Source: Sphingobacterium populi
GTDB taxonomy: Bacteria; Bacteroidota; Bacteroidia; Sphingobacteriales; Sphingobacteriaceae
Reading direction: 5' to 3'
Assembly (NCBI RefSeq): GCF_001586775.1
Contig: NZ_LQXS01000002.1
Span: 124,001-188,000 of the forward strand
Length of the DNA: 64,000 bases
Below the pieces are notes generated by a model. It had not been told where the DNA came from and ran no database searches. It saw only the letters and a program-made list of their open reading frames with translations. Positions 1-64,000 of this stretch are shown piece by piece; positions within the stretch are counted from its first letter, which is position 1, and every line of letters starts with the position of its first letter. The translations under genes were made by a program, and so were the position numbers.

Positions 1-37
1 AGCGTTGCAGTATAGCTTGAAATTGTTTACGACTCAT
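1..37 (-). CDS. FecR-like anti-sigma factor, N-terminal fragment (runs off window)
   Basis: Only the first 12 codons are visible, read leftward from the ATG at 37 and cut by the window edge. They encode MSRKQFQAILQR, which resembles the start of Bacteroidota FecR anti-sigma factors (an N-terminal helix before the sigma-binding region). It lies directly downstream of the ECF sigma gene on the same strand, where fecR normally sits. In this family FecR is an inner-membrane protein that holds the sigma factor until a TonB-dependent receptor signals. The assignment rests mainly on position, because so little protein is visible. Confidence 0.5.
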   Translation of the reverse strand, partial: MSRKQFQAILQR

Positions 38-50
38 CAGAAAAGTCAGT

Positions 51-106
51 TTATAGTGTATATCGGTTAGCGAACGCAGAAAATAATCCGGCGATCTACA
101 CTATAA
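51..106. repeat. Inverted repeat between sigma factor and anti-sigma gene
   Basis: TTATAGTGTA at 51-60 is the exact reverse complement of TACACTATAA at 97-106, with a 36-nt loop. It lies in the spacer between the ECF sigma gene and the downstream anti-sigma start, so it would form a stem in the 5' leader of the anti-sigma message or serve as an operator. The role is not known. Confidence 0.5.
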
Positions 107-163
107 GTAGCACAAGTAAGCCACACCCCTAAATAAAAATTGAACTTTTTTTATTTCCTTGTT

Positions 164-763
164 TTAGGAAAATAGAACTGTGCTACTGAACCCAATAGCG
201 ACAATACCTATCGTAAGGTAGTCGCGTAATACGATACGCAATGTCTTTAGGGATTTGGTGATGTGGTATTCTACTGCTTTTTCAGATAGATGAAGGGCTA
301 GCGCAATCTTTTTTATTGGTTGGAATTCTATGCGGCTCATCAAGAATATTTGTCGTGTCTTGGGTGACAAGCGCTCTAACCCGTTGTAAAGCTGCTCCAT
401 CAGTTCTTTAGCAGCCAACGTATCCAGGCTATTGTTTTGCTGCTGTAATTCATCTTCCGATTGCGTAATGTGCATAAAGCGCTCGACTTTAATTCGTGAT
501 TTAAGATGATTGATAAAACTGAATTTCGCGGCGGCGGCGAAGTAAGCTGGGAGATATTGGATCTGTAAATCGGCACGGCGCTCCCACAGAGATACAAAGA
601 TCTTCTGCGTCAGCTCTTCGGACAATTCTTGATCACCTGATTTTGCATAAAGCTGTCTAAATGATGACCGCCAGAAGCGTCTATATATTTCCTCAAACGC
701 TTTGTGATCACTTTCTTTTAACTTGGACAGCAGTATCTCGTTGGTTAGTTCGGAGTCCTGCAT
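164..763 (-). CDS. ECF RNA polymerase sigma factor (FecI type)
   Basis: A 199-aa sigma-70 family protein of the extracytoplasmic-function class. It directs RNA polymerase to a small regulon, usually polysaccharide- or iron-uptake genes next to a FecR and a SusC/D or TonB receptor. Region 2 spans roughly residues 15-90 (acidic, aromatic, with SLWERR). Region 4 spans roughly 130-177, with LSPKTRQIFLMSR followed by an HTH (EKAVEYHITKSLKTLR). The C-terminus is hydrophobic (GIVAIGFSSTVLF), as in many Bacteroidota FecI proteins. The start at 763 gives a complete N-terminus. The partial FecR-like start downstream supports a sigma/anti-sigma pair; the target system lies outside the window. Confidence 0.9.
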   Translation of the reverse strand: MQDSELTNEILLSKLKESDHKAFEEIYRRFWRSSFRQLYAKSGDQELSEELTQKIFVSLWERRADLQIQYLPAYFAAAAKFSFINHLKSRIKVERFMHITQSEDELQQQNNSLDTLAAKELMEQLYNGLERLSPKTRQIFLMSRIEFQPIKKIALALHLSEKAVEYHITKSLKTLRIVLRDYLTIGIVAIGFSSTVLFS

Positions 764-830
764 AGGTAGTTCACAGTTAGTGTTTATAAATATATATGAA
801 TTTGTTACAAATCACAAAATTACATATACG

Positions 831-861
831 AAAAAAGCTCCCAGTTGGACTGGAAGCTTTT
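831..861 (-). terminator. Rho-independent terminator after rpsJ
   Basis: Read on the minus strand, AGCTTCCAG pairs with CTGGGAGCT (one G-U pair) around a 5-nt loop and is followed by a T run. It lies 24 nt past the rpsJ stop codon and would end the str operon before the sigma factor gene. Confidence 0.8.
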
Positions 862-884
862 AGATTTTTCAGATTGAAAATCGA

Positions 885-1190
885 TCACACTTTGATTTCA
901 ACTTCAACGCCTGAAGGCAATTCAAGTTTCATCAACGCGTCAACTGTTTTAGAGTTAGAAGAGTAGATATCCAATAGTCTTTTGTAAGCACTTAATTGGA
1001 ACTGCTCACGCGCTTTTTTGTTAACGTGTGGTGAACGTAAAACCGTATAGATTTTTTTCTCTGTAGGCAATGGAATTGGTCCGCTAACTACTGCACCTGT
1101 AGGTTTTACCGTTTTTACGATTTTCTCAGCTGATTTGTCAACCAAGTTGTAATCGTAAGATTTCAATTTGATTCTGATTCTTTGGCTCAT
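885..1190 (-). CDS. rpsJ: 30S ribosomal protein S10
   Basis: A 101-aa protein of the usual S10 length, a component of the 30S head and also the NusE antitermination factor. Conserved features include [15 protein letters not shown] at the N-terminus, [22 protein letters not shown] in the middle, and [16 protein letters not shown] at the end. It is the last gene of rpsL-rpsG-fusA-rpsJ and is followed by a hairpin terminator. In many bacteria rpsJ opens the S10 operon (rplC next). Here no rplC follows, so the two clusters are separated or differently arranged. Confidence 0.97.
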
Positions 1191-1271
1191 TGTTTATTGT
1201 TTAATTGTTTTAAAAAGATCGCCAATTAGAGCTATTAACAACTGGCGATCGGTTTATTTTTGAGGACTGAA

Positions 1272-3394
1272 TTATTCTTCAGTACCTTTAAGTTTACCTT
1301 TTGCTTTCGCGATTACTTCTTCCATCACGTTACGAGGAGCTTCTGCATAGTGATCGAACTCCATCGTAGATGTAGCACGTCCAGAAGTAATCGTACGCAA
1401 TTGAGTCACGTAACCAAACATCTCAGAAAGTGGAACTAATGCTTTGATTACTTGAGCACCATTACGAGAATCAAGACCTTGCATCTGACCACGACGACGG
1501 TTCAAGTCACCCATTACATCACCCATGTTTTCTTCTGGAGTCAATACTTCGATTTTCATGATTGGCTCCATCAATACTGGAGAACATTTTGGCAATGCCT
1601 CACGGTATGCTTGACGACCTGCTAACTCGAAAGATAGTGAATCTGAATCGACTGCGTGGAATGAACCATCGATCAAACGAACTTTCATACCAGATAATGG
1701 ATATCCAGCCAATACACCGTTTGCCATTGAAGTTTCAAAACCTTTCTGAACAGAAGGGATAAATTCTTTAGGGATTTTACCACCAACGATCTCGTTCACG
1801 AATTGAAGTGGAGATTTTGACAAGTCGTGATCTTCATCTGCTGGAGAGATTACCACTTTAATGTCCGCAAATTTACCACGACCACCTGATTGTTTCTTGA
1901 ATACTTCACGGTGCTCAGTAGTACCGTTGATAGACTCTTTGTAAGAAACTTGAGGAGCTCCTTGGTTTACTTCTACTTTGAACTCACGTTTCAAACGATC
2001 GATCAAGATCTCTAAGTGAAGCTCACCCATACCAGAGATTACGGTTTGACCAGTATCTTCGTCGGTGTTCACAACGAATGTTGGATCCTCTTCAGCCAAT
2101 TTACCAAGACCAATACCCAAACGATCCATATCAGCTTGTGTTTTTGGCTCGATCGCTAAACCGATAACCGGCTCAGGGAAGTTCATCGACTCTAACACGA
2201 TAGGGTGTTTTTCATCACAAAGTGTATCACCTGTTTTGATGTCTTTGAAACCTACTACTGCACCGATATCACCAGCCTCGATGAAAGGGATAGGATTTTG
2301 CTTGTTAGCGTGCATTTGGAAGATACGAGAGATACGCTCTTTGTTACCAGAACGTGTGTTCAATACGTAAGAACCTGCATCTAATTTACCAGAGTATGCA
2401 CGGATGAAACACAAACGACCTACGAATGGGTCAGTCGCGATTTTGAATCCTAAAGCCGCGAAAGGCTCGTTTACATCTGGCTTACGCAATAATTCAGCAC
2501 CAGTGTCAGGATGTGTACCTTGAACACCTTCTGAATCCATTGGCGAAGGCAATAATTCCATTACCAAGTCAAGCATGGTTTGTACACCTTTGTTTTTGAA
2601 AGATGAACCACATACCATAGGTACGATAGAGTTATCTAAAACAGCTGCACGTAATGCGTTCAAGATTTCGCGCTCAGTCAATGAATTAGGATCTTCGAAG
2701 ATTTCTCCATCAAAGTCTCATCATATCCAGCTACTGCTTCCAATAATTTCTCGCGGTATTCAGCCACCTCGTCCAACATATCGTCAGGAATTGGCACTTC
2801 TGTAAAGGTCATTCCTTTATCGTGCTCGTTCCATACGATACCACGGTTGTTGATCAAATCAACCACACCTTTGAAGGTATCTTCGGCACCGATTGGCAAT
2901 TGCAAAGCAACAGCTTCAGAACCTAACATAGATTTTACTTGACCAACAACTTTCAAGAAGTCAGCACCAGAACGGTCCATTTTGTTTACGAAACCAATAC
3001 GTGGCACTTTGTAGTTATCAGCCAAACGCCAGTTTGTCTCAGACTGTGGCTCTACTCCGTCTACTGCGGAGAATAAGAATACCAATCCGTCTAATACACG
3101 CAAAGAACGGTTTACCTCTACGGTAAAATCCACGTGTCCTGGCGTATCAATTACGTTTACTTGGTATTTTTTGTCGCGGTAGTTCCAGAAAACTGTAGTA
3201 GCTGCTGAAGTGATCGTGATACCACGCTCTGCTTCTTGCTCCATCCAGTCCATGGTAGATGCACCTTCGTGAACCTCACCGATTTTGTGGTTTACGCCAG
3301 AGTAGTAAAGGATACGCTCTGTCGTTGTAGTCTTACCAGCATCGATGTGGGCAGCGATACCAATATTTCTAGTTAATCTTAAATCTCTTGCCAT
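1272..3394 (-). pseudogene. fusA: Elongation factor G, frameshifted by one missing base
   Basis: The gene encodes the translocation GTPase EF-G in two adjacent frames. The N-terminal part (2678-3394) has the G1 motif AHIDAGKTT, the G2 region [13 protein letters not shown] (G3) and NKMD (G4). The C-terminal part (1272-2681) holds domains II-V. Homology runs without a gap across the junction if one T is restored near 2701: the read has GAGAAATCTTCG where GAGAAATTCTTCG would give [14 protein letters not shown]. Total length after repair is about 705 aa, normal for EF-G. It sits in the str operon between rpsG and rpsJ. EF-G is essential, so a base-calling error or a second functional copy elsewhere is more likely than a true null. 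Confidence 0.93.
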
Positions 3395-3526
3395 AATAAT
3401 TTTAAAGCGATAGGCTAATGCCTGTATTGTTGTTCAATGTTTTTAAATAAGTACACCGGCTTTGTCAAGCCCTTGCGGGATGTCAAAGCCGGCGTATGCC
3501 TTATTAGATTCTGGTTGTTTTCACGA

Positions 3527-3994
3527 TTAGAATCTGAAGTGTGAGAACGCTTTGTTAGCTTCCGCCATTTTGTGCGTATCTTCTTTCTTCTTCACAGCTG
3601 CACCTTCACCTTTAGAAGCTGAAATGATTTCTCCTGCTAATTTTTCGAACATAGTTTTTTCACCACGTTTGCGAGCATAAGAAATTAACCATTTCATACC
3701 CAAAGCGATTTTACGATCTGGACGAACTTCCATAGGAACTTGGAAGTTAGCACCACCTACACGACGTGATTTTACCTCTACGGCAGGCATCACATTGTTT
3801 AATGCTTTTTTCCAAGCTTCAAGACCGTTCTCTTGAGTTTTTGACTCTACTAATTCTACTGCATCGTAAAAGATAGAATATGCGATAGATTTTTTACCAT
3901 CGAACATCATGTTGTTTACGAAACGCGTTACCTGAACGTCATTAAACTTCGGATCAGGTAAAATGATTCTCTTTTTTGGTTTTGACTTTCTCAT
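3527..3994 (-). CDS. rpsG: 30S ribosomal protein S7
   Basis: A 155-aa primary 16S rRNA-binding protein that nucleates assembly of the 30S head and contacts the E-site tRNA. Recognisable blocks are [18 protein letters not shown] near the N-terminus, the [14 protein letters not shown] loop and the [16 protein letters not shown] helix. The C-terminus ends NKAFSHFRF, the form usual in Bacteroidota. It lies 19 nt downstream of rpsL and upstream of fusA in the str operon, all on the minus strand. Confidence 0.98.
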
Positions 3995-4013
3995 TTTATT
4001 TTCCTCCGTTTAA

Positions 4014-4427
4014 TTATTTCTTTTTGCCTTTAGCAGGAGCTGCTGCTGCTTGTCCTGGTTTAGGACGTTTAGTTCCGTATTTAGAACGACGTTGGTTACG
4101 ACCAGCTACACCTGATGTATCTAAAGCACCACGGATGATGTGGTAACGTACACCTGGTAAATCTTTCACACGACCACCGCGGATTAACACGATAGAGTGC
4201 TCTTGCAAGTTGTGGCCTTCTCCTGGAATGTAGGCATTCACCTCTTTACCATTTGTAAGACGTACACGCGCAACTTTACGCATTGCTGAGTTTGGTTTTT
4301 TAGGGGTAGTAGTATATACACGTGTACATACACCTCTTCGCTGTGGACATGAGTCCAACGCTGGTGACTTACTCTTGTCAACCAGAGCTACTCTACCTTT
4401 TCTAACTAATTGTTGAATAGTAGGCAT
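4014..4427 (-). CDS. rpsL: 30S ribosomal protein S12
   Basis: A 137-aa decoding-centre protein, first gene of the str operon. The conserved blocks [28 protein letters not shown] and [13 protein letters not shown] are present. The lysines where streptomycin-resistance substitutions usually occur (in KKPNS and RVKDLPG) are the wild-type residues. The C-terminal extension is Ala/Lys rich ([14 protein letters not shown]). A perfect Bacteroidota -7 box lies about 50 nt upstream of the ATG. Confidence 0.98.
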
Positions 4428-4476
4428 TTACCTGTTCTAGTTTTTTAATTCGTTTAAAATTAATTTTTAAAGTCCG

Positions 4477-4484
4477 CAAAGATA
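4477..4484 (-). promoter_or_regulatory. Bacteroidota -7 box of the str operon promoter
   Basis: On the minus strand this reads TATCTTTG, a perfect match to TAnnTTTG, followed by CGG and about 50 nt of AT-rich leader before rpsL. A clear -33 TTG cannot be pointed to with certainty. Confidence 0.7.
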
Positions 4485-4740
4485 CTTATTCCCTTTTGAA
4501 TATTAAATAGTTAGATGTAAATAGTTGCTGTGTTTTTATTATTTATTACTATTCTCTAGGTGGAATGTAAAATAAGGGCATCTTAATATTAAGCATAATG
4601 GCTCTACCAGTGCCAATAACTATTTCATGCTCAATAGCAATCTTACATAATTATTTTGCTTATTTCGTATGTTTATGGCATGTAATTTGTCAAATGCACA
4701 AAAACTATTTAAAACATTAATAATTTACCTTTTTAAAACT

Positions 4741-5196
4741 ATGAAAAATAAGTTGGTAGCTGCTATTGTAGTGGCGTTGGTGACATTTGCATTTGTTGGA
4801 TGTTCTAAGGATGATGATAATCCTACATCTGATAAAGGAGTATTAAAGGTTACTGTTACAGCCGAAGGGTACACGGGAGAAGGCGGAAGTACTATGTCTG
4901 CGCAAGTAATTGGTTCAAGTGCTCAAGGTCCTACATTATGGAAAGTTAACGGAGCAGCAGGTACATCAGGTCAATCAATTTATGACTTAAACAAAGAGTA
5001 TTTTGCTGGTGGAAAAACGGCAACATTCGAAAGCACATCTTCCTATCTTGCTGCCAGTGTAACAATTTCTGCTGCAGCCTTCACGCAGCCTTTTAAATTA
5101 GTTTATAAAATTGAACAAGGCGGTCGAGTGATTGTTGAACAAACCAAAGATATTTTACCAGATACTACACCTACTGTGCTTAGTTTTCAATACTAA
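4741..5196 (+). CDS. Small exported lipoprotein of unknown function
   Basis: I chose the ATG at 4741 (151 aa) because it gives a standard lipoprotein signal: MKNKLVAAIVVALVTFAF followed by the lipobox VGC, then a charged linker (SKDDDNPTSD). The mature part is about 130 residues, rich in Thr, Ser, Gly and Ala, and looks like a single beta-sandwich domain, but I do not recognise a family. An upstream in-frame ATG at 4669 would place 24 extra residues before the signal peptide and is unlikely. The gene stands alone on the plus strand and is followed by a strong terminator. Confidence 0.75.
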   Translation: MKNKLVAAIVVALVTFAFVGCSKDDDNPTSDKGVLKVTVTAEGYTGEGGSTMSAQVIGSSAQGPTLWKVNGAAGTSGQSIYDLNKEYFAGGKTATFESTSSYLAASVTISAAAFTQPFKLVYKIEQGGRVIVEQTKDILPDTTPTVLSFQY

Positions 5197-5213
5197 GTTA
5201 GTTTGGTCAATAC

Positions 5214-5247
5214 AAAGCGCCAGGACATCAGTTCTGGCGCTTTTTTT
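5214..5247 (+). terminator. Strong rho-independent terminator
   Basis: AAAGCGCCAG and CTGGCGCTTT form a 10-bp perfect stem around a 10-nt loop, followed by a run of T. It lies 17 nt after the lipoprotein stop codon. Confidence 0.9.
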
Positions 5248-5312
5248 AGTTATAGTATTCTGCTTATGGCAGATTACCTTGTCGTACTTCGTCGCTAGGA
5301 CGATGAGATACA

Positions 5313-5591
5313 CTACAAAACATCCCGAATCTCTTCATCTTTGTCGAATACGCTTTTAGCAAAAGGACAAAGTGGCAAGATTTTGATGTTCTTTGCTCTC
5401 GCGAAACTCACGATCTCCATCAGTATGATCTTACCGACACCTCTTCCTTTAAAATCAGGATTTACCTCCGTATGATCGATAATGATCCGGCTGTCGCCGG
5501 CCCAAGAATAAGTCATTCTCCCTGCTTCTTTATGATCTTCTGTTGCTTTGAAATAGCCTTTATTATCGTGATTTACCTGTTCTATTTGCAT
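5313..5591 (-). CDS. Small GNAT-fold N-acetyltransferase (YjdJ type)
   Basis: A 92-aa protein of the short GCN5-related acetyltransferase family (Acetyltransf_CG type), about half the size of normal GNATs. Its acetyl-CoA loop is KGRGVGKIILMEIVSFAR. The family signature ends LCPFAKSVFDK, where the Cys lies in a conserved CPFA/CPYV block. An IDHTEV strand precedes the loop. The substrate is unknown for the family. It lies immediately downstream of rnr on the same strand (35 nt gap), so the two are probably co-transcribed. Confidence 0.85.
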   Translation of the reverse strand: MQIEQVNHDNKGYFKATEDHKEAGRMTYSWAGDSRIIIDHTEVNPDFKGRGVGKIILMEIVSFARAKNIKILPLCPFAKSVFDKDEEIRDVL

Positions 5592-5626
5592 GGTGTTTGC
5601 TCTTTAAATGCTTTTCGTGAATTACC

Positions 5627-7756
5627 CTAGCTTACTAAGGTAAAATCAATTTGACGTTTCTCCAGATCTACTTTTTTGACTTTGATCTGTACCTCATCGC
5701 CAAGTTGATACACTTTTTTCTTGCGCTGTCCGATGATGGCATAATTCTTTTCGTCTAATGTGTAGAAGTCATCGTTGATGTCGCGTAAGCGAATCATTCC
5801 TTCACACTTATTCTCTTCAATTTCTACGTACATGCCCCATTCAGTCACGCCAGAAATTAATCCGGTGTATTCTACGCCGATCTGATCTTGCAAGAATTCT
5901 GCTTGTTTGTATTTGATGGATGCGCGCTCTGCTTCTGCTGCTTTCTTTTCCATCTGCGAGCTGTGCTCGCACAATTTCTCGTAATGCTCTGGATTGACCT
6001 GCTCGCCGCCATCTAAATAGAATTGTAGCAGGCGATGTACCATCACATCGGGATATCGGCGAATAGGCGAGGTGAAGTGTGTGTAGTAGTCAAAAGCCAA
6101 TCCATAATGCGAAGTGTGTTTGGTGGTGTAGATCGCTTTGGCCATCGAACGCACCGCTAACGAGGTCAATATGTTTTGCTCTTTCTGCCCTTCGATCTTG
6201 GTCATCAGCGCATTCAGCGATTTGGCGGTTTCTTTATCCGTGCGGGTATTCATTTTGTGGCCAAATCGTGAGGCGAACTGAGAGAAGGAAGCTAGCGCAT
6301 CGGGTTTTGGTACATCGTGGAAGCGATAAACAAAGGTCGGTTTATTCTTTCCTTTGCCGCGCTTACCGATGAACTCAGCCACGCGTCTGTTCGCTAATAG
6401 CATAAAATCTTCGATCAGCTTGTGTGCATCCTTACGTACTTTGGTATATACGCCTGTCGGTTTACCATTTTCGTCGAGGTGGAATTTTACTTCTTCGGAT
6501 TCGAAGCTGATGGCACCACTTTTGAATTTCTTTTCACGTAGGATGTATGCAAGCTCATTGAGCTTTAAAATTTCTTCAGCAAAATCACCTGATTTATTTT
6601 CGATTACTTCTTGCGCTTCCTCATAAGTGAAGCGGCGATCGGAATGAATAACGGTGCGGCCAAACCATTCGTTTTGAATCTGTGCTTGATCGTTCAATTC
6701 AAAGACGGCCGAGAAACACAGTTTGTCTTCTTTGGGTCGGAGTGAACACAGGTTGTTGGACAAGCGCTCGGGCAGCATGGGAATCACACGATCTACCAGA
6801 TAGACGGAGGTGCCGCGGTCAAAAGCTTCCTTATCAAGTGGTGAATCAGGAATTACATAATGCGACACATCGGCGATGTGCACACCGATTTCGTAGTTGC
6901 CATTTTCCAGTTGTTCGAAGGAGATCGCATCATCAAAATCTTTGGCATCCAACGGGTCAATCGTAAAGGTTGTCGTGCCTCTAAAATCACGTCTCTTAGC
7001 GATCTCTTCAGTGGTGATTTCGGTTGAGATATTTTTGGATTCTTCTTCCACTTCTTGAGGGAAATTAAGTGGGAAGCCGAAGTCTGCCAAGATCGCATTC
7101 ATCTCGGTATTGTTCTCTCCTTTTTTGCCCAATACATTCTTCACAATGCCGATCGGATTCTTGGCGCTGCGCGGCCATTCCAAAATCGATACTAATACCT
7201 TTTCGCCATTCTTCGCACTATTCAAATTGTCCAACGGGATGAAGATGTCGTGATGCATTTTTCGGTCGTCCGCGACGAAGAAAGCGAAGCTTCCGGAGAT
7301 GTCGATAGTACCTGTGAAATCGGTCTTTGCGCGCTGTATGATTTCGACCACTTCACCTTCTTTTTTGCGACCGCCTTTACGCTCAAAAACGTGCACTTTG
7401 ACAAGGTCGCCATGCAGCGCTTGTCGAAGCTTTCGGGGAGCAACAAAGATGTCTCCATCTTCTGAATCTTCGGGAACGATGAAGGCCGATCCGTCAGCAG
7501 TCATGTCGACTTTGCCGGACACATATACCTTCAAAGATTTCAATTTGTACTTGCCCCGATCATGAGATACGAATAATCCGTTTTTGGAGTTGTCTGACAG
7601 AATGTCTCGTATTGCTTCTTTCGCTTCGTTGTCATCAATATTCAGCTTGGCGCTGACCTGTTTATAGTTGAGTGGTTTGTTGTTTCCTTTCTCAAAAATC
7701 TCTACAATTAGTTTTACGAAAACATCTTTATAGATTTTGTCTGTCTTATTCTTCAT
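5627..7756 (-). CDS. rnr: Ribonuclease R (3'-5' exoribonuclease)
   Basis: A 709-aa processive hydrolytic 3'-5' exoribonuclease of the RNB family, acting on structured RNA in mRNA decay and rRNA quality control. Order: N-terminal winged-helix region, cold-shock domains, the RNB catalytic domain starting near residue 262 with FTIDPLDAKDFDDAISFE (metal-binding aspartates), the SHYGLAFDYYTHFTSPIRRYPD block, and a C-terminal S1 domain (EYTGLISGVTEWGMYVEI). I prefer the start MKNKTDKIY at 7756. An in-frame ATG at 7807 would add 17 residues without family support. The long upstream gap contains a hairpin that separates it from fur. Confidence 0.95.
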   Translation of the reverse strand: MKNKTDKIYKDVFVKLIVEIFEKGNNKPLNYKQVSAKLNIDDNEAKEAIRDILSDNSKNGLFVSHDRGKYKLKSLKVYVSGKVDMTADGSAFIVPEDSEDGDIFVAPRKLRQALHGDLVKVHVFERKGGRKKEGEVVEIIQRAKTDFTGTIDISGSFAFFVADDRKMHHDIFIPLDNLNSAKNGEKVLVSILEWPRSAKNPIGIVKNVLGKKGENNTEMNAILADFGFPLNFPQEVEEESKNISTEITTEEIAKRRDFRGTTTFTIDPLDAKDFDDAISFEQLENGNYEIGVHIADVSHYVIPDSPLDKEAFDRGTSVYLVDRVIPMLPERLSNNLCSLRPKEDKLCFSAVFELNDQAQIQNEWFGRTVIHSDRRFTYEEAQEVIENKSGDFAEEILKLNELAYILREKKFKSGAISFESEEVKFHLDENGKPTGVYTKVRKDAHKLIEDFMLLANRRVAEFIGKRGKGKNKPTFVYRFHDVPKPDALASFSQFASRFGHKMNTRTDKETAKSLNALMTKIEGQKEQNILTSLAVRSMAKAIYTTKHTSHYGLAFDYYTHFTSPIRRYPDVMVHRLLQFYLDGGEQVNPEHYEKLCEHSSQMEKKAAEAERASIKYKQAEFLQDQIGVEYTGLISGVTEWGMYVEIEENKCEGMIRLRDINDDFYTLDEKNYAIIGQRKKKVYQLGDEVQIKVKKVDLEKRQIDFTLVS

Positions 7757-7807
7757 CGTTTCGTGTCGAATTTTTGATTCAATTATAGGCTGGCGAATTG
7801 CGGCCAT

Positions 7808-8173
7808 CTATCGAATGGTGTCTACCCGAAGGTAATCTTTTTTTTGTGGCATATACAAGGTAGAAGGGTAGGGGTAGGGTGTGCTATTTCGAAATGTAAA
7901 TTAAAATAGTATTTTAGCTTATTCAATATTCTGATTATAAAATATTTATAGTATGAATTGCTAAAATTAAAAAGGCTTGTATTGGCAGTTAGGGCAGTAA
8001 ACGCAAAAACCATCATTTGTTGATGGTTTTTGCTAAATAGTATTGCGTGAATAAACAATGCAATAAATAAAATTCAATTAATTAGTTATTAGTGTATTAT
8101 GTGTAATATACTAAATTTTTAGCATATAGAATTTCTCAGAATTTTAGCACATTGTAGCGTGTGGTATATGCTG
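7808..8173. other. Intergenic region between rnr and fur-family gene
   Basis: An AT-rich stretch of about 370 nt. Apart from the hairpin at 8003-8033 and presumably the rnr promoter I see no gene. A 78-codon open frame at 7822-8058 on the minus strand has no recognisable start signal or protein-like composition. Confidence 0.5.
8003..8033. terminator. Bidirectional hairpin terminator
   Basis: GCAAAAACCATCA and TGATGGTTTTTGC form a perfect 13-bp stem around TTTGT, with A runs on one side and T runs on the other. It would terminate fur transcripts about 140 nt past the stop codon. Confidence 0.75.
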
Positions 8174-8629
8174 CTAACTCTGGCACCTATCACAAAGCCC
8201 GACAGCGTTCACGGCGACAGATTGAAGAGCGAAATTTTTGGGAACTCGAATTGGTGGGATTGAGATTTCTTCTAGGCAAATCACGCTATTGCACGAGGAG
8301 CAAATGAAGTGAATGTGCTGATCTTCGTGCTTGTGTTCCGAGCAATTGTGTGAGCAGGTTGCGTAAGTTGCCGTCCCGTGCAAGTCAAATACTTTATGAA
8401 GAATACCCTTCTCTTCGAAGCTGGCTAAGATGCGATATAGCGTCACTCTGTCAGTTTCCTTTCCGAGTAATTTTTCCAATTCCGGTTGTGAGATGGCACT
8501 ATCTTTTGCCGATATAATTTCCAAAACACGGAGTCTGGGCTGGGTTACTTTCAGCTTATTTTTTCGAAGCAAGTCTTTGAAACCTGTCATCTCGCTCGGC
8601 TCTGCCAACCCTTTTTGATCTTCTTTCAT
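8174..8629 (-). CDS. Fur-family metal-responsive transcriptional repressor
   Basis: A 151-aa Fur/Zur/PerR superfamily protein: an N-terminal winged helix (about residues 15-85, with VTQPRLRVLEII and DRVTLYRIL) and a C-terminal dimerisation domain. Two CxxC pairs (C110/C113 and C146/C149) form the structural zinc site. A His/Cys-rich stretch (TCSHNCSEHKHEDQHIHF, about 91-108) probably forms the regulatory metal site. Whether it senses iron or zinc cannot be settled from sequence; the short length and dense Cys/His cluster are compatible with a Zur-like role. It is transcribed alone, with a terminator downstream. Confidence 0.88.
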   Translation of the reverse strand: MKEDQKGLAEPSEMTGFKDLLRKNKLKVTQPRLRVLEIISAKDSAISQPELEKLLGKETDRVTLYRILASFEEKGILHKVFDLHGTATYATCSHNCSEHKHEDQHIHFICSSCNSVICLEEISIPPIRVPKNFALQSVAVNAVGLCDRCQS

Positions 8630-8657
8630 AGGGCATAAAATTACGTATTATATGCAC

Positions 8658-8692
8658 AAAAAAAAACCGTCGCCATGGGATATGACAACGGT
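8658..8692 (-). terminator. Terminator after the transaldolase-like gene
   Basis: On the minus strand ACCGTTGTCA pairs with TGGCGACGGT (two G-U pairs), followed by nine T residues. It lies about 30 nt beyond the aldolase stop codon. Confidence 0.75.
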
Positions 8693-8720
8693 ATTACAAC
8701 GGTCCAAAAGAGGTCCGATA

Positions 8721-9380
8721 TTATTTGCCAGCAGCCTTATTATAGTCTGCCAAAAACTGTGTAAGTCCACTGTCTGTAAGTGGGTGTTTCAACAACGAAA
8801 GCATCGCCGAAAGTGGTCCAGTCATCACATCTGCTCCGAGCTTAGCACAACCCAAAATGTGTGCACTGTGACGTACTGAAGCCGCCAAGATTTGAGTCTC
8901 GAATGCGTAGTTGTCATAGATCAAACGGATCTCCTCGATTAATGCTAAACCGTCTACAGAGATATCGTCCAAACGACCGATAAATGGAGATACATAAGTC
9001 GCCCCAGCCTTCGCTGCAAGTAGTGCTTGACCAGCTGAAAATACTAATGTACAATTGGTTTTGATTCCCTTGCTCGAGAAGTATTTTATGGCCTTTATAC
9101 CGTCTTTAATCATAGGCACTTTGACCACTATTTTAGCATTTAAAGCGGCTAATGCTTCGCCTTCTTTGATCATCTCGTCGTAGGTCGTAGCGATTACTTC
9201 AGCACTTACATCACCATCCACGATATCGCAGATTGCTCTGTAGTGATTCAAGATATTGTCCTGTCCTGAAATACCCTCTTTGGCCATTAGGCTCGGGTTA
9301 GTGGTTACCCCATCTAATACGCCCAAATCCTGCGCTTCTTTGATTTGCTCCAGATTTGCCGTGTCGATAAAAAACTTCAT
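8721..9380 (-). CDS. fsa: Fructose-6-phosphate aldolase / short transaldolase
   Basis: A 219-aa class I aldolase of the TalC/FSA family. The Schiff-base lysine lies in IVVKVPM (K87). Other family blocks are [58 protein letters not shown] and [21 protein letters not shown]. It either transfers a dihydroxyacetone unit in the non-oxidative pentose phosphate pathway or cleaves fructose-6-phosphate; sequence alone does not separate these. It is monocistronic, with a TAACTTTG -7 box upstream and a terminator downstream. Confidence 0.93.
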
Positions 9381-9445
9381 ATTCGATGTATTGATTTTTA
9401 GTGTATTAACTTATTGGTGAAAACTAACATATAGGTTAGTTGTTC

Positions 9446-9453
9446 CAAAGTTA
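9446..9453 (-). promoter_or_regulatory. -7 box upstream of the aldolase gene
   Basis: The minus strand reads TAACTTTG, a full match to TAnnTTTG, about 66 nt upstream of the ATG. Between box and gene lies a small palindrome, ACTAAC-N6-GTTAGT, around 9423-9440. Confidence 0.6.
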
Positions 9454-9511
9454 ACTATAAAAAACACAAAGAATAAATGGTAATTCTTAAATTCGAATCA
9501 TATCTTGATTG

Positions 9512-10735
9512 ATGAATATTTTTAGATCGCTGCAATACCCCAATTTTAGGTTACATGTTATCGGACAGGCTATTTCGCTGATGGGTACCTGGATGCAGCG
9601 CGTTGCTATCAGCTGGATGGTTTATTCGCTCACCAATTCGGTATTCTGGCTAGGTTTTGTGTCTTTTATATCGCTGTCGCCTTCGCTATTCTTATCGCCA
9701 TTTATTGGATCTTTTATAGACAAAAGGAAGAAATATAATCTGGTAAGGAAAACGCAATTTGGCCTAATGGCGCAGGCAGGTTTACTTACTTTGCTAGTGT
9801 ATACTGGCCAGGAATCTGTGCTGCTATTATCTATTCTTGGTTTTATTCAGGGAGTAATTAACGCTTTTGATGTCCTGGGTAGGCAGTCGCTTATGGTTTC
9901 GTTGGTTGATGATAAGAAAGATTTGCCTAATGCGATCGCGTTGAACTCTTCGATATTTAATGCGGCGCGTATGGTTGGCCCTGCGATTGGTGGTATTTTG
10001 TTGACCACGTATGGGGAGTTGTTCTGCTTTGCAGTTAACTTCGTTAGCTTCGTACCTGTTATCATCTGTTTGATGCTTATGCGCGTCACAGAGCGCTCAT
10101 TTGAGGGTAGGAGAGGTAGTAATTGGGAAGGGTTGATCGAGGGGTTTCATTATCTTAAAAGGTCGCCGCACATCGCTTCTTTGATTATCGTCTTGACTTG
10201 TTCTAGTTTGTTGGTCATTCCATATACTTCTTTGCTACCTGCAGTCGCACGTGAACTGTTTAATGGGAATGAGGCTACTTTTTCTTGGTTCGAAAGTATG
10301 GCTGGGCTTGGTGCGATGATTGGTGCCGTGAATATGGCTAGACTAAAATCTGGAGAAAATTTACGTTATCGCGTGATGTTCTCCGCTGGTATTATGGGAG
10401 TAGCATTGCTTTTTCTGGCATATGCCCATTTCTTGCCTTCTGCATTGATTTTTACGGCTTGTGTGGCATTTGGAATGATGATGCAAAACTCATCTATCAA
10501 CACCTACATTCAGACGCATGCGATGTCGGCTTATCGCGCGCGCGCCATGTCGTACTATGTGATGGCATTCCAAGGGATATTTCCAATCGGAAGTTTGCTG
10601 ATCGGAAGTTTGGCGGAGTGGATTGGATTAAAAAATACGTTGTATGTGATGGGCAGTTGCGCTGTGTTAATTTCACTTGGCTTCTATCTATACCTAAGAT
10701 TGCACATAAAACGGCGTCTCTTTAAGCGGTATTAG
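9512..10735 (+). CDS. MFS efflux transporter (EntS/MFS_3-like)
   Basis: A 407-aa inner-membrane transporter of the major facilitator superfamily with about 11-12 hydrophobic segments. The N-terminus (LQYPNFRLHVIGQAISLMGTWMQRVAISW) and the FIDKRKKYNLV loop between TM2 and TM3 match the MFS_3 branch, which includes the enterobactin exporter EntS. Substrate is unknown. ATG at 9512 is preferred over the adjacent TTG at 9509. The 3' end overlaps the convergent retropepsin-like gene by 14 nt. Confidence 0.88.
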   Translation: MNIFRSLQYPNFRLHVIGQAISLMGTWMQRVAISWMVYSLTNSVFWLGFVSFISLSPSLFLSPFIGSFIDKRKKYNLVRKTQFGLMAQAGLLTLLVYTGQESVLLLSILGFIQGVINAFDVLGRQSLMVSLVDDKKDLPNAIALNSSIFNAARMVGPAIGGILLTTYGELFCFAVNFVSFVPVIICLMLMRVTERSFEGRRGSNWEGLIEGFHYLKRSPHIASLIIVLTCSSLLVIPYTSLLPAVARELFNGNEATFSWFESMAGLGAMIGAVNMARLKSGENLRYRVMFSAGIMGVALLFLAYAHFLPSALIFTACVAFGMMMQNSSINTYIQTHAMSAYRARAMSYYVMAFQGIFPIGSLLIGSLAEWIGLKNTLYVMGSCAVLISLGFYLYLRLHIKRRLFKRY

Positions 10736-11183
10736 TAACCTGTAATTTTCTGCGTTTGCGATTGGTAAGCTGTAATGTGGCCGTTTTGTAGTTGATTATG
10801 GCGCCATATGCCTGCAAAATATCTCCGCCTAAGACACCGACTACGGGCTCGAGATTCATCTTGCGATAAGCATAATTTATGGAGCTTAAATCTAATACAG
10901 CAAAATCAAACTTCTTAATATGCCAGTCACCTATCTTAAGTTCTGGAATATGTACAAAAAAACTTTCCATAGCATTCGTACCCAGTCCCGTAGATAACAC
11001 GTCTGTTAAGTTCAATTGGGCTTCCGTTATTCCAGCATCGAGCAGGGTGGTTTTGTCCAACACGGTTTTAGAAGCCCCAGTGTCTACTACCATTTTAAAG
11101 GTTTTATCTAGGAGCTTAATTTCTATAAGTGTATGGAAACCATCCGGCTGTAATTGGATGATTTCCAAAGGTATTTTGGTCAT
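10722..11183 (-). CDS. Retropepsin-like aspartic protease
   Basis: A 153-aa clan AA protein. The catalytic motif VVDTGASKTVLD (D34-T-G) is clear, and a second half GVLGGDILQAYGAIINYK matches the ILG/D block of bacterial retropepsin-like proteins. Such proteins act as homodimers. There is no signal peptide, so a cytoplasmic location is expected. Substrate is unknown. It lies downstream of mdh on the same strand with a 29-nt gap and overlaps the MFS gene tail to tail. Confidence 0.85.
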   Translation of the reverse strand: MTKIPLEIIQLQPDGFHTLIEIKLLDKTFKMVVDTGASKTVLDKTTLLDAGITEAQLNLTDVLSTGLGTNAMESFFVHIPELKIGDWHIKKFDFAVLDLSSINYAYRKMNLEPVVGVLGGDILQAYGAIINYKTATLQLTNRKRRKLQVTNTA

Positions 11184-11212
11184 GTAGTGCGTTTAAAAAG
11201 CGAACAAGTTAT

Positions 11213-12151
11213 TTAAATGATGCCTTCATCAGATAGTACCTGATTCATCTTACGCACGGCATCAGCACTTTTACCTAAAAGTTCTTGTTCATCGTCTGAT
11301 AAAGGCATAGGTATGATACGATCCCAACCTTTATTATTGATTATGACTGGTACTCCCAACGCAATATCTTCGTGTCCATATTCGCCCTCTAAATACACAG
11401 ATGCGGTGAATAGTTTGCCCTGATTACGGATAATGCTCTCTACCATAGCAGCAGCGGCAGCACCGGGAGCGTACCAAGCGGATGTACCAATTAAGCTGGT
11501 TAATGTAGCACCACCAACCATGGTTTTTTGTATAATATCATTCTGTTCTTCGGCAGTCAAAAGCTCACTAATGCGCACACTGTTCCAAGTTGCATGCTGA
11601 ATCAGTGGAATCATCGTCGTATCTCCGTGACCGCCAATCACAATGGCATTCAGATCAGTCGCGGCTGCATTTAATTTTTGCCCTATTTGATATTTAAATC
11701 GGGCAGAATCCAGTGCGCCACCCATGCCGATAATTCTGTTTTTGGGTAGTCCACTACTTTTGAGCGCGAGATACGTCATCGTATCCATTGGATTAGAAAC
11801 GATCAGGATAATAACCTCTGGTGAATGTTGAACTAAATTTTCGACCACAGTCTTAACAATATTGGCGTTGGTGCCAATTAGTTCTTCTCTGGTCATGCCT
11901 GGCTTACGCGGTATACCCGAAGTAATGACGGCAACGGACGAACCTGCTGTGGAACTATAATCGTTTGTGACACCGGTGATCTTCGATTCAAATCCTAACA
12001 GGGCGGCGGTCTGCGACATATCTTGTGCTTTGCCCTCAGCAAAACCATCTTTGATATCTAATAAAACGACCTCTTCGGCAATGTTTCTTCGGATGATATT
12101 ATCAGCAGTAGTCGCACCTACGGCTCCTGCACCAACTACAGTTACTTTCAT
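11213..12151 (-). CDS. mdh: Malate dehydrogenase
   Basis: A 312-aa NAD-dependent LDH/MDH-family enzyme interconverting malate and oxaloacetate in the TCA cycle. The Rossmann motif is GAGAVGATTADN, and the acidic residue at the end of strand 2 (LLDIKDG, D32) indicates NAD preference. SGIPRKPGMTR carries the substrate-binding arginines typical of MDH, LDSARFK contains the conserved Asp/Arg pair, and the catalytic histidine is H175 in IGGHGDTTMIP. It is close to the retropepsin-like gene and separate from the tam operon upstream. Confidence 0.96.
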   Translation of the reverse strand: MKVTVVGAGAVGATTADNIIRRNIAEEVVLLDIKDGFAEGKAQDMSQTAALLGFESKITGVTNDYSSTAGSSVAVITSGIPRKPGMTREELIGTNANIVKTVVENLVQHSPEVIILIVSNPMDTMTYLALKSSGLPKNRIIGMGGALDSARFKYQIGQKLNAAATDLNAIVIGGHGDTTMIPLIQHATWNSVRISELLTAEEQNDIIQKTMVGGATLTSLIGTSAWYAPGAAAAAMVESIIRNQGKLFTASVYLEGEYGHEDIALGVPVIINNKGWDRIIPMPLSDDEQELLGKSADAVRKMNQVLSDEGII

Positions 12152-12210
12152 GTCTTAGTGGATTATTGATTCTTTTAAAGATACAAAAAATAACCTACAC
12201 CTGCGGAGTA

Positions 12211-14493
12211 TTAGAATGGATATCCAATGGCCAAGTTGAAGACAAGGTTTCTGCGTCGCCATTCGCGATTTCCAAAGTCGATTTGGTTGAATACCCAACC
12301 ATTACTTTCCTGCACGTACGGCTGTCTAAATGGAATGGCCAAATCTGTACGGATCACTAAAAAGTCGATATCAACACGCAAGCCTAAACCGCCACCTACG
12401 GCTAATTGTTCGTAGAATTTGGTGGTCAATTCTGCACCAGGTCTGGTTTCATCCCGGCGTTGTAACCAAATATTACCGGCATCCACAAAGGCTGCCCAGT
12501 TGAAGATCCCAGAAATTGGCGCGCGATACTCGGCGTTGAGTTCCAGCTTGAAATCTCCGGTTTGATCAGCAAAAAAATCATCAGGCACATAGTCTGCTGC
12601 ATTGACCAACCCAGGTCCGACAGAGCGTGCGCGAAACGCACGCATACCATTCGGGCCTCCCGAGAAGAATTGCTTCAAATAAGGAAGTTGAATGGAGTTG
12701 CCATAGGAATGACTAACACCAATCATGGCTCGCGTGACAAAAGTGGATTTTGGCGTTATTTTCCAATAATGTCTGAAATCTGCTTCACCCCGTATGAATT
12801 GCGCATAGCGCGTGCCAAACAGAAACTCAGGACTATCTGAAGATGCGTCTGCTCCTTGAATCAAGCCTAGCACATTACCCGATGTATTCAACGCACTGCG
12901 TACAAAGTAGGTGTGTGTACGATCCTCCATATTGTTCTGGAAAGTAAATACGTAGTTTGGTCCGAAAGAGAATTGCGGCTCGATGATATGTAATAAGGAA
13001 GGAAACGTTATGGCTTGATTACGGTATTGTTCTGTCACATTCCGGGGCTGGGCATAGATAATCTCCGCTAATGTCAAGTCATGAACTTTGCGCTCATTTT
13101 CCTTCCAAGAATACCCAAAGTTAAAAGTCAATGAGTTTAAACTATAGAACGCACGACGATCTAGAAACTCATAGCGCAAACTAGCGAAGGTGCGAGGGAT
13201 GTATTTCCGCGAAGGTGCCCATTTGTATGGAGACAGCAGGCGTGGCCAGCTGATAGCTGCTTCGGCACCATAGCGAATAAAATTGGAGTTTAAGGCTGCA
13301 CCACCTACTTGTGTTTCGAATCCAGCAAAAGCCGTTAAGGTGAGTGTCTCAAAACCTTTAAAAGCGTTTTTCAGACTCCAGTTTACACTACCTTCAATAC
13401 CATTGTATACAGTCGCTGTCTTTCCGATGAGCTCGGTGCGTAACGTCCTCGGCTTCATAGGAGTGAGGTAATAATATACATCCATCGTGTTGGCCGAATC
13501 CGGACTATCGACAAAGTCATTTTTTACGAATTGGAAGGTATTCATATTGACCAAGTGATTGATCGTCATATTATGATCTTCCCTATTATACATTTCGCCT
13601 TTATGGAAGAACAGGTGGTTAGCGAGTACTTTTTTTCTAAACTTGTTGTCAGGATCGTAAATATAATATTCGCCTTCGTAAGCCTCGGTTCCTCTAGGAA
13701 TACGTCGTGTGTAACCCTCAGCTGATTGAGTGTAATCTGGAAAAACCACGATTTTTCCAATACGTTGAGGATGTTTTGCGCGTTCCGCGGTTTCCGGTTT
13801 TACGGTCATAAACATGTCTACTTGATGTCTTCCTACGGTACTATCCACATCCAACAACATGTTGTCTGCATTGAAATAATAGTAGCCTTTGTTTTTCATG
13901 GCTACATCAATGCGCTCCCGTTCATTAATGACGACATCCAGATTGTAATTATTACCGCGGCGCAATAGAGTAGCATCTTTGGTGCTAGCCATATCACGAC
14001 CCCATTGTTTTGTCGAATCTACATCAAAGGCAACTTCTCTAATTTTGTACCCCGGTCCCGCAACGGCATCGAATTGCACGGTTGCTTTCTTGCCATTAAT
14101 CAACGTGTCGGAAGTAACTTGCGCCTGAAAAAAACCGAGGTTCTCTAGGCGATTTCGCAACAGATTCTCATTATATTCGTAATTGACCTCACTTAACAGT
14201 ACGGGAGCTTTTCCTTGGCGTCTGATAAATCGTTTTATAAATCCAACCGTCGTATCTGGTCCGCCACCCATATTCCAAAGAGCTACCTTCAATTTTGAGG
14301 TGGGCTCTGGGCGTACGTAACTTTGCAGTCGACTTTCAAATAATTCTTTCCGATCTTTATCTAAGGTGTCGTTCTGGATATTCACTGTGGCTTCTTCGAA
14401 AAGATGCTCGCCATCCGCAATATACTTAGTGGCATTACAGCCCACTACGAGAAGCAGTGATGCGGTAGCAATTAAAAGGTGATTATTTTTCAT
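12211..14493 (-). CDS. BamA/TamA-family outer-membrane protein (TamL lipoprotein)
   Basis: A 760-aa Omp85-family protein. The ATG at 14493 gives a lipoprotein signal (MKNNHLLIATASLLLVVGC) and is preceded by GGGAG; an in-frame ATG at 14517 adds eight charged residues. The N-terminal half carries POTRA-like repeats, for example LLRNRLENLGFFQAQVTSD. The C-terminal half is a beta-barrel with the Omp85 signature FFSGGPNGMRAFRARSVGPG, and it ends GYPF. Bacteroidota pair such lipidated TamA-like proteins (TamL) with TamB to move proteins or lipids to the outer membrane. It overlaps the end of tamB by 11 nt, so the two are translationally coupled. Confidence 0.92.
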   Translation of the reverse strand: MKNNHLLIATASLLLVVGCNATKYIADGEHLFEEATVNIQNDTLDKDRKELFESRLQSYVRPEPTSKLKVALWNMGGGPDTTVGFIKRFIRRQGKAPVLLSEVNYEYNENLLRNRLENLGFFQAQVTSDTLINGKKATVQFDAVAGPGYKIREVAFDVDSTKQWGRDMASTKDATLLRRGNNYNLDVVINERERIDVAMKNKGYYYFNADNMLLDVDSTVGRHQVDMFMTVKPETAERAKHPQRIGKIVVFPDYTQSAEGYTRRIPRGTEAYEGEYYIYDPDNKFRKKVLANHLFFHKGEMYNREDHNMTINHLVNMNTFQFVKNDFVDSPDSANTMDVYYYLTPMKPRTLRTELIGKTATVYNGIEGSVNWSLKNAFKGFETLTLTAFAGFETQVGGAALNSNFIRYGAEAAISWPRLLSPYKWAPSRKYIPRTFASLRYEFLDRRAFYSLNSLTFNFGYSWKENERKVHDLTLAEIIYAQPRNVTEQYRNQAITFPSLLHIIEPQFSFGPNYVFTFQNNMEDRTHTYFVRSALNTSGNVLGLIQGADASSDSPEFLFGTRYAQFIRGEADFRHYWKITPKSTFVTRAMIGVSHSYGNSIQLPYLKQFFSGGPNGMRAFRARSVGPGLVNAADYVPDDFFADQTGDFKLELNAEYRAPISGIFNWAAFVDAGNIWLQRRDETRPGAELTTKFYEQLAVGGGLGLRVDIDFLVIRTDLAIPFRQPYVQESNGWVFNQIDFGNREWRRRNLVFNLAIGYPF

Positions 14494-17400
14494 TGGACTC
14501 CCTTTCTTCTTCCTCATTTCTTATGGCTGTATTTTCTTTTCTTTTTACGGTATCTTTAGGGCTGCGTGGTCGCGCGCCGAAATTTGTTACGCCGTTATTG
14601 CTGATACGATCTTGTGCTGTAACGGGTCTGCTTGTTGATAAGTTATGGCGGCGATCTCTATTTAGTCGACGTTCCAAACTGTCTTGAATTATCGTTCGTA
14701 CACTATCTCTGTAAACAGAATCGGTTTCAATTCGATCCACGTCAAACCGTCTACGGAAGTTCACATTATTAGTGTTGTAATAGTTTTCGACCGACCTGGC
14801 ACTCATAAATATTTCGCGGAACTTATCATACGTTATATTGGCTACGAGACCGATTCCTGTTTCTATAAACTGCCCCTGCAAAGTAGGTTGATATTGGTTA
14901 TTACGAAATACACGACCAATATAACGGCCATCTTCAGATAAGCGGTATTCTAGGGACACATCACCTGCAATGTTAGACGTTTTTTCCCCTGGTCTGGCGT
15001 TGCCCTCTACTTCAAAATTGGATCCTACCGTAACTTTAAGCCGATCATCAAACAGCGTTCTGGATAGACCTACGTTTAAGTCGGTACGGTTCTGCGCACT
15101 CCCGGTAAGGAAGTCTTGTTCAGATTGCAAGTTGAAGTCAATGTCCACACCGCGGATTAGATCAGAGGTCAGATTATTCAATTGCCCCGTTAGGAAGTTA
15201 CTTAATGTACTGCGAGCCATGCCCTCGACGCCACCACCACCAGATAAACTTTCGAACGGATTTGCCGACATAAATCTACCGAGTGCAATCAGAGAGAAAA
15301 CTTGTTTGTTCAGCTCTGCTGGATCGTTTCGCATATTCGCTAATGCAATATTGACATTGCTCGTCACATCTTGCGGCACCATGGTGCTATTGTCGTCCAA
15401 TTGGATATCGAATGCTAGATCTGGCGTAAATAAAGCTCCAGATAACTTCAGCAAGACATTAAAAGGAATACGCTGTCTATACAAGTTTTGAGCTTGCTGA
15501 TCTACTTGACCTTGAACTAATTCCAATGTTGGGAATCGATTACTATATACTGCGGTAATGTTCATGTTCGCATCCAATGGATCGCCACCCCAGGTGATAA
15601 CACTTCCTTTCTGGAAGGTAAACCTGCGAGACAAAGGTCCGAGTGGCACGGTGTATTCTCCTTTTTCGATCGTATAGGTGCCTGACATCGTGATTTTTTC
15701 GCTCGCATCTATTCCGGCGGTTAACTCGGCTATACCTTGAATATGCAGCTCATCCTGTGTACCCGGATCGAGTACGACGGTAAAACGTGCTTCAGGATCT
15801 GTTTGTAATTTTAAACTGATATCCATACCGGTAAGTGCTGCAGGTGCAGTGGCGATGGAATCAAGCTGGGCAAATATATTTCTACTCGTGCTATCGCTAC
15901 GATTGACAAACTTCACCACACCGTCACGCTCGGCTACACCCGGATTTTCGTTTGGTACGACAAAGTAAAAGTCTGTATTGTCGTTCACTCGAATACTTCC
16001 ATCTACGCGCGGACTATTCATATCGCCTGTTACACGAAGGTTGGTGGTGAGATACATTTTACCATAAAACATATCATTGTCTTCCATCGTAGAATTCATC
16101 GCCTCGAAATCATCCATGTTGAGGTTAAGATTGAAAGCAAAATCGCTGTAATCGGTCGTGCGCACGGCTCCGTTGATACGGGCAGTATTATTTTTGGCGT
16201 CACGAATTTCAAACTGTCTAAATTGTACTCCTTGATTGTTTAATGATATGGTTTGATTGTTAATCAACATGGTTGAATTCAACATCGCTACATTCATCTT
16301 ACTGTCGTTAAAGGTAAGTCCACCTGTGATACGAGGCGTTGTTGTCGTACCTGCAATATCGATCTTGCCGGTGATAGTTCCTTCTGTATCTCGAAGGTTG
16401 CCAAAGCTAAATGCTTCCAAGGTTTTCATCATCATCGGTTTAAATTCAAGGCTTGCATTGATCTGCGCGTCACCTTGTGGTGGCGATACGAATGTTCCTA
16501 ATAACTGCACATCGTTGCCATTCCCCGTGATTGCGACGTCAGCAGCAAAAGTATTTTCTCGCTCATTGTTGACTTTTATGCTGATATCACCTACCTCTTG
16601 TTTTGCGAAGCTGAATGCATCGATCGTGAGATCAGAAATAAATACTGGACTGCTCTCTAAGCGGGATACGGTAGCTGTTCCATTAATACCTCCACCGACA
16701 TCTAGTGATTCTGAATCTACCATTCTGCTGATGGTTTCAATTCTGAAGTTGTTAAAATTCAATGCTATAGGTGAATTGAAGGTGGAGTCTTGTGATAAAA
16801 CGGATAATTCCTGTCCATTATTTCGAAGCACAAAATCGCGTACCAATATGCCTGCATCACCAAAAGCAATTTGATTATTGGGCATCACATTCCAGTTTTC
16901 ATAGTTCAGCATCAAGCCATCTTCAAGCATGCTTAAGATGAAATTATTGTTATCTGCGGTCATTTTAGCGCCAAGATGGTATTGTGGTTGGCTTTCCTTA
17001 TCTCGAATCCACAGGCCGAAGTTTACATTGTTATTAGCGACATCACCACTTATTACTGTATTGATCAGCTCCACACTACTCACACTTATTCTGTTAATCA
17101 AGGTATTGTAGTACAACGTGCTATCTACCGTAATGATGTCTGCTCCAACATTTTCTATTTCTGTGCCCGAATAAATTAGTTTAGGCGCTAGAATCTTCGC
17201 TATCAAAGTTTTAGAATCACTGTCAAATGTACCATCCAACGTGATGTCGCGCATTTCTTCCAGATCTGGGACTAATTCGCGGACAATTCGCGAATGGCTA
17301 GCACGAGCACTGAATTCGAATTGCTGGCGAGAGTAACTCGTGGTGTCAATCGTATTCGTGGGGTTATAATAAACACGGATAATGTCTTGAATGGATGTTC

Positions 17401-19795
17401 CCAGTTCAGAAATTTTGTAACGGCCAACCAAATGCGCATTCAGCATCTCTGAGTTGAATAGGATTCTACTGCGTTCGGCAGTAGTCATCGCGGTCAATGC
17501 CACAGTGTCTAAGTAATAGCGATCATTGTTGTGCGCTATATTTGAATTAAGTACTTTCAGTGATCCATTCAAGTAATCAATATCCAAAGTTTCGAAGTCT
17601 GCTACAATTTCTCCGTGATATCGGAAATCATCGTTCATCAGTTTCAGATTTTGGAAATTCACGCTGTCGATCATCAAGGAAGCCGTTAATCGCGGATAGG
17701 TATCGTGCATATTAGCATCCAGATCCAGATCGAAGCGTACGTTGGGATCCGGACTATTTATTTTACCGCGAATATCGCCGCGATCAGCTTCCAGATCCAT
17801 CGTAATGTCGCGGTAGGAGTAACCCATGGCGTCCGCACGATTTACGGTTCCTTGAACTTGTGCTAGCATGGTTTTCGGATCCAAACCTGTACCTTTTATA
17901 TGCGCTTCGGCAGCAATAATGCCGAGGACCGAATCTTGACCAAGAATCTGACCAATGTTAAGATCATTAATGGCTACACGCAAATCGTACGTCGTATCTC
18001 GCGCCATGCTCATGTTACCGTTAACGCTAGCGTTTCCTTGCTCGGTAATGAGATCCATGTTGGTCGCAAAGGCGGTCATTCCACCTTTAAACTTTCCAGT
18101 AAGGCTAATAGAATTTGGTAGCTGAATACTGTCTGGCAACATCGATTTGGCTACTAGTCGCTCAATATCTCTTCTACCTGTGGTAAACTTTCTTAAATCC
18201 AAATCGATATATAATTTCTCCACATCTGGTAAGCCTTTAATATGGGCTTTTGCGAGCATGTGTGTATTATCCAGTGTTTTGAATTCAAAATTTGGAATAT
18301 ACAAATCATCGACGTGGCCATGAACTCTGCCATCGATATAGAATTTTTGAGCCAATAACGGCTTCATGCTTTCTTCCTGTTCTAGATCGGGCGCCAAGTA
18401 GCGTAGATCGCTCATGTCGATATGACTTTTCTTGATGTTCGCTTCAATCTGTACTTGACTCAAGTCATTAGACAGGGCGTCTAATGATGGATAACTCACT
18501 TTTACATAATCGCGGATCAAACTTTTAGAAGTTTCGACGTATAGGTTCTCGATCATTGCACCAGTAGTATGATAGGCGAAATCTGCTTTCACCTGCTTCA
18601 GAAAGAAACCAGAGTGATCTTTTACGGATAAATTTTTTAAAGAGCCCGATATCGAATCCGACGAATAATACAAATCTTGTAAATCGGTCTCCAAATTGGA
18701 TAACCGCATGTTGAAAAAATCCAGACCTTTCGTTCTTGGTTGATTTTCATCTTTAAACCAGAAATTGGTTTTCTCTACATTCAATTTTCCTAAGCTAACT
18801 ACCCAATTCATCGGCTGTGCTTCGGTCGCGCTTGTATCTTGCGATGCAGCAGCTGATGGAGTTGGCTGGTCTGTTTTGCCAAATAATACGTAAGAATCAG
18901 ACTCTTCTAAAGTGACGTCTTTGATGCGAACCACTTCTTTGTTGAGATCCATTTCGTCGATATTGGCAATTAGTTTGCGCAAGTCAAACTTGGTATCCAT
19001 ACCCGATGCTTCGTCATCGTACTTGATATGAATATTAGTTAAGTTGATGGTGTTAATTGCCAATGCTGGCATGGCGGCACTAGCAGATGTGTCGGCAGTT
19101 TCGATTCCAAAATCTGAAGCATCTGGTGCATCAGTACTATCGGCTACTGTCCACTGGCGTACGTTGGCCTGCACACCATCCAAATTAATGGTAGACATCG
19201 CAAAAGCCATATCACCGGTCAAATCAAATTTCTTAATATTCGTGCTAAAATGCTGTAGATTGAGGTCTGCAGCTGTACCAATTACTTGATCGTCGTACAC
19301 AAATCGAATGCGTTCGAAAAGCACCTTGTCTAGGTCGAACACCATACTGGATTCGCTTTCTTCTTGTTTAGGTTGTTTTTCTGGCGAAGCAAAAGCATTG
19401 ACGATGTAATCAAAGTTGAATGTGCTGTCGGGTAGCGTTCTATTGATTTTTGCAGTGACACCTTTTACTTCCAGTTCCTGGAGCTCCACTGTATTGTCGA
19501 GCAAGCGCCACATATTGATATCTACCAAAATGCGTTCGCCAGAAAGTAATGTGTCTTGGGATTGATCTTCAAAATAAATGTCTTCCAATACCAATTTTTT
19601 CGGGAAAGCAATATTAATGTAACCTATTCGCACAGGTGTACCAATCTTACCTTCAACATAATTAGTCACCTTACCAACCACAAAGTTTTGGATCTTAGGC
19701 ATTCGGATTAGTACAATAAGTAGAAGCACTAAAAGGATAACAGAACCGACGATCCATAGAAGAGTCTTCAGTGCGATTTTTCCAAATCTATTCAA
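14483..19795 (-). CDS. tamB: Translocation and assembly module inner-membrane protein TamB
   Basis: A 1770-aa protein with one N-terminal transmembrane helix (about residues 10-33, VGSVILLVLLLIVLI) followed by a very long beta-rich periplasmic part. This starts with an AsmA-like region (GKIGTPVRIGYINIAFPKK) and ends in a DUF490/TamB domain (roughly 1300-1690). The C-terminal tail is Arg/Asn rich and highly charged. The protein forms a hydrophobic groove bridging inner and outer membranes. The likely start is TTG at 19795 (MNRFGKIALKTLLW), an unusual start codon. It is the first gene of a tamB-tamL pair. Confidence 0.93.
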   Translation of the reverse strand: MNRFGKIALKTLLWIVGSVILLVLLLIVLIRMPKIQNFVVGKVTNYVEGKIGTPVRIGYINIAFPKKLVLEDIYFEDQSQDTLLSGERILVDINMWRLLDNTVELQELEVKGVTAKINRTLPDSTFNFDYIVNAFASPEKQPKQEESESSMVFDLDKVLFERIRFVYDDQVIGTAADLNLQHFSTNIKKFDLTGDMAFAMSTINLDGVQANVRQWTVADSTDAPDASDFGIETADTSASAAMPALAINTINLTNIHIKYDDEASGMDTKFDLRKLIANIDEMDLNKEVVRIKDVTLEESDSYVLFGKTDQPTPSAAASQDTSATEAQPMNWVVSLGKLNVEKTNFWFKDENQPRTKGLDFFNMRLSNLETDLQDLYYSSDSISGSLKNLSVKDHSGFFLKQVKADFAYHTTGAMIENLYVETSKSLIRDYVKVSYPSLDALSNDLSQVQIEANIKKSHIDMSDLRYLAPDLEQEESMKPLLAQKFYIDGRVHGHVDDLYIPNFEFKTLDNTHMLAKAHIKGLPDVEKLYIDLDLRKFTTGRRDIERLVAKSMLPDSIQLPNSISLTGKFKGGMTAFATNMDLITEQGNASVNGNMSMARDTTYDLRVAINDLNIGQILGQDSVLGIIAAEAHIKGTGLDPKTMLAQVQGTVNRADAMGYSYRDITMDLEADRGDIRGKINSPDPNVRFDLDLDANMHDTYPRLTASLMIDSVNFQNLKLMNDDFRYHGEIVADFETLDIDYLNGSLKVLNSNIAHNNDRYYLDTVALTAMTTAERSRILFNSEMLNAHLVGRYKISELGTSIQDIIRVYYNPTNTIDTTSYSRQQFEFSARASHSRIVRELVPDLEEMRDITLDGTFDSDSKTLIAKILAPKLIYSGTEIENVGADIITVDSTLYYNTLINRISVSSVELINTVISGDVANNNVNFGLWIRDKESQPQYHLGAKMTADNNNFILSMLEDGLMLNYENWNVMPNNQIAFGDAGILVRDFVLRNNGQELSVLSQDSTFNSPIALNFNNFRIETISRMVDSESLDVGGGINGTATVSRLESSPVFISDLTIDAFSFAKQEVGDISIKVNNERENTFAADVAITGNGNDVQLLGTFVSPPQGDAQINASLEFKPMMMKTLEAFSFGNLRDTEGTITGKIDIAGTTTTPRITGGLTFNDSKMNVAMLNSTMLINNQTISLNNQGVQFRQFEIRDAKNNTARINGAVRTTDYSDFAFNLNLNMDDFEAMNSTMEDNDMFYGKMYLTTNLRVTGDMNSPRVDGSIRVNDNTDFYFVVPNENPGVAERDGVVKFVNRSDSTSRNIFAQLDSIATAPAALTGMDISLKLQTDPEARFTVVLDPGTQDELHIQGIAELTAGIDASEKITMSGTYTIEKGEYTVPLGPLSRRFTFQKGSVITWGGDPLDANMNITAVYSNRFPTLELVQGQVDQQAQNLYRQRIPFNVLLKLSGALFTPDLAFDIQLDDNSTMVPQDVTSNVNIALANMRNDPAELNKQVFSLIALGRFMSANPFESLSGGGGVEGMARSTLSNFLTGQLNNLTSDLIRGVDIDFNLQSEQDFLTGSAQNRTDLNVGLSRTLFDDRLKVTVGSNFEVEGNARPGEKTSNIAGDVSLEYRLSEDGRYIGRVFRNNQYQPTLQGQFIETGIGLVANITYDKFREIFMSARSVENYYNTNNVNFRRRFDVDRIETDSVYRDSVRTIIQDSLERRLNRDRRHNLSTSRPVTAQDRISNNGVTNFGARPRSPKDTVKRKENTAIRNEEEERESNEK

Positions 19796-20014
19796 AATAC
19801 GAGTATATATTGTTAATATTCACGTTAGAAACACCTGGTAGCTGTATATGTTTGCAGGAGTCAGAAAGTTGGTCAACAAAGTACTATTGCTACAGACAAA
19901 ATTACAACCTTTTGAATTGCAGCATTATTTTTGTTGTCTAATACTTTTTAGCAAATGTCGTTCCTTTTTTTTACGCGCTGAAAGAAAATTTAAATTAACC
20001 TTATTATTCATTTT

Positions 20015-20686
20015 ATGAAGATTTTGATCGTAGAGGACGAGATTGACCTACAAGATGTTATGGCAGAGTTTCTGTCGGCCGAAGGATACGTCGTGGAGGT
20101 AGCAAATAATTTTATTGAAGGACTGGAAAAAATCTCATTATATACGTATTCCTGTATTCTGCTTGATATTACCTTGCCAGGAGGTAGTGGTATGCAACTT
20201 TTACAGAAATTAAGAGGGCAGGGAGATAATACGCCAGTGGTAATTATTTCAGCAAAAGGATCAATCGTGGACAAGGTTGAGGGATTAAATCTTGGGGCAG
20301 ATGATTACCTTGCCAAACCATTTCACTTGGCAGAATTATTGGCTCGGATCAAGTCGGCAGTAAGACGACATAATAATCATGTAGATAACCGAATCACGTA
20401 CAAAAATGTCGTACTGGCACCGGATGATCGTATGGTATTTGTAAATGACGCAGCGTTACCACTTAATAGGAAAGAATTCGACGTTTTATATTATTTTCTG
20501 ATCAGACCCGAAAAACTTGTTCAAAAAGTATTGCTTGCCGAATCCATTTGGGGCGACGCTATTGATCAGGCCGATAGTTTGAACTTCATTTATTCTCAAA
20601 TCAAGAATTTGCGCAAAAAATTGCGTGACCATGGCGCAGATGTCGATATACAAGCTGTATATGGCGTGGGATATAAATTAGTATAA
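20015..20686 (+). CDS. OmpR-family response regulator
   Basis: A 223-aa two-component regulator. The receiver domain (1-120) has the acidic pair in VEDE, the phospho-acceptor D51 (CILLDITLPGGSG), the S/T position in VVIISAKG and the conserved lysine in YLAKPF. The C-terminal winged helix (about 130-223) carries LNRKEFDVLYYFL and the terminal YGVGYKL. It is followed after 10 nt by its histidine kinase and then by two PepSY-like exported proteins. This arrangement is common in Bacteroidota, where the output is thought to be linked to envelope stress or metal. It is divergent from tamB across a 219-nt spacer. Confidence 0.95.
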   Translation: MKILIVEDEIDLQDVMAEFLSAEGYVVEVANNFIEGLEKISLYTYSCILLDITLPGGSGMQLLQKLRGQGDNTPVVIISAKGSIVDKVEGLNLGADDYLAKPFHLAELLARIKSAVRRHNNHVDNRITYKNVVLAPDDRMVFVNDAALPLNRKEFDVLYYFLIRPEKLVQKVLLAESIWGDAIDQADSLNFIYSQIKNLRKKLRDHGADVDIQAVYGVGYKLV

Positions 20687-20696
20687 TAGTTACGTT

Positions 20697-21980
20697 ATGG
20701 CCATTTCGATCAAGCAATTTACAATGCGGTATTTGATGATTGCAATTTTTGCGGTCATGACCATTTGGGCACTCCTTTTCTATGCGTACATACTCGATGA
20801 GGTGTATGATAATGTTGATGATGGATTGAGAAATCAAAAAATCAACATACTACGCGCGGTGTACGAAGACCCATCCTTATTGCAGCTCCGTGAGTACGCT
20901 GTGAATGAGTTTCGTATTACACCATTGCGTGATACCGTGTTTGATGAGCGCAATAGATTTTCGCACGAATTTTTTTATATGCCGTACGACGATGAAGAAG
21001 AGCCTTACCGTGTACTTACTACTATGTTTTATGGGCCAGATAAGCAAACCTATTTGTTAGAAATTCGCGCATCTACGGTAGAAAGAGATGATCTGATTAT
21101 AGATCTATCCACGGCCTTATTAGTGCTGTATATCGTAATGATTTCCAGTATCTATTTACTAAGAGAATATATTGTCAAAAGAGCTTTACGTCCGTTCAGA
21201 GATATTTTAGAGGCATTGAATGATTATCAAGTTGGTATTACAACTTCCTTTGCTCCTGTGGAGACGAATGTGTTGGAATTTCAGCATCTGCATCAACACA
21301 TAGCGTCAATGGTCGAAAGAAATGCCGCCGTTTTTGCAGATCAGAAACTGTTTATTGAAAATGCTTCCCACGAGCTGCAAACACCATTAGCGATCGCTAT
21401 TAACAAAATTGATTTGATCTTAGAAGAGAAAGATGTGCCAAAAGCGATCATGTCTAAGCTTGCCGACACGAAGGCATCTTTGAAGCGATTGATCGATCTC
21501 AATCGCTCATTATTATTTCTATCACGAATTGAAAACAGACAGTTTGTACAGAATGAGCTAATTCATGTTAATGAGTTGACGAACGAGTTGCTTAATAATT
21601 TTTTGGATGTAGCCGAGCATAAGGGGATTACAGTAAACGTGAAGTTGGAGGCAGATCTTTACGTTAAAGGTAATCGTGATTTATTGACAATGGCTTTTTC
21701 AAACCTAATTCGGAATGCAATACGTTATACAGATACGGGCGGCGAAATTCGTATAGTTGTTGATTCACAGAATTGGAAAATAGCTAATAGCACCACTTTA
21801 GGTGCATTGCCAGAAAGTTATATTTTTAATCGCTTTTACAAAGGATCTGACAGTATACAATCCAATGGATTGGGGCTTTCCCTCGTGAAGTCAATCCTTC
21901 AAATAACCCCTGGAGGATCTGTAGAATATCACTTTGAAAGAAATTTTCACATTTTTTCGATTAGTTTCTCAAATTCCTAA
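20697..21980 (+). CDS. Sensor histidine kinase
   Basis: A 427-aa inner-membrane kinase with TM1 at about residues 12-33, a periplasmic sensor loop of about 100 residues, and TM2 at about 136-156. The dimerisation/phosphoacceptor helix is FIENASHELQTPLAI (His225). The ATP-binding domain has the N box SNLIRNAIRYT (Asn340) and a late glycine box SNGLGLSLVK. No clear HAMP domain is visible. It is the partner of the OmpR-type regulator just upstream. Its 3' end lies in front of, and out of frame with, the next gene. Confidence 0.93.
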   Translation: MAISIKQFTMRYLMIAIFAVMTIWALLFYAYILDEVYDNVDDGLRNQKINILRAVYEDPSLLQLREYAVNEFRITPLRDTVFDERNRFSHEFFYMPYDDEEEPYRVLTTMFYGPDKQTYLLEIRASTVERDDLIIDLSTALLVLYIVMISSIYLLREYIVKRALRPFRDILEALNDYQVGITTSFAPVETNVLEFQHLHQHIASMVERNAAVFADQKLFIENASHELQTPLAIAINKIDLILEEKDVPKAIMSKLADTKASLKRLIDLNRSLLFLSRIENRQFVQNELIHVNELTNELLNNFLDVAEHKGITVNVKLEADLYVKGNRDLLTMAFSNLIRNAIRYTDTGGEIRIVVDSQNWKIANSTTLGALPESYIFNRFYKGSDSIQSNGLGLSLVKSILQITPGGSVEYHFERNFHIFSISFSNS

Positions 21981-22032
21981 ATCTTTCCCAAAAGCCACGT
22001 CATCTTTGTTCCTAATAAGATTTAGCAAGGGT

Positions 22033-22485
22033 ATGAGGATGCATCATATATCTTTTTTGAGCTGTTTGGTACTCCTGTCAAATGCAGGTGAATCGTACAG
22101 TCAAGATAAACGCATTTCGCTTTCTAGACTGCCTGATAAATCACGAGAATTTTTGCAGCGGCATTATGCGCGCATGAATGTGTTTTCGGTAACGGAAGAT
22201 GTACAATCATGGTTTGAAAGTACTGTTTATCGCGTGGTATTTAAAGGTGGAGAACGAATCAAATTTGATGAATCTGGAAATTGGAGCGAAATAGATGCTC
22301 GGAGAGAAGCTGTTCCGCTTTCAATCGTACCGACGAATATTATTACTTATTTGCAACGTAGCTTTCCGCGAATGGCGGTGACAAAAATAGAAAGAAACAA
22401 GCAGCGGTATATCGTAGCGATATCCAGCGGAATCGAATTAGAATTTAATAATAAAGGAGAATTTTTAAAGATCAATCAACAATAA
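22033..22485 (+). CDS. PepSY-like (DUF2874) exported protein
   Basis: A 150-aa secreted protein. Starting at ATG 22033 gives a signal peptide (MRMHHISFLSCLVLLSNAGESYS) followed by two repeats. Each repeat has the pattern of an aromatic/hydrophobic strand, IKFDESGNWSEID or LEFNNKGEFLKI, typical of the PepSY-like DUF2874 fold. An earlier in-frame ATG at 21934 lies inside the kinase gene and would bury the signal peptide. It belongs to the two-component operon and is a likely target or periplasmic modulator of the kinase; that role is inference. Confidence 0.78.
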   Translation: MRMHHISFLSCLVLLSNAGESYSQDKRISLSRLPDKSREFLQRHYARMNVFSVTEDVQSWFESTVYRVVFKGGERIKFDESGNWSEIDARREAVPLSIVPTNIITYLQRSFPRMAVTKIERNKQRYIVAISSGIELEFNNKGEFLKINQQ

Positions 22486-22501
22486 CTCTACACTACAACA
22501 A

Positions 22502-22945
22502 ATGAAAAATGTTATCTTAAACGCTTTGGTATTATTGACAATGGCCGTGGCAACCGTATCCTGCGATAAAGAAGAAGTAATTCAATCTGAAGATCTTCCT
22601 GTTGCATCAAACACTTTTTTAAGTACACATTTTGCGAATATTAAGGTATCGCATGTGAAGAAAGAGAAAGAAGGTTTGGCAGGTCGGGAGTACACGGTTT
22701 ACCTGACCGATGGAACCGAAATCGTTTTTGATAAAAATGGCAACTGGACGGAAGTGGACGGAAATAACAATACTGCTATACCTTACACCTTCATTCCTGA
22801 GCCAATCGTTACGTATGTTAATGGAAATTACGAAGGACAACAGATCACAAGTATCGAGAAAGATGGAAAAGAATTCGATGTCGAATTGACGAATGGATTC
22901 GATCTGGTTTTCGATGCAAACGGTGTTTTCAAACGTATGGATTAA
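22502..22945 (+). CDS. PepSY-like (DUF2874) lipoprotein
   Basis: A 147-aa lipoprotein with signal MKNVILNALVLLTMAVATVSC. It has two DUF2874-type repeats ending IVFDKNGNWTEVDG and LVFDANGVFKRMD. It is clearly a paralogue of the preceding gene: the repeat layout and the PYTFIPEPIVTYVNGNY / PLSIVPTNIITYLQRSF linkers match. It is the last gene of the kinase operon and is followed by two terminators. In this family duplicated PepSY-like proteins often accompany OmpR/HK pairs. Confidence 0.8.
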   Translation: MKNVILNALVLLTMAVATVSCDKEEVIQSEDLPVASNTFLSTHFANIKVSHVKKEKEGLAGREYTVYLTDGTEIVFDKNGNWTEVDGNNNTAIPYTFIPEPIVTYVNGNYEGQQITSIEKDGKEFDVELTNGFDLVFDANGVFKRMD

Positions 22946-22946
22946 G

Positions 22947-22991
22947 TAATCCACAAAGCTCTATCTGGGAAATAGAGCGGGATTATTTTTT
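22947..22991 (+). terminator. Terminator of the two-component operon
   Basis: A two-part stem: TAATCC with GGATTA outside and GCTCTAT with ATAGAGC inside, then a T run. It starts right after the stop codon of the PepSY-like lipoprotein gene. Confidence 0.85.
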
Positions 22992-23001
22992 ATTAACTAG
23001 T

Positions 23002-23031
23002 AAAAAAACAGATCGTAGATCTGTTTTTTTT
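23002..23031. terminator. Second palindromic terminator
   Basis: AAAAAAACAGATC and GATCTGTTTTTTT pair around GTA. A-rich on one side and T-rich on the other, it can work in both directions. Confidence 0.7.
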
Positions 23032-23575
23032 GTTTTACCCTAGTAAAGAGGCTGGTATTTTTTGATCAATAATTTACGAATCAAACTTCGTATTTGCTAT
23101 AACCATAAGTTAAGGAACGGAAATTTTATACTCTATTAGAATTCATTTATCATTGGAAGAAGTTCTATTCGACCTTAGATCATGATAACCCTAAATCCGA
23201 ATTTATAAAAGTAATAAATGCTATGGCAGGCATTCGCCAGCGTGCTCTCTGAATCATGAAAGCTGGCGAGGTATTAAAGGCGACTGATTTGATAAGATTT
23301 ACTACGATGCATAGGATGTCCTGAGATAGGCACGATGAAAACTATTACTTTAAATCAAAAAAATATTCAATACTGCGCCAAAAGAGTATATATTGCTTCA
23401 TCATGTATCACGAAGCTAGGCACGCATCTATATTTTTTGACAAAAGTGAAGCTGAATATAGCTTTGTGCTTTGATAAATATAGTGGATAATCTGCCGATT
23501 ACGAGGCAGAAGTACTATAAAAAACTCGAGATGTAAGTAGCATGTGTGATCTTTTTTATAAAAAAGCTTATAAAA
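23032..23575. other. Gene-poor stretch, possible degenerate coding remnant
   Basis: About 540 nt without a convincing gene. On the plus strand around 23110-23250 an open stretch of roughly 47 codons reads like protein (it includes HWKKFYSTLDHDNPKSEF and ends MAGIRQRAL) but has no start codon and a stop just upstream. It could be the tail of a decayed gene. The rest is AT-rich without clear features. Confidence 0.3.
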
Positions 23576-24502
23576 ATGGAAGTTATGGGACAGAATGCCT
23601 TAATTAAATCTGCTTTTACCTTTATTAGTTTTCTAGTTCTTGTCTCTTTCAGCCAAGCACAAGAAAAGTATTTTGTACTGAACGAAGAGCATTCATCGTA
23701 TACGATCAAGAGTTATACGCTCGACACTGAAGAACTATATGCTGTAAATTCGCAAGTCGAAATATTTAATATTTTTCCAAAATTTAAGACTGACACGAGG
23801 AATGGCAGAGAAATCATCTTGTTTAGTGTATTGCCTGATGTCGAATCCTTGGATTTATGGGAAAAAATTGATTTATCTGATCTTGCCGACGATACGCTTA
23901 GCTTTCAGGACTTGTTGAAATTAAAGCAGCTTTCATTATATGAATTATATTCTGGCACGTATAACGAGAACAATAAATTTTTGAATGAATACAAATTTGT
24001 TGTAAAAAGACATGGAGAATATTACAAGGCTTACAACACTTTGCTTCAGTTTTTTGCATTACGTGATCAGCCTGATATGTTCAATTCAGTTTGGGGTACA
24101 ATAAATAAGGAACAAACTCCGGTCACTATCAATTCAATGGCGGAATATTATAGAGGGATTAAAAGTGATTTTCCATTAGAAAGTTATTCCGACGGTTATT
24201 CTTCTTTTGATCGGTTAAGAGATCGAAGGGAGTTTCTTTCAAGAAAATTCATTATTGGAAACTCAGAGGCTTATCAATTTTGGTCTTTGACAGATTGGCA
24301 TATGCCATCTCACTTATATGAGGTAGATCGAGGTATTGATAGGTTTGTCTATATTCCAGAGAAAGGTATTGTAGGTGGATCATTTGACTTCTATTTTTAT
24401 TATCATAGGAATATTATAAAACTAGATATGGTAAAATTTAGGAATAATATTTTTGATGAAAAGGTAATGATGGCTAATAGCATGCTAGGTAGATCAGACT
24501 AA
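23576..24502 (+). CDS. Exported protein of unknown function
   Basis: A 308-aa protein. The ATG at 23576 gives a Sec signal peptide (MEVMGQNALIKSAFTFISFLVLVSFSQA, cleavage before QEKYF). The mature part is rich in Tyr, Phe, Asp and Glu with no domain I recognise; it looks globular and probably periplasmic or outer-membrane associated. It stands alone between a gene-poor stretch and a terminator, just outside the prophage's first recognisable gene. It may therefore be host DNA or an accessory gene brought in near the insertion point. Confidence 0.65.
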   Translation: MEVMGQNALIKSAFTFISFLVLVSFSQAQEKYFVLNEEHSSYTIKSYTLDTEELYAVNSQVEIFNIFPKFKTDTRNGREIILFSVLPDVESLDLWEKIDLSDLADDTLSFQDLLKLKQLSLYELYSGTYNENNKFLNEYKFVVKRHGEYYKAYNTLLQFFALRDQPDMFNSVWGTINKEQTPVTINSMAEYYRGIKSDFPLESYSDGYSSFDRLRDRREFLSRKFIIGNSEAYQFWSLTDWHMPSHLYEVDRGIDRFVYIPEKGIVGGSFDFYFYYHRNIIKLDMVKFRNNIFDEKVMMANSMLGRSD

Positions 24503-24582
24503 GTTTAGACAATCTTAGAAAAACCTATACCGTGGAGTAGTTCTTATACGGAATGTTGCTTCTCATTTGGTCATCGCATAAA

Positions 24583-24614
24583 AAAAGCCCTTAATCGATT
24601 GAAAAAGGGCTTTT
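24583..24614 (+). terminator. Rho-independent terminator
   Basis: AAAAGCCCTT and AAGGGCTTTT pair around TAATCGATTGAA-type loop sequence, followed by T residues. It lies 80 nt past the exported protein and is probably the last host element before the prophage. Confidence 0.8.
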
Positions 24615-24739
24615 AAATGTATTTTAGAGTAGTACGCCAAAAGGATAACCCCAGAGTATTATATTTCAGTTGTTTATATTAAAATTGCGATGTATGTGCG
24701 AAAATTTCAAAAAATTTTGAGAATAATTAATACTCAGAT

Positions 24740-25126
24740 TTAAAAGGGAAGATCATCGTCAACCTTTTTGATTTTAAAATTGGGATCACCTACCGCTTCA
24801 CTTGACCCCTCTAGTTTGCCAATAATAGAATCGAGTGTCTCATCTACTTTGTAATAAAGATTGTTGATTGCCTCATACAAATGATCTAGAATATTAAACA
24901 ATTGCTCATCTCCGTCAGTGTCCTGATTAACAATTCTGTAACCTTGATCGTTATAAATCGTTAATATGTAAACATACTCCCATTGATTTTTTTCATAAGA
25001 TGAAATAGTGAGATAAGACTTTCCATCAAGACTAATCAAAAAACCGTTATCGACTTTCTTCCAATTTGCTTTTTTAGCTTTGGTTCGTTCAAGCAACTGT
25101 TCAAGTATTTTATATATTTTCTCCAT
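24740..25126 (-). CDS. Prophage lysogeny-operon protein with an SSB-like C-terminal tail
   Basis: A 128-aa acidic protein of unknown family. The N-terminal 80 residues look like a small alpha/beta domain; a helical stretch and a linker follow (LEGSSEAVGDPNFKIKK). The last residues are VDDDLPF. This matches the acidic DDDxPF tail by which bacterial single-stranded DNA-binding proteins recruit repair proteins, and the prophage's own SSB-like protein ends DDDDLPF. No OB-fold is visible here, so it is not an SSB. It overlaps the upstream membrane-protein gene by 17 nt and is the last gene of the leftward repressor operon. Confidence 0.7.
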   Translation of the reverse strand: MEKIYKILEQLLERTKAKKANWKKVDNGFLISLDGKSYLTISSYEKNQWEYVYILTIYNDQGYRIVNQDTDGDEQLFNILDHLYEAINNLYYKVDETLDSIIGKLEGSSEAVGDPNFKIKKVDDDLPF

Positions 25127-25721
25127 TGTATGTGTTGGCTTTTAAACTAATGATTTGCTTATGTATTAATGTTGACAAGTCACGTAGATTTGAGGTAATA
25201 TCCTGCTTTGTAATCTTCGCAGTCGGGAATTGTATTTTACGTTCAACTAGGCTGATATGATGGTTGATAGATCTTCGATAAACTGCAACCGTGTCCAAAT
25301 CAATTTCAAGGTTTAATTTCGAAATTAAAGTTTCTAGTATGTCAAGTAATTTTGTAATATCCCTTAACCCTCTTAAACTATCTTCCCATCGATCACCTCT
25401 TATATCACTTTCTGTACTATCCAATACATGAAATTTCATTGTTAAATCCTGAAATACAAGCGTATTAAAATAGTTCTGTAATTCCTTTTGGGTTTCTTTT
25501 CTATTTGCAGTTTCATTTTCTCGCACAGTCATCAGTTGATTTATAGTAACTAAAAACCCTGCTACTGAGATTACATTTATAGAGATTGAGATAATCGTAT
25601 GCAAACGAGCATTTTCTAAGAAATGTTGAACATAAAAATATGTCACTAACGCTATAATAGAATATATTACTATAGCGCTAAAGCTCAAAAATCTATTCCA
25701 TTTTATCATGTTTATAAACAA
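25110..25721 (-). CDS. Two-TM membrane protein of the lysogeny operon
   Basis: A 203-aa protein with two N-terminal transmembrane helices (about residues 11-32 and 41-63) and a cytoplasmic helical domain of about 140 residues. Helices such as NETANRKETQKELQNYF and KLLDILETLISKLNLEIDLD suggest coiled-coil or four-helix packing. No family is recognised. It is expressed with the repressor and overlaps the gene for the DDLPF-tailed protein. Membrane proteins at this place in prophages often exclude superinfecting phage, which is inference here. Confidence 0.7.
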   Translation of the reverse strand: MFINMIKWNRFLSFSAIVIYSIIALVTYFYVQHFLENARLHTIISISINVISVAGFLVTINQLMTVRENETANRKETQKELQNYFNTLVFQDLTMKFHVLDSTESDIRGDRWEDSLRGLRDITKLLDILETLISKLNLEIDLDTVAVYRRSINHHISLVERKIQFPTAKITKQDITSNLRDLSTLIHKQIISLKANTYNGENI

Positions 25722-25774
25722 TTAAAATGGCCATATAAGATATGTAAGTTCGATTCATTCTTGTAATAAAGACG

Positions 25775-25987
25775 TTAGCATAATAAATCACCTCCCTGTT
25801 CCAAATAAGTTTGAAGGTCGAACTGTTGTACTATCGATAATAAAAAGTATTCGCGACCATGGCTGTTATTTCTGAAATTTCTAAAATCGCACAATGCCAC
25901 ATCATTCTGTATTGAAACAATTTTTCCAAACGCTTCCTTATTAATGAGAACATAGTTCCCAATCTCTAAATCTTTAATCATCACCAT
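25775..25987 (-). CDS. Small protein encoded directly after the repressor
   Basis: A 70-aa protein (MVMIKDLEIGNYVLI at the start), which looks like a small beta-barrel or SH3-like fold: IGNYVLINKEAFGKIVSIQND. The pattern resembles short Bacteroidota phage proteins that begin with a LxxGNYV strand, but I know no function. Its start codon overlaps the repressor's stop by one base, so the two are translationally coupled in the lysogeny operon. Confidence 0.6.
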   Translation of the reverse strand: MVMIKDLEIGNYVLINKEAFGKIVSIQNDVALCDFRNFRNNSHGREYFLLSIVQQFDLQTYLEQGGDLLC

Positions 25988-26370
25988 TATATTAAATGCA
26001 GTCCTCGTTGCTCAGCCTCTGATTGTATTTTAATCAGTAATGAAGAAAGTTGCTTCGATATAGTTTCTACATCTCCTGATATAGATATCTGTACCGATAC
26101 ATCTTTCAGTTTATTATGGTAGTTGACAGAATTTTCTTTCACTATTTGTGGAATATTTTTTCCATGAGGTGAGTTCTCAATGTACAAGGAAACAAAATCA
26201 AAGTTTAAAAACTCTGAAGCTCTTACTAATTGATTTATTGATATGTCTGAACGCTCGAAAAATCGCTCTAGATTTCGAGGAGTCATTCCTATTGCAGAAG
26301 CAAAAGCCTTTTGCGTAACGCCACGTTCTTCTACTTTTTCCTTAATTTTTTCGCCTATTACGAATTTCAT
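25987..26370 (-). CDS. Prophage repressor, XRE-type HTH
   Basis: A 127-aa protein with an N-terminal lambda-repressor-like helix-turn-helix (about residues 5-60: EKVEERGVTQKAFASAIGMTPRNLERFFERSDISINQLVRASEFL). Its C-terminal 60 residues probably form a dimerisation helix. There is no LexA/CI-type autoprotease. It is divergent from a Cro-like gene across 160 nt that contain three AATATT(TT)CAC repeats. The arrangement is the classic lysogeny switch, with the repressor transcribed leftward and early genes rightward. Confidence 0.85.
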   Translation of the reverse strand: MKFVIGEKIKEKVEERGVTQKAFASAIGMTPRNLERFFERSDISINQLVRASEFLNFDFVSLYIENSPHGKNIPQIVKENSVNYHNKLKDVSVQISISGDVETISKQLSSLLIKIQSEAEQRGLHLI

Positions 26371-26421
26371 GTCGTAAAAATCTGAATTTTTTTTCCTTGA
26401 TAATCAGAATGTTGTAGACAT

Positions 26422-26493
26422 AATATTCACTTTTATTTGACAATATTTTCACTTTAAGAATATATGTTCTATAATTGTGGAACAAATATTCAC
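26422..26493. promoter_or_regulatory. Candidate repressor operators in the lysogeny switch
   Basis: Three related direct copies lie in the divergent spacer: AATATTCAC at 26422-26430, AATATTTTCAC at 26442-26452 and AATATTCAC at 26485-26493. A TTTG at 26436-26439 could be the -33 element of the rightward promoter. Repeated sites between repressor and Cro genes are the expected layout of operators. Confidence 0.55.
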
Positions 26494-26530
26494 ATTACAT
26501 TACATTATTGAAATCCCATATAAATACTAA

Positions 26531-26749
26531 ATGGAGAATAAGGATCTAAACACACTTCGGAAAAACTTACCAAAAGGCGCTATTACAATTATATCGTCCG
26601 AAACTGGTTTGAGCGTATCAATGGTTTCTTACGTGCTTTCGGGAAAAAGAATGAATGATAGTGTTATCGACATCGCTATTAGATTAATTGAAGAAAGCAA
26701 AGTGCAAAAACACAAAAGGCTTAAGCGTCTAAAAAATGCTGTGAAATGA
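26531..26749 (+). CDS. Cro-like small HTH protein
   Basis: A 72-aa basic protein. The sequence ITIISSETGLSVSMVSYVLSGKRMNDSVIDIAIRLI is a helix-turn-helix in which TGLSVSMVSYVLSGKR is the recognition region; a Lys/Arg-rich tail follows (KHKRLKRLKNAVK). It is the first gene of the rightward early operon, facing the repressor, and its stop overlaps the next start by 4 nt (ATGA). By position and size it is the Cro/early switch protein. Confidence 0.75.
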   Translation: MENKDLNTLRKNLPKGAITIISSETGLSVSMVSYVLSGKRMNDSVIDIAIRLIEESKVQKHKRLKRLKNAVK

Positions 26750-27330
26750 TCAATTTAACCAATATACAGCAAGCTATTCCACCGGGATTGGAGGATAAGG
26801 GTGTAGAGTTCTACGTACATAATAACGACATCAAATGTCTGCATGATGGTAAGGTTTACAATTGGGGTGAATTCCCTACTTGGATTCTTGAGCGCGTATT
26901 GCAGGATATGCAAGAACATCCAGAAGTTATCAAAGCATTATTGGAATGGGATCTTACTCAAGAAGAGGAAATGCTTCGCCAATACATTATTTGCCGCTTT
27001 GGTGGTTTTGATAACGATCCAGATATCGACTCTGATGGTGTGATCGATTACACCGAATACTTCGATTGTGGCCGTCGCGGCAATTGTGCACAAGAAGGAA
27101 AGTTGTGTGCTACTATCAAAGTTGAGAACGGACACCTTACAAAGCAGGAACTACTTGTATTGAAACTCGTTGCTGAAGGATTGCCAAATAAGCTTATCGC
27201 AGATCGCCTTTTCATATCTGAGGAAACCGTTTCCAGTCATAATCAAAATATACAGCAGAAGCTAGGTGTCAATAGCAAAGCTATGATGACCGCATTTGCT
27301 ATCCGGAAAAACATCTACGAACCCAAATAA
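26746..27330 (+). CDS. LuxR-type HTH regulator with a cysteine cluster
   Basis: A 194-aa protein. The C-terminal 60 residues form a LuxR/GerE-type HTH (LTKQELLVLKLVAEGLPNKLIADRLFISEETVSSHNQNI). The N-terminal part is not a receiver domain. It contains four cysteines, C83, C108, C114 and C121 (YFDCGRRGNCAQEGKLC), spaced like a small metal- or Fe-S-binding knot. The gene overlaps the Cro-like gene by 4 nt. Proteins of this type are common in the early region of Bacteroidota prophages; the ligand and targets are unknown. Confidence 0.75.
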   Translation: MINLTNIQQAIPPGLEDKGVEFYVHNNDIKCLHDGKVYNWGEFPTWILERVLQDMQEHPEVIKALLEWDLTQEEEMLRQYIICRFGGFDNDPDIDSDGVIDYTEYFDCGRRGNCAQEGKLCATIKVENGHLTKQELLVLKLVAEGLPNKLIADRLFISEETVSSHNQNIQQKLGVNSKAMMTAFAIRKNIYEPK

Positions 27331-27340
27331 CCCTAATACC

Positions 27341-27775
27341 ATGCTACAAATAAATGTTAATGAGCAAAGCCGCAAGGCGGTTATTCTCTACCCAAAAGAA
27401 ATGCGCATCCCTTCCAAAGAGATCAATGTATCTAGTTGGGTAGATGTTGAACGGAAGTGGCAAAGCGAAGTGCACAGCTTTATATACAATTCACTTCGCT
27501 CTTGGACTATCCAACGAAACAAAGCCTACAAAGCGACTAAGGAACTAAACGGGCAGCGTGCGGCAGCTGTAGATAAAATTTTGCTGATGCTGATTAACAG
27601 TCAATCTGCGAAGCTTCACGTTCTGTGCAAAAGAGTGGTCGATAATCTGGAATTTTTTCTTCTCCTGATTCCAAAAAATGGAAGCTCACAATTTGAGTAT
27701 GCACATAAGATCATTGGCCCAATGCTGATGTGGTGCAAGGAATATAAAGACGCTATCAATAAAACTCATAATTAA
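27341..27775 (+). CDS. Early prophage protein of unknown function
   Basis: A 144-aa protein from ATG 27341, placed 10 nt after the LuxR-type gene. It is basic and helical (QRNKAYKATKELNGQRAAAVDKILLMLINSQS), without recognised motifs. An in-frame ATG at 27296 lies inside the upstream gene and is less likely. The tight spacing within the early operon supports it as a real gene, perhaps in replication or recombination. Confidence 0.6.
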   Translation: MLQINVNEQSRKAVILYPKEMRIPSKEINVSSWVDVERKWQSEVHSFIYNSLRSWTIQRNKAYKATKELNGQRAAAVDKILLMLINSQSAKLHVLCKRVVDNLEFFLLLIPKNGSSQFEYAHKIIGPMLMWCKEYKDAINKTHN

Positions 27776-27786
27776 ACTATACAATC

Positions 27787-28323
27787 ATGTCAACAACAAG
27801 AATTTCAAAAAACTTGGCAAGTCAAATTGCCAAAAAACTTCTAGCGAAGAAATTAAAATCAATTCAGACCATTCAGACGGAATTATCAACCTTAGCAACC
27901 GAAAAAGCTTTAAAGTGCTACAAACCTGAATTACTTAAAGCTTTTGAGACATACGTAGATTACTTCGGCAGCACAAAGCAATGTTTCTTTATCTATGAAA
28001 ATACTGGACAGAACATTCGCTCAACAACCGATTTGGTAAGTCTTAATAATCGCGTTCCCACTACGCCTAAAGGATACAATCTTTATCTAGATCTGAATCT
28101 AAAAGACTTTCATGAGATAAAGGATCTACAGAATAAATTGGATGAAGCAAGAAAAGATTACAAAAAAGCGATGGCCATTGTAGAAAATACTATCCTTAAT
28201 CTACGTACCCCAGTGCAATTGAAAAAACACTTCCCGGAGGCATATGATGCTCTACCCCAAAAAACCATCGGTACAATGCTACCAATGGTAAATCTAGATC
28301 AAGTCCGCTCACTCATTAAATAA
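27787..28323 (+). CDS. Early prophage protein, possibly Nmad5-like
   Basis: A 178-aa protein. The N-terminal pattern TRISKNLASQIAKKLLAKKL, the central Pro/Tyr segment and the C-terminal helix with NLRTPVQLKKHFPEAYDALP loosely resemble phage proteins grouped as nucleotide-modification-associated domain 5. The likeness is weak and from memory of the pattern only. It lies between two small early genes and directly before the SSB-like gene, consistent with a DNA-metabolism role. Confidence 0.5.
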   Translation: MSTTRISKNLASQIAKKLLAKKLKSIQTIQTELSTLATEKALKCYKPELLKAFETYVDYFGSTKQCFFIYENTGQNIRSTTDLVSLNNRVPTTPKGYNLYLDLNLKDFHEIKDLQNKLDEARKDYKKAMAIVENTILNLRTPVQLKKHFPEAYDALPQKTIGTMLPMVNLDQVRSLIK

Positions 28324-28329
28324 AATATC

Positions 28330-28695
28330 ATGGCATTAACTAAAATCAAAGGAATAATCAAAGAAGTATTACCAGTACAAACTTATGGGCAAAATGGCGA
28401 AGGTCGAATCCAGACAATCGTGATTTTCGTTCCAGGATATGTGGATCGTTACACCAATGAAAAGAAATCAGCAGATGAAGAATGGGGTGTTAGCGTATTC
28501 AATGAGAATATTGATAAACATGGATTCAATGTCAATTCTGTTGGCAAGGTAGTCGAAGCAGACATCACATTACAAGGCCGATCATTCGACAAATCCACTG
28601 GAGGAAAGGCTTACTCTGTAAATGTCGGATTGAAGCAGATTACGGTAATCGCGGAAGCTACAAAAGCTGGGGACGATGATGACCTTCCTTTCTAA
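28330..28695 (+). CDS. Phage single-stranded DNA-binding-like protein
   Basis: A 121-aa protein with an OB-fold-like strand pattern (KIKGIIKEVLPVQTYGQNGEGRIQTIVIFV; EEWGVSVFN; KVVEADITLQGRSF) and a C-terminal acidic tail ending GDDDDLPF. The DDDxPF tail is the hallmark of bacterial SSBs, through which they bind RecO, ExoI, PriA and other partners. It is shorter than host SSB (about 170 aa). It is immediately followed by a 36-codon overlapping gene and then the primase/helicase, fitting a replication module. Confidence 0.75.
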   Translation: MALTKIKGIIKEVLPVQTYGQNGEGRIQTIVIFVPGYVDRYTNEKKSADEEWGVSVFNENIDKHGFNVNSVGKVVEADITLQGRSFDKSTGGKAYSVNVGLKQITVIAEATKAGDDDDLPF

Positions 28696-28786
28696 CTTCC
28701 AAATCAACGTATTTGACATAGGGATCGCGCTAGTGTTGTGCTGCGCATCCCTTATCTACAAACTATCAAACCGCAAAAAACCATAA
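28676..28786 (+). CDS. 36-aa putative membrane micro-protein overlapping the ssb-like gene
   Basis: A small frame that starts within the last codons of the SSB-like gene (ATGATG at 28676) and stops exactly one base before the ATG of the primase/helicase gene. It encodes MMTFLSNFQINVFDIG followed by one hydrophobic helix (IALVLCCASLIYKL) and a basic end (SNRKKP). It fills an otherwise unexplained 91-nt gap in a tightly packed operon, which suggests a real gene. There is no homology that I recognise. Confidence 0.45.
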   Translation: MMTFLSNFQINVFDIGIALVLCCASLIYKLSNRKKP

Positions 28787-31624
28787 ATGAATACCTACAA
28801 GTTTAGTTATTACCCTGGCCCAATACGTAGTGTAGTTCCGCAACGGGAGATCACGCTTCAAGAAGCCGTAGAAATGATCCGTTCAGATCGATTCAAAGCT
28901 GAGGTGCTGCAAATCCGTAATGCCGACAATCCAGATATAAGACGCGGATTGAAAAATACACTACCTTACTTCACTTTCTCTGGTACATTCACCAAACGCA
29001 TTGCCGATGCTTTGAAGTCTCATTCTGGTCTTATTGTCCTTGACTTCGATGATATTGAGCCAAAAAAACTCGAACAGCTTAAAAAGGATTTTTCTAGTAT
29101 AGACTTTGTTGCCTTAGTTTTCATTTCACCATCTGGAGCCGGATTAAAAGTAGTAGTAAAGATAGATGGTGAAAAGCGTTTTCCCACAGTAGCCGCTTAC
29201 CAGCAGCAAGCTTTTAGATCACTTGCGCAATTCTTCGACGATAACTTTCAGCTTGCTATCGATGAGTCAGGCAAGGATGTGCCACGTGTTTGCTTTACCT
29301 CATGGGATTCGAATCTGTACTTCAACGCTACATCAAAAGTGTATCCAGTTTCTCCCGATATGGACGAAGCTTTGCCATCTGGTGATATTGCTACGGCGCG
29401 CGCCATTGTCAATTCTGATAAAAAGGAAAGTGATGCTGAAACTCAATTCTCAGATAACAAAACATTGCTACGTGTAAAACATGTAGTAGAGCAATTGGAA
29501 TCGAGAAACTTGGATTTGACATCTGGCTACGATGATTGGCAACTAATTGCATTTTCTCTTGCTTCGCTAGGTGAATCAGCTAGAGAATATTTTCACCGCG
29601 TATCTCAGATCTATGCTTTTTATGATCATAAAGCAGCAGATGATAAATTCACCGATGCTATCAAAAAAGGAAGATTCAAAAGCGCCGCAAAGTTCTTTTC
29701 GCTAGCGAATGCTTATGGCTTAGATTCTAAACTACCACGCACCATTCAAGAAGCGCAGAAAGCTAATGAGGCATTTCAGATTATCGGGAATAGGATCGAA
29801 TCAGATGATTACATAAAGTATGGTCTTTACTTCAAACAGTCAACTGGTACATACTGGTCTTTAGATTTGAAAGGCATTGCTAGGGAGATATCAAACTTCA
29901 AGCTGCGCGTGCTCTATCACATCAACACCGGAGCGGATGAAGCCTACCGCCTGATGCAGATTACCAATGTACACGGACTGGATAAGATACTTCGAATCAA
30001 TACAGATGATTTTGTGAGTGCCGGATCTTTCAAAAAGGTGATTGCACGTTTAGGAAACTTCATTTTTAAAGGTGCAGATCAGGACTTAGTACGCTTACAA
30101 GACATGTTGCAACGCCACGAGCTGCACACCGAAAATATCAGCACACTAGGCTGGAATAAACGCGGTAAGTTCTATGGCTTTGCTAATGGTTTGTTTGATA
30201 CTACCCAGAATACATTTCATAAAATCGACGAATTTGGTATCGTAACCAAAGAGAAAGATGGGCAGAAAGTGAACTACTTCATACCGGCTTTATCGAAGGT
30301 GTTTGCCGATAAGGATGATCTTTTTATGAATGAGAAGAAGTTCATTTACATTGACAGTCCCGTTAAGTACGAAGATTGGGCAAAACAGTATGTGCAGGTA
30401 TTTGGTGAGAATGGCCGCATCGGATTGGTATTCTGGGTTTGTGCTCTCTTTTCCGATATCCTTTTCAAATCTATGGGTTTGAGAATGCCCATGCCATTTA
30501 GCTACGGAAAGCGCGGATCTGGTAAAGGCACCATGACTCAATCATTAACACGGATGTGGGGATTAAAGCAAGATCAGATCATGCTAGGCGGTGCTACCAC
30601 GATTGTAGGCTTCATGCGCAAAATGGCGCAGTTCAGTAATGGCCTTGTATGGCTAGATGAATACAAGAATAACCTTCCGATCAAAGTAATTGAATCCATC
30701 AAAAACCTGTACGACCGTATCGGCTATGAGCGCGGTAAAAAAGATAACGGATTCACGACAGAGTCCACACCGATCCTGTCTGCCGTTTGGCTGTCTGGCC
30801 AAGAAATGCCTACTGCCGAACCTGCATTATTCACTCGTCACATTCTACTAACGTTCGCTGAGACAAAGCGAACTGAGGAACAGCGGAAAAACTATCGCGA
30901 TTTACAGCGAATGGAAGACTTGGGACTATCCCATTTAACTATGGACATGCTTAAAAACCGCGAACATTTTGCAAAGGATTTTCAAGGGATCTACGAAGCT
31001 ACATTGCGCGAGTTGGCAACCGATGTCAACAACAACGAAGTAGACGAACGGCTATTAGGTAATTACTCGATGCTGCTGGCCGTAGCGAAAATGATGGACA
31101 AACTTAATATGCTGCCATTTGCTATAGAAGATTTTAAAAAGCAGTGCATTGATATGGTAATGCATCAGTATTTCATTCTGAAAGGAAGTGATGATACTTC
31201 GAAATTCTGGCAAGTAGTAGAGCAGCTGGTAACCACCTATCAAATCAGCGAAGATGATCATTTTAAGCTTGCCAATGGATACATCTACATCTACCTACAG
31301 GATGTATACCACCACTATGTAAAGGCTATGCATGATCGTCGCGAAGTCAATGTACTGGATAAGCCAACGCTTGAGAACTATTTAAAATCTGATTCAAAGT
31401 CCTACGTAGGACGTATCAAAAAGAAAATTGGAAAGAAGTATAGCTACGCACTTCAATTCAATTACAAAGAGTTGGACGTTGACCTTATACGCGATCCTGA
31501 TGAAACCAAACTACGTCAGAAATATGAGGAAATGAAATTAGAATACAATCCTGACAAAGAGGAATCAGGTAGCAGCGGTGAGGAAGGATTCCCACCTGCT
31601 CAGCAATTATCAGCGGATTTTTAA
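28787..31624 (+). CDS. Phage replication primase/helicase (BT4734-like N-terminus)
   Basis: A 945-aa multidomain protein. The N-terminal 190 residues match the BT4734-like/VirE N-terminal domain common in Bacteroidota phage replication proteins (SGLIVLDFDDIEPKKLEQLK; SPSGAGLKVVVKID). A PriCT-2-like segment follows (about 235-320). The C-terminal half is a P-loop ATPase with Walker A GKRGSGKGT at about 574-582 and Walker B LVWLDE at about 620. It is probably the replisome initiator/helicase acting with the SSB-like protein encoded just upstream. Length is normal for this family. Confidence 0.85.
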   Translation: MNTYKFSYYPGPIRSVVPQREITLQEAVEMIRSDRFKAEVLQIRNADNPDIRRGLKNTLPYFTFSGTFTKRIADALKSHSGLIVLDFDDIEPKKLEQLKKDFSSIDFVALVFISPSGAGLKVVVKIDGEKRFPTVAAYQQQAFRSLAQFFDDNFQLAIDESGKDVPRVCFTSWDSNLYFNATSKVYPVSPDMDEALPSGDIATARAIVNSDKKESDAETQFSDNKTLLRVKHVVEQLESRNLDLTSGYDDWQLIAFSLASLGESAREYFHRVSQIYAFYDHKAADDKFTDAIKKGRFKSAAKFFSLANAYGLDSKLPRTIQEAQKANEAFQIIGNRIESDDYIKYGLYFKQSTGTYWSLDLKGIAREISNFKLRVLYHINTGADEAYRLMQITNVHGLDKILRINTDDFVSAGSFKKVIARLGNFIFKGADQDLVRLQDMLQRHELHTENISTLGWNKRGKFYGFANGLFDTTQNTFHKIDEFGIVTKEKDGQKVNYFIPALSKVFADKDDLFMNEKKFIYIDSPVKYEDWAKQYVQVFGENGRIGLVFWVCALFSDILFKSMGLRMPMPFSYGKRGSGKGTMTQSLTRMWGLKQDQIMLGGATTIVGFMRKMAQFSNGLVWLDEYKNNLPIKVIESIKNLYDRIGYERGKKDNGFTTESTPILSAVWLSGQEMPTAEPALFTRHILLTFAETKRTEEQRKNYRDLQRMEDLGLSHLTMDMLKNREHFAKDFQGIYEATLRELATDVNNNEVDERLLGNYSMLLAVAKMMDKLNMLPFAIEDFKKQCIDMVMHQYFILKGSDDTSKFWQVVEQLVTTYQISEDDHFKLANGYIYIYLQDVYHHYVKAMHDRREVNVLDKPTLENYLKSDSKSYVGRIKKKIGKKYSYALQFNYKELDVDLIRDPDETKLRQKYEEMKLEYNPDKEESGSSGEEGFPPAQQLSADF

Positions 31625-31635
31625 AAAGGAATATT

Positions 31636-32016
31636 ATGAAAACGATCAGCGAAGAAGTATTACTCCAAAACATGACTGATTTGGATAAGCTAAAAGCAAA
31701 TATCTACATCAATTCGATTCAGAACTACATTGATATTCTTCGAAAGAATTGGAACCCTCAAACACTTACCGTGCAGGGAAGAACTGGTGAAGGTCTATTG
31801 TATTGGGATGTATACAACCTCAATTACACTATTGAAAATATGGCATTTAAAGGATATGTATTTAAAAATATCTCAAGCGTAATGGAAAACTCAACCACAA
31901 TAGTAAACCGTAAAAAGAAATACACTAAACCTACTATTTTGCCGAAAGTCGTTGAAATGGAAAGTACAATTGCAGGATCGGCAAACCAAGAAAGCGAGGT
32001 GTCCAATGGAATTTAA
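31636..32016 (+). CDS. Early prophage protein of unknown function
   Basis: A 126-aa protein placed 11 nt after the primase/helicase gene, with a good leader (AAAAAGGAATATT) before its ATG. The sequence is mixed alpha/beta with no motif I recognise; the C-terminus is basic and Thr-rich. Its last 11 nt overlap the next gene. It is probably a small accessory of the replication operon. Confidence 0.55.
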   Translation: MKTISEEVLLQNMTDLDKLKANIYINSIQNYIDILRKNWNPQTLTVQGRTGEGLLYWDVYNLNYTIENMAFKGYVFKNISSVMENSTTIVNRKKKYTKPTILPKVVEMESTIAGSANQESEVSNGI

Positions 32017-32317
32017 AGGAACAAAGGGAAAATGGACAACAACGTATGATGATTTTGATGATTCATACGGCGTTAGACTTGTGGAAGAAGGATGGAGCTT
32101 TGGAAAGATTTACATCGCGCAGGGCATTTCGCAAGGTGAAACTGAGGGATATGCAGACGCCCTACTAATTAGCAAGGCTCCCGAAATGCTAAACCTTCTT
32201 TACACAATTGTTTCAGACTTTGAAAACTCATCAAAATCATCTTCTGCTATATTAATGGAAAGCTTAGAAAAGGCAAAAGAACTTATCAAATCAGCTACGG
32301 AGGTAACCCATGCCTAA
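32006..32317 (+). CDS. Small phage protein of unknown function
   Basis: A 103-aa protein from the ATG at 32006, preceded by GCGAGG. It starts MEFKGTKGKWTTTYDDFDD and contains ADALLISKAPEMLNLLYTIV, a pattern seen in short Bacteroidota phage proteins of the KGKW...ANAKLIAAAPELL type. Their function is unknown. It overlaps the upstream gene by 11 nt and the downstream gene by 8 nt, so the three are coupled. Confidence 0.6.
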   Translation: MEFKGTKGKWTTTYDDFDDSYGVRLVEEGWSFGKIYIAQGISQGETEGYADALLISKAPEMLNLLYTIVSDFENSSKSSSAILMESLEKAKELIKSATEVTHA

Positions 32318-32555
32318 AATATACATAGAAGTACCAATCGCTGAGCGTATGCCGGTGATTGGCGAAAGGCCACATAGGCTTGATAAGATCGTGTTGATCG
32401 ATAATTGTGGAGTGAAGCATTTGCGCCCTTACAGCGAGACTGTATTGGTAAAACAGGAGAGCATGCTACAACTAGGCTACGTTTCTTGGCTAGAAGAATT
32501 GGAAGTATCAGAGGATGTTTTAGAATTGGTGAAAGGAGGGTCAAAGTGCAATTAA
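32310..32555 (+). CDS. Small phage protein of unknown function
   Basis: An 81-aa protein, MPKIYIEVPIAERMPV at the start, containing conserved-looking turns (GERPHRLDKIVLIDNCG). It overlaps its neighbours on both sides. I recognise no domain; it may be a small beta-protein of the phage early operon. Its 3' end contains the AAGGAGG that appears to serve the GTG start of the methyltransferase-like gene. Confidence 0.5.
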   Translation: MPKIYIEVPIAERMPVIGERPHRLDKIVLIDNCGVKHLRPYSETVLVKQESMLQLGYVSWLEELEVSEDVLELVKGGSKCN

Positions 32556-33025
32556 CAAGCAAAAAAGTACTTGACGCATGTTGTGGAAGTCGAATGTTTT
32601 GGTTTGATAAGAATCATCCTGATGTTATCTATCAGGATATCCGTAGCGAAGAACATGTATTGTGCGATGACCGTCAATTAATCGTTAAGCCAGATGTTAT
32701 TGCTGATTTTCGAGATATGCCTTATCCCGATCAGTCATTTAAACTAGTCGTCTTTGATCCCCCGCATTTAAAGCAGCTGGGTCATGAGACTTGGATGGCG
32801 AAAAAATATGGTGTATTACTTCCGACCTGGGAGTTAGATATTAAAGCTGGGTTCGACGAATGTATGCGCGTGCTTGAACCAAATGGTGTGCTGATTTTCA
32901 AATGGAATGAGATTCAAATTAAGCTCAGTCAAGTTTTGACTTTAATTCCTTACAAACCCTTATTTGGTCATACTACCGGAAAGCACGGTCGAACTATTTG
33001 GCTAACATTTATGAAAACCGATTAA
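32546..33025 (+). CDS. SAM-dependent methyltransferase-like protein
   Basis: A 159-aa protein of the class I methyltransferase fold. GTG 32546 is chosen because AAAGGAGG lies 6 nt upstream, an unusually strong ribosome-binding site for this genome. Motif I is VLDACCGSRMFWFD and the catalytic-type motif is VVFDPPHL; the DPPx form is typical of N6-adenine or N4-cytosine DNA methyltransferases. There is no target-recognition domain and no nuclease partner, so it is an orphan phage methyltransferase or an enzyme of nucleotide modification. It overlaps the upstream gene by 10 nt. Confidence 0.75.
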   Translation: MQLTSKKVLDACCGSRMFWFDKNHPDVIYQDIRSEEHVLCDDRQLIVKPDVIADFRDMPYPDQSFKLVVFDPPHLKQLGHETWMAKKYGVLLPTWELDIKAGFDECMRVLEPNGVLIFKWNEIQIKLSQVLTLIPYKPLFGHTTGKHGRTIWLTFMKTD

Positions 33026-33029
33026 TTAG

Positions 33030-33245
33030 ATGAATCAAAAATCTAATGCACGCCGCCGATATCGTTTACACCAGCGAATTAAAGGCGTGTTAAAATATTC
33101 TTCAAGGGAGCGGACCGTCTACATATCACATCTTGATCTGGAACTGCTTCAACCCAAACACAAACGAGCCATCATCGAATTGTCCAATAAGTTTGGGTAC
33201 AATATTCAAACTCAAATCCCAAACCATAATGATAAAAGTAAATAG
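33030..33245 (+). CDS. Small basic phage protein
   Basis: A 71-aa protein, very rich in Arg, Lys and His (MNQKSNARRRYRLHQRIKGV), with a second half that reads HLDLELLQPKHKRAIIELSNKFGYNIQ. It lies between the methyltransferase-like and PP-loop genes, overlapping the latter by 17 nt. It could bind nucleic acid, but nothing more can be said. Confidence 0.5.
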   Translation: MNQKSNARRRYRLHQRIKGVLKYSSRERTVYISHLDLELLQPKHKRAIIELSNKFGYNIQTQIPNHNDKSK

Positions 33246-34272
33246 CCTATCCGGTGGACAAACATCATCATTCATGGGCATCCATTTCCCTGCTGATCAC
33301 AACATTTTTGCTTGCGTCGAACAGGAAGCGTACAAGTATACTCCAGAATCTAATTGCGCACGCGGCAAAGTGGATGGACTGCTTGCGGCTCAATCGTGGC
33401 TTCGGATGTTTCACCCGGGCTTCTGGATGAGCGCGGAAGATGATCGGACATTAGTTGTTATGCATAAGCTTTCACAGGAATTATGCAGCTCAAGCGATCC
33501 TGTTTCGCTAGGTGGCGTTGAAGTCGTATTTACTCATAATTGGGGACTTTCAAAATTCAAGACGTATGATGATATGGCAATTGAGCGTTTGCCAAACTCC
33601 CAAACCCGCATGTGCACAGAGCATTTAAAGATTGTTCCGATGTACAATTACATTCGAAATAGGATATCTAAAGTTGACCCTGTAGAGTGTCGCATAGGTT
33701 TTCGTTTAGACGAGCTCGACCGAACGGTAAACATGTTTTTTCGGCTAGTTGAAATAAAGGATCGCGTACCGGATCCTACTTTCGATCTCCAAACTGTGAT
33801 CAACCAAATGCAGATTCCATCTTACTTGGTTCGTTGGTGGGATATAATGGGTGTAGAAAATATGGTACGCAAAGGTGAGCGAAAACTGAAACCGAATCCA
33901 TTCAACTACTATAAAAAGGATTACTACCGCGTGCCGTCATTCCCATTGATTGAGCATGGTATTACAAAAGCCGAGGTGGTGAAATATTGGAAAGGCAGAC
34001 CGGAATATGTTTTCCCTCCAATATCCAATTGTGTAATGTGTTTTCACCATACCATACAACAGCTACAGCAGCAATGGAATGACCCTATCAATTGGAATCG
34101 TATGAAATGGGCTGATGATGCAGAGAAGTTCAAAGGTAATACATTCAAGCGTAGGCAAGTCGGGAAACGTACTTACTCAGCATCAATGGAATGGATCAAA
34201 GGTTTACCGCTACAGACACAATTGGATTTTATTGATTACTCAAATTGTGACGCTGGATCGTGTAGTGATTAA
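33229..34272 (+). CDS. PP-loop enzyme of the PAPS reductase / DndC superfamily
   Basis: A 347-aa protein. The N-terminal motif VNSLSGGQTSSFMGIHF (about residues 3-19) is the PP-loop (SGGxxS) of ATP-pyrophosphatase-fold enzymes such as PAPS reductase, DndC and tRNA thiolases. Three Cys clusters follow: MCTEHLKIVPMY (common near the sulfur-handling site of PAPS-reductase-like proteins), NCVMCFHH, and the C-terminus NCDAGSCSD. No dnd genes are nearby. The neighbouring methyltransferase-like gene suggests phage nucleotide or tRNA modification rather than sulfate assimilation; the substrate is unknown. Confidence 0.75.
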   Translation: MIKVNSLSGGQTSSFMGIHFPADHNIFACVEQEAYKYTPESNCARGKVDGLLAAQSWLRMFHPGFWMSAEDDRTLVVMHKLSQELCSSSDPVSLGGVEVVFTHNWGLSKFKTYDDMAIERLPNSQTRMCTEHLKIVPMYNYIRNRISKVDPVECRIGFRLDELDRTVNMFFRLVEIKDRVPDPTFDLQTVINQMQIPSYLVRWWDIMGVENMVRKGERKLKPNPFNYYKKDYYRVPSFPLIEHGITKAEVVKYWKGRPEYVFPPISNCVMCFHHTIQQLQQQWNDPINWNRMKWADDAEKFKGNTFKRRQVGKRTYSASMEWIKGLPLQTQLDFIDYSNCDAGSCSD

Positions 34273-34320
34273 GTAATAAGAGTAAGAATGAAAGTGAATA
34301 GAAAAGTTTGAAATTATATG

Positions 34321-35007
34321 TTATACATTATCTTTTGGCAATTCTTCAAATATATATTCAGCATTTTTCAGTTCCTGTATTGGTAGTAATATACTGGAGT
34401 TCTCAGTAGTCAAACTTGGCCCTATATTAATTGTATCTACATTTAAGTTTGCTAATATTCTGTATTCACATTGATATTCGTAATATCTTTTTTTGTGAAG
34501 CTGTGATAAGTTATCTATGTTTTTATTGGGCACAATATCGTAGAATTCTACATAATCAAATACTGGCGATGGTCCTAGACTATATTTTTGCACCTCGGGA
34601 AATAGGTTGGTTAAAAATGATCGTGAATTAAATATCAAAAAATGAGTTCCGAATTCTGACATCTCTTCAGAAATTTTAGAATTTGGTGCCCAATTGTGGC
34701 TGAAACCAAACAAACACAGAACCTTTGCAAAATCATCTCTATAAGTAACTTTGACTTCATAGTTTTCGCCAAAATGTATAGATTTAACTCCTTCTAACGG
34801 ATCGTTTCTATAATAATCATAATTTGGCCTTTTAGCCTCCAAACCATATACAGATGCAGCAAGTTTGTCTATATAGTTCGGATTTTTATCGTCCCTAAAA
34901 GTTTTAAAATCTGAGAAAAATATGTCTCCATTTCTAAAACTTTCCAATCTTTCTTTACTTGACACCTTCATAAAGATAGGAGGCAGTGTTATTTCATAAT
35001 TCATCAT
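34321..35007 (-). CDS. Accessory (moron) protein, DUF2971-like
   Basis: A 228-aa cytoplasmic protein transcribed against its rightward neighbours. The start, FMKVSSKERLESFRNGDIFFSDFKTFRDDKN, resembles the K-x...L..G.l.fs....FND layout of DUF2971-type proteins. The core contains LCLFGFSHNW and the C-terminal half RYYEYQCEYRI. Such proteins occur in phages and defence islands and their activity is not established. It is coupled with the 86-aa gene upstream. Orientation and position mark it as an accessory gene likely expressed in the lysogen. Confidence 0.6.
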   Translation of the reverse strand: MMNYEITLPPIFMKVSSKERLESFRNGDIFFSDFKTFRDDKNPNYIDKLAASVYGLEAKRPNYDYYRNDPLEGVKSIHFGENYEVKVTYRDDFAKVLCLFGFSHNWAPNSKISEEMSEFGTHFLIFNSRSFLTNLFPEVQKYSLGPSPVFDYVEFYDIVPNKNIDNLSQLHKKRYYEYQCEYRILANLNVDTINIGPSLTTENSSILLPIQELKNAEYIFEELPKDNV

Positions 35008-35039
35008 AGTTAAATTTGGTTAGTTATATTAGTGTTTTG

Positions 35040-35300
35040 TCACACCCAGACCTCACCAATCAAATCCTCTTCCCGAATATTATCCAATGCATCTGTAATA
35101 ACCAGCAGGTGCTTTTCTTCGAATGGAACATTCAGTAATTGAAAATCCTTGTTCTCCCAATGCATAAAATCATCTAGGTTTACAGTATCTGGATACCAAG
35201 AAGGATTTTCGCTGCTTAGCGGCGATGTTGATCTCAGAATGTTATATCCTTGGTCGCGCAACCTGCGCAGCTCGTAATGAGTTAATTTGACAAAGCGCAT
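35040..35300 (-). CDS. Small protein upstream of the DUF2971-like gene
   Basis: An 86-aa acidic protein (MRFVKLTHYELRRLRDQGYN at the start) with several tryptophans. I recognise no family. It is divergent from the SRAP gene across 34 nt and lies 32 nt upstream of the DUF2971-like gene on the same strand, so the two probably form one leftward unit. Within the divergent spacer is a small palindrome, GTAT-N6-ATAC, which could be an operator shared with the DNA-damage gene. Confidence 0.5.
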   Translation of the reverse strand: MRFVKLTHYELRRLRDQGYNILRSTSPLSSENPSWYPDTVNLDDFMHWENKDFQLLNVPFEEKHLLVITDALDNIREEDLIGEVWV

Positions 35301-35334
35301 AGATAGATGTAACTTGTATCTAAATATACTACTT

Positions 35335-36018
35335 ATGTGCTATCATACAGCCACTCCAGGAAAAAGGGAACTACAGAAAGCGATTAAAGGGAAAGACGTG
35401 CTTTACGATCAGCCTGAGATCTTTCACATCAATGGATTTGCTCGGCCATACCTTCCAGTAACACTGAATAGCAACGTAGATGAGATAATTCCAGCCAGGT
35501 GGAAGCTTATACCTTATTGGAAAAAAAGCGAAGCAGATGCGAACAAATCAGCCAACACGCTCAATGCCCGAGGTGATGAGATATATGAGAAAAACTCTTA
35601 CAAATACCTAATTGGAAAATTCAGAGGTTTACTATATGTTAATGGATTTTTTGAGCCGCATGCTACAGATGGCCAAGTCAATAATCAGAATTTCTTTGTG
35701 TACATGCCGGATCGAGAGATATTTACTTTAGGCATAGTCTACAATATGTGGCGAAATGAAGAAGGAAAAGAGTATCCTACATTTTCCATATTGACCACAG
35801 AAGCAAACAAGCAAATGGCTGGCATCCATAACGTAGGCAAACGCATGCCTCTAATCGTTCCGGAAGAAAGTCGTGACGCTTGGTTATTCGCTGATGGCCG
35901 TGGGGAGATTGAGCAGCTGATCATCCCATTTAAAGGTGAGCTTGCTAGCCATCGCACGGTGGAAGTAACTAAGATGAGAGGCGACACCAACTATCCAAGC
36001 ATTCAAGATGCTATTTAG
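35335..36018 (+). CDS. SOS response-associated peptidase (SRAP / YedK-HMCES family)
   Basis: A 227-aa protein that forms a covalent DNA-protein crosslink at abasic sites in single-stranded DNA. I chose the ATG at 35335 because family members must have Cys at position 2, and this start gives MCYHTATPG. Other signatures are ANTLNARGDEI (active-site Asn), the Arg-Gly-Leu segment GKFRGLLYVNGFFE, and IHNVGKRMPLIV with the active-site His. It is convergent with umuC, overlapping by 4 nt. With UmuDC it makes a phage-borne DNA-damage block, probably SOS induced. Confidence 0.92.
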   Translation: MCYHTATPGKRELQKAIKGKDVLYDQPEIFHINGFARPYLPVTLNSNVDEIIPARWKLIPYWKKSEADANKSANTLNARGDEIYEKNSYKYLIGKFRGLLYVNGFFEPHATDGQVNNQNFFVYMPDREIFTLGIVYNMWRNEEGKEYPTFSILTTEANKQMAGIHNVGKRMPLIVPEESRDAWLFADGRGEIEQLIIPFKGELASHRTVEVTKMRGDTNYPSIQDAI

Positions 36019-37271
36019 AGAACGATTGTAATGATATCTCGTATATCAGTGGTGTACATTTTGGACAGCTTCTCCCTTCGCATGAGCCACTTTCCTTTTT
36101 CTTGAATGCTCAGGCGTACGGTGTTTTGTCCGTAACGCCTATTCATTTTATCCAGCACCTTCATAAGATCTGGGTGCCGGTTATCTTTATCAGTAAATAA
36201 AGATAGCTGCACTGCTTCCTCTGGCACTAAATCGTGTACGATTACTCCAGCCTTTTTATACCCATAGCCGGATTGATATATCCTGATTAGTGCAAGCGTT
36301 GCAAACTTTGACAACTCAATGGCCGAATTGGTTGCAAATGGAAGTTTTATATTGATGCTCCGATTGTATTGTGGCTGATCTGCACGATGTTTATTGGTGA
36401 GCAGGAAAACAGACATCTCTTTACAGCAGCTGTTCTGCTTTCGTAATTTTTCGGAGCATGTGGCCGCATAGGTTGATACACGTTCTCCCAACTCTTCGAT
36501 GCTATTAATGTTTTTCGCAAAGGATCTGGTACATGCAATGTTTTTGCGGATGCCTGTTTCTTCAAGGTTTAAAGTGCGGTGTCCACAAAGATCACGCTTC
36601 AATCTAATACCGACGATGGCCATGTGCTTTTGTATCCAAGCATCTTCCATCTGGGTAAAATCGTAAGCGGTCTTTATTCCCTGCTGCATCAACCTTGCCG
36701 CATGCTTCCGCCCTACTCCCCAAATATCTTCTACCTTCAGCCAGCGCAAAGCTTTAGTACGTTGTTCTTCTGTTGCCATGATAAACACCGACTTGGTTTC
36801 ATTGGGAAACTTCTTTGCGATTCTGTTGGCAAGCTTGGCCAATGCTTTTGTTGGTGCGATTCCCACCGACACTGGAATACCGGTGCCGCGCAATACTTCC
36901 AAACGCATACGCTGACCGTGATCAAACAAGTCAAAGTGCTCAAAGCCGTCAAACTTTAAAAAGCATTCATCAATACTGTATATCTCACTTTCCGGACTGT
37001 ACTGGCCAAGTATTGTCATAACACGATTGCTCATGTCACCATACAATTGATAATTGGAGGAAAACACATGAATGTTTTGCTTATCGAAGATCTCTTGATA
37101 TTTAAAAGCTGGGGCGCCCATAGGAATACCGAGATCCTTTGCTTCATTGCTTCGCGCTATGACGCAGCCATCCTGATTGGAAAGCACGACAATGGGTTTC
37201 CCACGAAGCTCTGGACGAAAAACACGCTCACAGCTAGCATAAAAGTTGTTGCAATCGATCAGCGCGTACAT
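36015..37271 (-). CDS. umuC: DNA polymerase V subunit UmuC (Y-family)
   Basis: A 418-aa translesion polymerase. The catalytic carboxylates are D6 (ALIDCNNFYASCERVF) and D101/E102 (YSIDECFLKFDGF). The GVGRKHAARLMQQGI segment is the helix-hairpin-helix of the thumb, and the C-terminal part is the UmuC-specific little finger. A perfect sliding-clamp-binding motif, QLSLF, lies at 355-359. It follows umuD by 2 nt. Length is close to the usual 420 aa. Confidence 0.96.
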   Translation of the reverse strand: MYALIDCNNFYASCERVFRPELRGKPIVVLSNQDGCVIARSNEAKDLGIPMGAPAFKYQEIFDKQNIHVFSSNYQLYGDMSNRVMTILGQYSPESEIYSIDECFLKFDGFEHFDLFDHGQRMRLEVLRGTGIPVSVGIAPTKALAKLANRIAKKFPNETKSVFIMATEEQRTKALRWLKVEDIWGVGRKHAARLMQQGIKTAYDFTQMEDAWIQKHMAIVGIRLKRDLCGHRTLNLEETGIRKNIACTRSFAKNINSIEELGERVSTYAATCSEKLRKQNSCCKEMSVFLLTNKHRADQPQYNRSINIKLPFATNSAIELSKFATLALIRIYQSGYGYKKAGVIVHDLVPEEAVQLSLFTDKDNRHPDLMKVLDKMNRRYGQNTVRLSIQEKGKWLMRREKLSKMYTTDIRDIITIVL

Positions 37272-37273
37272 GA

Positions 37274-37696
37274 CTACACATTCTTAATAACATGCGTAAC
37301 GATTCCCCAAACTACAAAATCATTTTCTGGGGTAACGGTGATCGGCTTATAGTCATCATTCTCTGGCATGAGCATTACACTACGTCCTACAATACGTATC
37401 CGCTTGGCTGTAAATTCTCCGTCAAGGAAACATACCGCTATTCTACCATCAATTGGCTCGAGGCTTTTATCAATCACTAGCAGGTCACCATCATCAATAC
37501 CAGCATTCTTCATTGATACACCCTTTACACGTCCGTAGTATGTAGAGCTCGGATGCTTCACAATTTCCGTATTGAGATCAATCTTTAAATCTTCGAAATC
37601 CATTGCAGGAGATGGGAAACCTGCGCTAACACCCTGATGGATATATGTTAGTGGAATAAAGCTGAATTGCGGAGATGTATGGTAGATTGTAATCAT
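37274..37696 (-). CDS. umuD: UmuD-type S24 autoprotease subunit
   Basis: A 140-aa S24 (LexA-like) self-cleaving protein. The Ser/Lys dyad is S61 (VKGVSMKNAGI) and K98 (GEFTAKRIRI). The cleavage site should be Ala25-Gly26 within VSAGFPSPA, which RecA filaments would activate, turning UmuD into UmuD' that activates UmuC. It is the first gene of a leftward umuDC operon with a perfect TATATTTG -7 box 24 nt upstream of the start. Confidence 0.93.
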   Translation of the reverse strand: MITIYHTSPQFSFIPLTYIHQGVSAGFPSPAMDFEDLKIDLNTEIVKHPSSTYYGRVKGVSMKNAGIDDGDLLVIDKSLEPIDGRIAVCFLDGEFTAKRIRIVGRSVMLMPENDDYKPITVTPENDFVVWGIVTHVIKNV

Positions 37697-37719
37697 ATCT
37701 AAAAAACTAATATTATTAG

Positions 37720-37727
37720 CAAATATA
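37720..37727 (-). promoter_or_regulatory. -7 box of the umuDC promoter
   Basis: The minus strand reads TATATTTG, a full TAnnTTTG match, 24 nt before the umuD ATG. A TTG about 22 nt further upstream could be the -33 element. A LexA-type operator cannot be named with confidence. Confidence 0.6.
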
Positions 37728-37796
37728 TATTCAATGCAGTTAGATTTAGCAATAAAAAAAAGTTTTTACATTTTGTACGTAAACCGTATAATACAC

Positions 37797-37937
37797 GTGG
37801 ACACGATGGACACTACGGACATTCTTTATATAGATCAATATTATACTATTCATAATCAATACTATATAAAATAGATTATCTACTTTCTCCTGCTACAAAT
37901 CATATTAATCGTGTCCAACCGTGTCCACGCATGTCCA
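37797..37937. repeat. Repeat array A: GGACA/TGTCC iterons around an AT-rich core
   Basis: Three GGACA elements with exact 9-bp period at 37799, 37808 and 37817 (GTGGACACG, ATGGACACT, ACGGACATT) face three TGTCC elements with 10-bp period at 37912, 37922 and 37932 (GTGTCCAACC, GTGTCCACGC, ATGTCCAACC). About 88 nt of almost pure A/T lie between them. The layout suits a multimeric binding site: an operator, or an origin with an unwinding element. A second, mirrored array lies beyond the next gene. Confidence 0.8.
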
Positions 37938-37957
37938 ACCAGTAAAACAGGTAAAGC

Positions 37958-37965
37958 TATTTTTG
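37958..37965 (+). promoter_or_regulatory. -7 box next to array A, upstream of the 180-aa gene
   Basis: TATTTTTG is a full match to TAnnTTTG. The nearest TGTCC of array A begins 30 nt before the TTTG, close to the 32-nt spacing of the late promoters, so the array could directly control this promoter. A second TATTTTTG lies at 37998-38005. Confidence 0.5.
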
Positions 37966-38029
37966 TAAAATATTGAAAACAAAAGAATTAGATTGTTTAT
38001 TTTTGATTTGTCAAACAATAATTACCTCT

Positions 38030-38572
38030 ATGTCTAACCTTATCCGACTTACGGTTGAACCTCATGTTGAAATATTTATCAACTTTTGGTATGGTAAAAA
38101 GATTTTACTATCAGAGGATAATCCAATTACCGCTTTACTAAAAAGTGTATTTCGCCCATTTGATAAAGTAGATCCTTCAAAGGTGCGGCCATCTCGCAAA
38201 TATGATCTTGGCGGCTGGATTGATATTATTGTTTCAGATGGCATGTTGCGTAAACATGGAGGATATATATGTGGCGATGATATTAAAAGTTTCTCAAAGG
38301 CTGTAGATCTAATGATCAAGCAAGACATGTATCGGTGGTGCCATCATCCAAACAGCACTGATAAATTAGTCGATTACAACATTCGCAGGTACATCGAGTT
38401 TTATAATTTTTATGAAGATGATATTACCTTCGACAATCTAAAAAGATGGTACTATAGAAACCGTGAACGTAGAGAAAAAAGAAAGGTAGCTGAGATTAAA
38501 GAGCCGCTATTGACTATCCCATTGATGATACAAGAAATACCTGTTGAGAAAACCCAATTCTCATTATTTTAA
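38030..38572 (+). CDS. 180-aa protein flanked by repeat arrays; candidate late/replication regulator
   Basis: I chose the ATG at 38030; a TTG at 37973 would add 19 residues. The protein has an N-terminal region of strands and helices, a central part rich in aromatic residues (DMYRWCHHPN, RRYIEFYNFY), and a very basic helix (RWYYRNRERREKRKVAEIK). The C-terminus is VEKTQFSLF. The last five residues, QFSLF, come close to the sliding-clamp-binding consensus QL(S/D)LF seen intact in the prophage UmuC. I recognise no family. The gene sits alone between two TGTCC/GGACA arrays, upstream of the first late promoter. That makes it the best candidate for the protein that binds TGTCC, as replication initiator or late activator; this is inference. 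Confidence 0.65.
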   Translation: MSNLIRLTVEPHVEIFINFWYGKKILLSEDNPITALLKSVFRPFDKVDPSKVRPSRKYDLGGWIDIIVSDGMLRKHGGYICGDDIKSFSKAVDLMIKQDMYRWCHHPNSTDKLVDYNIRRYIEFYNFYEDDITFDNLKRWYYRNRERREKRKVAEIKEPLLTIPLMIQEIPVEKTQFSLF

Positions 38573-38601
38573 AGAAATACTACATTTTTTCAAATAACCA
38601 A

Positions 38602-38753
38602 GGACACAGGTGGACACAAAAAACACAGTATTTAGCACGTTTTCATTTCACGTGGACACAAAAAACATTAACACAAATAATATAAAACACTGTATAACAA
38701 CATTTTAAACACAACCCAATCACATCCGTGTCCTTTATGTCCATTGTGTCCAC
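38602..38753. repeat. Repeat array B: mirrored GGACA/TGTCC iterons
   Basis: GGACAC occurs at 38602 and 38612 (10-bp period) and at 38654. After an AT-rich stretch, TGTCC elements follow with an exact 9-bp period at 38729, 38738 and 38747 (GTGTCCTTT, ATGTCCATT, GTGTCCACG). Its right arm is close to the reverse complement of the left arm of array A, so the 180-aa gene is bracketed by inverted copies. The first late promoter begins about 40 nt downstream. Confidence 0.8.
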
Positions 38754-38790
38754 GCAAAAACATACATGTCTCCGCACAAATAAATAAATT

Positions 38791-38826
38791 CGTCCTTTCC
38801 ATCTGATCATTCAATAGGTCATTTTG
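38791..38826 (+). promoter_or_regulatory. Phage late promoter P1
   Basis: CGTCCTTTC starts at 38791 and the TCATTTTG box ends at 38826, with the family spacing (TTTG begins 32 nt after the first base of the upstream element). The ATG of the 146-aa gene follows after 4 nt, so the transcript should be leaderless or nearly so. Confidence 0.8.
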
Positions 38827-38830
38827 TACT

Positions 38831-39271
38831 ATGGCTAAATTATTCGAATTACATCAAGGCGACAATATTGGTGGTATTGCTAAAGTTCAAATAGCTCACA
38901 TTACTGATTTCAAGTCATTCAACCCCGTATCATTTCATCCCAATAAAGGCTGGCAAGAGATAGCTTTTATCCCATCTTCTGGAACAATGAAAGGTGAGGA
39001 AAAAGATAGTGACAACGGTGTTTACCATCATTACGAAGGCTTGTTTGAAATACAATACCAATCGAACGTTGTCTCATTTAAATTAAGAACATACATAGGC
39101 AAAGTCTCAGTTTTAAAAATTACTGATCTTAATGGGCGGTCCAGAGTAATCGGAACGCCTGAGGAACCGGTAACAGTGTCAAGAAGTAGCGACACAGGAT
39201 CTGCCCCGAAAGATATGAATCATAATGTGGTGACTTTTTCTGTAGATCAATTACTGCCTGCCCTGCTGTAG
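38831..39271 (+). CDS. Late phage protein of unknown function
   Basis: A 146-aa beta-rich protein (strands such as GLFEIQYQSNVVSFKLRTYIGKVSVLKITD), no signal peptide, expressed on its own from late promoter P1. It lies just before the capsid protease, so it may be a head or decoration protein, or a conserved structural component. No recognised family. The C-terminal segment (SSDTGSAPKDMNHNVVTFSVDQLLPALL) includes a flexible Ser/Gly part. Confidence 0.6.
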   Translation: MAKLFELHQGDNIGGIAKVQIAHITDFKSFNPVSFHPNKGWQEIAFIPSSGTMKGEEKDSDNGVYHHYEGLFEIQYQSNVVSFKLRTYIGKVSVLKITDLNGRSRVIGTPEEPVTVSRSSDTGSAPKDMNHNVVTFSVDQLLPALL

Positions 39272-39279
39272 CTTTTAGC

Positions 39280-39315
39280 TGTCCTTTCTCTCACCTTTTG
39301 ACATGTTGATATTTG
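39280..39315 (+). promoter_or_regulatory. Phage late promoter P2
   Basis: TGTCCTTTC at 39280 and GATATTTG ending at 39315, with the 32-nt family spacing. It drives the protease/capsid/tail-tube operon. The ATG lies 33 nt after the box, so this transcript has a short leader. Confidence 0.85.
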
Positions 39316-39348
39316 AGTTATTGAATTTGTTAATTGGTTGTTAGGTTT

Positions 39349-40476
39349 ATGAAACAAAGATATTTCGCGGTATTGAATTCACAATCTCCGAACGTGGGTG
39401 AGATGAGAATTTATGGTGTAATCGGCAGTTATTGGGATGACAATACTGCGAATGACTTTGTTAGATCTTTCAAAAATCTTGAAAAAACCTGTGATCGAAT
39501 TAATGTACATATCAACTCCCCTGGAGGAAGTGTACATGAAGGATTGCCGATCTGTAATTTGATTAAGGCATCAACTAAAGAAGTTCATACCTATGTGGAT
39601 GGTATTGCCTACAGCATGGGAGCAATGATTGCCATCTCGGCAAAGAAAGGTCGGGTACATATGGCGAAAGGTTCATTGTTAATGTTGCATTCAGTATCCA
39701 CGCTTGTTTATGGAAACGCTTTAGACCTTCGAACGGAAGCTGACGTCTTGGATACATACGATGATGTATTAGGCGATCTAATATCAGCCAGAACTGGCGA
39801 ATCTCTTGAAAACGTTAAAGCAGAATATCTAAATCATCAAGATCATTTTTTTAGTCCTAAACAAGCACTTAACGAAGGTCTGATCGATGTGATTGAAAAT
39901 TACGAGGCTACCGAAACTCCAGATAATGTTCGAAATATGTCGGTCGGCCAAATAGCTGCATGGTATGATCAAAATGCGCAGGAACCTTCAGATGAATTAG
40001 TGAACAAATTGGCGAACCGCCTTAAACCTGTATTAAATCAAAATCTTAATAACGAAAGTATGTTTGGGAATAAATTTTCAAAAATGTCCGCGCTAGCCAA
40101 AAAAGCCGCCGGATCAATCACCGCTCAAGAGCTTGAGGAAGCAAATGCACAGATGGTGGAAAATGGGATTGAAGGCGTTACAATGGTTTTGGATTCCGAA
40201 TTGGAAACGGTTCAGAATGAAAACACGTCATTGAAAACTGACAAAGAAAACCTTTTGAAAGACAAGAAGGCGTTTGAAACTTCTATTTCCGAAAAGGATT
40301 CGGAGATCAAGAAACTGTCGGATGAGATTGCTGCGTTAAAAGGTAAACCAGCTGCGGAAGCAGGGAAGCCATCTACCGACAAGGACGATGTCGTAAACAC
40401 AGGTGAGCAGGAATCTGGCGATGAAGAGTTTATGACTTCTGTTGATCGTAAAGCGCAACAAATGAACGCAAAGTAG
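39349..40476 (+). CDS. ClpP-like prohead protease fused to a scaffold domain
   Basis: A 375-aa protein. The N-terminal 190 residues are an S14/ClpP-type protease: HINSPGGSVHEGLPICN, nucleophile S89 in YSMGAMIA and His114 in LMLHSV. The C-terminal 140 residues form a long coiled coil (NENTSLKTDKENLLKDKKAF) with a Lys/Glu-rich tail, typical of a capsid scaffold. Protease-scaffold fusions direct capsid assembly and then cleave themselves and the capsid precursor. The ATG at 39349 is preferred over TTG 39334. It is directly upstream of the capsid gene. Confidence 0.87.
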   Translation: MKQRYFAVLNSQSPNVGEMRIYGVIGSYWDDNTANDFVRSFKNLEKTCDRINVHINSPGGSVHEGLPICNLIKASTKEVHTYVDGIAYSMGAMIAISAKKGRVHMAKGSLLMLHSVSTLVYGNALDLRTEADVLDTYDDVLGDLISARTGESLENVKAEYLNHQDHFFSPKQALNEGLIDVIENYEATETPDNVRNMSVGQIAAWYDQNAQEPSDELVNKLANRLKPVLNQNLNNESMFGNKFSKMSALAKKAAGSITAQELEEANAQMVENGIEGVTMVLDSELETVQNENTSLKTDKENLLKDKKAFETSISEKDSEIKKLSDEIAALKGKPAAEAGKPSTDKDDVVNTGEQESGDEEFMTSVDRKAQQMNAK

Positions 40477-40524
40477 TTCATTTTGAAAGAACTGAATAAT
40501 TAATCGAAAATCTAATAATAAAAA

Positions 40525-41760
40525 ATGAAAAAATTTGGAGCACTCTACTTGCTAAGCGCAGGACTTGTGATGATTATGGTGTTGATGGGATTCGTGGAGA
40601 TGATCACGGGAAGCAGAGCTGCTGCCTGGGGAGTAGGTGCGTTTTCCTTATTTATGAGTTTTGCCCCCAAAGCTCAAGGCGCTTTCTTTGATACAATGAA
40701 TCCCGATTTATCAGCTCTGGCGAAGTATGTTGGAAAGTATCGAAAGCAAATTTATACAAGATTTATTAACGGCCTTACTATATTTCAAGATGTTAATGCC
40801 CGTTATGGCGTCAAAGATCGGGAGCAATTGTTAAAGCTAAAAATCAATAATCAGCCAAAGCCATTTACAGGGGTATTCAGTCCACGTGGTAATGATATTG
40901 TATTTTCTGATCAGGAGCTAACAGTGGAAAAATGGCAGCGCGATTTCCAAATTCAACCAGATCGATACCGTGATACTTATCTTTCATCATTGCGTGGGCG
41001 TGGAGAAGGAGCTAATAACATGACAATCCCCTTTGCTCAATTTACTTTTGAGCAAGTGAATAAGCAGTTGGCAGCTGATATTAATGATGTGACCGTATGG
41101 TGGGGTGAAGGAAAAACCGCTTTCTCCGCTTATTCTTCGAGTGCTACTTATGCGGTTGATGATCTTATTCATTATGTAGTGAATGGTGAGACTCGCTTTT
41201 ATGAGGTAACGGCAAGTACATCTGCTGGCGAAACGCCATTAACAGCACCTCAAAAATTTAAAGCAGCTGATGCAAAAGCAATCACCGAAGGATTAGGCAC
41301 CAAAATCCGTAAGGCTCGCGCAAATATGTTAATCAAAAATGTTATTTCAACTGGTGCAATCACTAGAGATAACGCATACGAGCAGTTCAAAGCTGTATGG
41401 CGTGGAGCGCCTGAATGGTTACGTACTCAAGGCGGCATTTTGTATTGTTCTTTCTCCAACTTCGAAAAGTTGCTAGACAGTTTTGAGAACATCTCAAAAT
41501 ATACTGAGAAAGATGGCACAATGAAGTATTTGCCGTTGACAGACAAAAAATGTGAATTGCGTCCAGTTACTTGGAAAACTGGCTCTGACTCTTTGGAGGT
41601 TGTATCTAAAGACAATCTAATTGCCGCAACTGATGAAGAAAGCGACTACAGTGATATCAGAGTAATTCCACAAATGTATCATTTGGACTACGGTATTACT
41701 GGAGTTCTTGGATTTGGTGTTCAAGACTATGATGCCATGGCCATCAACGATCAGATCTAG
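40525..41760 (+). CDS. Major capsid protein with a hydrophobic N-terminal pro-region
   Basis: A 411-aa protein identified by position, directly after the protease-scaffold gene and before tail genes. Middle and C-terminal parts are globular (PDLSALAKYVGKYRKQIYTRF; YHLDYGITGVLGFGVQDYDAMAIND). The first 50 residues are unusual: two hydrophobic segments (about 5-24 and 34-48) followed by APKAQGAFFD. That stretch looks like a signal or membrane anchor and is probably a pro-region removed by the protease. Capsid identity is inferred rather than from a recognised motif. Confidence 0.72.
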   Translation: MKKFGALYLLSAGLVMIMVLMGFVEMITGSRAAAWGVGAFSLFMSFAPKAQGAFFDTMNPDLSALAKYVGKYRKQIYTRFINGLTIFQDVNARYGVKDREQLLKLKINNQPKPFTGVFSPRGNDIVFSDQELTVEKWQRDFQIQPDRYRDTYLSSLRGRGEGANNMTIPFAQFTFEQVNKQLAADINDVTVWWGEGKTAFSAYSSSATYAVDDLIHYVVNGETRFYEVTASTSAGETPLTAPQKFKAADAKAITEGLGTKIRKARANMLIKNVISTGAITRDNAYEQFKAVWRGAPEWLRTQGGILYCSFSNFEKLLDSFENISKYTEKDGTMKYLPLTDKKCELRPVTWKTGSDSLEVVSKDNLIAATDEESDYSDIRVIPQMYHLDYGITGVLGFGVQDYDAMAINDQI

Positions 41761-41765
41761 CTAAC

Positions 41766-41790
41766 AAGGGAGCCGTGGTATGGCTCCCTT
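41766..41790 (+). terminator. Hairpin between capsid and downstream gene
   Basis: AAGGGAGCC and GGCTCCCTT pair around GTGGTAT. The T run is weak, so it may act as a partial terminator or mRNA-stabilising hairpin that keeps capsid mRNA abundant relative to the downstream genes. Confidence 0.6.
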
Positions 41791-41815
41791 ATTCTCATTA
41801 TTAATTCAATATCAC

Positions 41816-42199
41816 ATGTCAAAATTTAAAACACTAGAAGAGGCGCAGGAAGCTTACGATAAGTTAGTTTCGGATAGCAAAACTAAAACGGCAGAAGCCG
41901 TAAAAAATGCTCAGGCATCAAAAGATAAAACTATTGAAAACCTGAAGCAATCAAGTGCAAAACTAAAGGATGAAAATGATGGCTTGAAAAAGCAATTGAA
42001 GGAAGCTACCGATGTAGCAAACGATGCCATCGCTCAAGTCAATACTCCAAAAGATAACTTTGTCAAAGCAAAAGTTGGCAGCAAGCAATACAAAGTAAAC
42101 TTCGGCGTAGATGGTAAAACACCGGAGGAAATCGCCAAGGATAACGATGTTTTGAATCGTTTAGTAGAAATTGGTTCTGGAGCAATTACAGAACTTTAA
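41816..42199 (+). CDS. Small coiled-coil phage structural protein
   Basis: A 127-aa protein from ATG 41816. Residues 5-75 are a Lys/Glu/Ala-rich coiled coil (EEAQEAYDKLVSDSKTKTAE; ENLKQSSAKLKDENDGLKKQ), and the C-terminal 45 residues form a small domain (FVKAKVGSKQYKVNF). It lies between capsid and tail tube, consistent with a head-associated or chaperone-like role. No family is recognised. Confidence 0.6.
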   Translation: MSKFKTLEEAQEAYDKLVSDSKTKTAEAVKNAQASKDKTIENLKQSSAKLKDENDGLKKQLKEATDVANDAIAQVNTPKDNFVKAKVGSKQYKVNFGVDGKTPEEIAKDNDVLNRLVEIGSGAITEL

Positions 42200-42212
42200 T
42201 ACAAAATAAGTT

Positions 42213-42818
42213 ATGGGAAGAAACTATAGTAACATTACAGACTTAAAGCAGACGTTTGTTGATGGTCAAGAAAATGCATCTGGACTTCAGGAGAAAGCCT
42301 ACTTTATTCCATTGTCTTGGATGTCAAAAGTGGCTAAAGTTGCGACAGATGGAACCACAGCAGCATCAGTAGTTGAAATTACCGAAAGTCACGAAATGAT
42401 ATCCGGTAAAACCCCTATTGAATTTCAAATGCTCTATTCCAAATCTGGTGCAACAGCTGAGTTGGAAGGTGAAGAATTATCAAAGGTATTTAGACAAGGG
42501 CCCGCGGAGTTCTTTTTGCCAAACATCAACGCCGGTAATTTAGGTACAGCTGCAGCAATCAAAAACTATCGTGGTATTGTATTAATTAAGCGAATTGGTG
42601 GAGGTGACTTCTACCAGATAGGCAGCGAGGAACTGGCAGCACAAGTTGTTTCTGGAAACGTATCATTTGGTACCGGCCCCGCTGGTGAAGTTGGAATTCG
42701 TTCCGCTTTCCAAGCTTATTCGGCAGTGCCATTTTATGTATACAAGGGCGATTTGCCAGGAACACCTGAAGCTGGTGCTCAAGCTCTGGGAAAATCAATT
42801 GCCGAAAAAAATAAGTAA
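42213..42818 (+). CDS. Putative major tail tube protein
   Basis: A 201-aa protein with a beta-rich composition, glycine turns and alternating strands (VVEITESHEMISGKTPIEFQM; YRGIVLIKRIGGGDFYQIGS), and flexible N- and C-termini. Size, position after the capsid block and single-domain character fit a siphovirus tail tube or capsid decoration protein. No sheath gene follows, in keeping with a non-contractile tail. It is the last gene of the P2 operon, followed at once by a strong bidirectional terminator. Confidence 0.5.
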   Translation: MGRNYSNITDLKQTFVDGQENASGLQEKAYFIPLSWMSKVAKVATDGTTAASVVEITESHEMISGKTPIEFQMLYSKSGATAELEGEELSKVFRQGPAEFFLPNINAGNLGTAAAIKNYRGIVLIKRIGGGDFYQIGSEELAAQVVSGNVSFGTGPAGEVGIRSAFQAYSAVPFYVYKGDLPGTPEAGAQALGKSIAEKNK

Positions 42819-42820
42819 GA

Positions 42821-42851
42821 AAAAAAGCTTTCCAAAAGGGAAGCTTTTTTT
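42821..42851. terminator. Bidirectional terminator between tail tube gene and accessory gene
   Basis: AAAAAGCTTTCC and GGGAAGCTTTTT pair around AAAA. It separates the convergent tail-tube and STAS/GHKL-like genes and would stop transcripts from both sides. Confidence 0.85.
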
Positions 42852-43821
42852 AAAGTTGCAGCGATTTTGGCGATGGCCTCAAACCTTTGATTGGCCTATT
42901 ATTGTTGAAGTGATTTAGTAAATCCTTTAACTTCTCGTTGAATCTTACAGGAATATTCATTGAGATTACAGTGCCTGAAAAATTACTTTTTGTGTATATC
43001 GGGGCACCATCATTCCAAATACTTGGAGTGCAATAATATGCACTAAGATTATCACTCGCTATTAAAAAGCTTCCTCCTAATGTACAGATGGATTTTGTCA
43101 TAGCTATGCCCCAGCCAGAATTAACCCATTCTCCCGTTGGCTTATTTTTCATGCCTGAGTATACTTTACCACTAATACCTGGTTCAGTGGCGTATTTTAT
43201 TGCATCAAAAGGTGAAGATATTTTTAGTTTTGGATTTAGTTTTAGACTGTCGGTAAGTCCTACACCAATATCTCTAATGGATATCTGGATTTGGCCTTTT
43301 GTAGGAAAATATTGTGCACATATTCCAAGTTGGGGAGAATCGCTGTGTTCTAAAATATTTCTTAACATTTCACGTATACAATATTCAGTAATTTCACTTG
43401 AAACTTCGTTTAAATGATTCGACAATATTTCTGTGAATTGTTTTACAAAATGGTTTGTCAAATATTCTTGATATAACATACTTCTATCCGCTGCATCTTT
43501 AATTATGTCTTTACAACTTCGAATCATTATCGGAATATAGTTAGGATGAGCATTAGCATTACTTAATTCAGATAATCCAAGAGAGTGGAAAAAATTCATA
43601 TGTAGTGGATATCCTAGGTGATCATAATTTTTCAAATGAACATTGTAAAACTTTTTTTTGCAAAATGCTAATTCACTGCTTAATACTAACATACTGCATG
43701 GATCCATAAATGTGTTTTGCGAAAAATCAATTACAAGATCTTTTGAAGTGTCAGCTTCAGACAATTTATTAATAAATCTAAAAACAGAATAGGAATGTAA
43801 GCTATGCGGAACAATGATCAT
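42850..43821 (-). CDS. STAS-like plus GHKL-ATPase accessory protein
   Basis: A 323-aa protein inserted in reverse inside the late region. The N-terminal 90 residues resemble a STAS-like domain (DLVIDFSQNTFMDPCSMLVLSSE). The C-terminal half has a GHKL ATP-binding fold: N box REMLRNILEHSDS (N155), G1 box IRDIGVGL (D184), and a glycine box SGWGIAMTKSICTLGGSF. There is no phosphoacceptor His, so it is not a classical kinase. Such pairings recall anti-sigma/anti-anti-sigma logic. Its -7 box lies in the P3 promoter region. It is a likely lysogen-expressed accessory gene. Confidence 0.7.
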   Translation of the reverse strand: MIIVPHSLHSYSVFRFINKLSEADTSKDLVIDFSQNTFMDPCSMLVLSSELAFCKKKFYNVHLKNYDHLGYPLHMNFFHSLGLSELSNANAHPNYIPIMIRSCKDIIKDAADRSMLYQEYLTNHFVKQFTEILSNHLNEVSSEITEYCIREMLRNILEHSDSPQLGICAQYFPTKGQIQISIRDIGVGLTDSLKLNPKLKISSPFDAIKYATEPGISGKVYSGMKNKPTGEWVNSGWGIAMTKSICTLGGSFLIASDNLSAYYCTPSIWNDGAPIYTKSNFSGTVISMNIPVRFNEKLKDLLNHFNNNRPIKGLRPSPKSLQL

Positions 43822-43847
43822 AAGTTAAATTTAATAGGTTAATTGTT

Positions 43848-43855
43848 CAAATATA
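43848..43855 (-). promoter_or_regulatory. -7 box of the STAS/GHKL accessory gene
   Basis: The minus strand reads TATATTTG (TAnnTTTG), 26 nt upstream of the accessory ATG. It directly abuts the TGTCC of late promoter P3 on the opposite strand, so binding at P3 could shut this promoter. Confidence 0.65.
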
Positions 43856-43891
43856 TGTCCTTTCCCTGATACTTTCCCTTTCGGATTTTTG
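43856..43891 (+). promoter_or_regulatory. Phage late promoter P3
   Basis: TGTCCTTTC at 43856 and GATTTTTG ending at 43891, with 32-nt spacing. The ATG of the first packaging-operon gene follows after 4 nt, predicting a leaderless message. Confidence 0.85.
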
Positions 43892-43895
43892 ATGT

Positions 43896-44495
43896 ATGGA
43901 GAGTGTGAGAATTTGGCTAAAAAATCCAGATTATGAAAGTGGCGTTCGTCTTTATTCGCAATTCGGAACGAACGAGTTTTTGAAGAATATCTTTCAACAG
44001 GGTGAGAGCGATTATACGCGCAGCAAATTGGTTGAAGAATTATCCGGAATTATCGGAAATTCCGGAATTTCCGGTAATTCCGATCCGATCTCAAAGCCGG
44101 AATTGCCACATCGAGACAATTCATTCCTGCTCAAAAAACTTCGTCATGAGCGCCAGCAAATCTACCGGCAAATAGATGCTAATATGTTTGCCCTTACCAA
44201 GGCTAGATCCGAATCAGTGCTAAAAGAAACTGCATTTCAAATATTAAGATTGCAGAGTCGAAAACAGGAAACATTGGACAAAATCGACCATCTGGAGCTA
44301 CATGGAACCTTACCGGAAAAAGCGGAAAAGCCGGAATTCACAACCCCAGAAATACAGCGTCTATATGTGCAGATATGGAAAACTCGGAAAAGACTGGAAA
44401 AACCGGAATTGCGTAATCGGGAACAAACACAACAGCTACTAAAATCGAAATTGGAGCTATTGGACGAGTTGAGAAAGGAGGCTGCTAATGGCTAA
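43896..44495 (+). CDS. Packaging-operon protein of unknown function with CCGGAAT repeats
   Basis: A 199-aa protein, helical and Lys/Arg/Glu rich, expressed leaderless from P3. The gene contains many CCGGAA(T) units around 44044-44105, 44310-44340 and 44388-44410. These appear in the protein as SGIIGNSGISGNSDPIS and as EKPEF/EKPEL-type repeats between helices. It starts the terminase operon and overlaps the next gene by 8 nt, so it may be a DNA-recognition partner of terminase. The repeats might themselves be a packaging or regulatory signal; neither idea is shown. Confidence 0.55.
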   Translation: MESVRIWLKNPDYESGVRLYSQFGTNEFLKNIFQQGESDYTRSKLVEELSGIIGNSGISGNSDPISKPELPHRDNSFLLKKLRHERQQIYRQIDANMFALTKARSESVLKETAFQILRLQSRKQETLDKIDHLELHGTLPEKAEKPEFTTPEIQRLYVQIWKTRKRLEKPELRNREQTQQLLKSKLELLDELRKEAANG

Positions 44496-45165
44496 TTTTC
44501 TACGTCCGAAAGATGTGAAAGGAACAACAGTTTTAGATCGAATATTAAAAGCCTTCCTAAAAGGCGATTTGGATAAATTGTCCCCTGATGATAAACAGGT
44601 TCTGGAACGGATCAGCGAAGTGGACAACCGCCTACGGAAGGGGTACATAGTGACTGAGCCTAGAGTAAGCGTACTTACTGGAGCGGCATATGATTTTAAG
44701 TATAGCAGGCCATACCGGAAATCTGAGCTTGCACAATGGCAAGTTTCACGATTTCAGGTATCGCTTTCTCAAGCATATGCAGATATTCAAATGGCTGAAA
44801 AGTTCTTCCTAACTACTGAAAGTAGAGCTGATAAAGAATTTGGAAGAGGTATGATGATTCATTGGGGCGAAGATGTTGCAGCAAAAGCGCAGGCTGATGG
44901 TGATTATCGTGCGTTTGCAGCAATATACAGAGAACTCGCAAAAATTCGCCAGCTGGATAGACCAGATGATCAAAACTTCAAGCCAGAGGATTTTCATCCA
45001 ATACGACCTATTATTGTTAGTGATCCATCAGAACTGGATCAACCGTTTCCCAAAACTGACAATCCTGATGCTTTGGTAGCCCGACTACTGAAAGAAATGA
45101 AGAAAGGCGTTATTGAAAAGATACTTGACGATGCAGAAGATGTAGAGGAGGAAGATGGAGAGTAA
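44488..45165 (+). CDS. Putative terminase small subunit
   Basis: A 225-aa mainly helical protein with an acidic C-terminus (ILDDAEDVEEEDGE), lying directly before and overlapping (11 nt) the large terminase gene. The N-terminal half could contain a DNA-binding helix-turn-helix, and the middle contains QVSLSQAYADIQMAEKFF. Assignment is from position and size. It would recognise the packaging start site and stimulate the large subunit. Confidence 0.6.
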   Translation: MANFLRPKDVKGTTVLDRILKAFLKGDLDKLSPDDKQVLERISEVDNRLRKGYIVTEPRVSVLTGAAYDFKYSRPYRKSELAQWQVSRFQVSLSQAYADIQMAEKFFLTTESRADKEFGRGMMIHWGEDVAAKAQADGDYRAFAAIYRELAKIRQLDRPDDQNFKPEDFHPIRPIIVSDPSELDQPFPKTDNPDALVARLLKEMKKGVIEKILDDAEDVEEEDGE

Positions 45166-46807
45166 TTATAAAGATGTAAAGTTGTGGTGGAACAAGCCAC
45201 AGCTTAGATCGATACTAACTTTAGCAAAGGAAGAATATGGTGTATGGGGAAGAGCCACTGGCAAAACCCAAGGGCCGATTGCATATAGATCCTCTCATGC
45301 TGCCAATGTAATGCCTCGCGGTGCCACAGGAATTGTAGGTACGACCTACATGCAATTACTTGATAGAACGTTGCCTCCATTGATTAAAAGCTGGGAACGA
45401 TTAGGATATGTCGAGAATCTTCATTTTTTCGTTCGGAAACGTCCGCCTACATCACTTAACATTAAGCCTGCAATTTACCCAGTGCTGCACTATGAGCATA
45501 GCATTACGTGGTACAATGGTCATGTATTTCATCTGATATCTCAAGATCGACCAGGTTTAGCAAATGGTAAGAACGTAGATGCTATTATCGCTGATGAGGC
45601 ACGATTTCTAAACCACCAACGCTATATGGATGATATTGCGCCAATTAATCGTGGTAATCTGGAATATTTTGGAAACCTTCCTGAACACCACATGATTACG
45701 ATGTTTACTGATATGCCTACTGATCCCAAGGGTCGTTGGATTTTGGATAAGCGCGAGCAAATGGACGCTAAGGATGCCTCTCAGGTGATGGCGATTCAGC
45801 TGGAAGCTAATAAGCTGGAATTGGAATATTACGAGGCCGTGTCAGCAAATAATGTATCACGCCAAAGATACCTATTGCGTAAACTGAAGGAGTACAGCAA
45901 GGTTCTTAATCATTTACGCAAAGGTCTTGTATACTACTCTGAAGCATCGAGCCTAGATAACATCCAGATTTTAGGAGAAGAGCAGATCCGGCAATGGCGA
46001 CGTGAGTTGATATGGCCAGTATTTCGTGCTGCTGTATTGAATGAGCGAACAATCACGACTGAAAATGGATTCTACCATTTGCTAGACAGTGATCACCACA
46101 CCTATGATGCATTCGACTATACGCACATAGATAGCCAAGGTATTTATTTACCTAATGGATTAGTGAAAGATTGCCGGATGGATTCGGATCTTATAAAGGG
46201 GATGCCAATAGATATATCTCTAGACTATAATTCCAAGATAAAATCATTGGTATGTGCACAGGAAACAAGAAGAGCGTATCGTGTACTGAAATCCATGTAT
46301 GTGAAGCGTGATGAAAGAAAAGTGTTGGACGATTTGATTGATGAATTTTGCACTTACTACACATATCACGACACTCGGCATGTAATCTATTACTATGACC
46401 ATACTGCGCTCGTAACCGACGCGACGCGCTTGGAAACCCTAGCGGACATGGTAGTGAAGCGGTATGAGGATAATGGGTGGTCTGTAGAGCGTAGGTATAT
46501 CGGTCAACAGCCTAGACATGATATAAGATTTAGAATGTGGGAGTCCATCTTAGCTGAGCGAGATGAGCGGTTTATTCCAGTTCGGTTCAATAAGCTCAAT
46601 TGCGATGCTTTGCTGACTTCAATGCAACAAACGGCAACACGTAAAACTAAAAATGGATTTGAAAAGGATAAACGTCCTGAGCAGAACTCCGCAGTCAAAC
46701 CCGAGGATGCGCCGCACTTGGGCGATGCAATGGATACGCTTTACATCGGGAAGTTCAATACCACTTACGGATACCAGACTCCAATCGGCGATCTGATATC
46801 AGCCTAA
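45155..46807 (+). CDS. Terminase large subunit
   Basis: A 550-aa DNA packaging ATPase/nuclease. Walker A is at 32-38 (WGRATGKTQG) and Walker B with catalytic Glu at about 141-149 (VDAIIADEA). The C-terminal nuclease domain contains DISLDYNSKIKSLV, the YYDHTAL segment and the terminal Asp-rich HLGDAMDTLYI. It overlaps the small-subunit candidate and is the last gene of the P3 operon, followed by a GC-rich hairpin. Length is in the normal range. Confidence 0.85.
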   Translation: MESNYKDVKLWWNKPQLRSILTLAKEEYGVWGRATGKTQGPIAYRSSHAANVMPRGATGIVGTTYMQLLDRTLPPLIKSWERLGYVENLHFFVRKRPPTSLNIKPAIYPVLHYEHSITWYNGHVFHLISQDRPGLANGKNVDAIIADEARFLNHQRYMDDIAPINRGNLEYFGNLPEHHMITMFTDMPTDPKGRWILDKREQMDAKDASQVMAIQLEANKLELEYYEAVSANNVSRQRYLLRKLKEYSKVLNHLRKGLVYYSEASSLDNIQILGEEQIRQWRRELIWPVFRAAVLNERTITTENGFYHLLDSDHHTYDAFDYTHIDSQGIYLPNGLVKDCRMDSDLIKGMPIDISLDYNSKIKSLVCAQETRRAYRVLKSMYVKRDERKVLDDLIDEFCTYYTYHDTRHVIYYYDHTALVTDATRLETLADMVVKRYEDNGWSVERRYIGQQPRHDIRFRMWESILAERDERFIPVRFNKLNCDALLTSMQQTATRKTKNGFEKDKRPEQNSAVKPEDAPHLGDAMDTLYIGKFNTTYGYQTPIGDLISA

Positions 46808-46815
46808 TCAAATTC

Positions 46816-46839
46816 GGCTCGCCGCGTATGAGGCGAGCC
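46816..46839 (+). terminator. GC-rich hairpin after the terminase gene
   Basis: GGCTCGCC and GGCGAGCC form a perfect 8-bp stem around GCGTATGA, 8 nt after the stop codon. The T run (46851-46860) is 11 nt away from the stem, so it may be an imperfect terminator. Confidence 0.6.
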
Positions 46840-47016
46840 ATTCATATATCCTTTTTTTTTGCTCGTTCACTTTCCCTCGCCGATAGTGCGTGGCGGGGTC
46901 ATCTGTCTGTCTCTCTAACGCTATTTTTTCGTTTTTGGAGGTAAACTATTCATTAAAAGGTAGATGTGTCTTTTTTGACTGGAATGATTTGCGTATGAAA
47001 TACTTTCCTTTTGGAG
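46840..47016. other. Non-coding stretch after terminase with a second hairpin
   Basis: After the terminator this stretch holds a further GC-rich fold, CCTCGCC pairing with GGCGGGG around 46875-46900, in otherwise AT-rich DNA, and no gene. A 22-codon frame starting at ATG 46995 is probably spurious. Its position next to terminase makes a packaging site conceivable. Confidence 0.35.
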
Positions 47017-47052
47017 TGTCCTTTCGCGCCTGCGCGTATCTGGAGATATTTG
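47017..47052 (+). promoter_or_regulatory. Phage late promoter P4
   Basis: TGTCCTTTC at 47017 and GATATTTG ending at 47052, 32-nt spacing. The ATG at 47056 follows after 3 nt, again predicting a leaderless message. It drives the portal, connector and lysis genes. Confidence 0.88.
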
Positions 47053-47055
47053 ACC

Positions 47056-47361
47056 ATGGTTGAATTCATAAGTGTGAGAGATATGCTTAATACGATGATG
47101 ATGCGCGGACAGGATAGAGATTTTATCCCGTTTTCCATCACTTTCGTAACGGCAGATCTGAAGAAAGGAACAGGAGGGAAGAGGATCACTTATGATTCAG
47201 CCGTTTTTGTAGGTGGTCCCTCCAAGAGAGAGGATAAAGTGCGTAATCCAAATCACTATGATAATATGACACGGAATATCCGTCATAAAAATAGCGACCG
47301 GATTACGACTATACATCCTCACTTAGTGATAAAATTTAACGGATTGAAAATAACGCAATAA
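47056..47361 (+). CDS. Small late phage protein
   Basis: A 101-aa basic protein from ATG 47056, chosen because the late promoter's -7 box ends 3 nt before it; an in-frame ATG at 47011 lies upstream of the promoter box. The sequence (GKRITYDSAVFVGGPSKRED; NHYDNMTRNIRHKNSDRITT) looks like a beta-hairpin with basic loops. It resembles a small Bacteroidota phage protein placed before the portal gene. Function unknown. Confidence 0.65.
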   Translation: MVEFISVRDMLNTMMMRGQDRDFIPFSITFVTADLKKGTGGKRITYDSAVFVGGPSKREDKVRNPNHYDNMTRNIRHKNSDRITTIHPHLVIKFNGLKITQ

Positions 47362-47364
47362 TGT

Positions 47365-48711
47365 ATGGCTGGTGAGGTTGATTTTGTAGATGAGCAATAT
47401 GCGTTAATAGGTGGCGGTGAAGTGCTCGTAGATATGGGGCAGGTAAATAATCTTGCCCCATTATCCAAGCCACCTTCTAGTCCAAAAATAAAAGGTGAGA
47501 GTCAAAGTAGTGAGATCGCAAACTGGGGCGAAGACAATGATTTTCCTCAAAAGGTTATCAAAGCAGCTGAGCAAAGCACAGAACTTCCTGCTCTATTAGA
47601 TTGGCAGGCACGCGCATTACAAGGAAAGGAAGTAGTAGCATTTCAGCGTTACTTTAATGAAGAGTCTCAAACGTGGGCTTTCAAACCTGTTGTTGATCTG
47701 GATATAGATAGCTTTTTACAAGACACTACTTTCAAGCGATATACGCGCGAAGCTGCTACAGATCTATTCTGGTTTTGGAATGTATTTCCAGAATTGATAA
47801 AATCAGTTGATGGGAAATCTATTGCATACCTAGGTACGCAAGACGCAAGTTTTTGCCGTTGGTCGCGCATGGATAATAGAGGTTCTGTAAAGAACTGTTA
47901 TGTCAATGCAAATTGGCCGGAAGCAAAAGCTAAGGATCCGGAAACTATAAAATATGATGTCGTTGATCCATACAGTAACACAAGGGTAGAAGATGTTCAA
48001 AATCTGAAAAAGGATTCTTTCATTTATCCAGTATCGTATCCAAGTCCCGGTAAATCATATTACCAATTAGCGAAATGGAATGGATTTCTCACCTCTGGTT
48101 GGGCAGATATAGCACGCAGGATACCGCTTAGTAAACGCTCGCTATTGGAGCGAATGCTATCCGCAAAATATATACTGCAAATTCCTGTCAACTACTGGCC
48201 ATCTGCCTATAAGGATTGGAATAAATTGACCATGGAAGAGCAAAAGCAGATTAAGAAAAATAAGGTTAAAGAAGTCAATAATCAGCTTACTGGATCACTA
48301 AATGAGGGCAAAACTATTCTTGTAGAAGTGGGATACGACATGGCTGGGAAAGAGCTGCCGGGTTGGAAGATTGTGCCGATTGAACAGGTCAAGATTGATG
48401 GCAACAATTTAGAAGATAGTCGCGAGGCGTCCGAACACCTAATGCGTGCACTGGGTGTAGATCCGACATTGGTTGGTGATGGACCAGGCAAGAAAATGGG
48501 TGGAGGATCTGGCTCCGATAAGCGAGTGGCATTTAACATATATGTCGCTTTGCTCCAACCTTACCGTGACGTGATACTTGAACCACTATATTTTATAGCA
48601 GAGTACAATGGCTGGACACAGAAGTATCCGGGTTTATGTTTTAAGATGATTGAAATTGAATTGGAAACTTTAGACAAGAGCCATTCGACAAGTAAGGAGG
48701 TAGTAAACTAA
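47365..48711 (+). CDS. Putative portal protein
   Basis: A 448-aa protein placed after terminase and before head-tail connector and lysis genes. The N-terminal part is a helical/clip-like domain (ALLDWQARALQGKEVVAFQRY). The C-terminal part contains the stem and wing features EHLMRALGVDPTLVGDGPG, with KMGGGSGSDKRVAFNIYVALL like the C-terminal region of Bacteroidota portal proteins. Length fits a portal dodecamer subunit. Confidence 0.65.
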   Translation: MAGEVDFVDEQYALIGGGEVLVDMGQVNNLAPLSKPPSSPKIKGESQSSEIANWGEDNDFPQKVIKAAEQSTELPALLDWQARALQGKEVVAFQRYFNEESQTWAFKPVVDLDIDSFLQDTTFKRYTREAATDLFWFWNVFPELIKSVDGKSIAYLGTQDASFCRWSRMDNRGSVKNCYVNANWPEAKAKDPETIKYDVVDPYSNTRVEDVQNLKKDSFIYPVSYPSPGKSYYQLAKWNGFLTSGWADIARRIPLSKRSLLERMLSAKYILQIPVNYWPSAYKDWNKLTMEEQKQIKKNKVKEVNNQLTGSLNEGKTILVEVGYDMAGKELPGWKIVPIEQVKIDGNNLEDSREASEHLMRALGVDPTLVGDGPGKKMGGGSGSDKRVAFNIYVALLQPYRDVILEPLYFIAEYNGWTQKYPGLCFKMIEIELETLDKSHSTSKEVVN

Positions 48712-48714
48712 ATT

Positions 48715-49665
48715 ATGAGAATAGTTACGCAAGATGACCAGATCAAAGAAGCCTGTAGTGGCGTTGATGTCAATTTTTCCTTAGTTGGTTTACAGACTTT
48801 CATTGATGATGCAGAGTTTGAAATTTTGCAACTTATCGGTGATAACTCGTTACCCGAATTATTAGCAGACAATTTCGGGGCAAGAATTCTGCGCAAGGCT
48901 GTTGTTAATCTTTCTCTTGATGGATATGCGAGTACTGGAGCGGTGCAAATATCGAATTCCGGTATTCACGTTATGAAATCTGGAACGATGCTTCCTGCGA
49001 GTGATAAGAAGCTCATCACGTTTCGGCGTGACGCCAAAGAGCGCGGATGGAAAGCATTTGAACAGCTGCTATCTTACATGGAATCGCATAAAAAATCATT
49101 TCCGTTATGGCATAGCTCGATTGAGCGGCTGAACTACTTTGATACCTTGTTCCGTAATTCAAACGAACTAGCTCAATTTTCCGGCATAACTATTACTGCA
49201 CATCTTTTTCAGATCATTCGACCCCAATTACGCTTTATACAAGATGATGTATTGGTGAAGAACTTTGGTTCAGAATTGATCTCACATTTGCATTCAAAAT
49301 TATTACAAGACTCTTTGCAAATGGTCGACCGAAAGTTATTAAGAATTTTTCACAGAATTCTGGGGCCATTGGCTGTTGCAGAGGCAATTCCATACCGAGC
49401 GGTTCAAGTTACCGAATCAGGAGTCTTTCAAGCTTCAATTTCCACGTTCGGCACGAATTCCGACAACATTGAAGGTTTGACAGTTGTACAACAACGCATA
49501 CTGAGTTCTTTGTTAACAAAACTTACTAGCGAAGGGGAATCTCAAATCATTTTGGCAGCAAAATTAATAGATGCAAATCCTCAAGATTGGGGAAGTTTCA
49601 ATGTGGCAAAGCCATTTAATCCGGAGGGCTTTAATGATCCGGAAAGTAATGTTTATTTAATGTAA
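48715..49665 (+). CDS. Putative head-tail connector protein (DUF6712-like)
   Basis: A 316-aa mainly helical protein. The start (DQIKEACSGVDVNFSLVGLQTFIDDAEFEILQLIGD) resembles the DUF6712 group of Bacteroidota phage proteins, where two helical halves flank a beta-turn region. It lies 3 nt after the portal gene. By position it should be a connector or adaptor closing the head. Family likeness is from pattern recollection only. Confidence 0.5.
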   Translation: MRIVTQDDQIKEACSGVDVNFSLVGLQTFIDDAEFEILQLIGDNSLPELLADNFGARILRKAVVNLSLDGYASTGAVQISNSGIHVMKSGTMLPASDKKLITFRRDAKERGWKAFEQLLSYMESHKKSFPLWHSSIERLNYFDTLFRNSNELAQFSGITITAHLFQIIRPQLRFIQDDVLVKNFGSELISHLHSKLLQDSLQMVDRKLLRIFHRILGPLAVAEAIPYRAVQVTESGVFQASISTFGTNSDNIEGLTVVQQRILSSLLTKLTSEGESQIILAAKLIDANPQDWGSFNVAKPFNPEGFNDPESNVYLM

Positions 49666-49683
49666 ATGCGATTAGTGAGGGTG

Positions 49684-50298
49684 ATGATGGAGAGAATTCA
49701 AGCGTTACAGAAAATTGTTGGAGCTACACCGGATGGTGTAATTGGGAATGAGACCTTAACAAAATTCCAATGCCACTTTAAAGTACCTACGAAAGCGATG
49801 GTTGCTCACTGGTTTGGTAATGTTCATCACGAAACTGGCGGGTTTAAAATTCATACCGAAAACATGAATTATACTTCCGCACAGAGAATTATGGCAGTTT
49901 GGCCTAGGAGATTCAAAACTACCGTCGATGCACAGCCCTTTGTACGTAATCCGAAAGCACTAGCAAACAATGTTTACGGTGGACGAATGGGAAACGACAA
50001 ACCAGACGACGGATGGAATTATCGAGGACGTGGTGCATTGCAGGCAACAGGAAAATGGTCTTATGAGCGTATGGGTGCTTTTTTAGATGTTGATCTAGTT
50101 TCCCACCCCGAACAAGTAGCAGATAAGTATTACTGGGAAAGCGCTATTTTTTACTTTGAAGATAGGAATCTCTGGAATCTGGTCAGGGATATTAGTGAGA
50201 ATAGCATCAGATTGATACGTTTTAGAATAAATGGTGGGTACAATGGTATTGACGATACTCGTAAATGGGTACAGTATTATTTTAAGCTTATCAGTTAA
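49684..50298 (+). CDS. Endolysin, GH19 chitinase-like (lysozyme type)
   Basis: A 204-aa cell-wall hydrolase of glycoside hydrolase family 19, with a short peptidoglycan-binding repeat at the N-terminus (LQKIVGATPDGVIGNETL). The catalytic Glu lies in NVHHETGGFK; ENMNYTSAQRIMAVWP and VYGGRMGN.....GWNYRGRGALQATG are typical of phage GH19 endolysins. There is no signal peptide, so it needs a holin. ATG 49684 fits the family start better than ATG 49666. It begins the lysis cassette, which sits before the tape measure. Confidence 0.87.
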   Translation: MMERIQALQKIVGATPDGVIGNETLTKFQCHFKVPTKAMVAHWFGNVHHETGGFKIHTENMNYTSAQRIMAVWPRRFKTTVDAQPFVRNPKALANNVYGGRMGNDKPDDGWNYRGRGALQATGKWSYERMGAFLDVDLVSHPEQVADKYYWESAIFYFEDRNLWNLVRDISENSIRLIRFRINGGYNGIDDTRKWVQYYFKLIS

Positions 50299-50619
50299 AT
50301 GAAAATGGAAGATCAAGGCAAGCAGCCAACTTTCTTTCAGATTGTAAAGCATCCAGTTACGTACGCGATGGTTGTCATAGTAACTGTATTCAATCTAGTA
50401 TTTTACTACATCATTGATTTGAATAAGGATTCGCGCGACGCAGAAAGAAAGCTTAATGAGAAGATGCTAGAAATGCAAGGTGGACTATATCAGCAGATGA
50501 TCGAGGAGATCCGACCGGCGGTAAACAAAGTTACTGAGGCAGCTATCAAAGTAGATAGCGCAGCAGTGAAGGTGGATAGTGTTGCTCAACAACAAAAGCA
50601 GAGAGGGAACAGAAAATGA
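50299..50619 (+). CDS. Single-TM lysis-cassette protein, candidate holin
   Basis: A 106-aa protein with one transmembrane helix (about residues 18-40, VTYAMVVIVTVFNLVFYYI), a charged cytoplasmic start and a coiled-coil tail (KDSRDAERKLNEKMLEMQGGL). It lies directly after the endolysin and is coupled by ATGA to the next small gene. A single TM with a long soluble tail fits a class III holin or a pore-forming lysis protein. Confidence 0.6.
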   Translation: MKMEDQGKQPTFFQIVKHPVTYAMVVIVTVFNLVFYYIIDLNKDSRDAERKLNEKMLEMQGGLYQQMIEEIRPAVNKVTEAAIKVDSAAVKVDSVAQQQKQRGNRK

Positions 50620-50783
50620 AATGGATAATTCTAATAACATTAATCGTCACAATTGGCGATCAACCGCAGAGTAGACCAGTACCAACGCAAAGCATTACTC
50701 AGCCATTAGATGATCTTGTGCCGTTATTGGATTCTATTACAGTGAAATTAACTGACGTATCTACCAAAATTGAAAAGCTATGA
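50616..50783 (+). CDS. 55-aa lysis-cassette protein nested between two genes
   Basis: A 55-aa frame beginning in the ATGA of the upstream stop and ending in the ATGA of the next start. It has a hydrophobic N-terminus (MKWIILITLIVTIGD) that could be an export signal or membrane anchor and a soluble part ending KLTDVSTKIEKL. Its tight coupling on both sides suggests it is real. A role as a lysis regulator or short o-spanin-like piece is possible, but no lipobox is present. Confidence 0.6.
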   Translation: MKWIILITLIVTIGDQPQSRPVPTQSITQPLDDLVPLLDSITVKLTDVSTKIEKL

Positions 50784-51292
50784 GTAAAATATTGTTAATC
50801 GCGCTAACCTGCTTTGCCCTTTCGAGTTGTGGCTTATTCAGAAAGTCTAAACGGTCGGAGAAGTCATCGGAAAAAGTTGAATCTACGAGGAATGCTCAGG
50901 TAAAAACCGATATGACCGTAGTGGAAAGTGGCCGCATAAATGTAAACGAGAGATCAGTAACGACATTTAATGGGAAAACAAAAATTTATCCACCTAAAGG
51001 ATCTCAAGTAACTATTGCACCTGACGGTACAATTACAGCTGAAGCGGATAGTATCACACAGGATACCAAACGGCATACGGATGCGGCTCGCGATATAGCA
51101 GGAGAAGCAACTAAAAAATTGCAACATAAGAAAGACAGTGTAGAACAGGAAGGTCAGAATCAACAAATTGAGCAACATAAAAAAGAAAGTGAAAGTAAAC
51201 CGTCCTTTTTTGCAACGTGGGGAATGTGGATTGGGATAGGTATGGCAGTAGCTATCGTAATAATATCAATAATATTGTATATGCGTCGTTAA
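50780..51292 (+). CDS. Putative unimolecular spanin (u-spanin)
   Basis: A 170-aa protein with two membrane anchors of different kinds. The N-terminus is a lipoprotein signal, MSKILLIALTCFALSSC, lipidated at C17. A hydrophobic helix, WGMWIGIGMAVAIVIISIILY, ends the protein at about 147-167, followed by RR. The middle is charged and coiled-coil-like (TKKLQHKKDSVEQEGQNQQI). An outer-membrane lipoprotein that also spans the inner membrane is the topology of unimolecular spanins, which fuse the two membranes in the last step of lysis. It closes the endolysin-holin cassette. The identification rests on this topology. Confidence 0.72.
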   Translation: MSKILLIALTCFALSSCGLFRKSKRSEKSSEKVESTRNAQVKTDMTVVESGRINVNERSVTTFNGKTKIYPPKGSQVTIAPDGTITAEADSITQDTKRHTDAARDIAGEATKKLQHKKDSVEQEGQNQQIEQHKKESESKPSFFATWGMWIGIGMAVAIVIISIILYMRR

Positions 51293-51313
51293 CAGGCTTT
51301 TTTGTAGGTATAC

Positions 51314-51349
51314 TGTCCTTTCGGTGCCCCTTTTTAAGGGGCATTTTTG
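51314..51349 (+). promoter_or_regulatory. Phage late promoter P5
   Basis: TGTCCTTTC at 51314 and CATTTTTG ending at 51349, 32-nt spacing. The ATG of the tape measure gene at 51355 follows after 5 nt. A terminator hairpin lies between the two elements. Confidence 0.85.
51324..51348 (+). terminator. Terminator embedded in late promoter P5
   Basis: TGCCCC and GGGGCA pair around a 7-nt TTTTTAA loop and are followed by TTTTT, whose end is also the -7 box of promoter P5. It ends the P4 transcript just before the next start. Confidence 0.8.
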
Positions 51350-51354
51350 TTTCT

Positions 51355-54300
51355 ATGGCGAGGGGAAGGACGGATACGGAGAGTGTTTTAAAGCTTATAA
51401 TTGACAATAAGCAAGCAAAAACAGCGGTGAATGATTTGCGTGATACTTATTTCAAGTTGAACGCTGAGCTCAATAAGATGAAAGAGGCGGACAATCCTGA
51501 ATTGTATCAACGGAAAGTTCAAGAGCTTCAAAAAGTTAAACGTGCTTGGGACGAACAACGCGATGCTATTCGTGGCGTCAATAATCAATCAAAGGAACTC
51601 TCATTAAACTGGAAAACTCTCGCTAAGCAGGCAGCGGCTGGATTAGGTTTTGCCGCGCTTTTTCAAACTGTAAAATCAGGTTTAATTACAGCCATTCAGA
51701 AAAATGCAGAGTTATCTGATGTGATGGCTGGTGTGCAGAAAACCACCGGACTTTCCGAAGAAGCAGTGGATCGCTTAAATGAAAAATTTAAGCAGATGGA
51801 CACTAGGACTGCTAGTAATGACTTGCTGGGCTTAGCGCAAATCGCTGGTAAATTAGGTTACACGGCATCAAAAGATGTCGAAGGATTCGTACGTGCGGCT
51901 GATAAAATTGGGGTCGCTTTGGGTGAAGACCTTGGAGGTGTTGAAGATTCAGTGCGCTCGCTTGGTAAACTAGTCGATATTTTCAATATCAAGGATGATT
52001 ATGGCTTAGAAGAAGCATTGATGAAAGTGGGTTCTGCCATCAATAGTTTAGGTGCTAGTGGATCCGCGGCAGAAAAGAACTTGGTCGATTTCACCCAGCG
52101 CATGGCCGGTATCGCTCCAGCTGCTGGAATATCATTAGCAGATACTTTAGGGCTTGCTGCGACAGTGGATGAGCTGGGTCAATCAATGGAATCTGGTGCC
52201 ACTGCGATTGGTCAGTTTATCGTCGGTCTTGGTAAGGATATTCCGAAAAATGCCAAGATAGCCGGAATGTCGACGGCTGAATTTGCCAAACTTTTGAATG
52301 AAGATGCCAACGAGGCATTGATCCGTGTTTTGGAAGGGGCTCGTACTGCTGGTGGTGGATTGGAAGCTTTGGCAACCAACATGGGTGTTTTGGAGATCTC
52401 CGGTGCACGCGGAATTGCCGCACTAGGGGCATTAGCTGAAAATACCGAAATGCTTCGTCGTCGTCAGCGGTTATCCAATGATGAGTTTAAGGCCGGCACA
52501 TCAGTGCTGGAAGAATTCAATACAGTAAACAATAATTTGGCCGCCAATCTTGATAAGATTTGGAACAAATTAGACCAAATGTGGCAAAGTTCAGGCTTTC
52601 GAAAATGGATGACTGATATCACCGCTGCAATAATTGACAATCGTTCCGAATTCGAAAAGGCAATGAGTACCTACCAAAGTACAGAAAGGCAATTTAATGA
52701 AATGGAATCTAGTCTTACACCATTGATAACTAGGTATGAAGAGTTAAAGGCAAAAGGCACATTGAACCGTGAGGAGCATATTGAACTTAGAAATATTATC
52801 AAGCAGCTATCTGAGCAGTGGCCTATCGCTGTGGAAGAAGTGGATAAATATGGGAATGCGCTAAGCATCAATACCGGTATTCTGAAAAATAATATTTTAG
52901 AACATGAACGGTATTTATCTATCGTTAACAAAACCGCGATTGCAGAAGGAAAAGCAGAACGAGATCGATTAAAAGCGCGTGAAAAACGTTTGTTGGCTCA
53001 GGCTGCTGATATTCGTAAAAGCGGTAATATTTCAGTTTATAACGAAAATGGAGATGGTAGGACTAGCATTAGGAAAGCCACAAATGATGATATCCTTAGT
53101 ATCAATGGCCAATTAGAGCAGGTTCGTAATGAGATATATGTAACAGAGGTTGATCTTGACAAACTAGGGGCGAATGCCCTCCGGAAATCAGCGGAGGCAT
53201 TATCATCTGTAGGAACTAAGAAATTCATGCAGGACTCAGATGCCATCAAAAAACGAATTGAGGAACTGAAGGATGTTATGGCAAATCCGTCTACATCAAC
53301 CGTTGTTTTTGAAGAGGCAAGTGAATGGGTTGACAAGCTCGAAAAAAGATTAAAAACACTCGAAGCTAAAGAAGGTGAAGGAAACAAACTCATCGGCAAG
53401 GAAAATAAGAAACCTAAGACAGATGCTGAGCGCGAGAAGGAAAAACAGGAGCGTATTGCAAAGCAGACAAAAGAGCATTACGAGCGTATGCTTAAAGAGG
53501 AGGAATTATTTGCCGCGCAGCAACTGATCAATCAGATGGAGAAGAATGATAAGGAAATCAAGCAGCTGGAATTATCATACAAACAAAAGATTGACAAGTT
53601 TACTGAATTCTTGACGCGTGAAGGCGTAACAGCTGAACAGAAAGCCAATGCTATCCAGAAGATTGAAGACCTCAAAACAGCAAAAAAGAAAGCTACGGAC
53701 GATTTACGTGTCAAACACGAAGAGGATGCAATGAAAAACATACTCGCTTTCCGCGAGCAGATGATTCAAAAATCACTTTCTGAATATGACCAAGAACGTG
53801 TCCGTATAAATAAGCATTATGACTCTTTACTAAAAGACACAGGTGATAATGCAGAAATGAAAAAGCAAATCGAGGTCAGCCGTGAAATTGAAATTACGGA
53901 CGCCAAGATCCGAGAGGAAGAGCGACTACAAGAAGTAAAACGACAGTTGGAACAAGATGGCGAAAACTTCTCCCATATGCGTCGTGAGCAGCGTATCGCA
54001 TCAGTTGTAAAGCATTACGATAAGGAAATTAAGCTTCTAAAGGAGAAGAATAGCTCGGAGATTCAGGAGTCTGAAGCATTCAAAGAAGTGATTGCAGCTT
54101 ATGAATCCAATAAGCAAAAAGAAATAAATGAAATTAATTACCGGTACCAAGATGAGCGCAAGCAGATGGCGGTCGGGATTGCTCAAAGTATTTCTGATGC
54201 AACCTTCTCTATTATCTCCAACAATATCGCTGCCGAATCATCTGCGCGACTTTCTCAGATGCAGAAAGATCGCCAGCGTGAACTCGAAAATCAGAATCTT

Positions 54301-54954
54301 ACTGAGCGCCAAAAAAAGGCGATCAATGATAAGTACGATAAACTCGAGCGTGCAGAAAAATTGCGCGCTTGGAAAGCCGAGCAAAAGGCATCCTTACTAC
54401 AAGCAGTAATCAGTACCGCATTGGCAGTTACTCGGGCTTTACCTAATATCTTTCTAGCGGCGGCAGCTGGCGCTGCTGGTGCGGCGCAGGTTGCTGTAAT
54501 TGCAAGCCAGAAGGCACCGCAATTTGAAAAGGGCGGTATACTTCCGCAAGGATCGCAACACAGCCAAGGCGGCATCAATCTGGTGGATTCTCGTGGTGGA
54601 AATATTCTAGGGAATATTGAAGGCGGCGAACCTATTCTATCACGAAATACCTATGCAAATAATCGGGAAGTCGTAGACACATTACTTTATAGCTCACAGC
54701 GGAAAAATGGAGCTAGAATTCATATTGGCACTACTGCACTTGAATCTGAAAGATACAGAAGATCATCAGCAATGACAACATCAGCACCGGTAGTACAAGT
54801 TAGTGCACCGCGTACAGATAATAGTGATGTAGTGGCTATCCTGCAACAAATTTTAGAGAAGGATGATTCTAATCGTCAAATTGTGATCAGCAACAGGGTT
54901 TTCCAAGATCATCAAGAGGAGATTGACCGGATTACCAATAGAGTGAATGCATAA
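51355..54954 (+). CDS. Phage tail tape measure protein
   Basis: A 1199-aa protein, the ruler for tail length. The N-terminal 300 residues match the tape measure core family (LSDVMAGVQKTTGLSEEAVD; SNDLLGLAQIAGKLGYTASKDVEGFVRAADKIGVAL). The C-terminal half is a long coiled coil with many Lys/Glu helices and one hydrophobic stretch (AVTRALPNIFLAAAAGAAGAAQ). ATG 51355 is chosen because the late promoter's -7 box ends 5 nt before it; the in-frame upstream ATG at 51217 lies inside the spanin gene. Size points to a medium-length siphovirus tail. Confidence 0.9.
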   Translation: MARGRTDTESVLKLIIDNKQAKTAVNDLRDTYFKLNAELNKMKEADNPELYQRKVQELQKVKRAWDEQRDAIRGVNNQSKELSLNWKTLAKQAAAGLGFAALFQTVKSGLITAIQKNAELSDVMAGVQKTTGLSEEAVDRLNEKFKQMDTRTASNDLLGLAQIAGKLGYTASKDVEGFVRAADKIGVALGEDLGGVEDSVRSLGKLVDIFNIKDDYGLEEALMKVGSAINSLGASGSAAEKNLVDFTQRMAGIAPAAGISLADTLGLAATVDELGQSMESGATAIGQFIVGLGKDIPKNAKIAGMSTAEFAKLLNEDANEALIRVLEGARTAGGGLEALATNMGVLEISGARGIAALGALAENTEMLRRRQRLSNDEFKAGTSVLEEFNTVNNNLAANLDKIWNKLDQMWQSSGFRKWMTDITAAIIDNRSEFEKAMSTYQSTERQFNEMESSLTPLITRYEELKAKGTLNREEHIELRNIIKQLSEQWPIAVEEVDKYGNALSINTGILKNNILEHERYLSIVNKTAIAEGKAERDRLKAREKRLLAQAADIRKSGNISVYNENGDGRTSIRKATNDDILSINGQLEQVRNEIYVTEVDLDKLGANALRKSAEALSSVGTKKFMQDSDAIKKRIEELKDVMANPSTSTVVFEEASEWVDKLEKRLKTLEAKEGEGNKLIGKENKKPKTDAEREKEKQERIAKQTKEHYERMLKEEELFAAQQLINQMEKNDKEIKQLELSYKQKIDKFTEFLTREGVTAEQKANAIQKIEDLKTAKKKATDDLRVKHEEDAMKNILAFREQMIQKSLSEYDQERVRINKHYDSLLKDTGDNAEMKKQIEVSREIEITDAKIREEERLQEVKRQLEQDGENFSHMRREQRIASVVKHYDKEIKLLKEKNSSEIQESEAFKEVIAAYESNKQKEINEINYRYQDERKQMAVGIAQSISDATFSIISNNIAAESSARLSQMQKDRQRELENQNLTERQKKAINDKYDKLERAEKLRAWKAEQKASLLQAVISTALAVTRALPNIFLAAAAGAAGAAQVAVIASQKAPQFEKGGILPQGSQHSQGGINLVDSRGGNILGNIEGGEPILSRNTYANNREVVDTLLYSSQRKNGARIHIGTTALESERYRRSSAMTTSAPVVQVSAPRTDNSDVVAILQQILEKDDSNRQIVISNRVFQDHQEEIDRITNRVNA

Positions 54955-55403
54955 TGGCAAACCACGAACAGAGTCTTATGGAATTGGTACCACGTCGAAT
55001 AGTCTCAGCGTGGGCGAAGTATGCAATTGATCATTTTCAGGAATCGTTACGCAAACACAAAATTGGTATTACTCAAAATCTATTTAATAGCTTCAAACGG
55101 CAGTTAGAAATGAACGGCGGTGATGTCGAAGCGGTAATGATCAAGTTTGCGATGTACGGGCGATTTCGTGATATGGGAGTTGGCCGAGGTGTAAAAGCGT
55201 ATGAAAGGAAAACAAATAAAGCAAACCTAATCGCTAGTAAACGATATGGTGCAAATGTATCCTACGCATCTCGTCAACCCAAGAGATGGTACAGTAAATT
55301 AAAGACTGCTGAATCTCTTCGACTACAGGAAATTTTAATTGAGGATCTGGGGCACCGGATACCGGCATGGCTAGGGGAACAGTGGTCTGATCAATCGAAT
55401 TAA
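54954..55403 (+). CDS. Tail-region protein of unknown function
   Basis: A 149-aa basic protein whose start overlaps the tape measure stop by 1 nt (TAATG). It contains MYGRFRDMGVGRGVKAYERK and SRQPKRWYSKLKT, features seen in small tail-completion or minor tail proteins, but I cannot assign a family. It is part of the P5 operon. Confidence 0.6.
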   Translation: MANHEQSLMELVPRRIVSAWAKYAIDHFQESLRKHKIGITQNLFNSFKRQLEMNGGDVEAVMIKFAMYGRFRDMGVGRGVKAYERKTNKANLIASKRYGANVSYASRQPKRWYSKLKTAESLRLQEILIEDLGHRIPAWLGEQWSDQSN

Positions 55404-55404
55404 T

Positions 55405-56199
55405 ATGAAAGAAATCAAATTGGAATATAAAGGGCGGACTTTGAAGTTTCGTCGAGTGGATGGTTGGAGTAATCTTTCGCGCAGGCAATACCTACTGTGG
55501 TGTGGTATTTTGAGAATGGAGCTACATGTTGATGAAGCTCTGGATCTTGCCACCAGATTATTTTACAACATTTCCGGCAAGTGGTGGAAACTCCTTAATG
55601 CGGCGCATCGTTACGAACTGCGCCAAAAATTGGATTTTTTACTGAGCGCGCAGGCTACGGATAATATACTTGATTCTTTTCGCATAGGGTTTATGAAGTA
55701 TTATGGCCCTGCTCACAAGTTGTCTAATCTGACCATTGCAGAATACCGGCAAACAGAGCTTTATTACGATATGTACCTTCATACTGGACAAACCAAATTC
55801 CTACATCTTTTAGCTGCTACACTTTTTCGGCCTAAAGGTAAGCGTCGAGGGGATGATATACGATTGCCCTTAGATGACTACACTGTTGGTAAACGCGCTA
55901 ATTTATTTCGATGGACATTACATCCAGTAAAGCTGCTAGCTATAAAATTTTATTATGAAAGCTGTCGAACATATGTCCGAAAATCATTTCCAACCATCTA
56001 CAAAACTTCGGCTCCAAGTGATGGGCCATTTACTAGACCTAATACTGGATTGCAAGATTTAGAAGATCATATTTTAGCATATAGTGGGGATAAGTTTGGC
56101 AGCTTCGATCATACACGCAACACCAATCTTTATCTTTTCTTGAAGCACATGGCTGAGCGCATCGATGAGTATGAACGCGCAATGGCTGCGCGGCAGTAA
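55405..56199 (+). CDS. Tail-region protein of unknown function
   Basis: A 264-aa protein 1 nt after the previous gene, rich in Tyr, Arg and Leu (SRRQYLLWCGILRMELHVDE; SNLTIAEYRQTELYYDMYL). It is mostly helical, without recognised motif. It may be a tail assembly chaperone or another minor tail protein. Last gene of the P5 operon; late promoter P6 begins immediately after it. Confidence 0.6.
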   Translation: MKEIKLEYKGRTLKFRRVDGWSNLSRRQYLLWCGILRMELHVDEALDLATRLFYNISGKWWKLLNAAHRYELRQKLDFLLSAQATDNILDSFRIGFMKYYGPAHKLSNLTIAEYRQTELYYDMYLHTGQTKFLHLLAATLFRPKGKRRGDDIRLPLDDYTVGKRANLFRWTLHPVKLLAIKFYYESCRTYVRKSFPTIYKTSAPSDGPFTRPNTGLQDLEDHILAYSGDKFGSFDHTRNTNLYLFLKHMAERIDEYERAMAARQ

Positions 56200-56202
56200 T
56201 AC

Positions 56203-56238
56203 TGTCCTTTCCTTGTGATCTGATGTGCGCGATATTCG
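56203..56238 (+). promoter_or_regulatory. Phage late promoter P6
   Basis: TGTCCTTTC at 56203 and GATATTCG ending at 56238, 32-nt spacing; this is the only family member with a C in the TTTG. The ATG at 56242 follows after 3 nt, predicting a leaderless message. Confidence 0.82.
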
Positions 56239-56241
56239 TGT

Positions 56242-56715
56242 ATGAATCACAGCGACATCTTTGATTATTTTGAGCGCTTAGCTACAGAACATCCTTTGAT
56301 TTCACATGAAGCGGGTAAAAGGGTAAGCTTTTATGTTATTGATGATGGCTATGATTTTGATGAATTAGATAACGCGCTTCGCAATTTGCTCCGTACACCG
56401 GCTTTATTAGTTGATGAACCTGACGGTCGATTGTCGGGTAACGAATCTGCCAACAACACGGATACGATGAATTTTAACATCATGATCGTAGATTCCAAAA
56501 AGGGGAAGGAGCGAGTTCGGGATGTACGCAATCGCTGCAAACAAATCGGTCTTGATCTTGTGATGACAACTCGTAAAAAAAGATTCACAGGTATTGTTCC
56601 AAATAAACTGGTAACCTATGAACTAGAATCGACCTATTCTCCGATAGGTCCACTACTGCTTGGATATTACGGTTATCAGTTTACAATATCTTTTACTATT
56701 CCAATTACTTTTTGA
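56242..56715 (+). CDS. Tail-region protein of unknown function
   Basis: A 157-aa protein, first gene of the P6 operon. The sequence has a C-terminal beta-sandwich look (YELESTYSPIGPLLLGYYGYQFTISFTI), and the middle contains MNFNIMIVDSKKGKERVRDV. It may be a tail terminator or completion protein; no family recognised. It overlaps the next gene by 1 nt. Confidence 0.6.
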   Translation: MNHSDIFDYFERLATEHPLISHEAGKRVSFYVIDDGYDFDELDNALRNLLRTPALLVDEPDGRLSGNESANNTDTMNFNIMIVDSKKGKERVRDVRNRCKQIGLDLVMTTRKKRFTGIVPNKLVTYELESTYSPIGPLLLGYYGYQFTISFTIPITF

Positions 56716-58205
56716 TGGCTATCCAAATCCTTCAGCATCCGCCCGAAGTGGCCTTTAGCCGTAATCCGGTAGTTTTTGAGTTGAAAACCGACAGCTTAAT
56801 TTCTGAGACTGGCAGACCACAGGTATTTGACATCAGTTTGATTGTTCCACCATCGGTAGGATCATACTTTATTCTCTCGTGGAATGGAGCAGATTATATT
56901 TTTGTTTTTCAGACGGAGGTATTCTCAAAAGGCTTTATTCTTCCACTTACCGGTGATGGTGATCGAACATGGCAACAAAATGTAATGGATGTGCTAAAGA
57001 CAAATTACTATGTCGATAAGGATTTTGGTTTATCCATGCCTAATGAAACTACTATTCGATTTGTCTCAAAACATCCGAGCATTAAAATGGGGATTACCCT
57101 AAAGCCTGGATTAAGTAATATCGTAGGATCTGAACAAGTTTCTGCTATTGACAAAGTTTACAGACCTAACTTTGCAATTCATCTTGAACTATGGGTAAAT
57201 AGTACATTAGTTTCTTCCTCCATTGCAGAGGTGGATCAAAGTGGATCTGTTAAGTGGGATATACAAGATTATTTAACCACAATTTTGCAGGCTACTCCGC
57301 CGATACTTCCTCACTTAAACGATACCACACCGTTACGTGATTCTCGCGCAATTAGATCTTTCTTCATCCGCTTTGCTGAAATGTATGGAGAACCACAACG
57401 TGTTCAAACAATACATAATTCGGAAACACTACGTGTAGCATTGGGGGGCATTGATTCGGACGATAGTGTCAATATTCGAGAAAAGTATTCGAACGGACTT
57501 TTCCGGTGGCTAAGCAATGATGTGGGATCTTTACATATTACCCAACCACAATGGGTAAGTATTCTCAACATTGAAGAGGATCGAGCTGATGTATTTGTTT
57601 GCATGAATGTGATCTATAAAGATAATTTACAGCGGCAGTTTCGTAAATCGATAGGAACTTGGTCATCTAATGAAAAGCTTACTATTCCTGTTGGAGTTCC
57701 GCAATGGGATCCAGCTTTGATGCATGATCAAGATATATCACATTTTTCTATTTGGCTGGAATCCGGAGATACACCAATCACAACTATTTATTCTCAAAAG
57801 GTTGAAAGTCGTCTTCTGGTGAACGTGACTAGTTTGGCTTTTATAAATAGTTTGGGCTCACTTTCAACGGTTTGGGTTTATGGGAAAAAAGAATCTGGAT
57901 ATGACATCAAAAGATCCGATAATACATTCGTGAAAAGCAATAATAGGCAAGTGCATCAAACAAGAGAAATGGATATTGCAGCACGCAATACGTGGAAAGT
58001 AAACAGCGGATATCGCGCACTTACAGAAATTGCAGCCTTCCGTGATTTTATGCTATCAGGGTACAAGTACATTATCATTGATGATCGATATGTACCGGTC
58101 ACCTTAAATACGGATAGTATCGTAGATGACGTGGATGGAGATAATTTAAAGGCAATTGCGTTTGAATTGTTAGCGGCAAATGAGAACAGAATTTGGAGTA
58201 AATAG
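56715..58205 (+). CDS. Tail protein (distal/baseplate region)
   Basis: A 496-aa protein. I prefer the ATG at 56715 (a TTG precedes it at 56712). It is beta-rich with several predicted strands, and the first part (HPPEVAFSRNPVVFELKT; RPQVFDISLIV) resembles distal tail proteins. It lies between a tail-completion-like gene and a large 677-aa tail protein, as expected for baseplate components of Bacteroidota siphophages. No recognised family. Confidence 0.6.
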   Translation: MAIQILQHPPEVAFSRNPVVFELKTDSLISETGRPQVFDISLIVPPSVGSYFILSWNGADYIFVFQTEVFSKGFILPLTGDGDRTWQQNVMDVLKTNYYVDKDFGLSMPNETTIRFVSKHPSIKMGITLKPGLSNIVGSEQVSAIDKVYRPNFAIHLELWVNSTLVSSSIAEVDQSGSVKWDIQDYLTTILQATPPILPHLNDTTPLRDSRAIRSFFIRFAEMYGEPQRVQTIHNSETLRVALGGIDSDDSVNIREKYSNGLFRWLSNDVGSLHITQPQWVSILNIEEDRADVFVCMNVIYKDNLQRQFRKSIGTWSSNEKLTIPVGVPQWDPALMHDQDISHFSIWLESGDTPITTIYSQKVESRLLVNVTSLAFINSLGSLSTVWVYGKKESGYDIKRSDNTFVKSNNRQVHQTREMDIAARNTWKVNSGYRALTEIAAFRDFMLSGYKYIIIDDRYVPVTLNTDSIVDDVDGDNLKAIAFELLAANENRIWSK

Positions 58206-60239
58206 ATGGCACACGGTTTTTCAATTACATATAAAAATGTTGATCTAGATATTGAGGATGGAAGCCAGCTCACTGTTGAGTGGTATTCCACTGTATTCAA
58301 TGAATCCGAATTGTTTCGTGGAAGCTACTCCTATCCAGTAAATCTAAAATGGTCTGAAAAGAATCTGTTAGCTTTAAATTTTGCCAACTTAATTGAAAAC
58401 AGATTAGCTCGTATCGATCTGCAAGTTTCCATATCTCTATTTGGACAGACATGGAAAAACGCAACATTAAGCCTAGATATTGAACACCAGAAACTGCCAG
58501 CTGTTCTACTGGTGGATAATGCAATCATATCACAAAAGATTTCTGAGCAAACCTTATCTGATATTTTCATTAAAGTAGATGGACTCAATAGAGATCCTGA
58601 GTCCATGCATATTGGTAACGATCTGGAAGATTCGAAGAGGCAGATGAAATTATCTGCACAGACGCCCTATAGTTTGCCCTACGCCTTTCCTCAATACACA
58701 AACTTTGCTATCTGGGGAAATAGAGATTTAAGCGAATCCGCAATTGTCAACCGTTTTTTATCACAGTACGTACCCGACGGTTCAGGTGATCAATATGATG
58801 TGAGCGGAGATCGCCTATTTAATCCCATGTTCTATTTGGTGTGGGTGATCAAAGAAATATGCAAAAGAGTAGGATTTGAAGCAGAAGGGAGCTTTTTAAA
58901 TGATCCGGAAGTTATGACATGGCTTATCTATAACACTGGATATTACACTGCATCTGAGATATCGGCAGGGAACTTTGTAATCTATCCAGCTAGGCATCTT
59001 CCAAAAATTTCGATCAGCTCATTCTTTAAATTACTTAGAAATGATTTAGGACTATTTATCTATTTCGATTCATTATCAAAAAAGGCGCGTTTCGAAATGC
59101 CAGGGGAGATACTCAGTAATCCATCTGTCCTCGATTTCTCTAGCTGGATTATTGATAAAACGACGAAAGTGAAAGGTGTGAAGGATAAGGCATTTTTATT
59201 CAACCTAGGCGTCGATGATGGGGATGATACATACAATTTTTTGCCGTTCACGCGAAGCAAACGCCTAGGGTTGCCTGGTGATCATAAACCTGTAGACATC
59301 ACCATCAGCGCACCAATTATGAATAGCGGTAAATTTTCGGGATTTATGCCACTACCTTTTAGACAAATTCAGGTTTCTCAGGTTGCCAACGTATATAGTG
59401 ATCAGTATGTCAACAGTAGTGCTTTTAATAAAAAAGGGGAAATTTCGAAGAATGGCTTCACGTTGCGATTTGTTTCATTTCGAGGCATTCGATCTACTGG
59501 GCAGTTTGTTTTTGATCGACTTATACCGTACGCGACTAGCGACAATCGTGATGCTAATGGATTATTAAGGGAGGGCTGGGTCAGTACAAATCTAGACGCA
59601 GCAAATAATTGGCTTGAAACTATTGCGAGCAAATTCTACCGGATGATGACGCTAACGGAATCAGTAGAGTTTGATGCAAGAATACCAATAGATCGATGGA
59701 TGCATGTCAACCCGATGCAGATCAGCAGTATGTCACTATATAACGGAATAAAAACGCCGTTCCTTCCAGATCGAATTACATTTGAACCAGCTTATAGAAG
59801 CAGTAATATTTTTGCGAAAGTCAAAGGCTATTTATACCATAAGGTCTATGGATTGATAAATCCTGCTGACATGCAAGCAGTACCATTCGAAACAGTAGAG
59901 CCTGCTGAACATGTCTATATTGCGTGGAGGTTTATTGATGAAAAAAGAACTGAATTCCCTAACGGAAGCTACGAGATCCACGCAAAACCTCAGTTACTAT
60001 TCTTTTCTGATCCATTTGCGACTATACCTAAAACAGTCTCAAAATTTAAGTTCAGATTTAAAAGGATCCTACATGTGCCTACCGGAGAATCAGCTGCCGA
60101 TTACGATGTTGAGACGGCGGAAAATGTGACATTGTATACGGATGAGGAATGGTTAATAACTGGATATGTAAGTGGAGGCTATTCATACACCACGATTGAA
60201 ATTGTACCAGATGACTTGAATACCTATTCCGGTATTTAG
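58206..60239 (+). CDS. Large tail protein (baseplate hub-like)
   Basis: A 677-aa protein starting right after the previous stop. The first 100 residues (TYKNVDLDIEDGSQLTVEWYS) look like a Dit-type or hub N-terminal domain. The middle part contains FFKLLRNDLGLFIYFD and DYDVETAENVTLYTDEEWLI. By size and position it should be the baseplate hub/tail-associated protein. The stop codon abuts late promoter P7: the TGTCC starts with the next base. Confidence 0.6.
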   Translation: MAHGFSITYKNVDLDIEDGSQLTVEWYSTVFNESELFRGSYSYPVNLKWSEKNLLALNFANLIENRLARIDLQVSISLFGQTWKNATLSLDIEHQKLPAVLLVDNAIISQKISEQTLSDIFIKVDGLNRDPESMHIGNDLEDSKRQMKLSAQTPYSLPYAFPQYTNFAIWGNRDLSESAIVNRFLSQYVPDGSGDQYDVSGDRLFNPMFYLVWVIKEICKRVGFEAEGSFLNDPEVMTWLIYNTGYYTASEISAGNFVIYPARHLPKISISSFFKLLRNDLGLFIYFDSLSKKARFEMPGEILSNPSVLDFSSWIIDKTTKVKGVKDKAFLFNLGVDDGDDTYNFLPFTRSKRLGLPGDHKPVDITISAPIMNSGKFSGFMPLPFRQIQVSQVANVYSDQYVNSSAFNKKGEISKNGFTLRFVSFRGIRSTGQFVFDRLIPYATSDNRDANGLLREGWVSTNLDAANNWLETIASKFYRMMTLTESVEFDARIPIDRWMHVNPMQISSMSLYNGIKTPFLPDRITFEPAYRSSNIFAKVKGYLYHKVYGLINPADMQAVPFETVEPAEHVYIAWRFIDEKRTEFPNGSYEIHAKPQLLFFSDPFATIPKTVSKFKFRFKRILHVPTGESAADYDVETAENVTLYTDEEWLITGYVSGGYSYTTIEIVPDDLNTYSGI

Positions 60240-60275
60240 TGTCCTTTCCCTATGTGACCAATTAAGCAATATTTG
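60240..60275 (+). promoter_or_regulatory. Phage late promoter P7
   Basis: TGTCCTTTC at 60240 and AATATTTG ending at 60275, 32-nt spacing. The ATG at 60280 follows after 4 nt, predicting a leaderless message. Confidence 0.87.
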
Positions 60276-60279
60276 TATC

Positions 60280-60591
60280 ATGTCAATCACAAAAGGAATT
60301 CAAGATCTAACTAAGAAGTTCAGCGCAATTAAAAAACTACAAGAGATGGGCTTAATGAAAGCGTTTGCTGATGAGCCTGTAGTTTACATTTATCCCGAAT
60401 TATGGCTTGGGAAAGATCAAACGTACGTGAAGCAATGGTGCCAAAATGTGCTGACTGTGTGGGGTATTAAACATCCTGTGCAGTATAAAAAGTTAGGGAA
60501 GAATACCGTTTTAGAAGTGCGACATATTGAGGATTCTGCGGCATTATGTAGATATGATGAAGTGAATGGTTTAGTTTTAATTGGTAGATAG
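60280..60591 (+). CDS. Small late phage protein
   Basis: A 103-aa protein, expressed on its own from P7 and followed by a terminator. The first part is helical (KGIQDLTKKFSAIKKLQEMG) and the second a beta-hairpin (VLEVRHIEDSAALCRYDEVN). It contains MVxxV-like WLGKDQTYVKQWCQ. No family recognised; it is a single-gene unit, so its dose may be set separately from the tail operons. Confidence 0.6.
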   Translation: MSITKGIQDLTKKFSAIKKLQEMGLMKAFADEPVVYIYPELWLGKDQTYVKQWCQNVLTVWGIKHPVQYKKLGKNTVLEVRHIEDSAALCRYDEVNGLVLIGR

Positions 60592-60607
60592 TTGTTGTAT
60601 GCTTGGG

Positions 60608-60641
60608 GCCATCTCCGATGTGAATCGTGGATGGCTTTTTT
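60608..60641 (+). terminator. Terminator after the 103-aa gene
   Basis: GCCATC with GATGGC and inner CGAT with ATCG form a long interrupted stem, followed by six T. The T run is immediately followed by the upstream element of late promoter P8. Confidence 0.82.
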
Positions 60642-60642
60642 G

Positions 60643-60678
60643 TGTCCTTTTATTAAGGTTTTAGCGTGATGATATTTG
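60643..60678 (+). promoter_or_regulatory. Phage late promoter P8
   Basis: TGTCCTTTT at 60643 and GATATTTG ending at 60678, 32-nt spacing. The ATG of the 120-aa gene follows after 16 nt. It drives the tail-fibre unit. Confidence 0.85.
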
Positions 60679-60694
60679 ATAAAAAACTAGTACA

Positions 60695-61057
60695 ATGTTT
60701 GAAAATTTGACGCTTTTTGATTCCCAAGTATCGCTGGATATTTCATTGATCCAAGGCGATACCCGTGAGGTTATTTTGGAGTTTAATGATGATGCTGGTA
60801 GCGCGATCCCATTGGCTGGATACGATATTAAACTAACCGCTAGAACAGAGCCAAATAGTGAGGCTTATCCAGTTTTTGAAAAGACAATTGGTGCAGGAAT
60901 TAGTGTGGATGATAATACTGTCAAAGTTTCTTTTGGAGCGGAATTGATTACAATTAGAGCAAACGTATTGTATTATGATATTCTTTTTAAGAAAGCGACC
61001 ACCACTCGTCGCTTTGTTGCTGGCAAATTTTTTATAAAATCAAGTGTAACGATATGA
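60695..61057 (+). CDS. Small baseplate-like protein upstream of the tail fibre
   Basis: A 120-aa beta-rich protein (VSLDISLIQGDTREVILEFND; VLYYDILFKKATTTRRFVAGKF). The pattern is that of the BppU/receptor-binding N-terminal domain found in siphophage baseplate proteins. It overlaps the tail-fibre gene by 4 nt, suggesting coupled translation and a joint baseplate role. Confidence 0.6.
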   Translation: MFENLTLFDSQVSLDISLIQGDTREVILEFNDDAGSAIPLAGYDIKLTARTEPNSEAYPVFEKTIGAGISVDDNTVKVSFGAELITIRANVLYYDILFKKATTTRRFVAGKFFIKSSVTI

Positions 61058-62661
61058 ACGATGTAAATATTACAGTTTATGATGGAGCATCGGCATGGGA
61101 AGCGGTTCAAAAAATGGCTGCAATTAAAAAAGAAATTGCAGATGGACTCGTTGGGGATTTAATAGATCCAATAGCACCAGGAACTGCGCAAGTTCCAGCA
61201 GTTATTCCAGCAGGTCCAGCTGGGAAAAAGCGAAAGTTTGAGCCACGGCCTGGGTTTTATCAGGGTTTTCCTGAGGTGACAAGTGATAAGAGATGGTATT
61301 TCTACTGGGATGACTCAATCTGGCAGTTGGTTGATCTTGGAAAAATACCAGACAGTAGCATTCAGACTATTTCTTACAATAATTCAATTTTGACTACGGG
61401 TAGGTTTTGGAATACTAGTGCAGGAGTTGGTGGTGTTATGCCCGAATCTCCTTCTATATTTGGGAACGGCACAACACAAGATTTTAATGCAGGTAAGGTG
61501 AAGATATTCAAGGGAGATATAATTAGCTTACGAACTAGAGGTGGGGCAAATTCTAGAGGTTATTATATCACGAATGTGAGTCGAGTAGTCAAACTACTAT
61601 CTGCTGCAAATGTGAATACATTGACTAATCCTTTTAATTATGAGGTCATCGAAGACGGATGGCTTTACACAACCTGTATTCAAACAGGTTATGCTGCTTT
61701 TTCACTTTCTATCACGAGAAATAGAGCGGAAGTACTTGACTCCAGATTAACTGCTGTAGAGTCTGCTATGGGTGGTGATCAGCCATCAGTCTTATTTACA
61801 CCACCTAGATTCAGGAATAATCCGTTACCAACAGCAGGGCAAACTCTCCGAATCTTATTTATTTCCAATAGTTACGCAGTTGATACTACACGTGATATCA
61901 ATCGATTTATTGACGCTTCAAATATCCCAGCATCTAATATTGCAGTATTTGTAGCCTTTCAATCTGGAGGATCTCTAAATGACTGGTGGAGTAATTTTCA
62001 AAATAATAGCAATGTAAGCCTGGAACGTCGTGGCGGCACATTGTCTATTGGTGAAGAAAGTGGATCAATTAATTCAATACTTTCTAAACATTGGGATGTA
62101 ATCGTATTCCAACAGGCATCATTATATTCTACAAACTTCGCGACTTACTCCAATGTTTCGAAAATCATTAATCATGCTAGAAAGTATTGTACAAACCAAA
62201 AAGTTTGTTTTGCATGGAATTCCATATGGAGTTATGCAGACAGTTACGCTACAAAACCGACTGGTTTAGAAAGGCTCAATTTGACGTTGGAAGCCTCTAA
62301 AAAGGTTTTTAATGAAATTGGTATAGATATAATCATTCCGACTGGAGTAGCTATCCAAAATGCTAGACTTGTTACCGATCCAATAGTTGACGGCGGAAAT
62401 GGTTTAACAAGAGACGGAACACATCTCGCGTTTGGCACCGGTACTTACATTGCGGCAGCAACATTCTTCTATGCCATTATATCTCCCTTCTTTAACGTCC
62501 CGTTGCTAGGTTCAGCTGCTAGACGTCCAGCTACCGCTGGAAGTGGAGACAATGCTAATGCTATGGCGGTTGATGAGAGCAATTATATGGTGTGTCAAAA
62601 TTCTGCATTCCTAGCTGTAATGGACATGTGGAGCGTACGCAATCCTGTAATTCTTGAATAA
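61054..62661 (+). CDS. Tail fibre with SGNH/DUF4886-like esterase domain
   Basis: A 535-aa protein. The N-terminal 240 residues form a fibre/attachment part with a proline-rich linker (IAPGTAQVPAVIPAGPAGKK). From about residue 260 onward the sequence follows the SGNH hydrolase plan: block I ILFISNSYAVD (Ser), FQSGGSLNDWW, VIVFQQAS and a C-terminal DGTHL that would supply the Asp/His pair. This resembles DUF4886. An esterase in a tail fibre probably removes acetyl groups from surface polysaccharide. It is the last structural gene. Confidence 0.72.
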   Translation: MNDVNITVYDGASAWEAVQKMAAIKKEIADGLVGDLIDPIAPGTAQVPAVIPAGPAGKKRKFEPRPGFYQGFPEVTSDKRWYFYWDDSIWQLVDLGKIPDSSIQTISYNNSILTTGRFWNTSAGVGGVMPESPSIFGNGTTQDFNAGKVKIFKGDIISLRTRGGANSRGYYITNVSRVVKLLSAANVNTLTNPFNYEVIEDGWLYTTCIQTGYAAFSLSITRNRAEVLDSRLTAVESAMGGDQPSVLFTPPRFRNNPLPTAGQTLRILFISNSYAVDTTRDINRFIDASNIPASNIAVFVAFQSGGSLNDWWSNFQNNSNVSLERRGGTLSIGEESGSINSILSKHWDVIVFQQASLYSTNFATYSNVSKIINHARKYCTNQKVCFAWNSIWSYADSYATKPTGLERLNLTLEASKKVFNEIGIDIIIPTGVAIQNARLVTDPIVDGGNGLTRDGTHLAFGTGTYIAAATFFYAIISPFFNVPLLGSAARRPATAGSGDNANAMAVDESNYMVCQNSAFLAVMDMWSVRNPVILE

Positions 62662-62700
62662 TTAATAGAATAAATAAAAGCATGCGGAGGGCGCTAAAAC

Positions 62701-63882
62701 CTAATCAAAAATATCATCAAAATTGTTCATGAGTTGTACTTTACGTTGATCAGACATTTTAAGATATATCATGGTGATTCTTATATCGCTGTGCCCCATA
62801 AGATCGCAGAGGGATTTTACGTCTCCACCTCTTTCAATAAATATGGTACCGAAAGTATCTCTTGCACAGTGATAGGAAATACGTTTATAGATTTTTGCAT
62901 GAGCTGCTATCACCTTAAGCATTCTATTTATCTGTTGGTCACTTGATTTTGTAAAGATGATACCCTCGCGATTGGCAATTAAGGATTGAGCTGTCAAGGA
63001 AATTGGCAGCTTGATCTTTTTACCATATTTTCTGCCTTTGTGGGGATTAATTAATAGAAATCCATTTTTTATTTGGTCGGATCTAAGGCTATGTGTGTCT
63101 GATATCCTGATTCCTGTTAAGCAACTAAATAAAAATCTTCTGAGTACTTCATGCTCTTCTGGAAGTAAATTTCCGCTACGAAATACGTCCATTAATCTCT
63201 TCAATTCATCTTGAGTTAAAACTTCTCGGTCACCTTGAATGTATCTAACCGGTCTAAAGTGATCGTAAGGGTTTGTTTTAATAAGTCCAGCTTTAACTGC
63301 CTTATTCAAATAACCTTTAATATCTTTATGATAGCCAGAGATTGTATTATGTGCTTTATATAGCTTTCGAAAGTATGCATCTAATGCTTCAATTTTATTT
63401 GTGGTAATTTCATCAATGGGGATGATATCAGAATTCCAGAACTCAATTAATTTATTGAAACTAACTCTGTGCCTCTGAAATGTTTCATATGTAATGATCC
63501 CACTTCTAACGTTTTTTAAACCAAGTTCTCGGCAAAACATTAGGAAATCGGTATTTGAATCAAGTGATTTCAAATTCGTGACAATATCATCGATACTGAT
63601 TGATAAGTCGTTTACATAAGCATTGATGATGATTTTGTGAACAAGGCTTTTATATTGACCGATCGTCATATTGTGGGGATGTACGTCAGGGTCATCGGAA
63701 AATCTAGGTTTTAACCGTTCATTCGATTTATCGAAGTATTCAGCAGTCCATACAATTCCTGTGAAGAAATCAATTTTTTTTCCCTTTTGATAAAGCCTAA
63801 GAAATACTTTCTGAGTTCCGTTTGCTTTCTTTTTACTGTCTAATGCCACATAAAATTTGACATCATTGTTCTGATCATTCAT
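62701..63882 (-). CDS. Tyrosine-type phage integrase
   Basis: A 393-aa tyrosine recombinase of the Bacteroidota prophage class. The order is arm-binding domain (first 90 residues), SAM-like core-binding domain (about 105-205) and catalytic domain (about 220-390). Catalytic residues are R259 (CLTGIRISDTHSL), K near 285, H338 and R341 (YHCARDTFG), H364 (LMGHSDI) and Y373 (MIYLKM). It is transcribed leftward, from the prophage's right end inward. This is the integration gene; attR should lie to its right. Confidence 0.95.
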   Translation of the reverse strand: MNDQNNDVKFYVALDSKKKANGTQKVFLRLYQKGKKIDFFTGIVWTAEYFDKSNERLKPRFSDDPDVHPHNMTIGQYKSLVHKIIINAYVNDLSISIDDIVTNLKSLDSNTDFLMFCRELGLKNVRSGIITYETFQRHRVSFNKLIEFWNSDIIPIDEITTNKIEALDAYFRKLYKAHNTISGYHKDIKGYLNKAVKAGLIKTNPYDHFRPVRYIQGDREVLTQDELKRLMDVFRSGNLLPEEHEVLRRFLFSCLTGIRISDTHSLRSDQIKNGFLLINPHKGRKYGKKIKLPISLTAQSLIANREGIIFTKSSDQQINRMLKVIAAHAKIYKRISYHCARDTFGTIFIERGGDVKSLCDLMGHSDIRITMIYLKMSDQRKVQLMNNFDDIFD

Positions 63883-63912
63883 AACAAATAGCGTTGCGAA
63901 GTGCGATATTTT

Positions 63913-64000
63913 TTAAAGAAATACTTCTGGAGCTATTCGTGCTTTAATTTGCGATTGATCTTTGACGAACGGTAATTGTATGGTTTCCAGCTGTTTACGA
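63913..64000 (-). CDS. C-terminal end of an unknown gene to the right of the integrase
   Basis: The last 28 codons of a leftward reading frame, cut by the window edge. They encode RKQLETIQLPFVKDQSQI followed by KARIAPEVFL and a stop at 63913. The sequence is well protein-like. It is either a host gene flanking attR or a last phage gene. No family can be told from so little, and only 30 nt separate its stop from the integrase start. Confidence 0.5.
   Translation of the reverse strand, partial: RKQLETIQLPFVKDQSQIKARIAPEVFL

What the first reader, a model, noticed from the sequence alone, without database searches (positions are those of the whole stretch)
38791..60678. Eight late promoters with a rigid TGTCCTTTC - 20 nt - GATATTTG architecture
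Seen directly: at 38791, 39280, 43856, 47017, 51314, 56203, 60240 and 60643 a GTCCTTT element (preceded by T in seven of eight, followed by C in seven of eight) is followed by an 8-mer of consensus GATATTTG. The TTTG starts exactly 32 nt after the first base of the upstream element in all eight. Each lies directly in front of a late transcription unit, and I found none in the early region. The downstream box resembles the Bacteroidota -7 box (TAnnTTTG), but the upstream element replaces the usual -33 TTG. This implies a phage-specific activator or sigma factor.
Basis: partly seen in the sequence, partly recalled or inferred. Interest (0 to 1): 0.93.

Follow-up and report, generated by a model that had tools for sequence, protein, structure and literature searches.

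The report
Bacteroidota phages' shared late-gene promoter
A Sphingobacterium prophage carries eight copies of one rigid two-part DNA signal in front of its structural genes; the same signal recurs in many other Bacteroidota phages, and it is likely their late-gene promoter, predicted to be switched on by an uncharacterised phage protein that would bind the upstream part.

Summary
In detail: all eight sites are real, at one fixed spacing (one has TTCG, not TTTG); shuffled windows give 0.05 such sites on average. The signal is not private to this prophage. An unbiased search finds the same word at the same distance in 14 of 21 phages of Bacteroidota and relatives, including Bacteroides phage BT-TP2. 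In IMG/VR the full pattern gives at least 120 stretches; spacer minus one gives 10, plus five 7, scrambled upstream word 7.

With the -7 box at -12 to -5 (PMC9723704), six of eight sites put the start codon at about +1, so most late mRNAs should be leaderless.

Predicted mechanism: host sigma-A reads the downstream box and a phage activator at the upstream box replaces the -33 contact. Best candidate: the unannotated 180-aa protein at 38030-38572. Its family is in 22 of 22 large motif-bearing IMG/VR records (25 of 26 by a wider count), against 10 of 22 for LuxR-type regulators and 0 of 22 for sigma-70 region 2. It also occurs in phages where I found no such motif. Promoter activity and binding are untested.

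The parts
38791..38826 (+). late promoter 1 (CGTCCTTTC-N19-TCATTTTG); ATG of the 146-aa ORF 4 nt after the box
39280..39315 (+). late promoter 2 (TGTCCTTTC-N19-GATATTTG), before the ClpP-type prohead protease and capsid operon; the promoter that keeps a leader (33 nt here; 29-34 in eight group A phages, 48 in G011, 21 in G066)
43856..43891 (+). late promoter 3 (GATTTTTG), before the terminase operon; ATG at 4 nt
47017..47052 (+). late promoter 4 (GATATTTG), before the portal/adaptor/endolysin genes; ATG at 3 nt
51314..51349 (+). late promoter 5 (CATTTTTG), before the tape-measure gene; ATG at 5 nt; spacer folds as a terminator-like hairpin
51323..51349 (+). inverted repeat (GCCCC/GGGGC) plus T-run; the T-run is part of the -7 box, so a terminator of the upstream unit is predicted to overlap the promoter
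   Evidence: sequence
56203..56238 (+). late promoter 6 (GATATTCG, the one deviant box), before tail-region genes; ATG at 3 nt
60240..60275 (+). late promoter 7 (AATATTTG); ATG at 4 nt
60643..60678 (+). late promoter 8 (TGTCCTTTT, GATATTTG); ATG at 16 nt
38030..38572 (+). candidate late activator, 180 aa; no Pfam or NCBIfam match; basic C-terminal helix FDNLKRWYYRNRERREKR; family found in 22 of 22 motif-bearing IMG/VR records of 30 kb or more (25 of 26 by a wider count)
37799..37936 (.). array upstream of the candidate: 3 x GGACA at 9-bp steps, then 3 x TGTCC at 10-bp steps; same layout in the 5 close relatives examined (G400, G401, G402, G405, G334), not in G011, G066 or the group B/C phages examined
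38602..38751 (.). second array (3 x GGACA, 3 x TGTCC) between the candidate gene and late promoter 1; similar in G405 and G334
26746..27330 (+).
25775..63882 (.). prophage extent as given by the collinear IMG/VR record L039 (38,108 bp); integrase at 62701-63882

Best explanation
The eight sites are likely the late promoters of this prophage, each predicted to be read jointly by host sigma-A at the GATATTTG box and by a phage activator, most likely the 180-aa protein encoded at 38030-38572, which would bind TGTCCTTTC in place of the usual -33 contact. Shown by sequence: fixed word, fixed spacing, position before late genes, and conservation in other phages. Inferred: with the box at -12 to -5, the upstream element covers -40 to -32, where sigma region 4 would normally sit. 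The box keeps the -11A and TTTG but usually lacks the -12T, so it should be weak without help and silent until the activator is made. Transcription would then begin at or within a base or two of the A of ATG at six of the eight sites, giving leaderless late mRNAs. The capsid operon (39280) keeps a leader. At 51314 the promoter is folded into what looks like the terminator of the preceding unit.
For: Exact spacing far above chance. Same word and spacing before the same late genes in relatives whose spacers have mostly diverged. Unbiased dyad search returns GTCCTT at 31 in 14 of 21 phages examined, top on its strand in 13. IMG/VR: at least 120 stretches with the native spacer, against 10, 7 and 7 for the controls. 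In the 80 viral loci listed, 45 of 115 further GTCCTTT sites not used for selection (43 distinct sequences) have TTTG at distance 31; no other distance has more than 3. ATG 4 nt after the box: at least 120 stretches; 9 nt after: 19. -11A in 45 of 54, 14 of 14 and 18 of 18 sites of groups A, B and C, although not selected for. Sigma-A box at -12 to -5 in F. psychrophilum (PMC9723704, passages). Candidate family in 25 of 35 multi-site records, 22 of 22 of those of 30 kb or more; GerE above cut-off in 10 of those 22; Sigma70_r2 in 0 of 22. MT835542 and BT-TP2 carry the motif and a candidate-family protein, and the group C prophages the motif and the B/C-type protein at the same place; a LuxR-type hit was found in none of these five.
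Against: No transcription start, binding or knock-out data. The family also occurs in Leef_1, 6H and Porphyromonas phage 022a, and marginally in Ingeline, where no GTCCTT dyad was found, so the association may only mean that both are common in these phages. Controls for it are few and not matched by phage type: 3 of 24 control records have it, 2 of 7 of those of 30 kb or more. Of the 22 hits one covers only half the model (G813) and two have an in-frame stop (G805, G815). In Mea-Yong924-1 the family member lies far from the head genes. Direct comparison of the group A and B/C versions gave no match; the link appears only after enrichment and stays weak. Spacing is not absolutely rigid: one site each in G401 and G404 is one base shorter, and G406 uses one less. 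No known DNA-binding fold was found.
Confidence: 0.64

Rival explanations
1. Late promoters as above, but the upstream box is read by the LuxR/GerE-type early regulator at 26746-27330.
For: It has a clear GerE DNA-binding domain, is encoded in the early region, and accompanies the motif in groups A and B.
Against: tblastn found none in the group C prophages, MT835542 or BT-TP2, which carry the motif; tblastn also missed the annotated LuxR gene of Leef_1, so that absence is not firm. The more sensitive GerE model is above cut-off in only 10 of 22 motif-bearing records of 30 kb or more. G406 keeps a 57% identical copy but a different box, GTCGTT at 30. Group B carries 60-65% identical copies yet its ninth base is mostly A, as in group C, not C as in group A.
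Confidence: 0.1
2. A phage-encoded sigma factor recognises both boxes.
For: Two-box fixed-spacing layout resembles a sigma-type promoter; the HTH of the LuxR-type protein resembles sigma-factor models.
Against: No Sigma70 region 2 in any of 35 motif-bearing records; no sigma family among the Pfam matches of 40 window ORFs. The downstream box keeps the host sigma-A pattern.
Confidence: 0.04
3. Late promoters whose upstream box is read by another phage or a host protein; the 38030-38572 family is a linked core gene with another job.
For: The family is present in phages without a detected motif; one two-site record lacks a hit; no biochemical evidence exists.
Against: The motif is rare in host chromosomes, so a host reader would have no evident regulon of its own. 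Of the three protein families tested on the same 35 records this one was the most consistent; others were not tested.
Confidence: 0.19
4. The motif acts on RNA or marks terminators, not promoters.
For: 12 of 54 group A sites, 3 of 14 in B and 3 of 18 in C form a stem next to a T-run.
Against: Most sites have no such stem. The start codon lies 3-7 nt after the box at 41 of 54 group A sites, and the box resembles the known -7 element.
Confidence: 0.03

Closest known systems
Phage T4 middle promoters (MotA/AsiA, sigma appropriation)
   Same: A phage box takes the place of the -35 element while the host -10 type element is kept (PMC2988021, passages).
   Different: The MotA box is centred at -30, 12 +/- 1 bp from the -10; here the box is at -40 to -32, 19 bp from the -7 box. 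It precedes late, not middle genes. The candidate has no Pfam match. Whether sigma region 4 is remodelled is unknown.
Bacteroidota sigma-A (sigma-ABfr) promoters, TAnnTTTG at -7 and TTTG at -33
   Same: Downstream box: A at -11 and TTTG; position relative to the predicted start (PMC9723704, PMC7366714, passages).
   Different: -12T mostly absent (12 of 54), -33 TTTG replaced by TGTCCTTTC, and one fixed spacing.
Late activators of Mu (C/Mor) and P2 (Ogr) (recalled)
   Same: Small phage proteins made before late genes that activate several late promoters of one phage (recalled).
   Different: The candidate has no Pfam match at E up to 1, so no sequence link to either family was seen; box position differs (recalled).
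Polaribacter phage Leef_1 gp39 and Bacteroides phage BT-TP2 gp8
   Same: Members of the candidate's family, shortly upstream of head genes.
   Different: Annotated only as 'hypothetical protein' and 'transcriptional regulator'; Leef_1 shows no GTCCTT dyad.

Membership tests
Bacteroidota sigma-A promoter | -7 box TAnnTTTG | tested here: inconclusive
   TTTG and -11A kept, -12T in only 12 of 54 group A sites
Bacteroidota sigma-A promoter | -33 TTTG | tested here: not met
   TGTCCTTTC there; TTTC at -35 to -32 is one base off
Activator-dependent phage promoter, T4 middle type | phage box overlapping the -35 region with the host -10 type box kept | tested here: met
   with the start assigned from PMC9723704; that the box is a protein site is inferred
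Activator-dependent phage promoter, T4 middle type | encodes MotA and AsiA homologues | tested here: not met
   no such family among the Pfam matches of the 40 window ORFs scanned, and none for the candidate
Activator-dependent phage promoter, T4 middle type | activator contacts sigma and the box | not testable with these tools
   needs biochemistry
Mu C/Mor or P2 Ogr late activator family | sequence membership | tested here: not met
   no Pfam family at E up to 1 for the candidate; that Pfam holds models of these families is recalled
Sigma-70 factor | region 2 domain | tested here: not met
   0 of 35 motif-bearing records
Leaderless mRNA | transcription starts at the start codon | tested here: inconclusive
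   predicted from spacing: 6 of 8 sites in the window have ATG at 3-5 nt, 41 of 54 in group A at 3-7 nt; no start mapped
Candidate-activator family (alignment A3) | sequence homology across phages | tested here: met
   A1 profile, against ORFs of nine phages: Leef_1 4e-16, laban 1.5e-7, MT835542 4e-6, G406 3e-5, Mea-Yong924-1 6e-5, Porph022a only 0.1; enriched profile: Porph022a 4.6e-18, BT-TP2 7e-14, 6H 4e-7
Candidate-activator family (alignment A3) | group B/C protein is a member | tested here: inconclusive
   no direct match; after enrichment best member 1.4e-4, most weaker than 0.001; hhalign E 0.0013 but probability 18% over 130 columns; same order of predicted helices and strands

The most novel reading that the evidence does not exclude
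Tailed phages across Bacteroidota share an ancient late-gene switch: one family of small basic proteins, in many of these phages encoded just before the head genes, replaces sigma region 4 at a TGTC-type box and fires promoters fused to start codons, so that late virion proteins are made from leaderless mRNAs. Each lineage has its own box variant (TGTCCTTTC, TGTCCTTTA, TGTCGTTTC, TGTCACAAC), which would give private, non-crossing late programmes in cells carrying several prophages.
Probability: 0.43. Interest if true: 0.88.

Novelty: new variant of a known kind. Interest (0 to 1): 0.76.

Why it matters
How phages of Bacteroidota, a major gut and soil phylum with its own promoter code, turn on their late genes did not turn up in the papers I could search. 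This gives a signal that can be scanned in any genome, a named candidate activator, and a sharp prediction about leaderless late mRNAs in a phylum where measured leaderless or very short-leader mRNAs are a few per cent (5.5% in F. psychrophilum, PMC9723704; about 3.7% of leaders under 10 nt in B. thetaiotaomicron, PMC7366714; passages). It would also offer an activator-promoter pair for phylum-specific genetics.

Full report
What is there. The window holds a 38-kb prophage (about 25775-63882, collinear with IMG/VR record L039). Its genus is that of Sphingobacterium alkalisoli: G328, 'same genus', has a contig of 276,143 bases, the length of the contig that names. The late region runs from 38.8 to 61 kb: ClpP-type prohead protease (39334), terminase (45155), portal (47365), endolysin (49666), tape measure (51217). 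The eight sites of the finding are all real and at one spacing, with TTCG in place of TTTG at 56203. GTCCTTT-N24-TTTG occurs 7 times in the window against 0.05 in shuffles.

Conservation. In six related IMG/VR phages (G400-G405) and in prophages of the same family the same word recurs before late genes, with the spacing kept and the spacer mostly changed. A seventh, G406, has no site at this spacing. I sorted the phages into group A (window, G400-G405, G334, G011, G066; G328 has the same sites as G400), group B (G147, G083, G331) and group C (G208, G038, G193). One search found 55, 14 and 20 non-identical sites; dropping those without an ORF start within 60 nt (1, 0 and 2) leaves 54, 14 and 18. 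GTCCTTT was the search key there, so its invariance proves nothing. The -11A was not selected and is present in 45, 14 and 18. The ninth base is mostly C in group A (46 of 54) and mostly A in groups B and C (9 of 14, 13 of 18). The sites within a group are partly orthologous, so these are not independent events.

Unbiased test. For 21 phages I asked which 6-mer recurs at a fixed distance before TTTG. GTCCTT at 31 is top on its strand in 13 and second in one (G147): the window, 10 of its relatives, Mea-Yong924-1 (recorded as a Microcystis phage), a human faecal phage (MT835542) and Bacteroides phage BT-TP2. G406 gives GTCGTT at 30 and Flavobacterium phage laban GTCACA at 31. G011 shows it in none of its top six dyads; Leef_1, 6H, Ingeline and Porph022a give nothing alike. 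The p-values are not corrected for the number of words tried; the recurrence of one word at one distance is the evidence.

Public collections. TGTCCTTT-N21-ATNTTTG-N4-ATG gave at least 120 stretches in IMG/VR, where the scan hit its limit. Spacer minus one gave 10, plus five 7, scrambled upstream word 7, ATG nine nt after the box 19. Among the 80 loci listed, 45 of 115 further GTCCTTT sites had TTTG at exactly 31, 43 of them distinct in sequence; a few of these loci belong to the group A phages. In the genome collection 80 of 116 stretches were listed, again at the limit; I read 54 of the 80 titles as Bacteroidota, 24 as other groups and 2 as unnamed (some genus-to-phylum assignments recalled). 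In those 80, 10 of 88 further sites were at 31, the commonest distance; the next had 5. Some of the other-phylum rows are probably chance.

Leaderless arrangement. In F. psychrophilum the sigma-A box lies at -12 to -5 (PMC9723704, passage), so +1 is the fifth base after the last G. In the window the ATG follows after 4, 33, 4, 3, 5, 3, 4 and 16 nt. In group A 41 of 54 sites have it at 3-7 nt; in B 5 of 14 and in C 5 of 18, most of the rest at 15-24. The protease/capsid promoter keeps a leader: 29-34 nt in eight group A phages, 48 in G011, 21 in G066. That Sphingobacterium places the box as F. psychrophilum does is assumed.

Terminator overlap. At 51314 and at the tape-measure promoter of G400-G405 the spacer region forms a stem ending at the T-run of the box, with arms whose letters differ between phages. 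Stem-plus-T-run sites number 12 of 54 in group A against about 8% with shuffled spacers (a modest excess), and 3 of 14 and 3 of 18 in B and C against about 1.4%. Such sites seem to end the previous unit and start the next; this is inferred.

The candidate activator. The gene just upstream of promoter 1 (38030-38572) has no GTCCTTT promoter in front of it. It encodes 180 aa without a Pfam or NCBIfam match and only weak PHROG matches of unknown function. The protein search gave 30 hits, the window's own included, none with a functional name. In an alignment of 26 sequences many invariant residues lie in the basic C-terminal helix (K138, R139, W140, R143, R145, R147, R151). AlphaFold2 gives mean pLDDT 84 with three C-terminal helices. 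Iterated profile searches link it to Leef_1 gp39, laban, MT835542, G406, Mea-Yong924-1, Porph022a, BT-TP2 gp8 and 6H, and marginally Ingeline. In Mea-Yong924-1 the member lies at 8977-9450, far from the head genes at about 19.7 kb. The group B/C protein, at the matching place, joins only weakly, though its model has the same order of elements; I could not superpose the models.

Association test. I took the 35 viral loci with at least one further site at 31 and searched their records. The family is in 25 of 35, and in 22 of 22 records of 30 kb or more (20 of 20 without G400 and G402, close to the profile's seeds); in one of the 22 the hit covers half the model (G813), in two it holds a stop (G805, G815). 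Of the 41 records given for the remaining loci 25 have it, 20 of 26 at 30 kb or more. Four of the 80 loci (L108, L131, L157, L162) were not given as handles because each lies in a record searched through another locus. The split by locus misses records with two sites in separate or doubly matching loci: adding G404, G823, G850 and G829 gives 26 records of 30 kb or more with at least two distinct sites, of which 25 have the family. The exception is G829 (44.6 kb; L119, L157). Control records: 3 of 24, all three from the spacer-minus-one list, where each carries TGTCCTTTC before an ATG. For comparison on the same 35, GerE is above cut-off in 10, all among the 22, and Sigma70_r2 in none. The controls are few and not matched for phage type, and the family also exists where I found no motif. 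The test favours this family over the two rivals but does not prove that it reads the box.

TGTCC arrays. Upstream of the candidate gene lie three GGACA at 9-bp steps and three TGTCC at 10-bp steps. The layout is the same in the five close relatives examined (G400, G401, G402, G405, G334); G011 and the B/C phages examined (G147, G208, G193) have none there and G066 a single copy. The shared TGTCC core suggests autoregulation, but operators of another protein are as possible.

Comparison and novelty. It would work most like a T4 middle promoter, where a phage box takes the place of -35 and the host box is kept (PMC2988021, passages), but box position, gene class and protein family differ. No prior report turned up in the searches listed. 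I rate it a new variant of a known kind.

Noticed in passing
37799-37936 and 38602-38751: Two arrays of three GGACA and three TGTCC at mostly 9-10 bp steps flank the candidate activator gene; the upstream one has the same layout in five close relatives. Purpose unknown.
   Followed up: partly
L069 (G406), - strand: A relative with a 57% identical LuxR-type protein uses TGTCGTTT-type boxes at 30, one base shorter; a possible specificity variant.
   Followed up: partly
L102 (Flavobacterium phage laban), - strand: TGTCACAA-type box at 31 before several late genes (3 with exact TTTG); another possible variant.
   Followed up: partly
42850-43821: Reverse-strand gene with a weak histidine-kinase-like ATPase match, lying between two late units.
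   Followed up: no
36015-37696: UmuC/UmuD-type pair (IMS polymerase and S24 peptidase) inside the prophage, divergent from the candidate activator.
   Followed up: no
L062 (G402), L063 (G403), L065 (G404), L067 (G405), near one end: A further TGTCCTTTG-N19-TAATATTG site with ATG 4 nt on; TGTCC clusters lie nearby in G402, G403 and G405.
   Followed up: no
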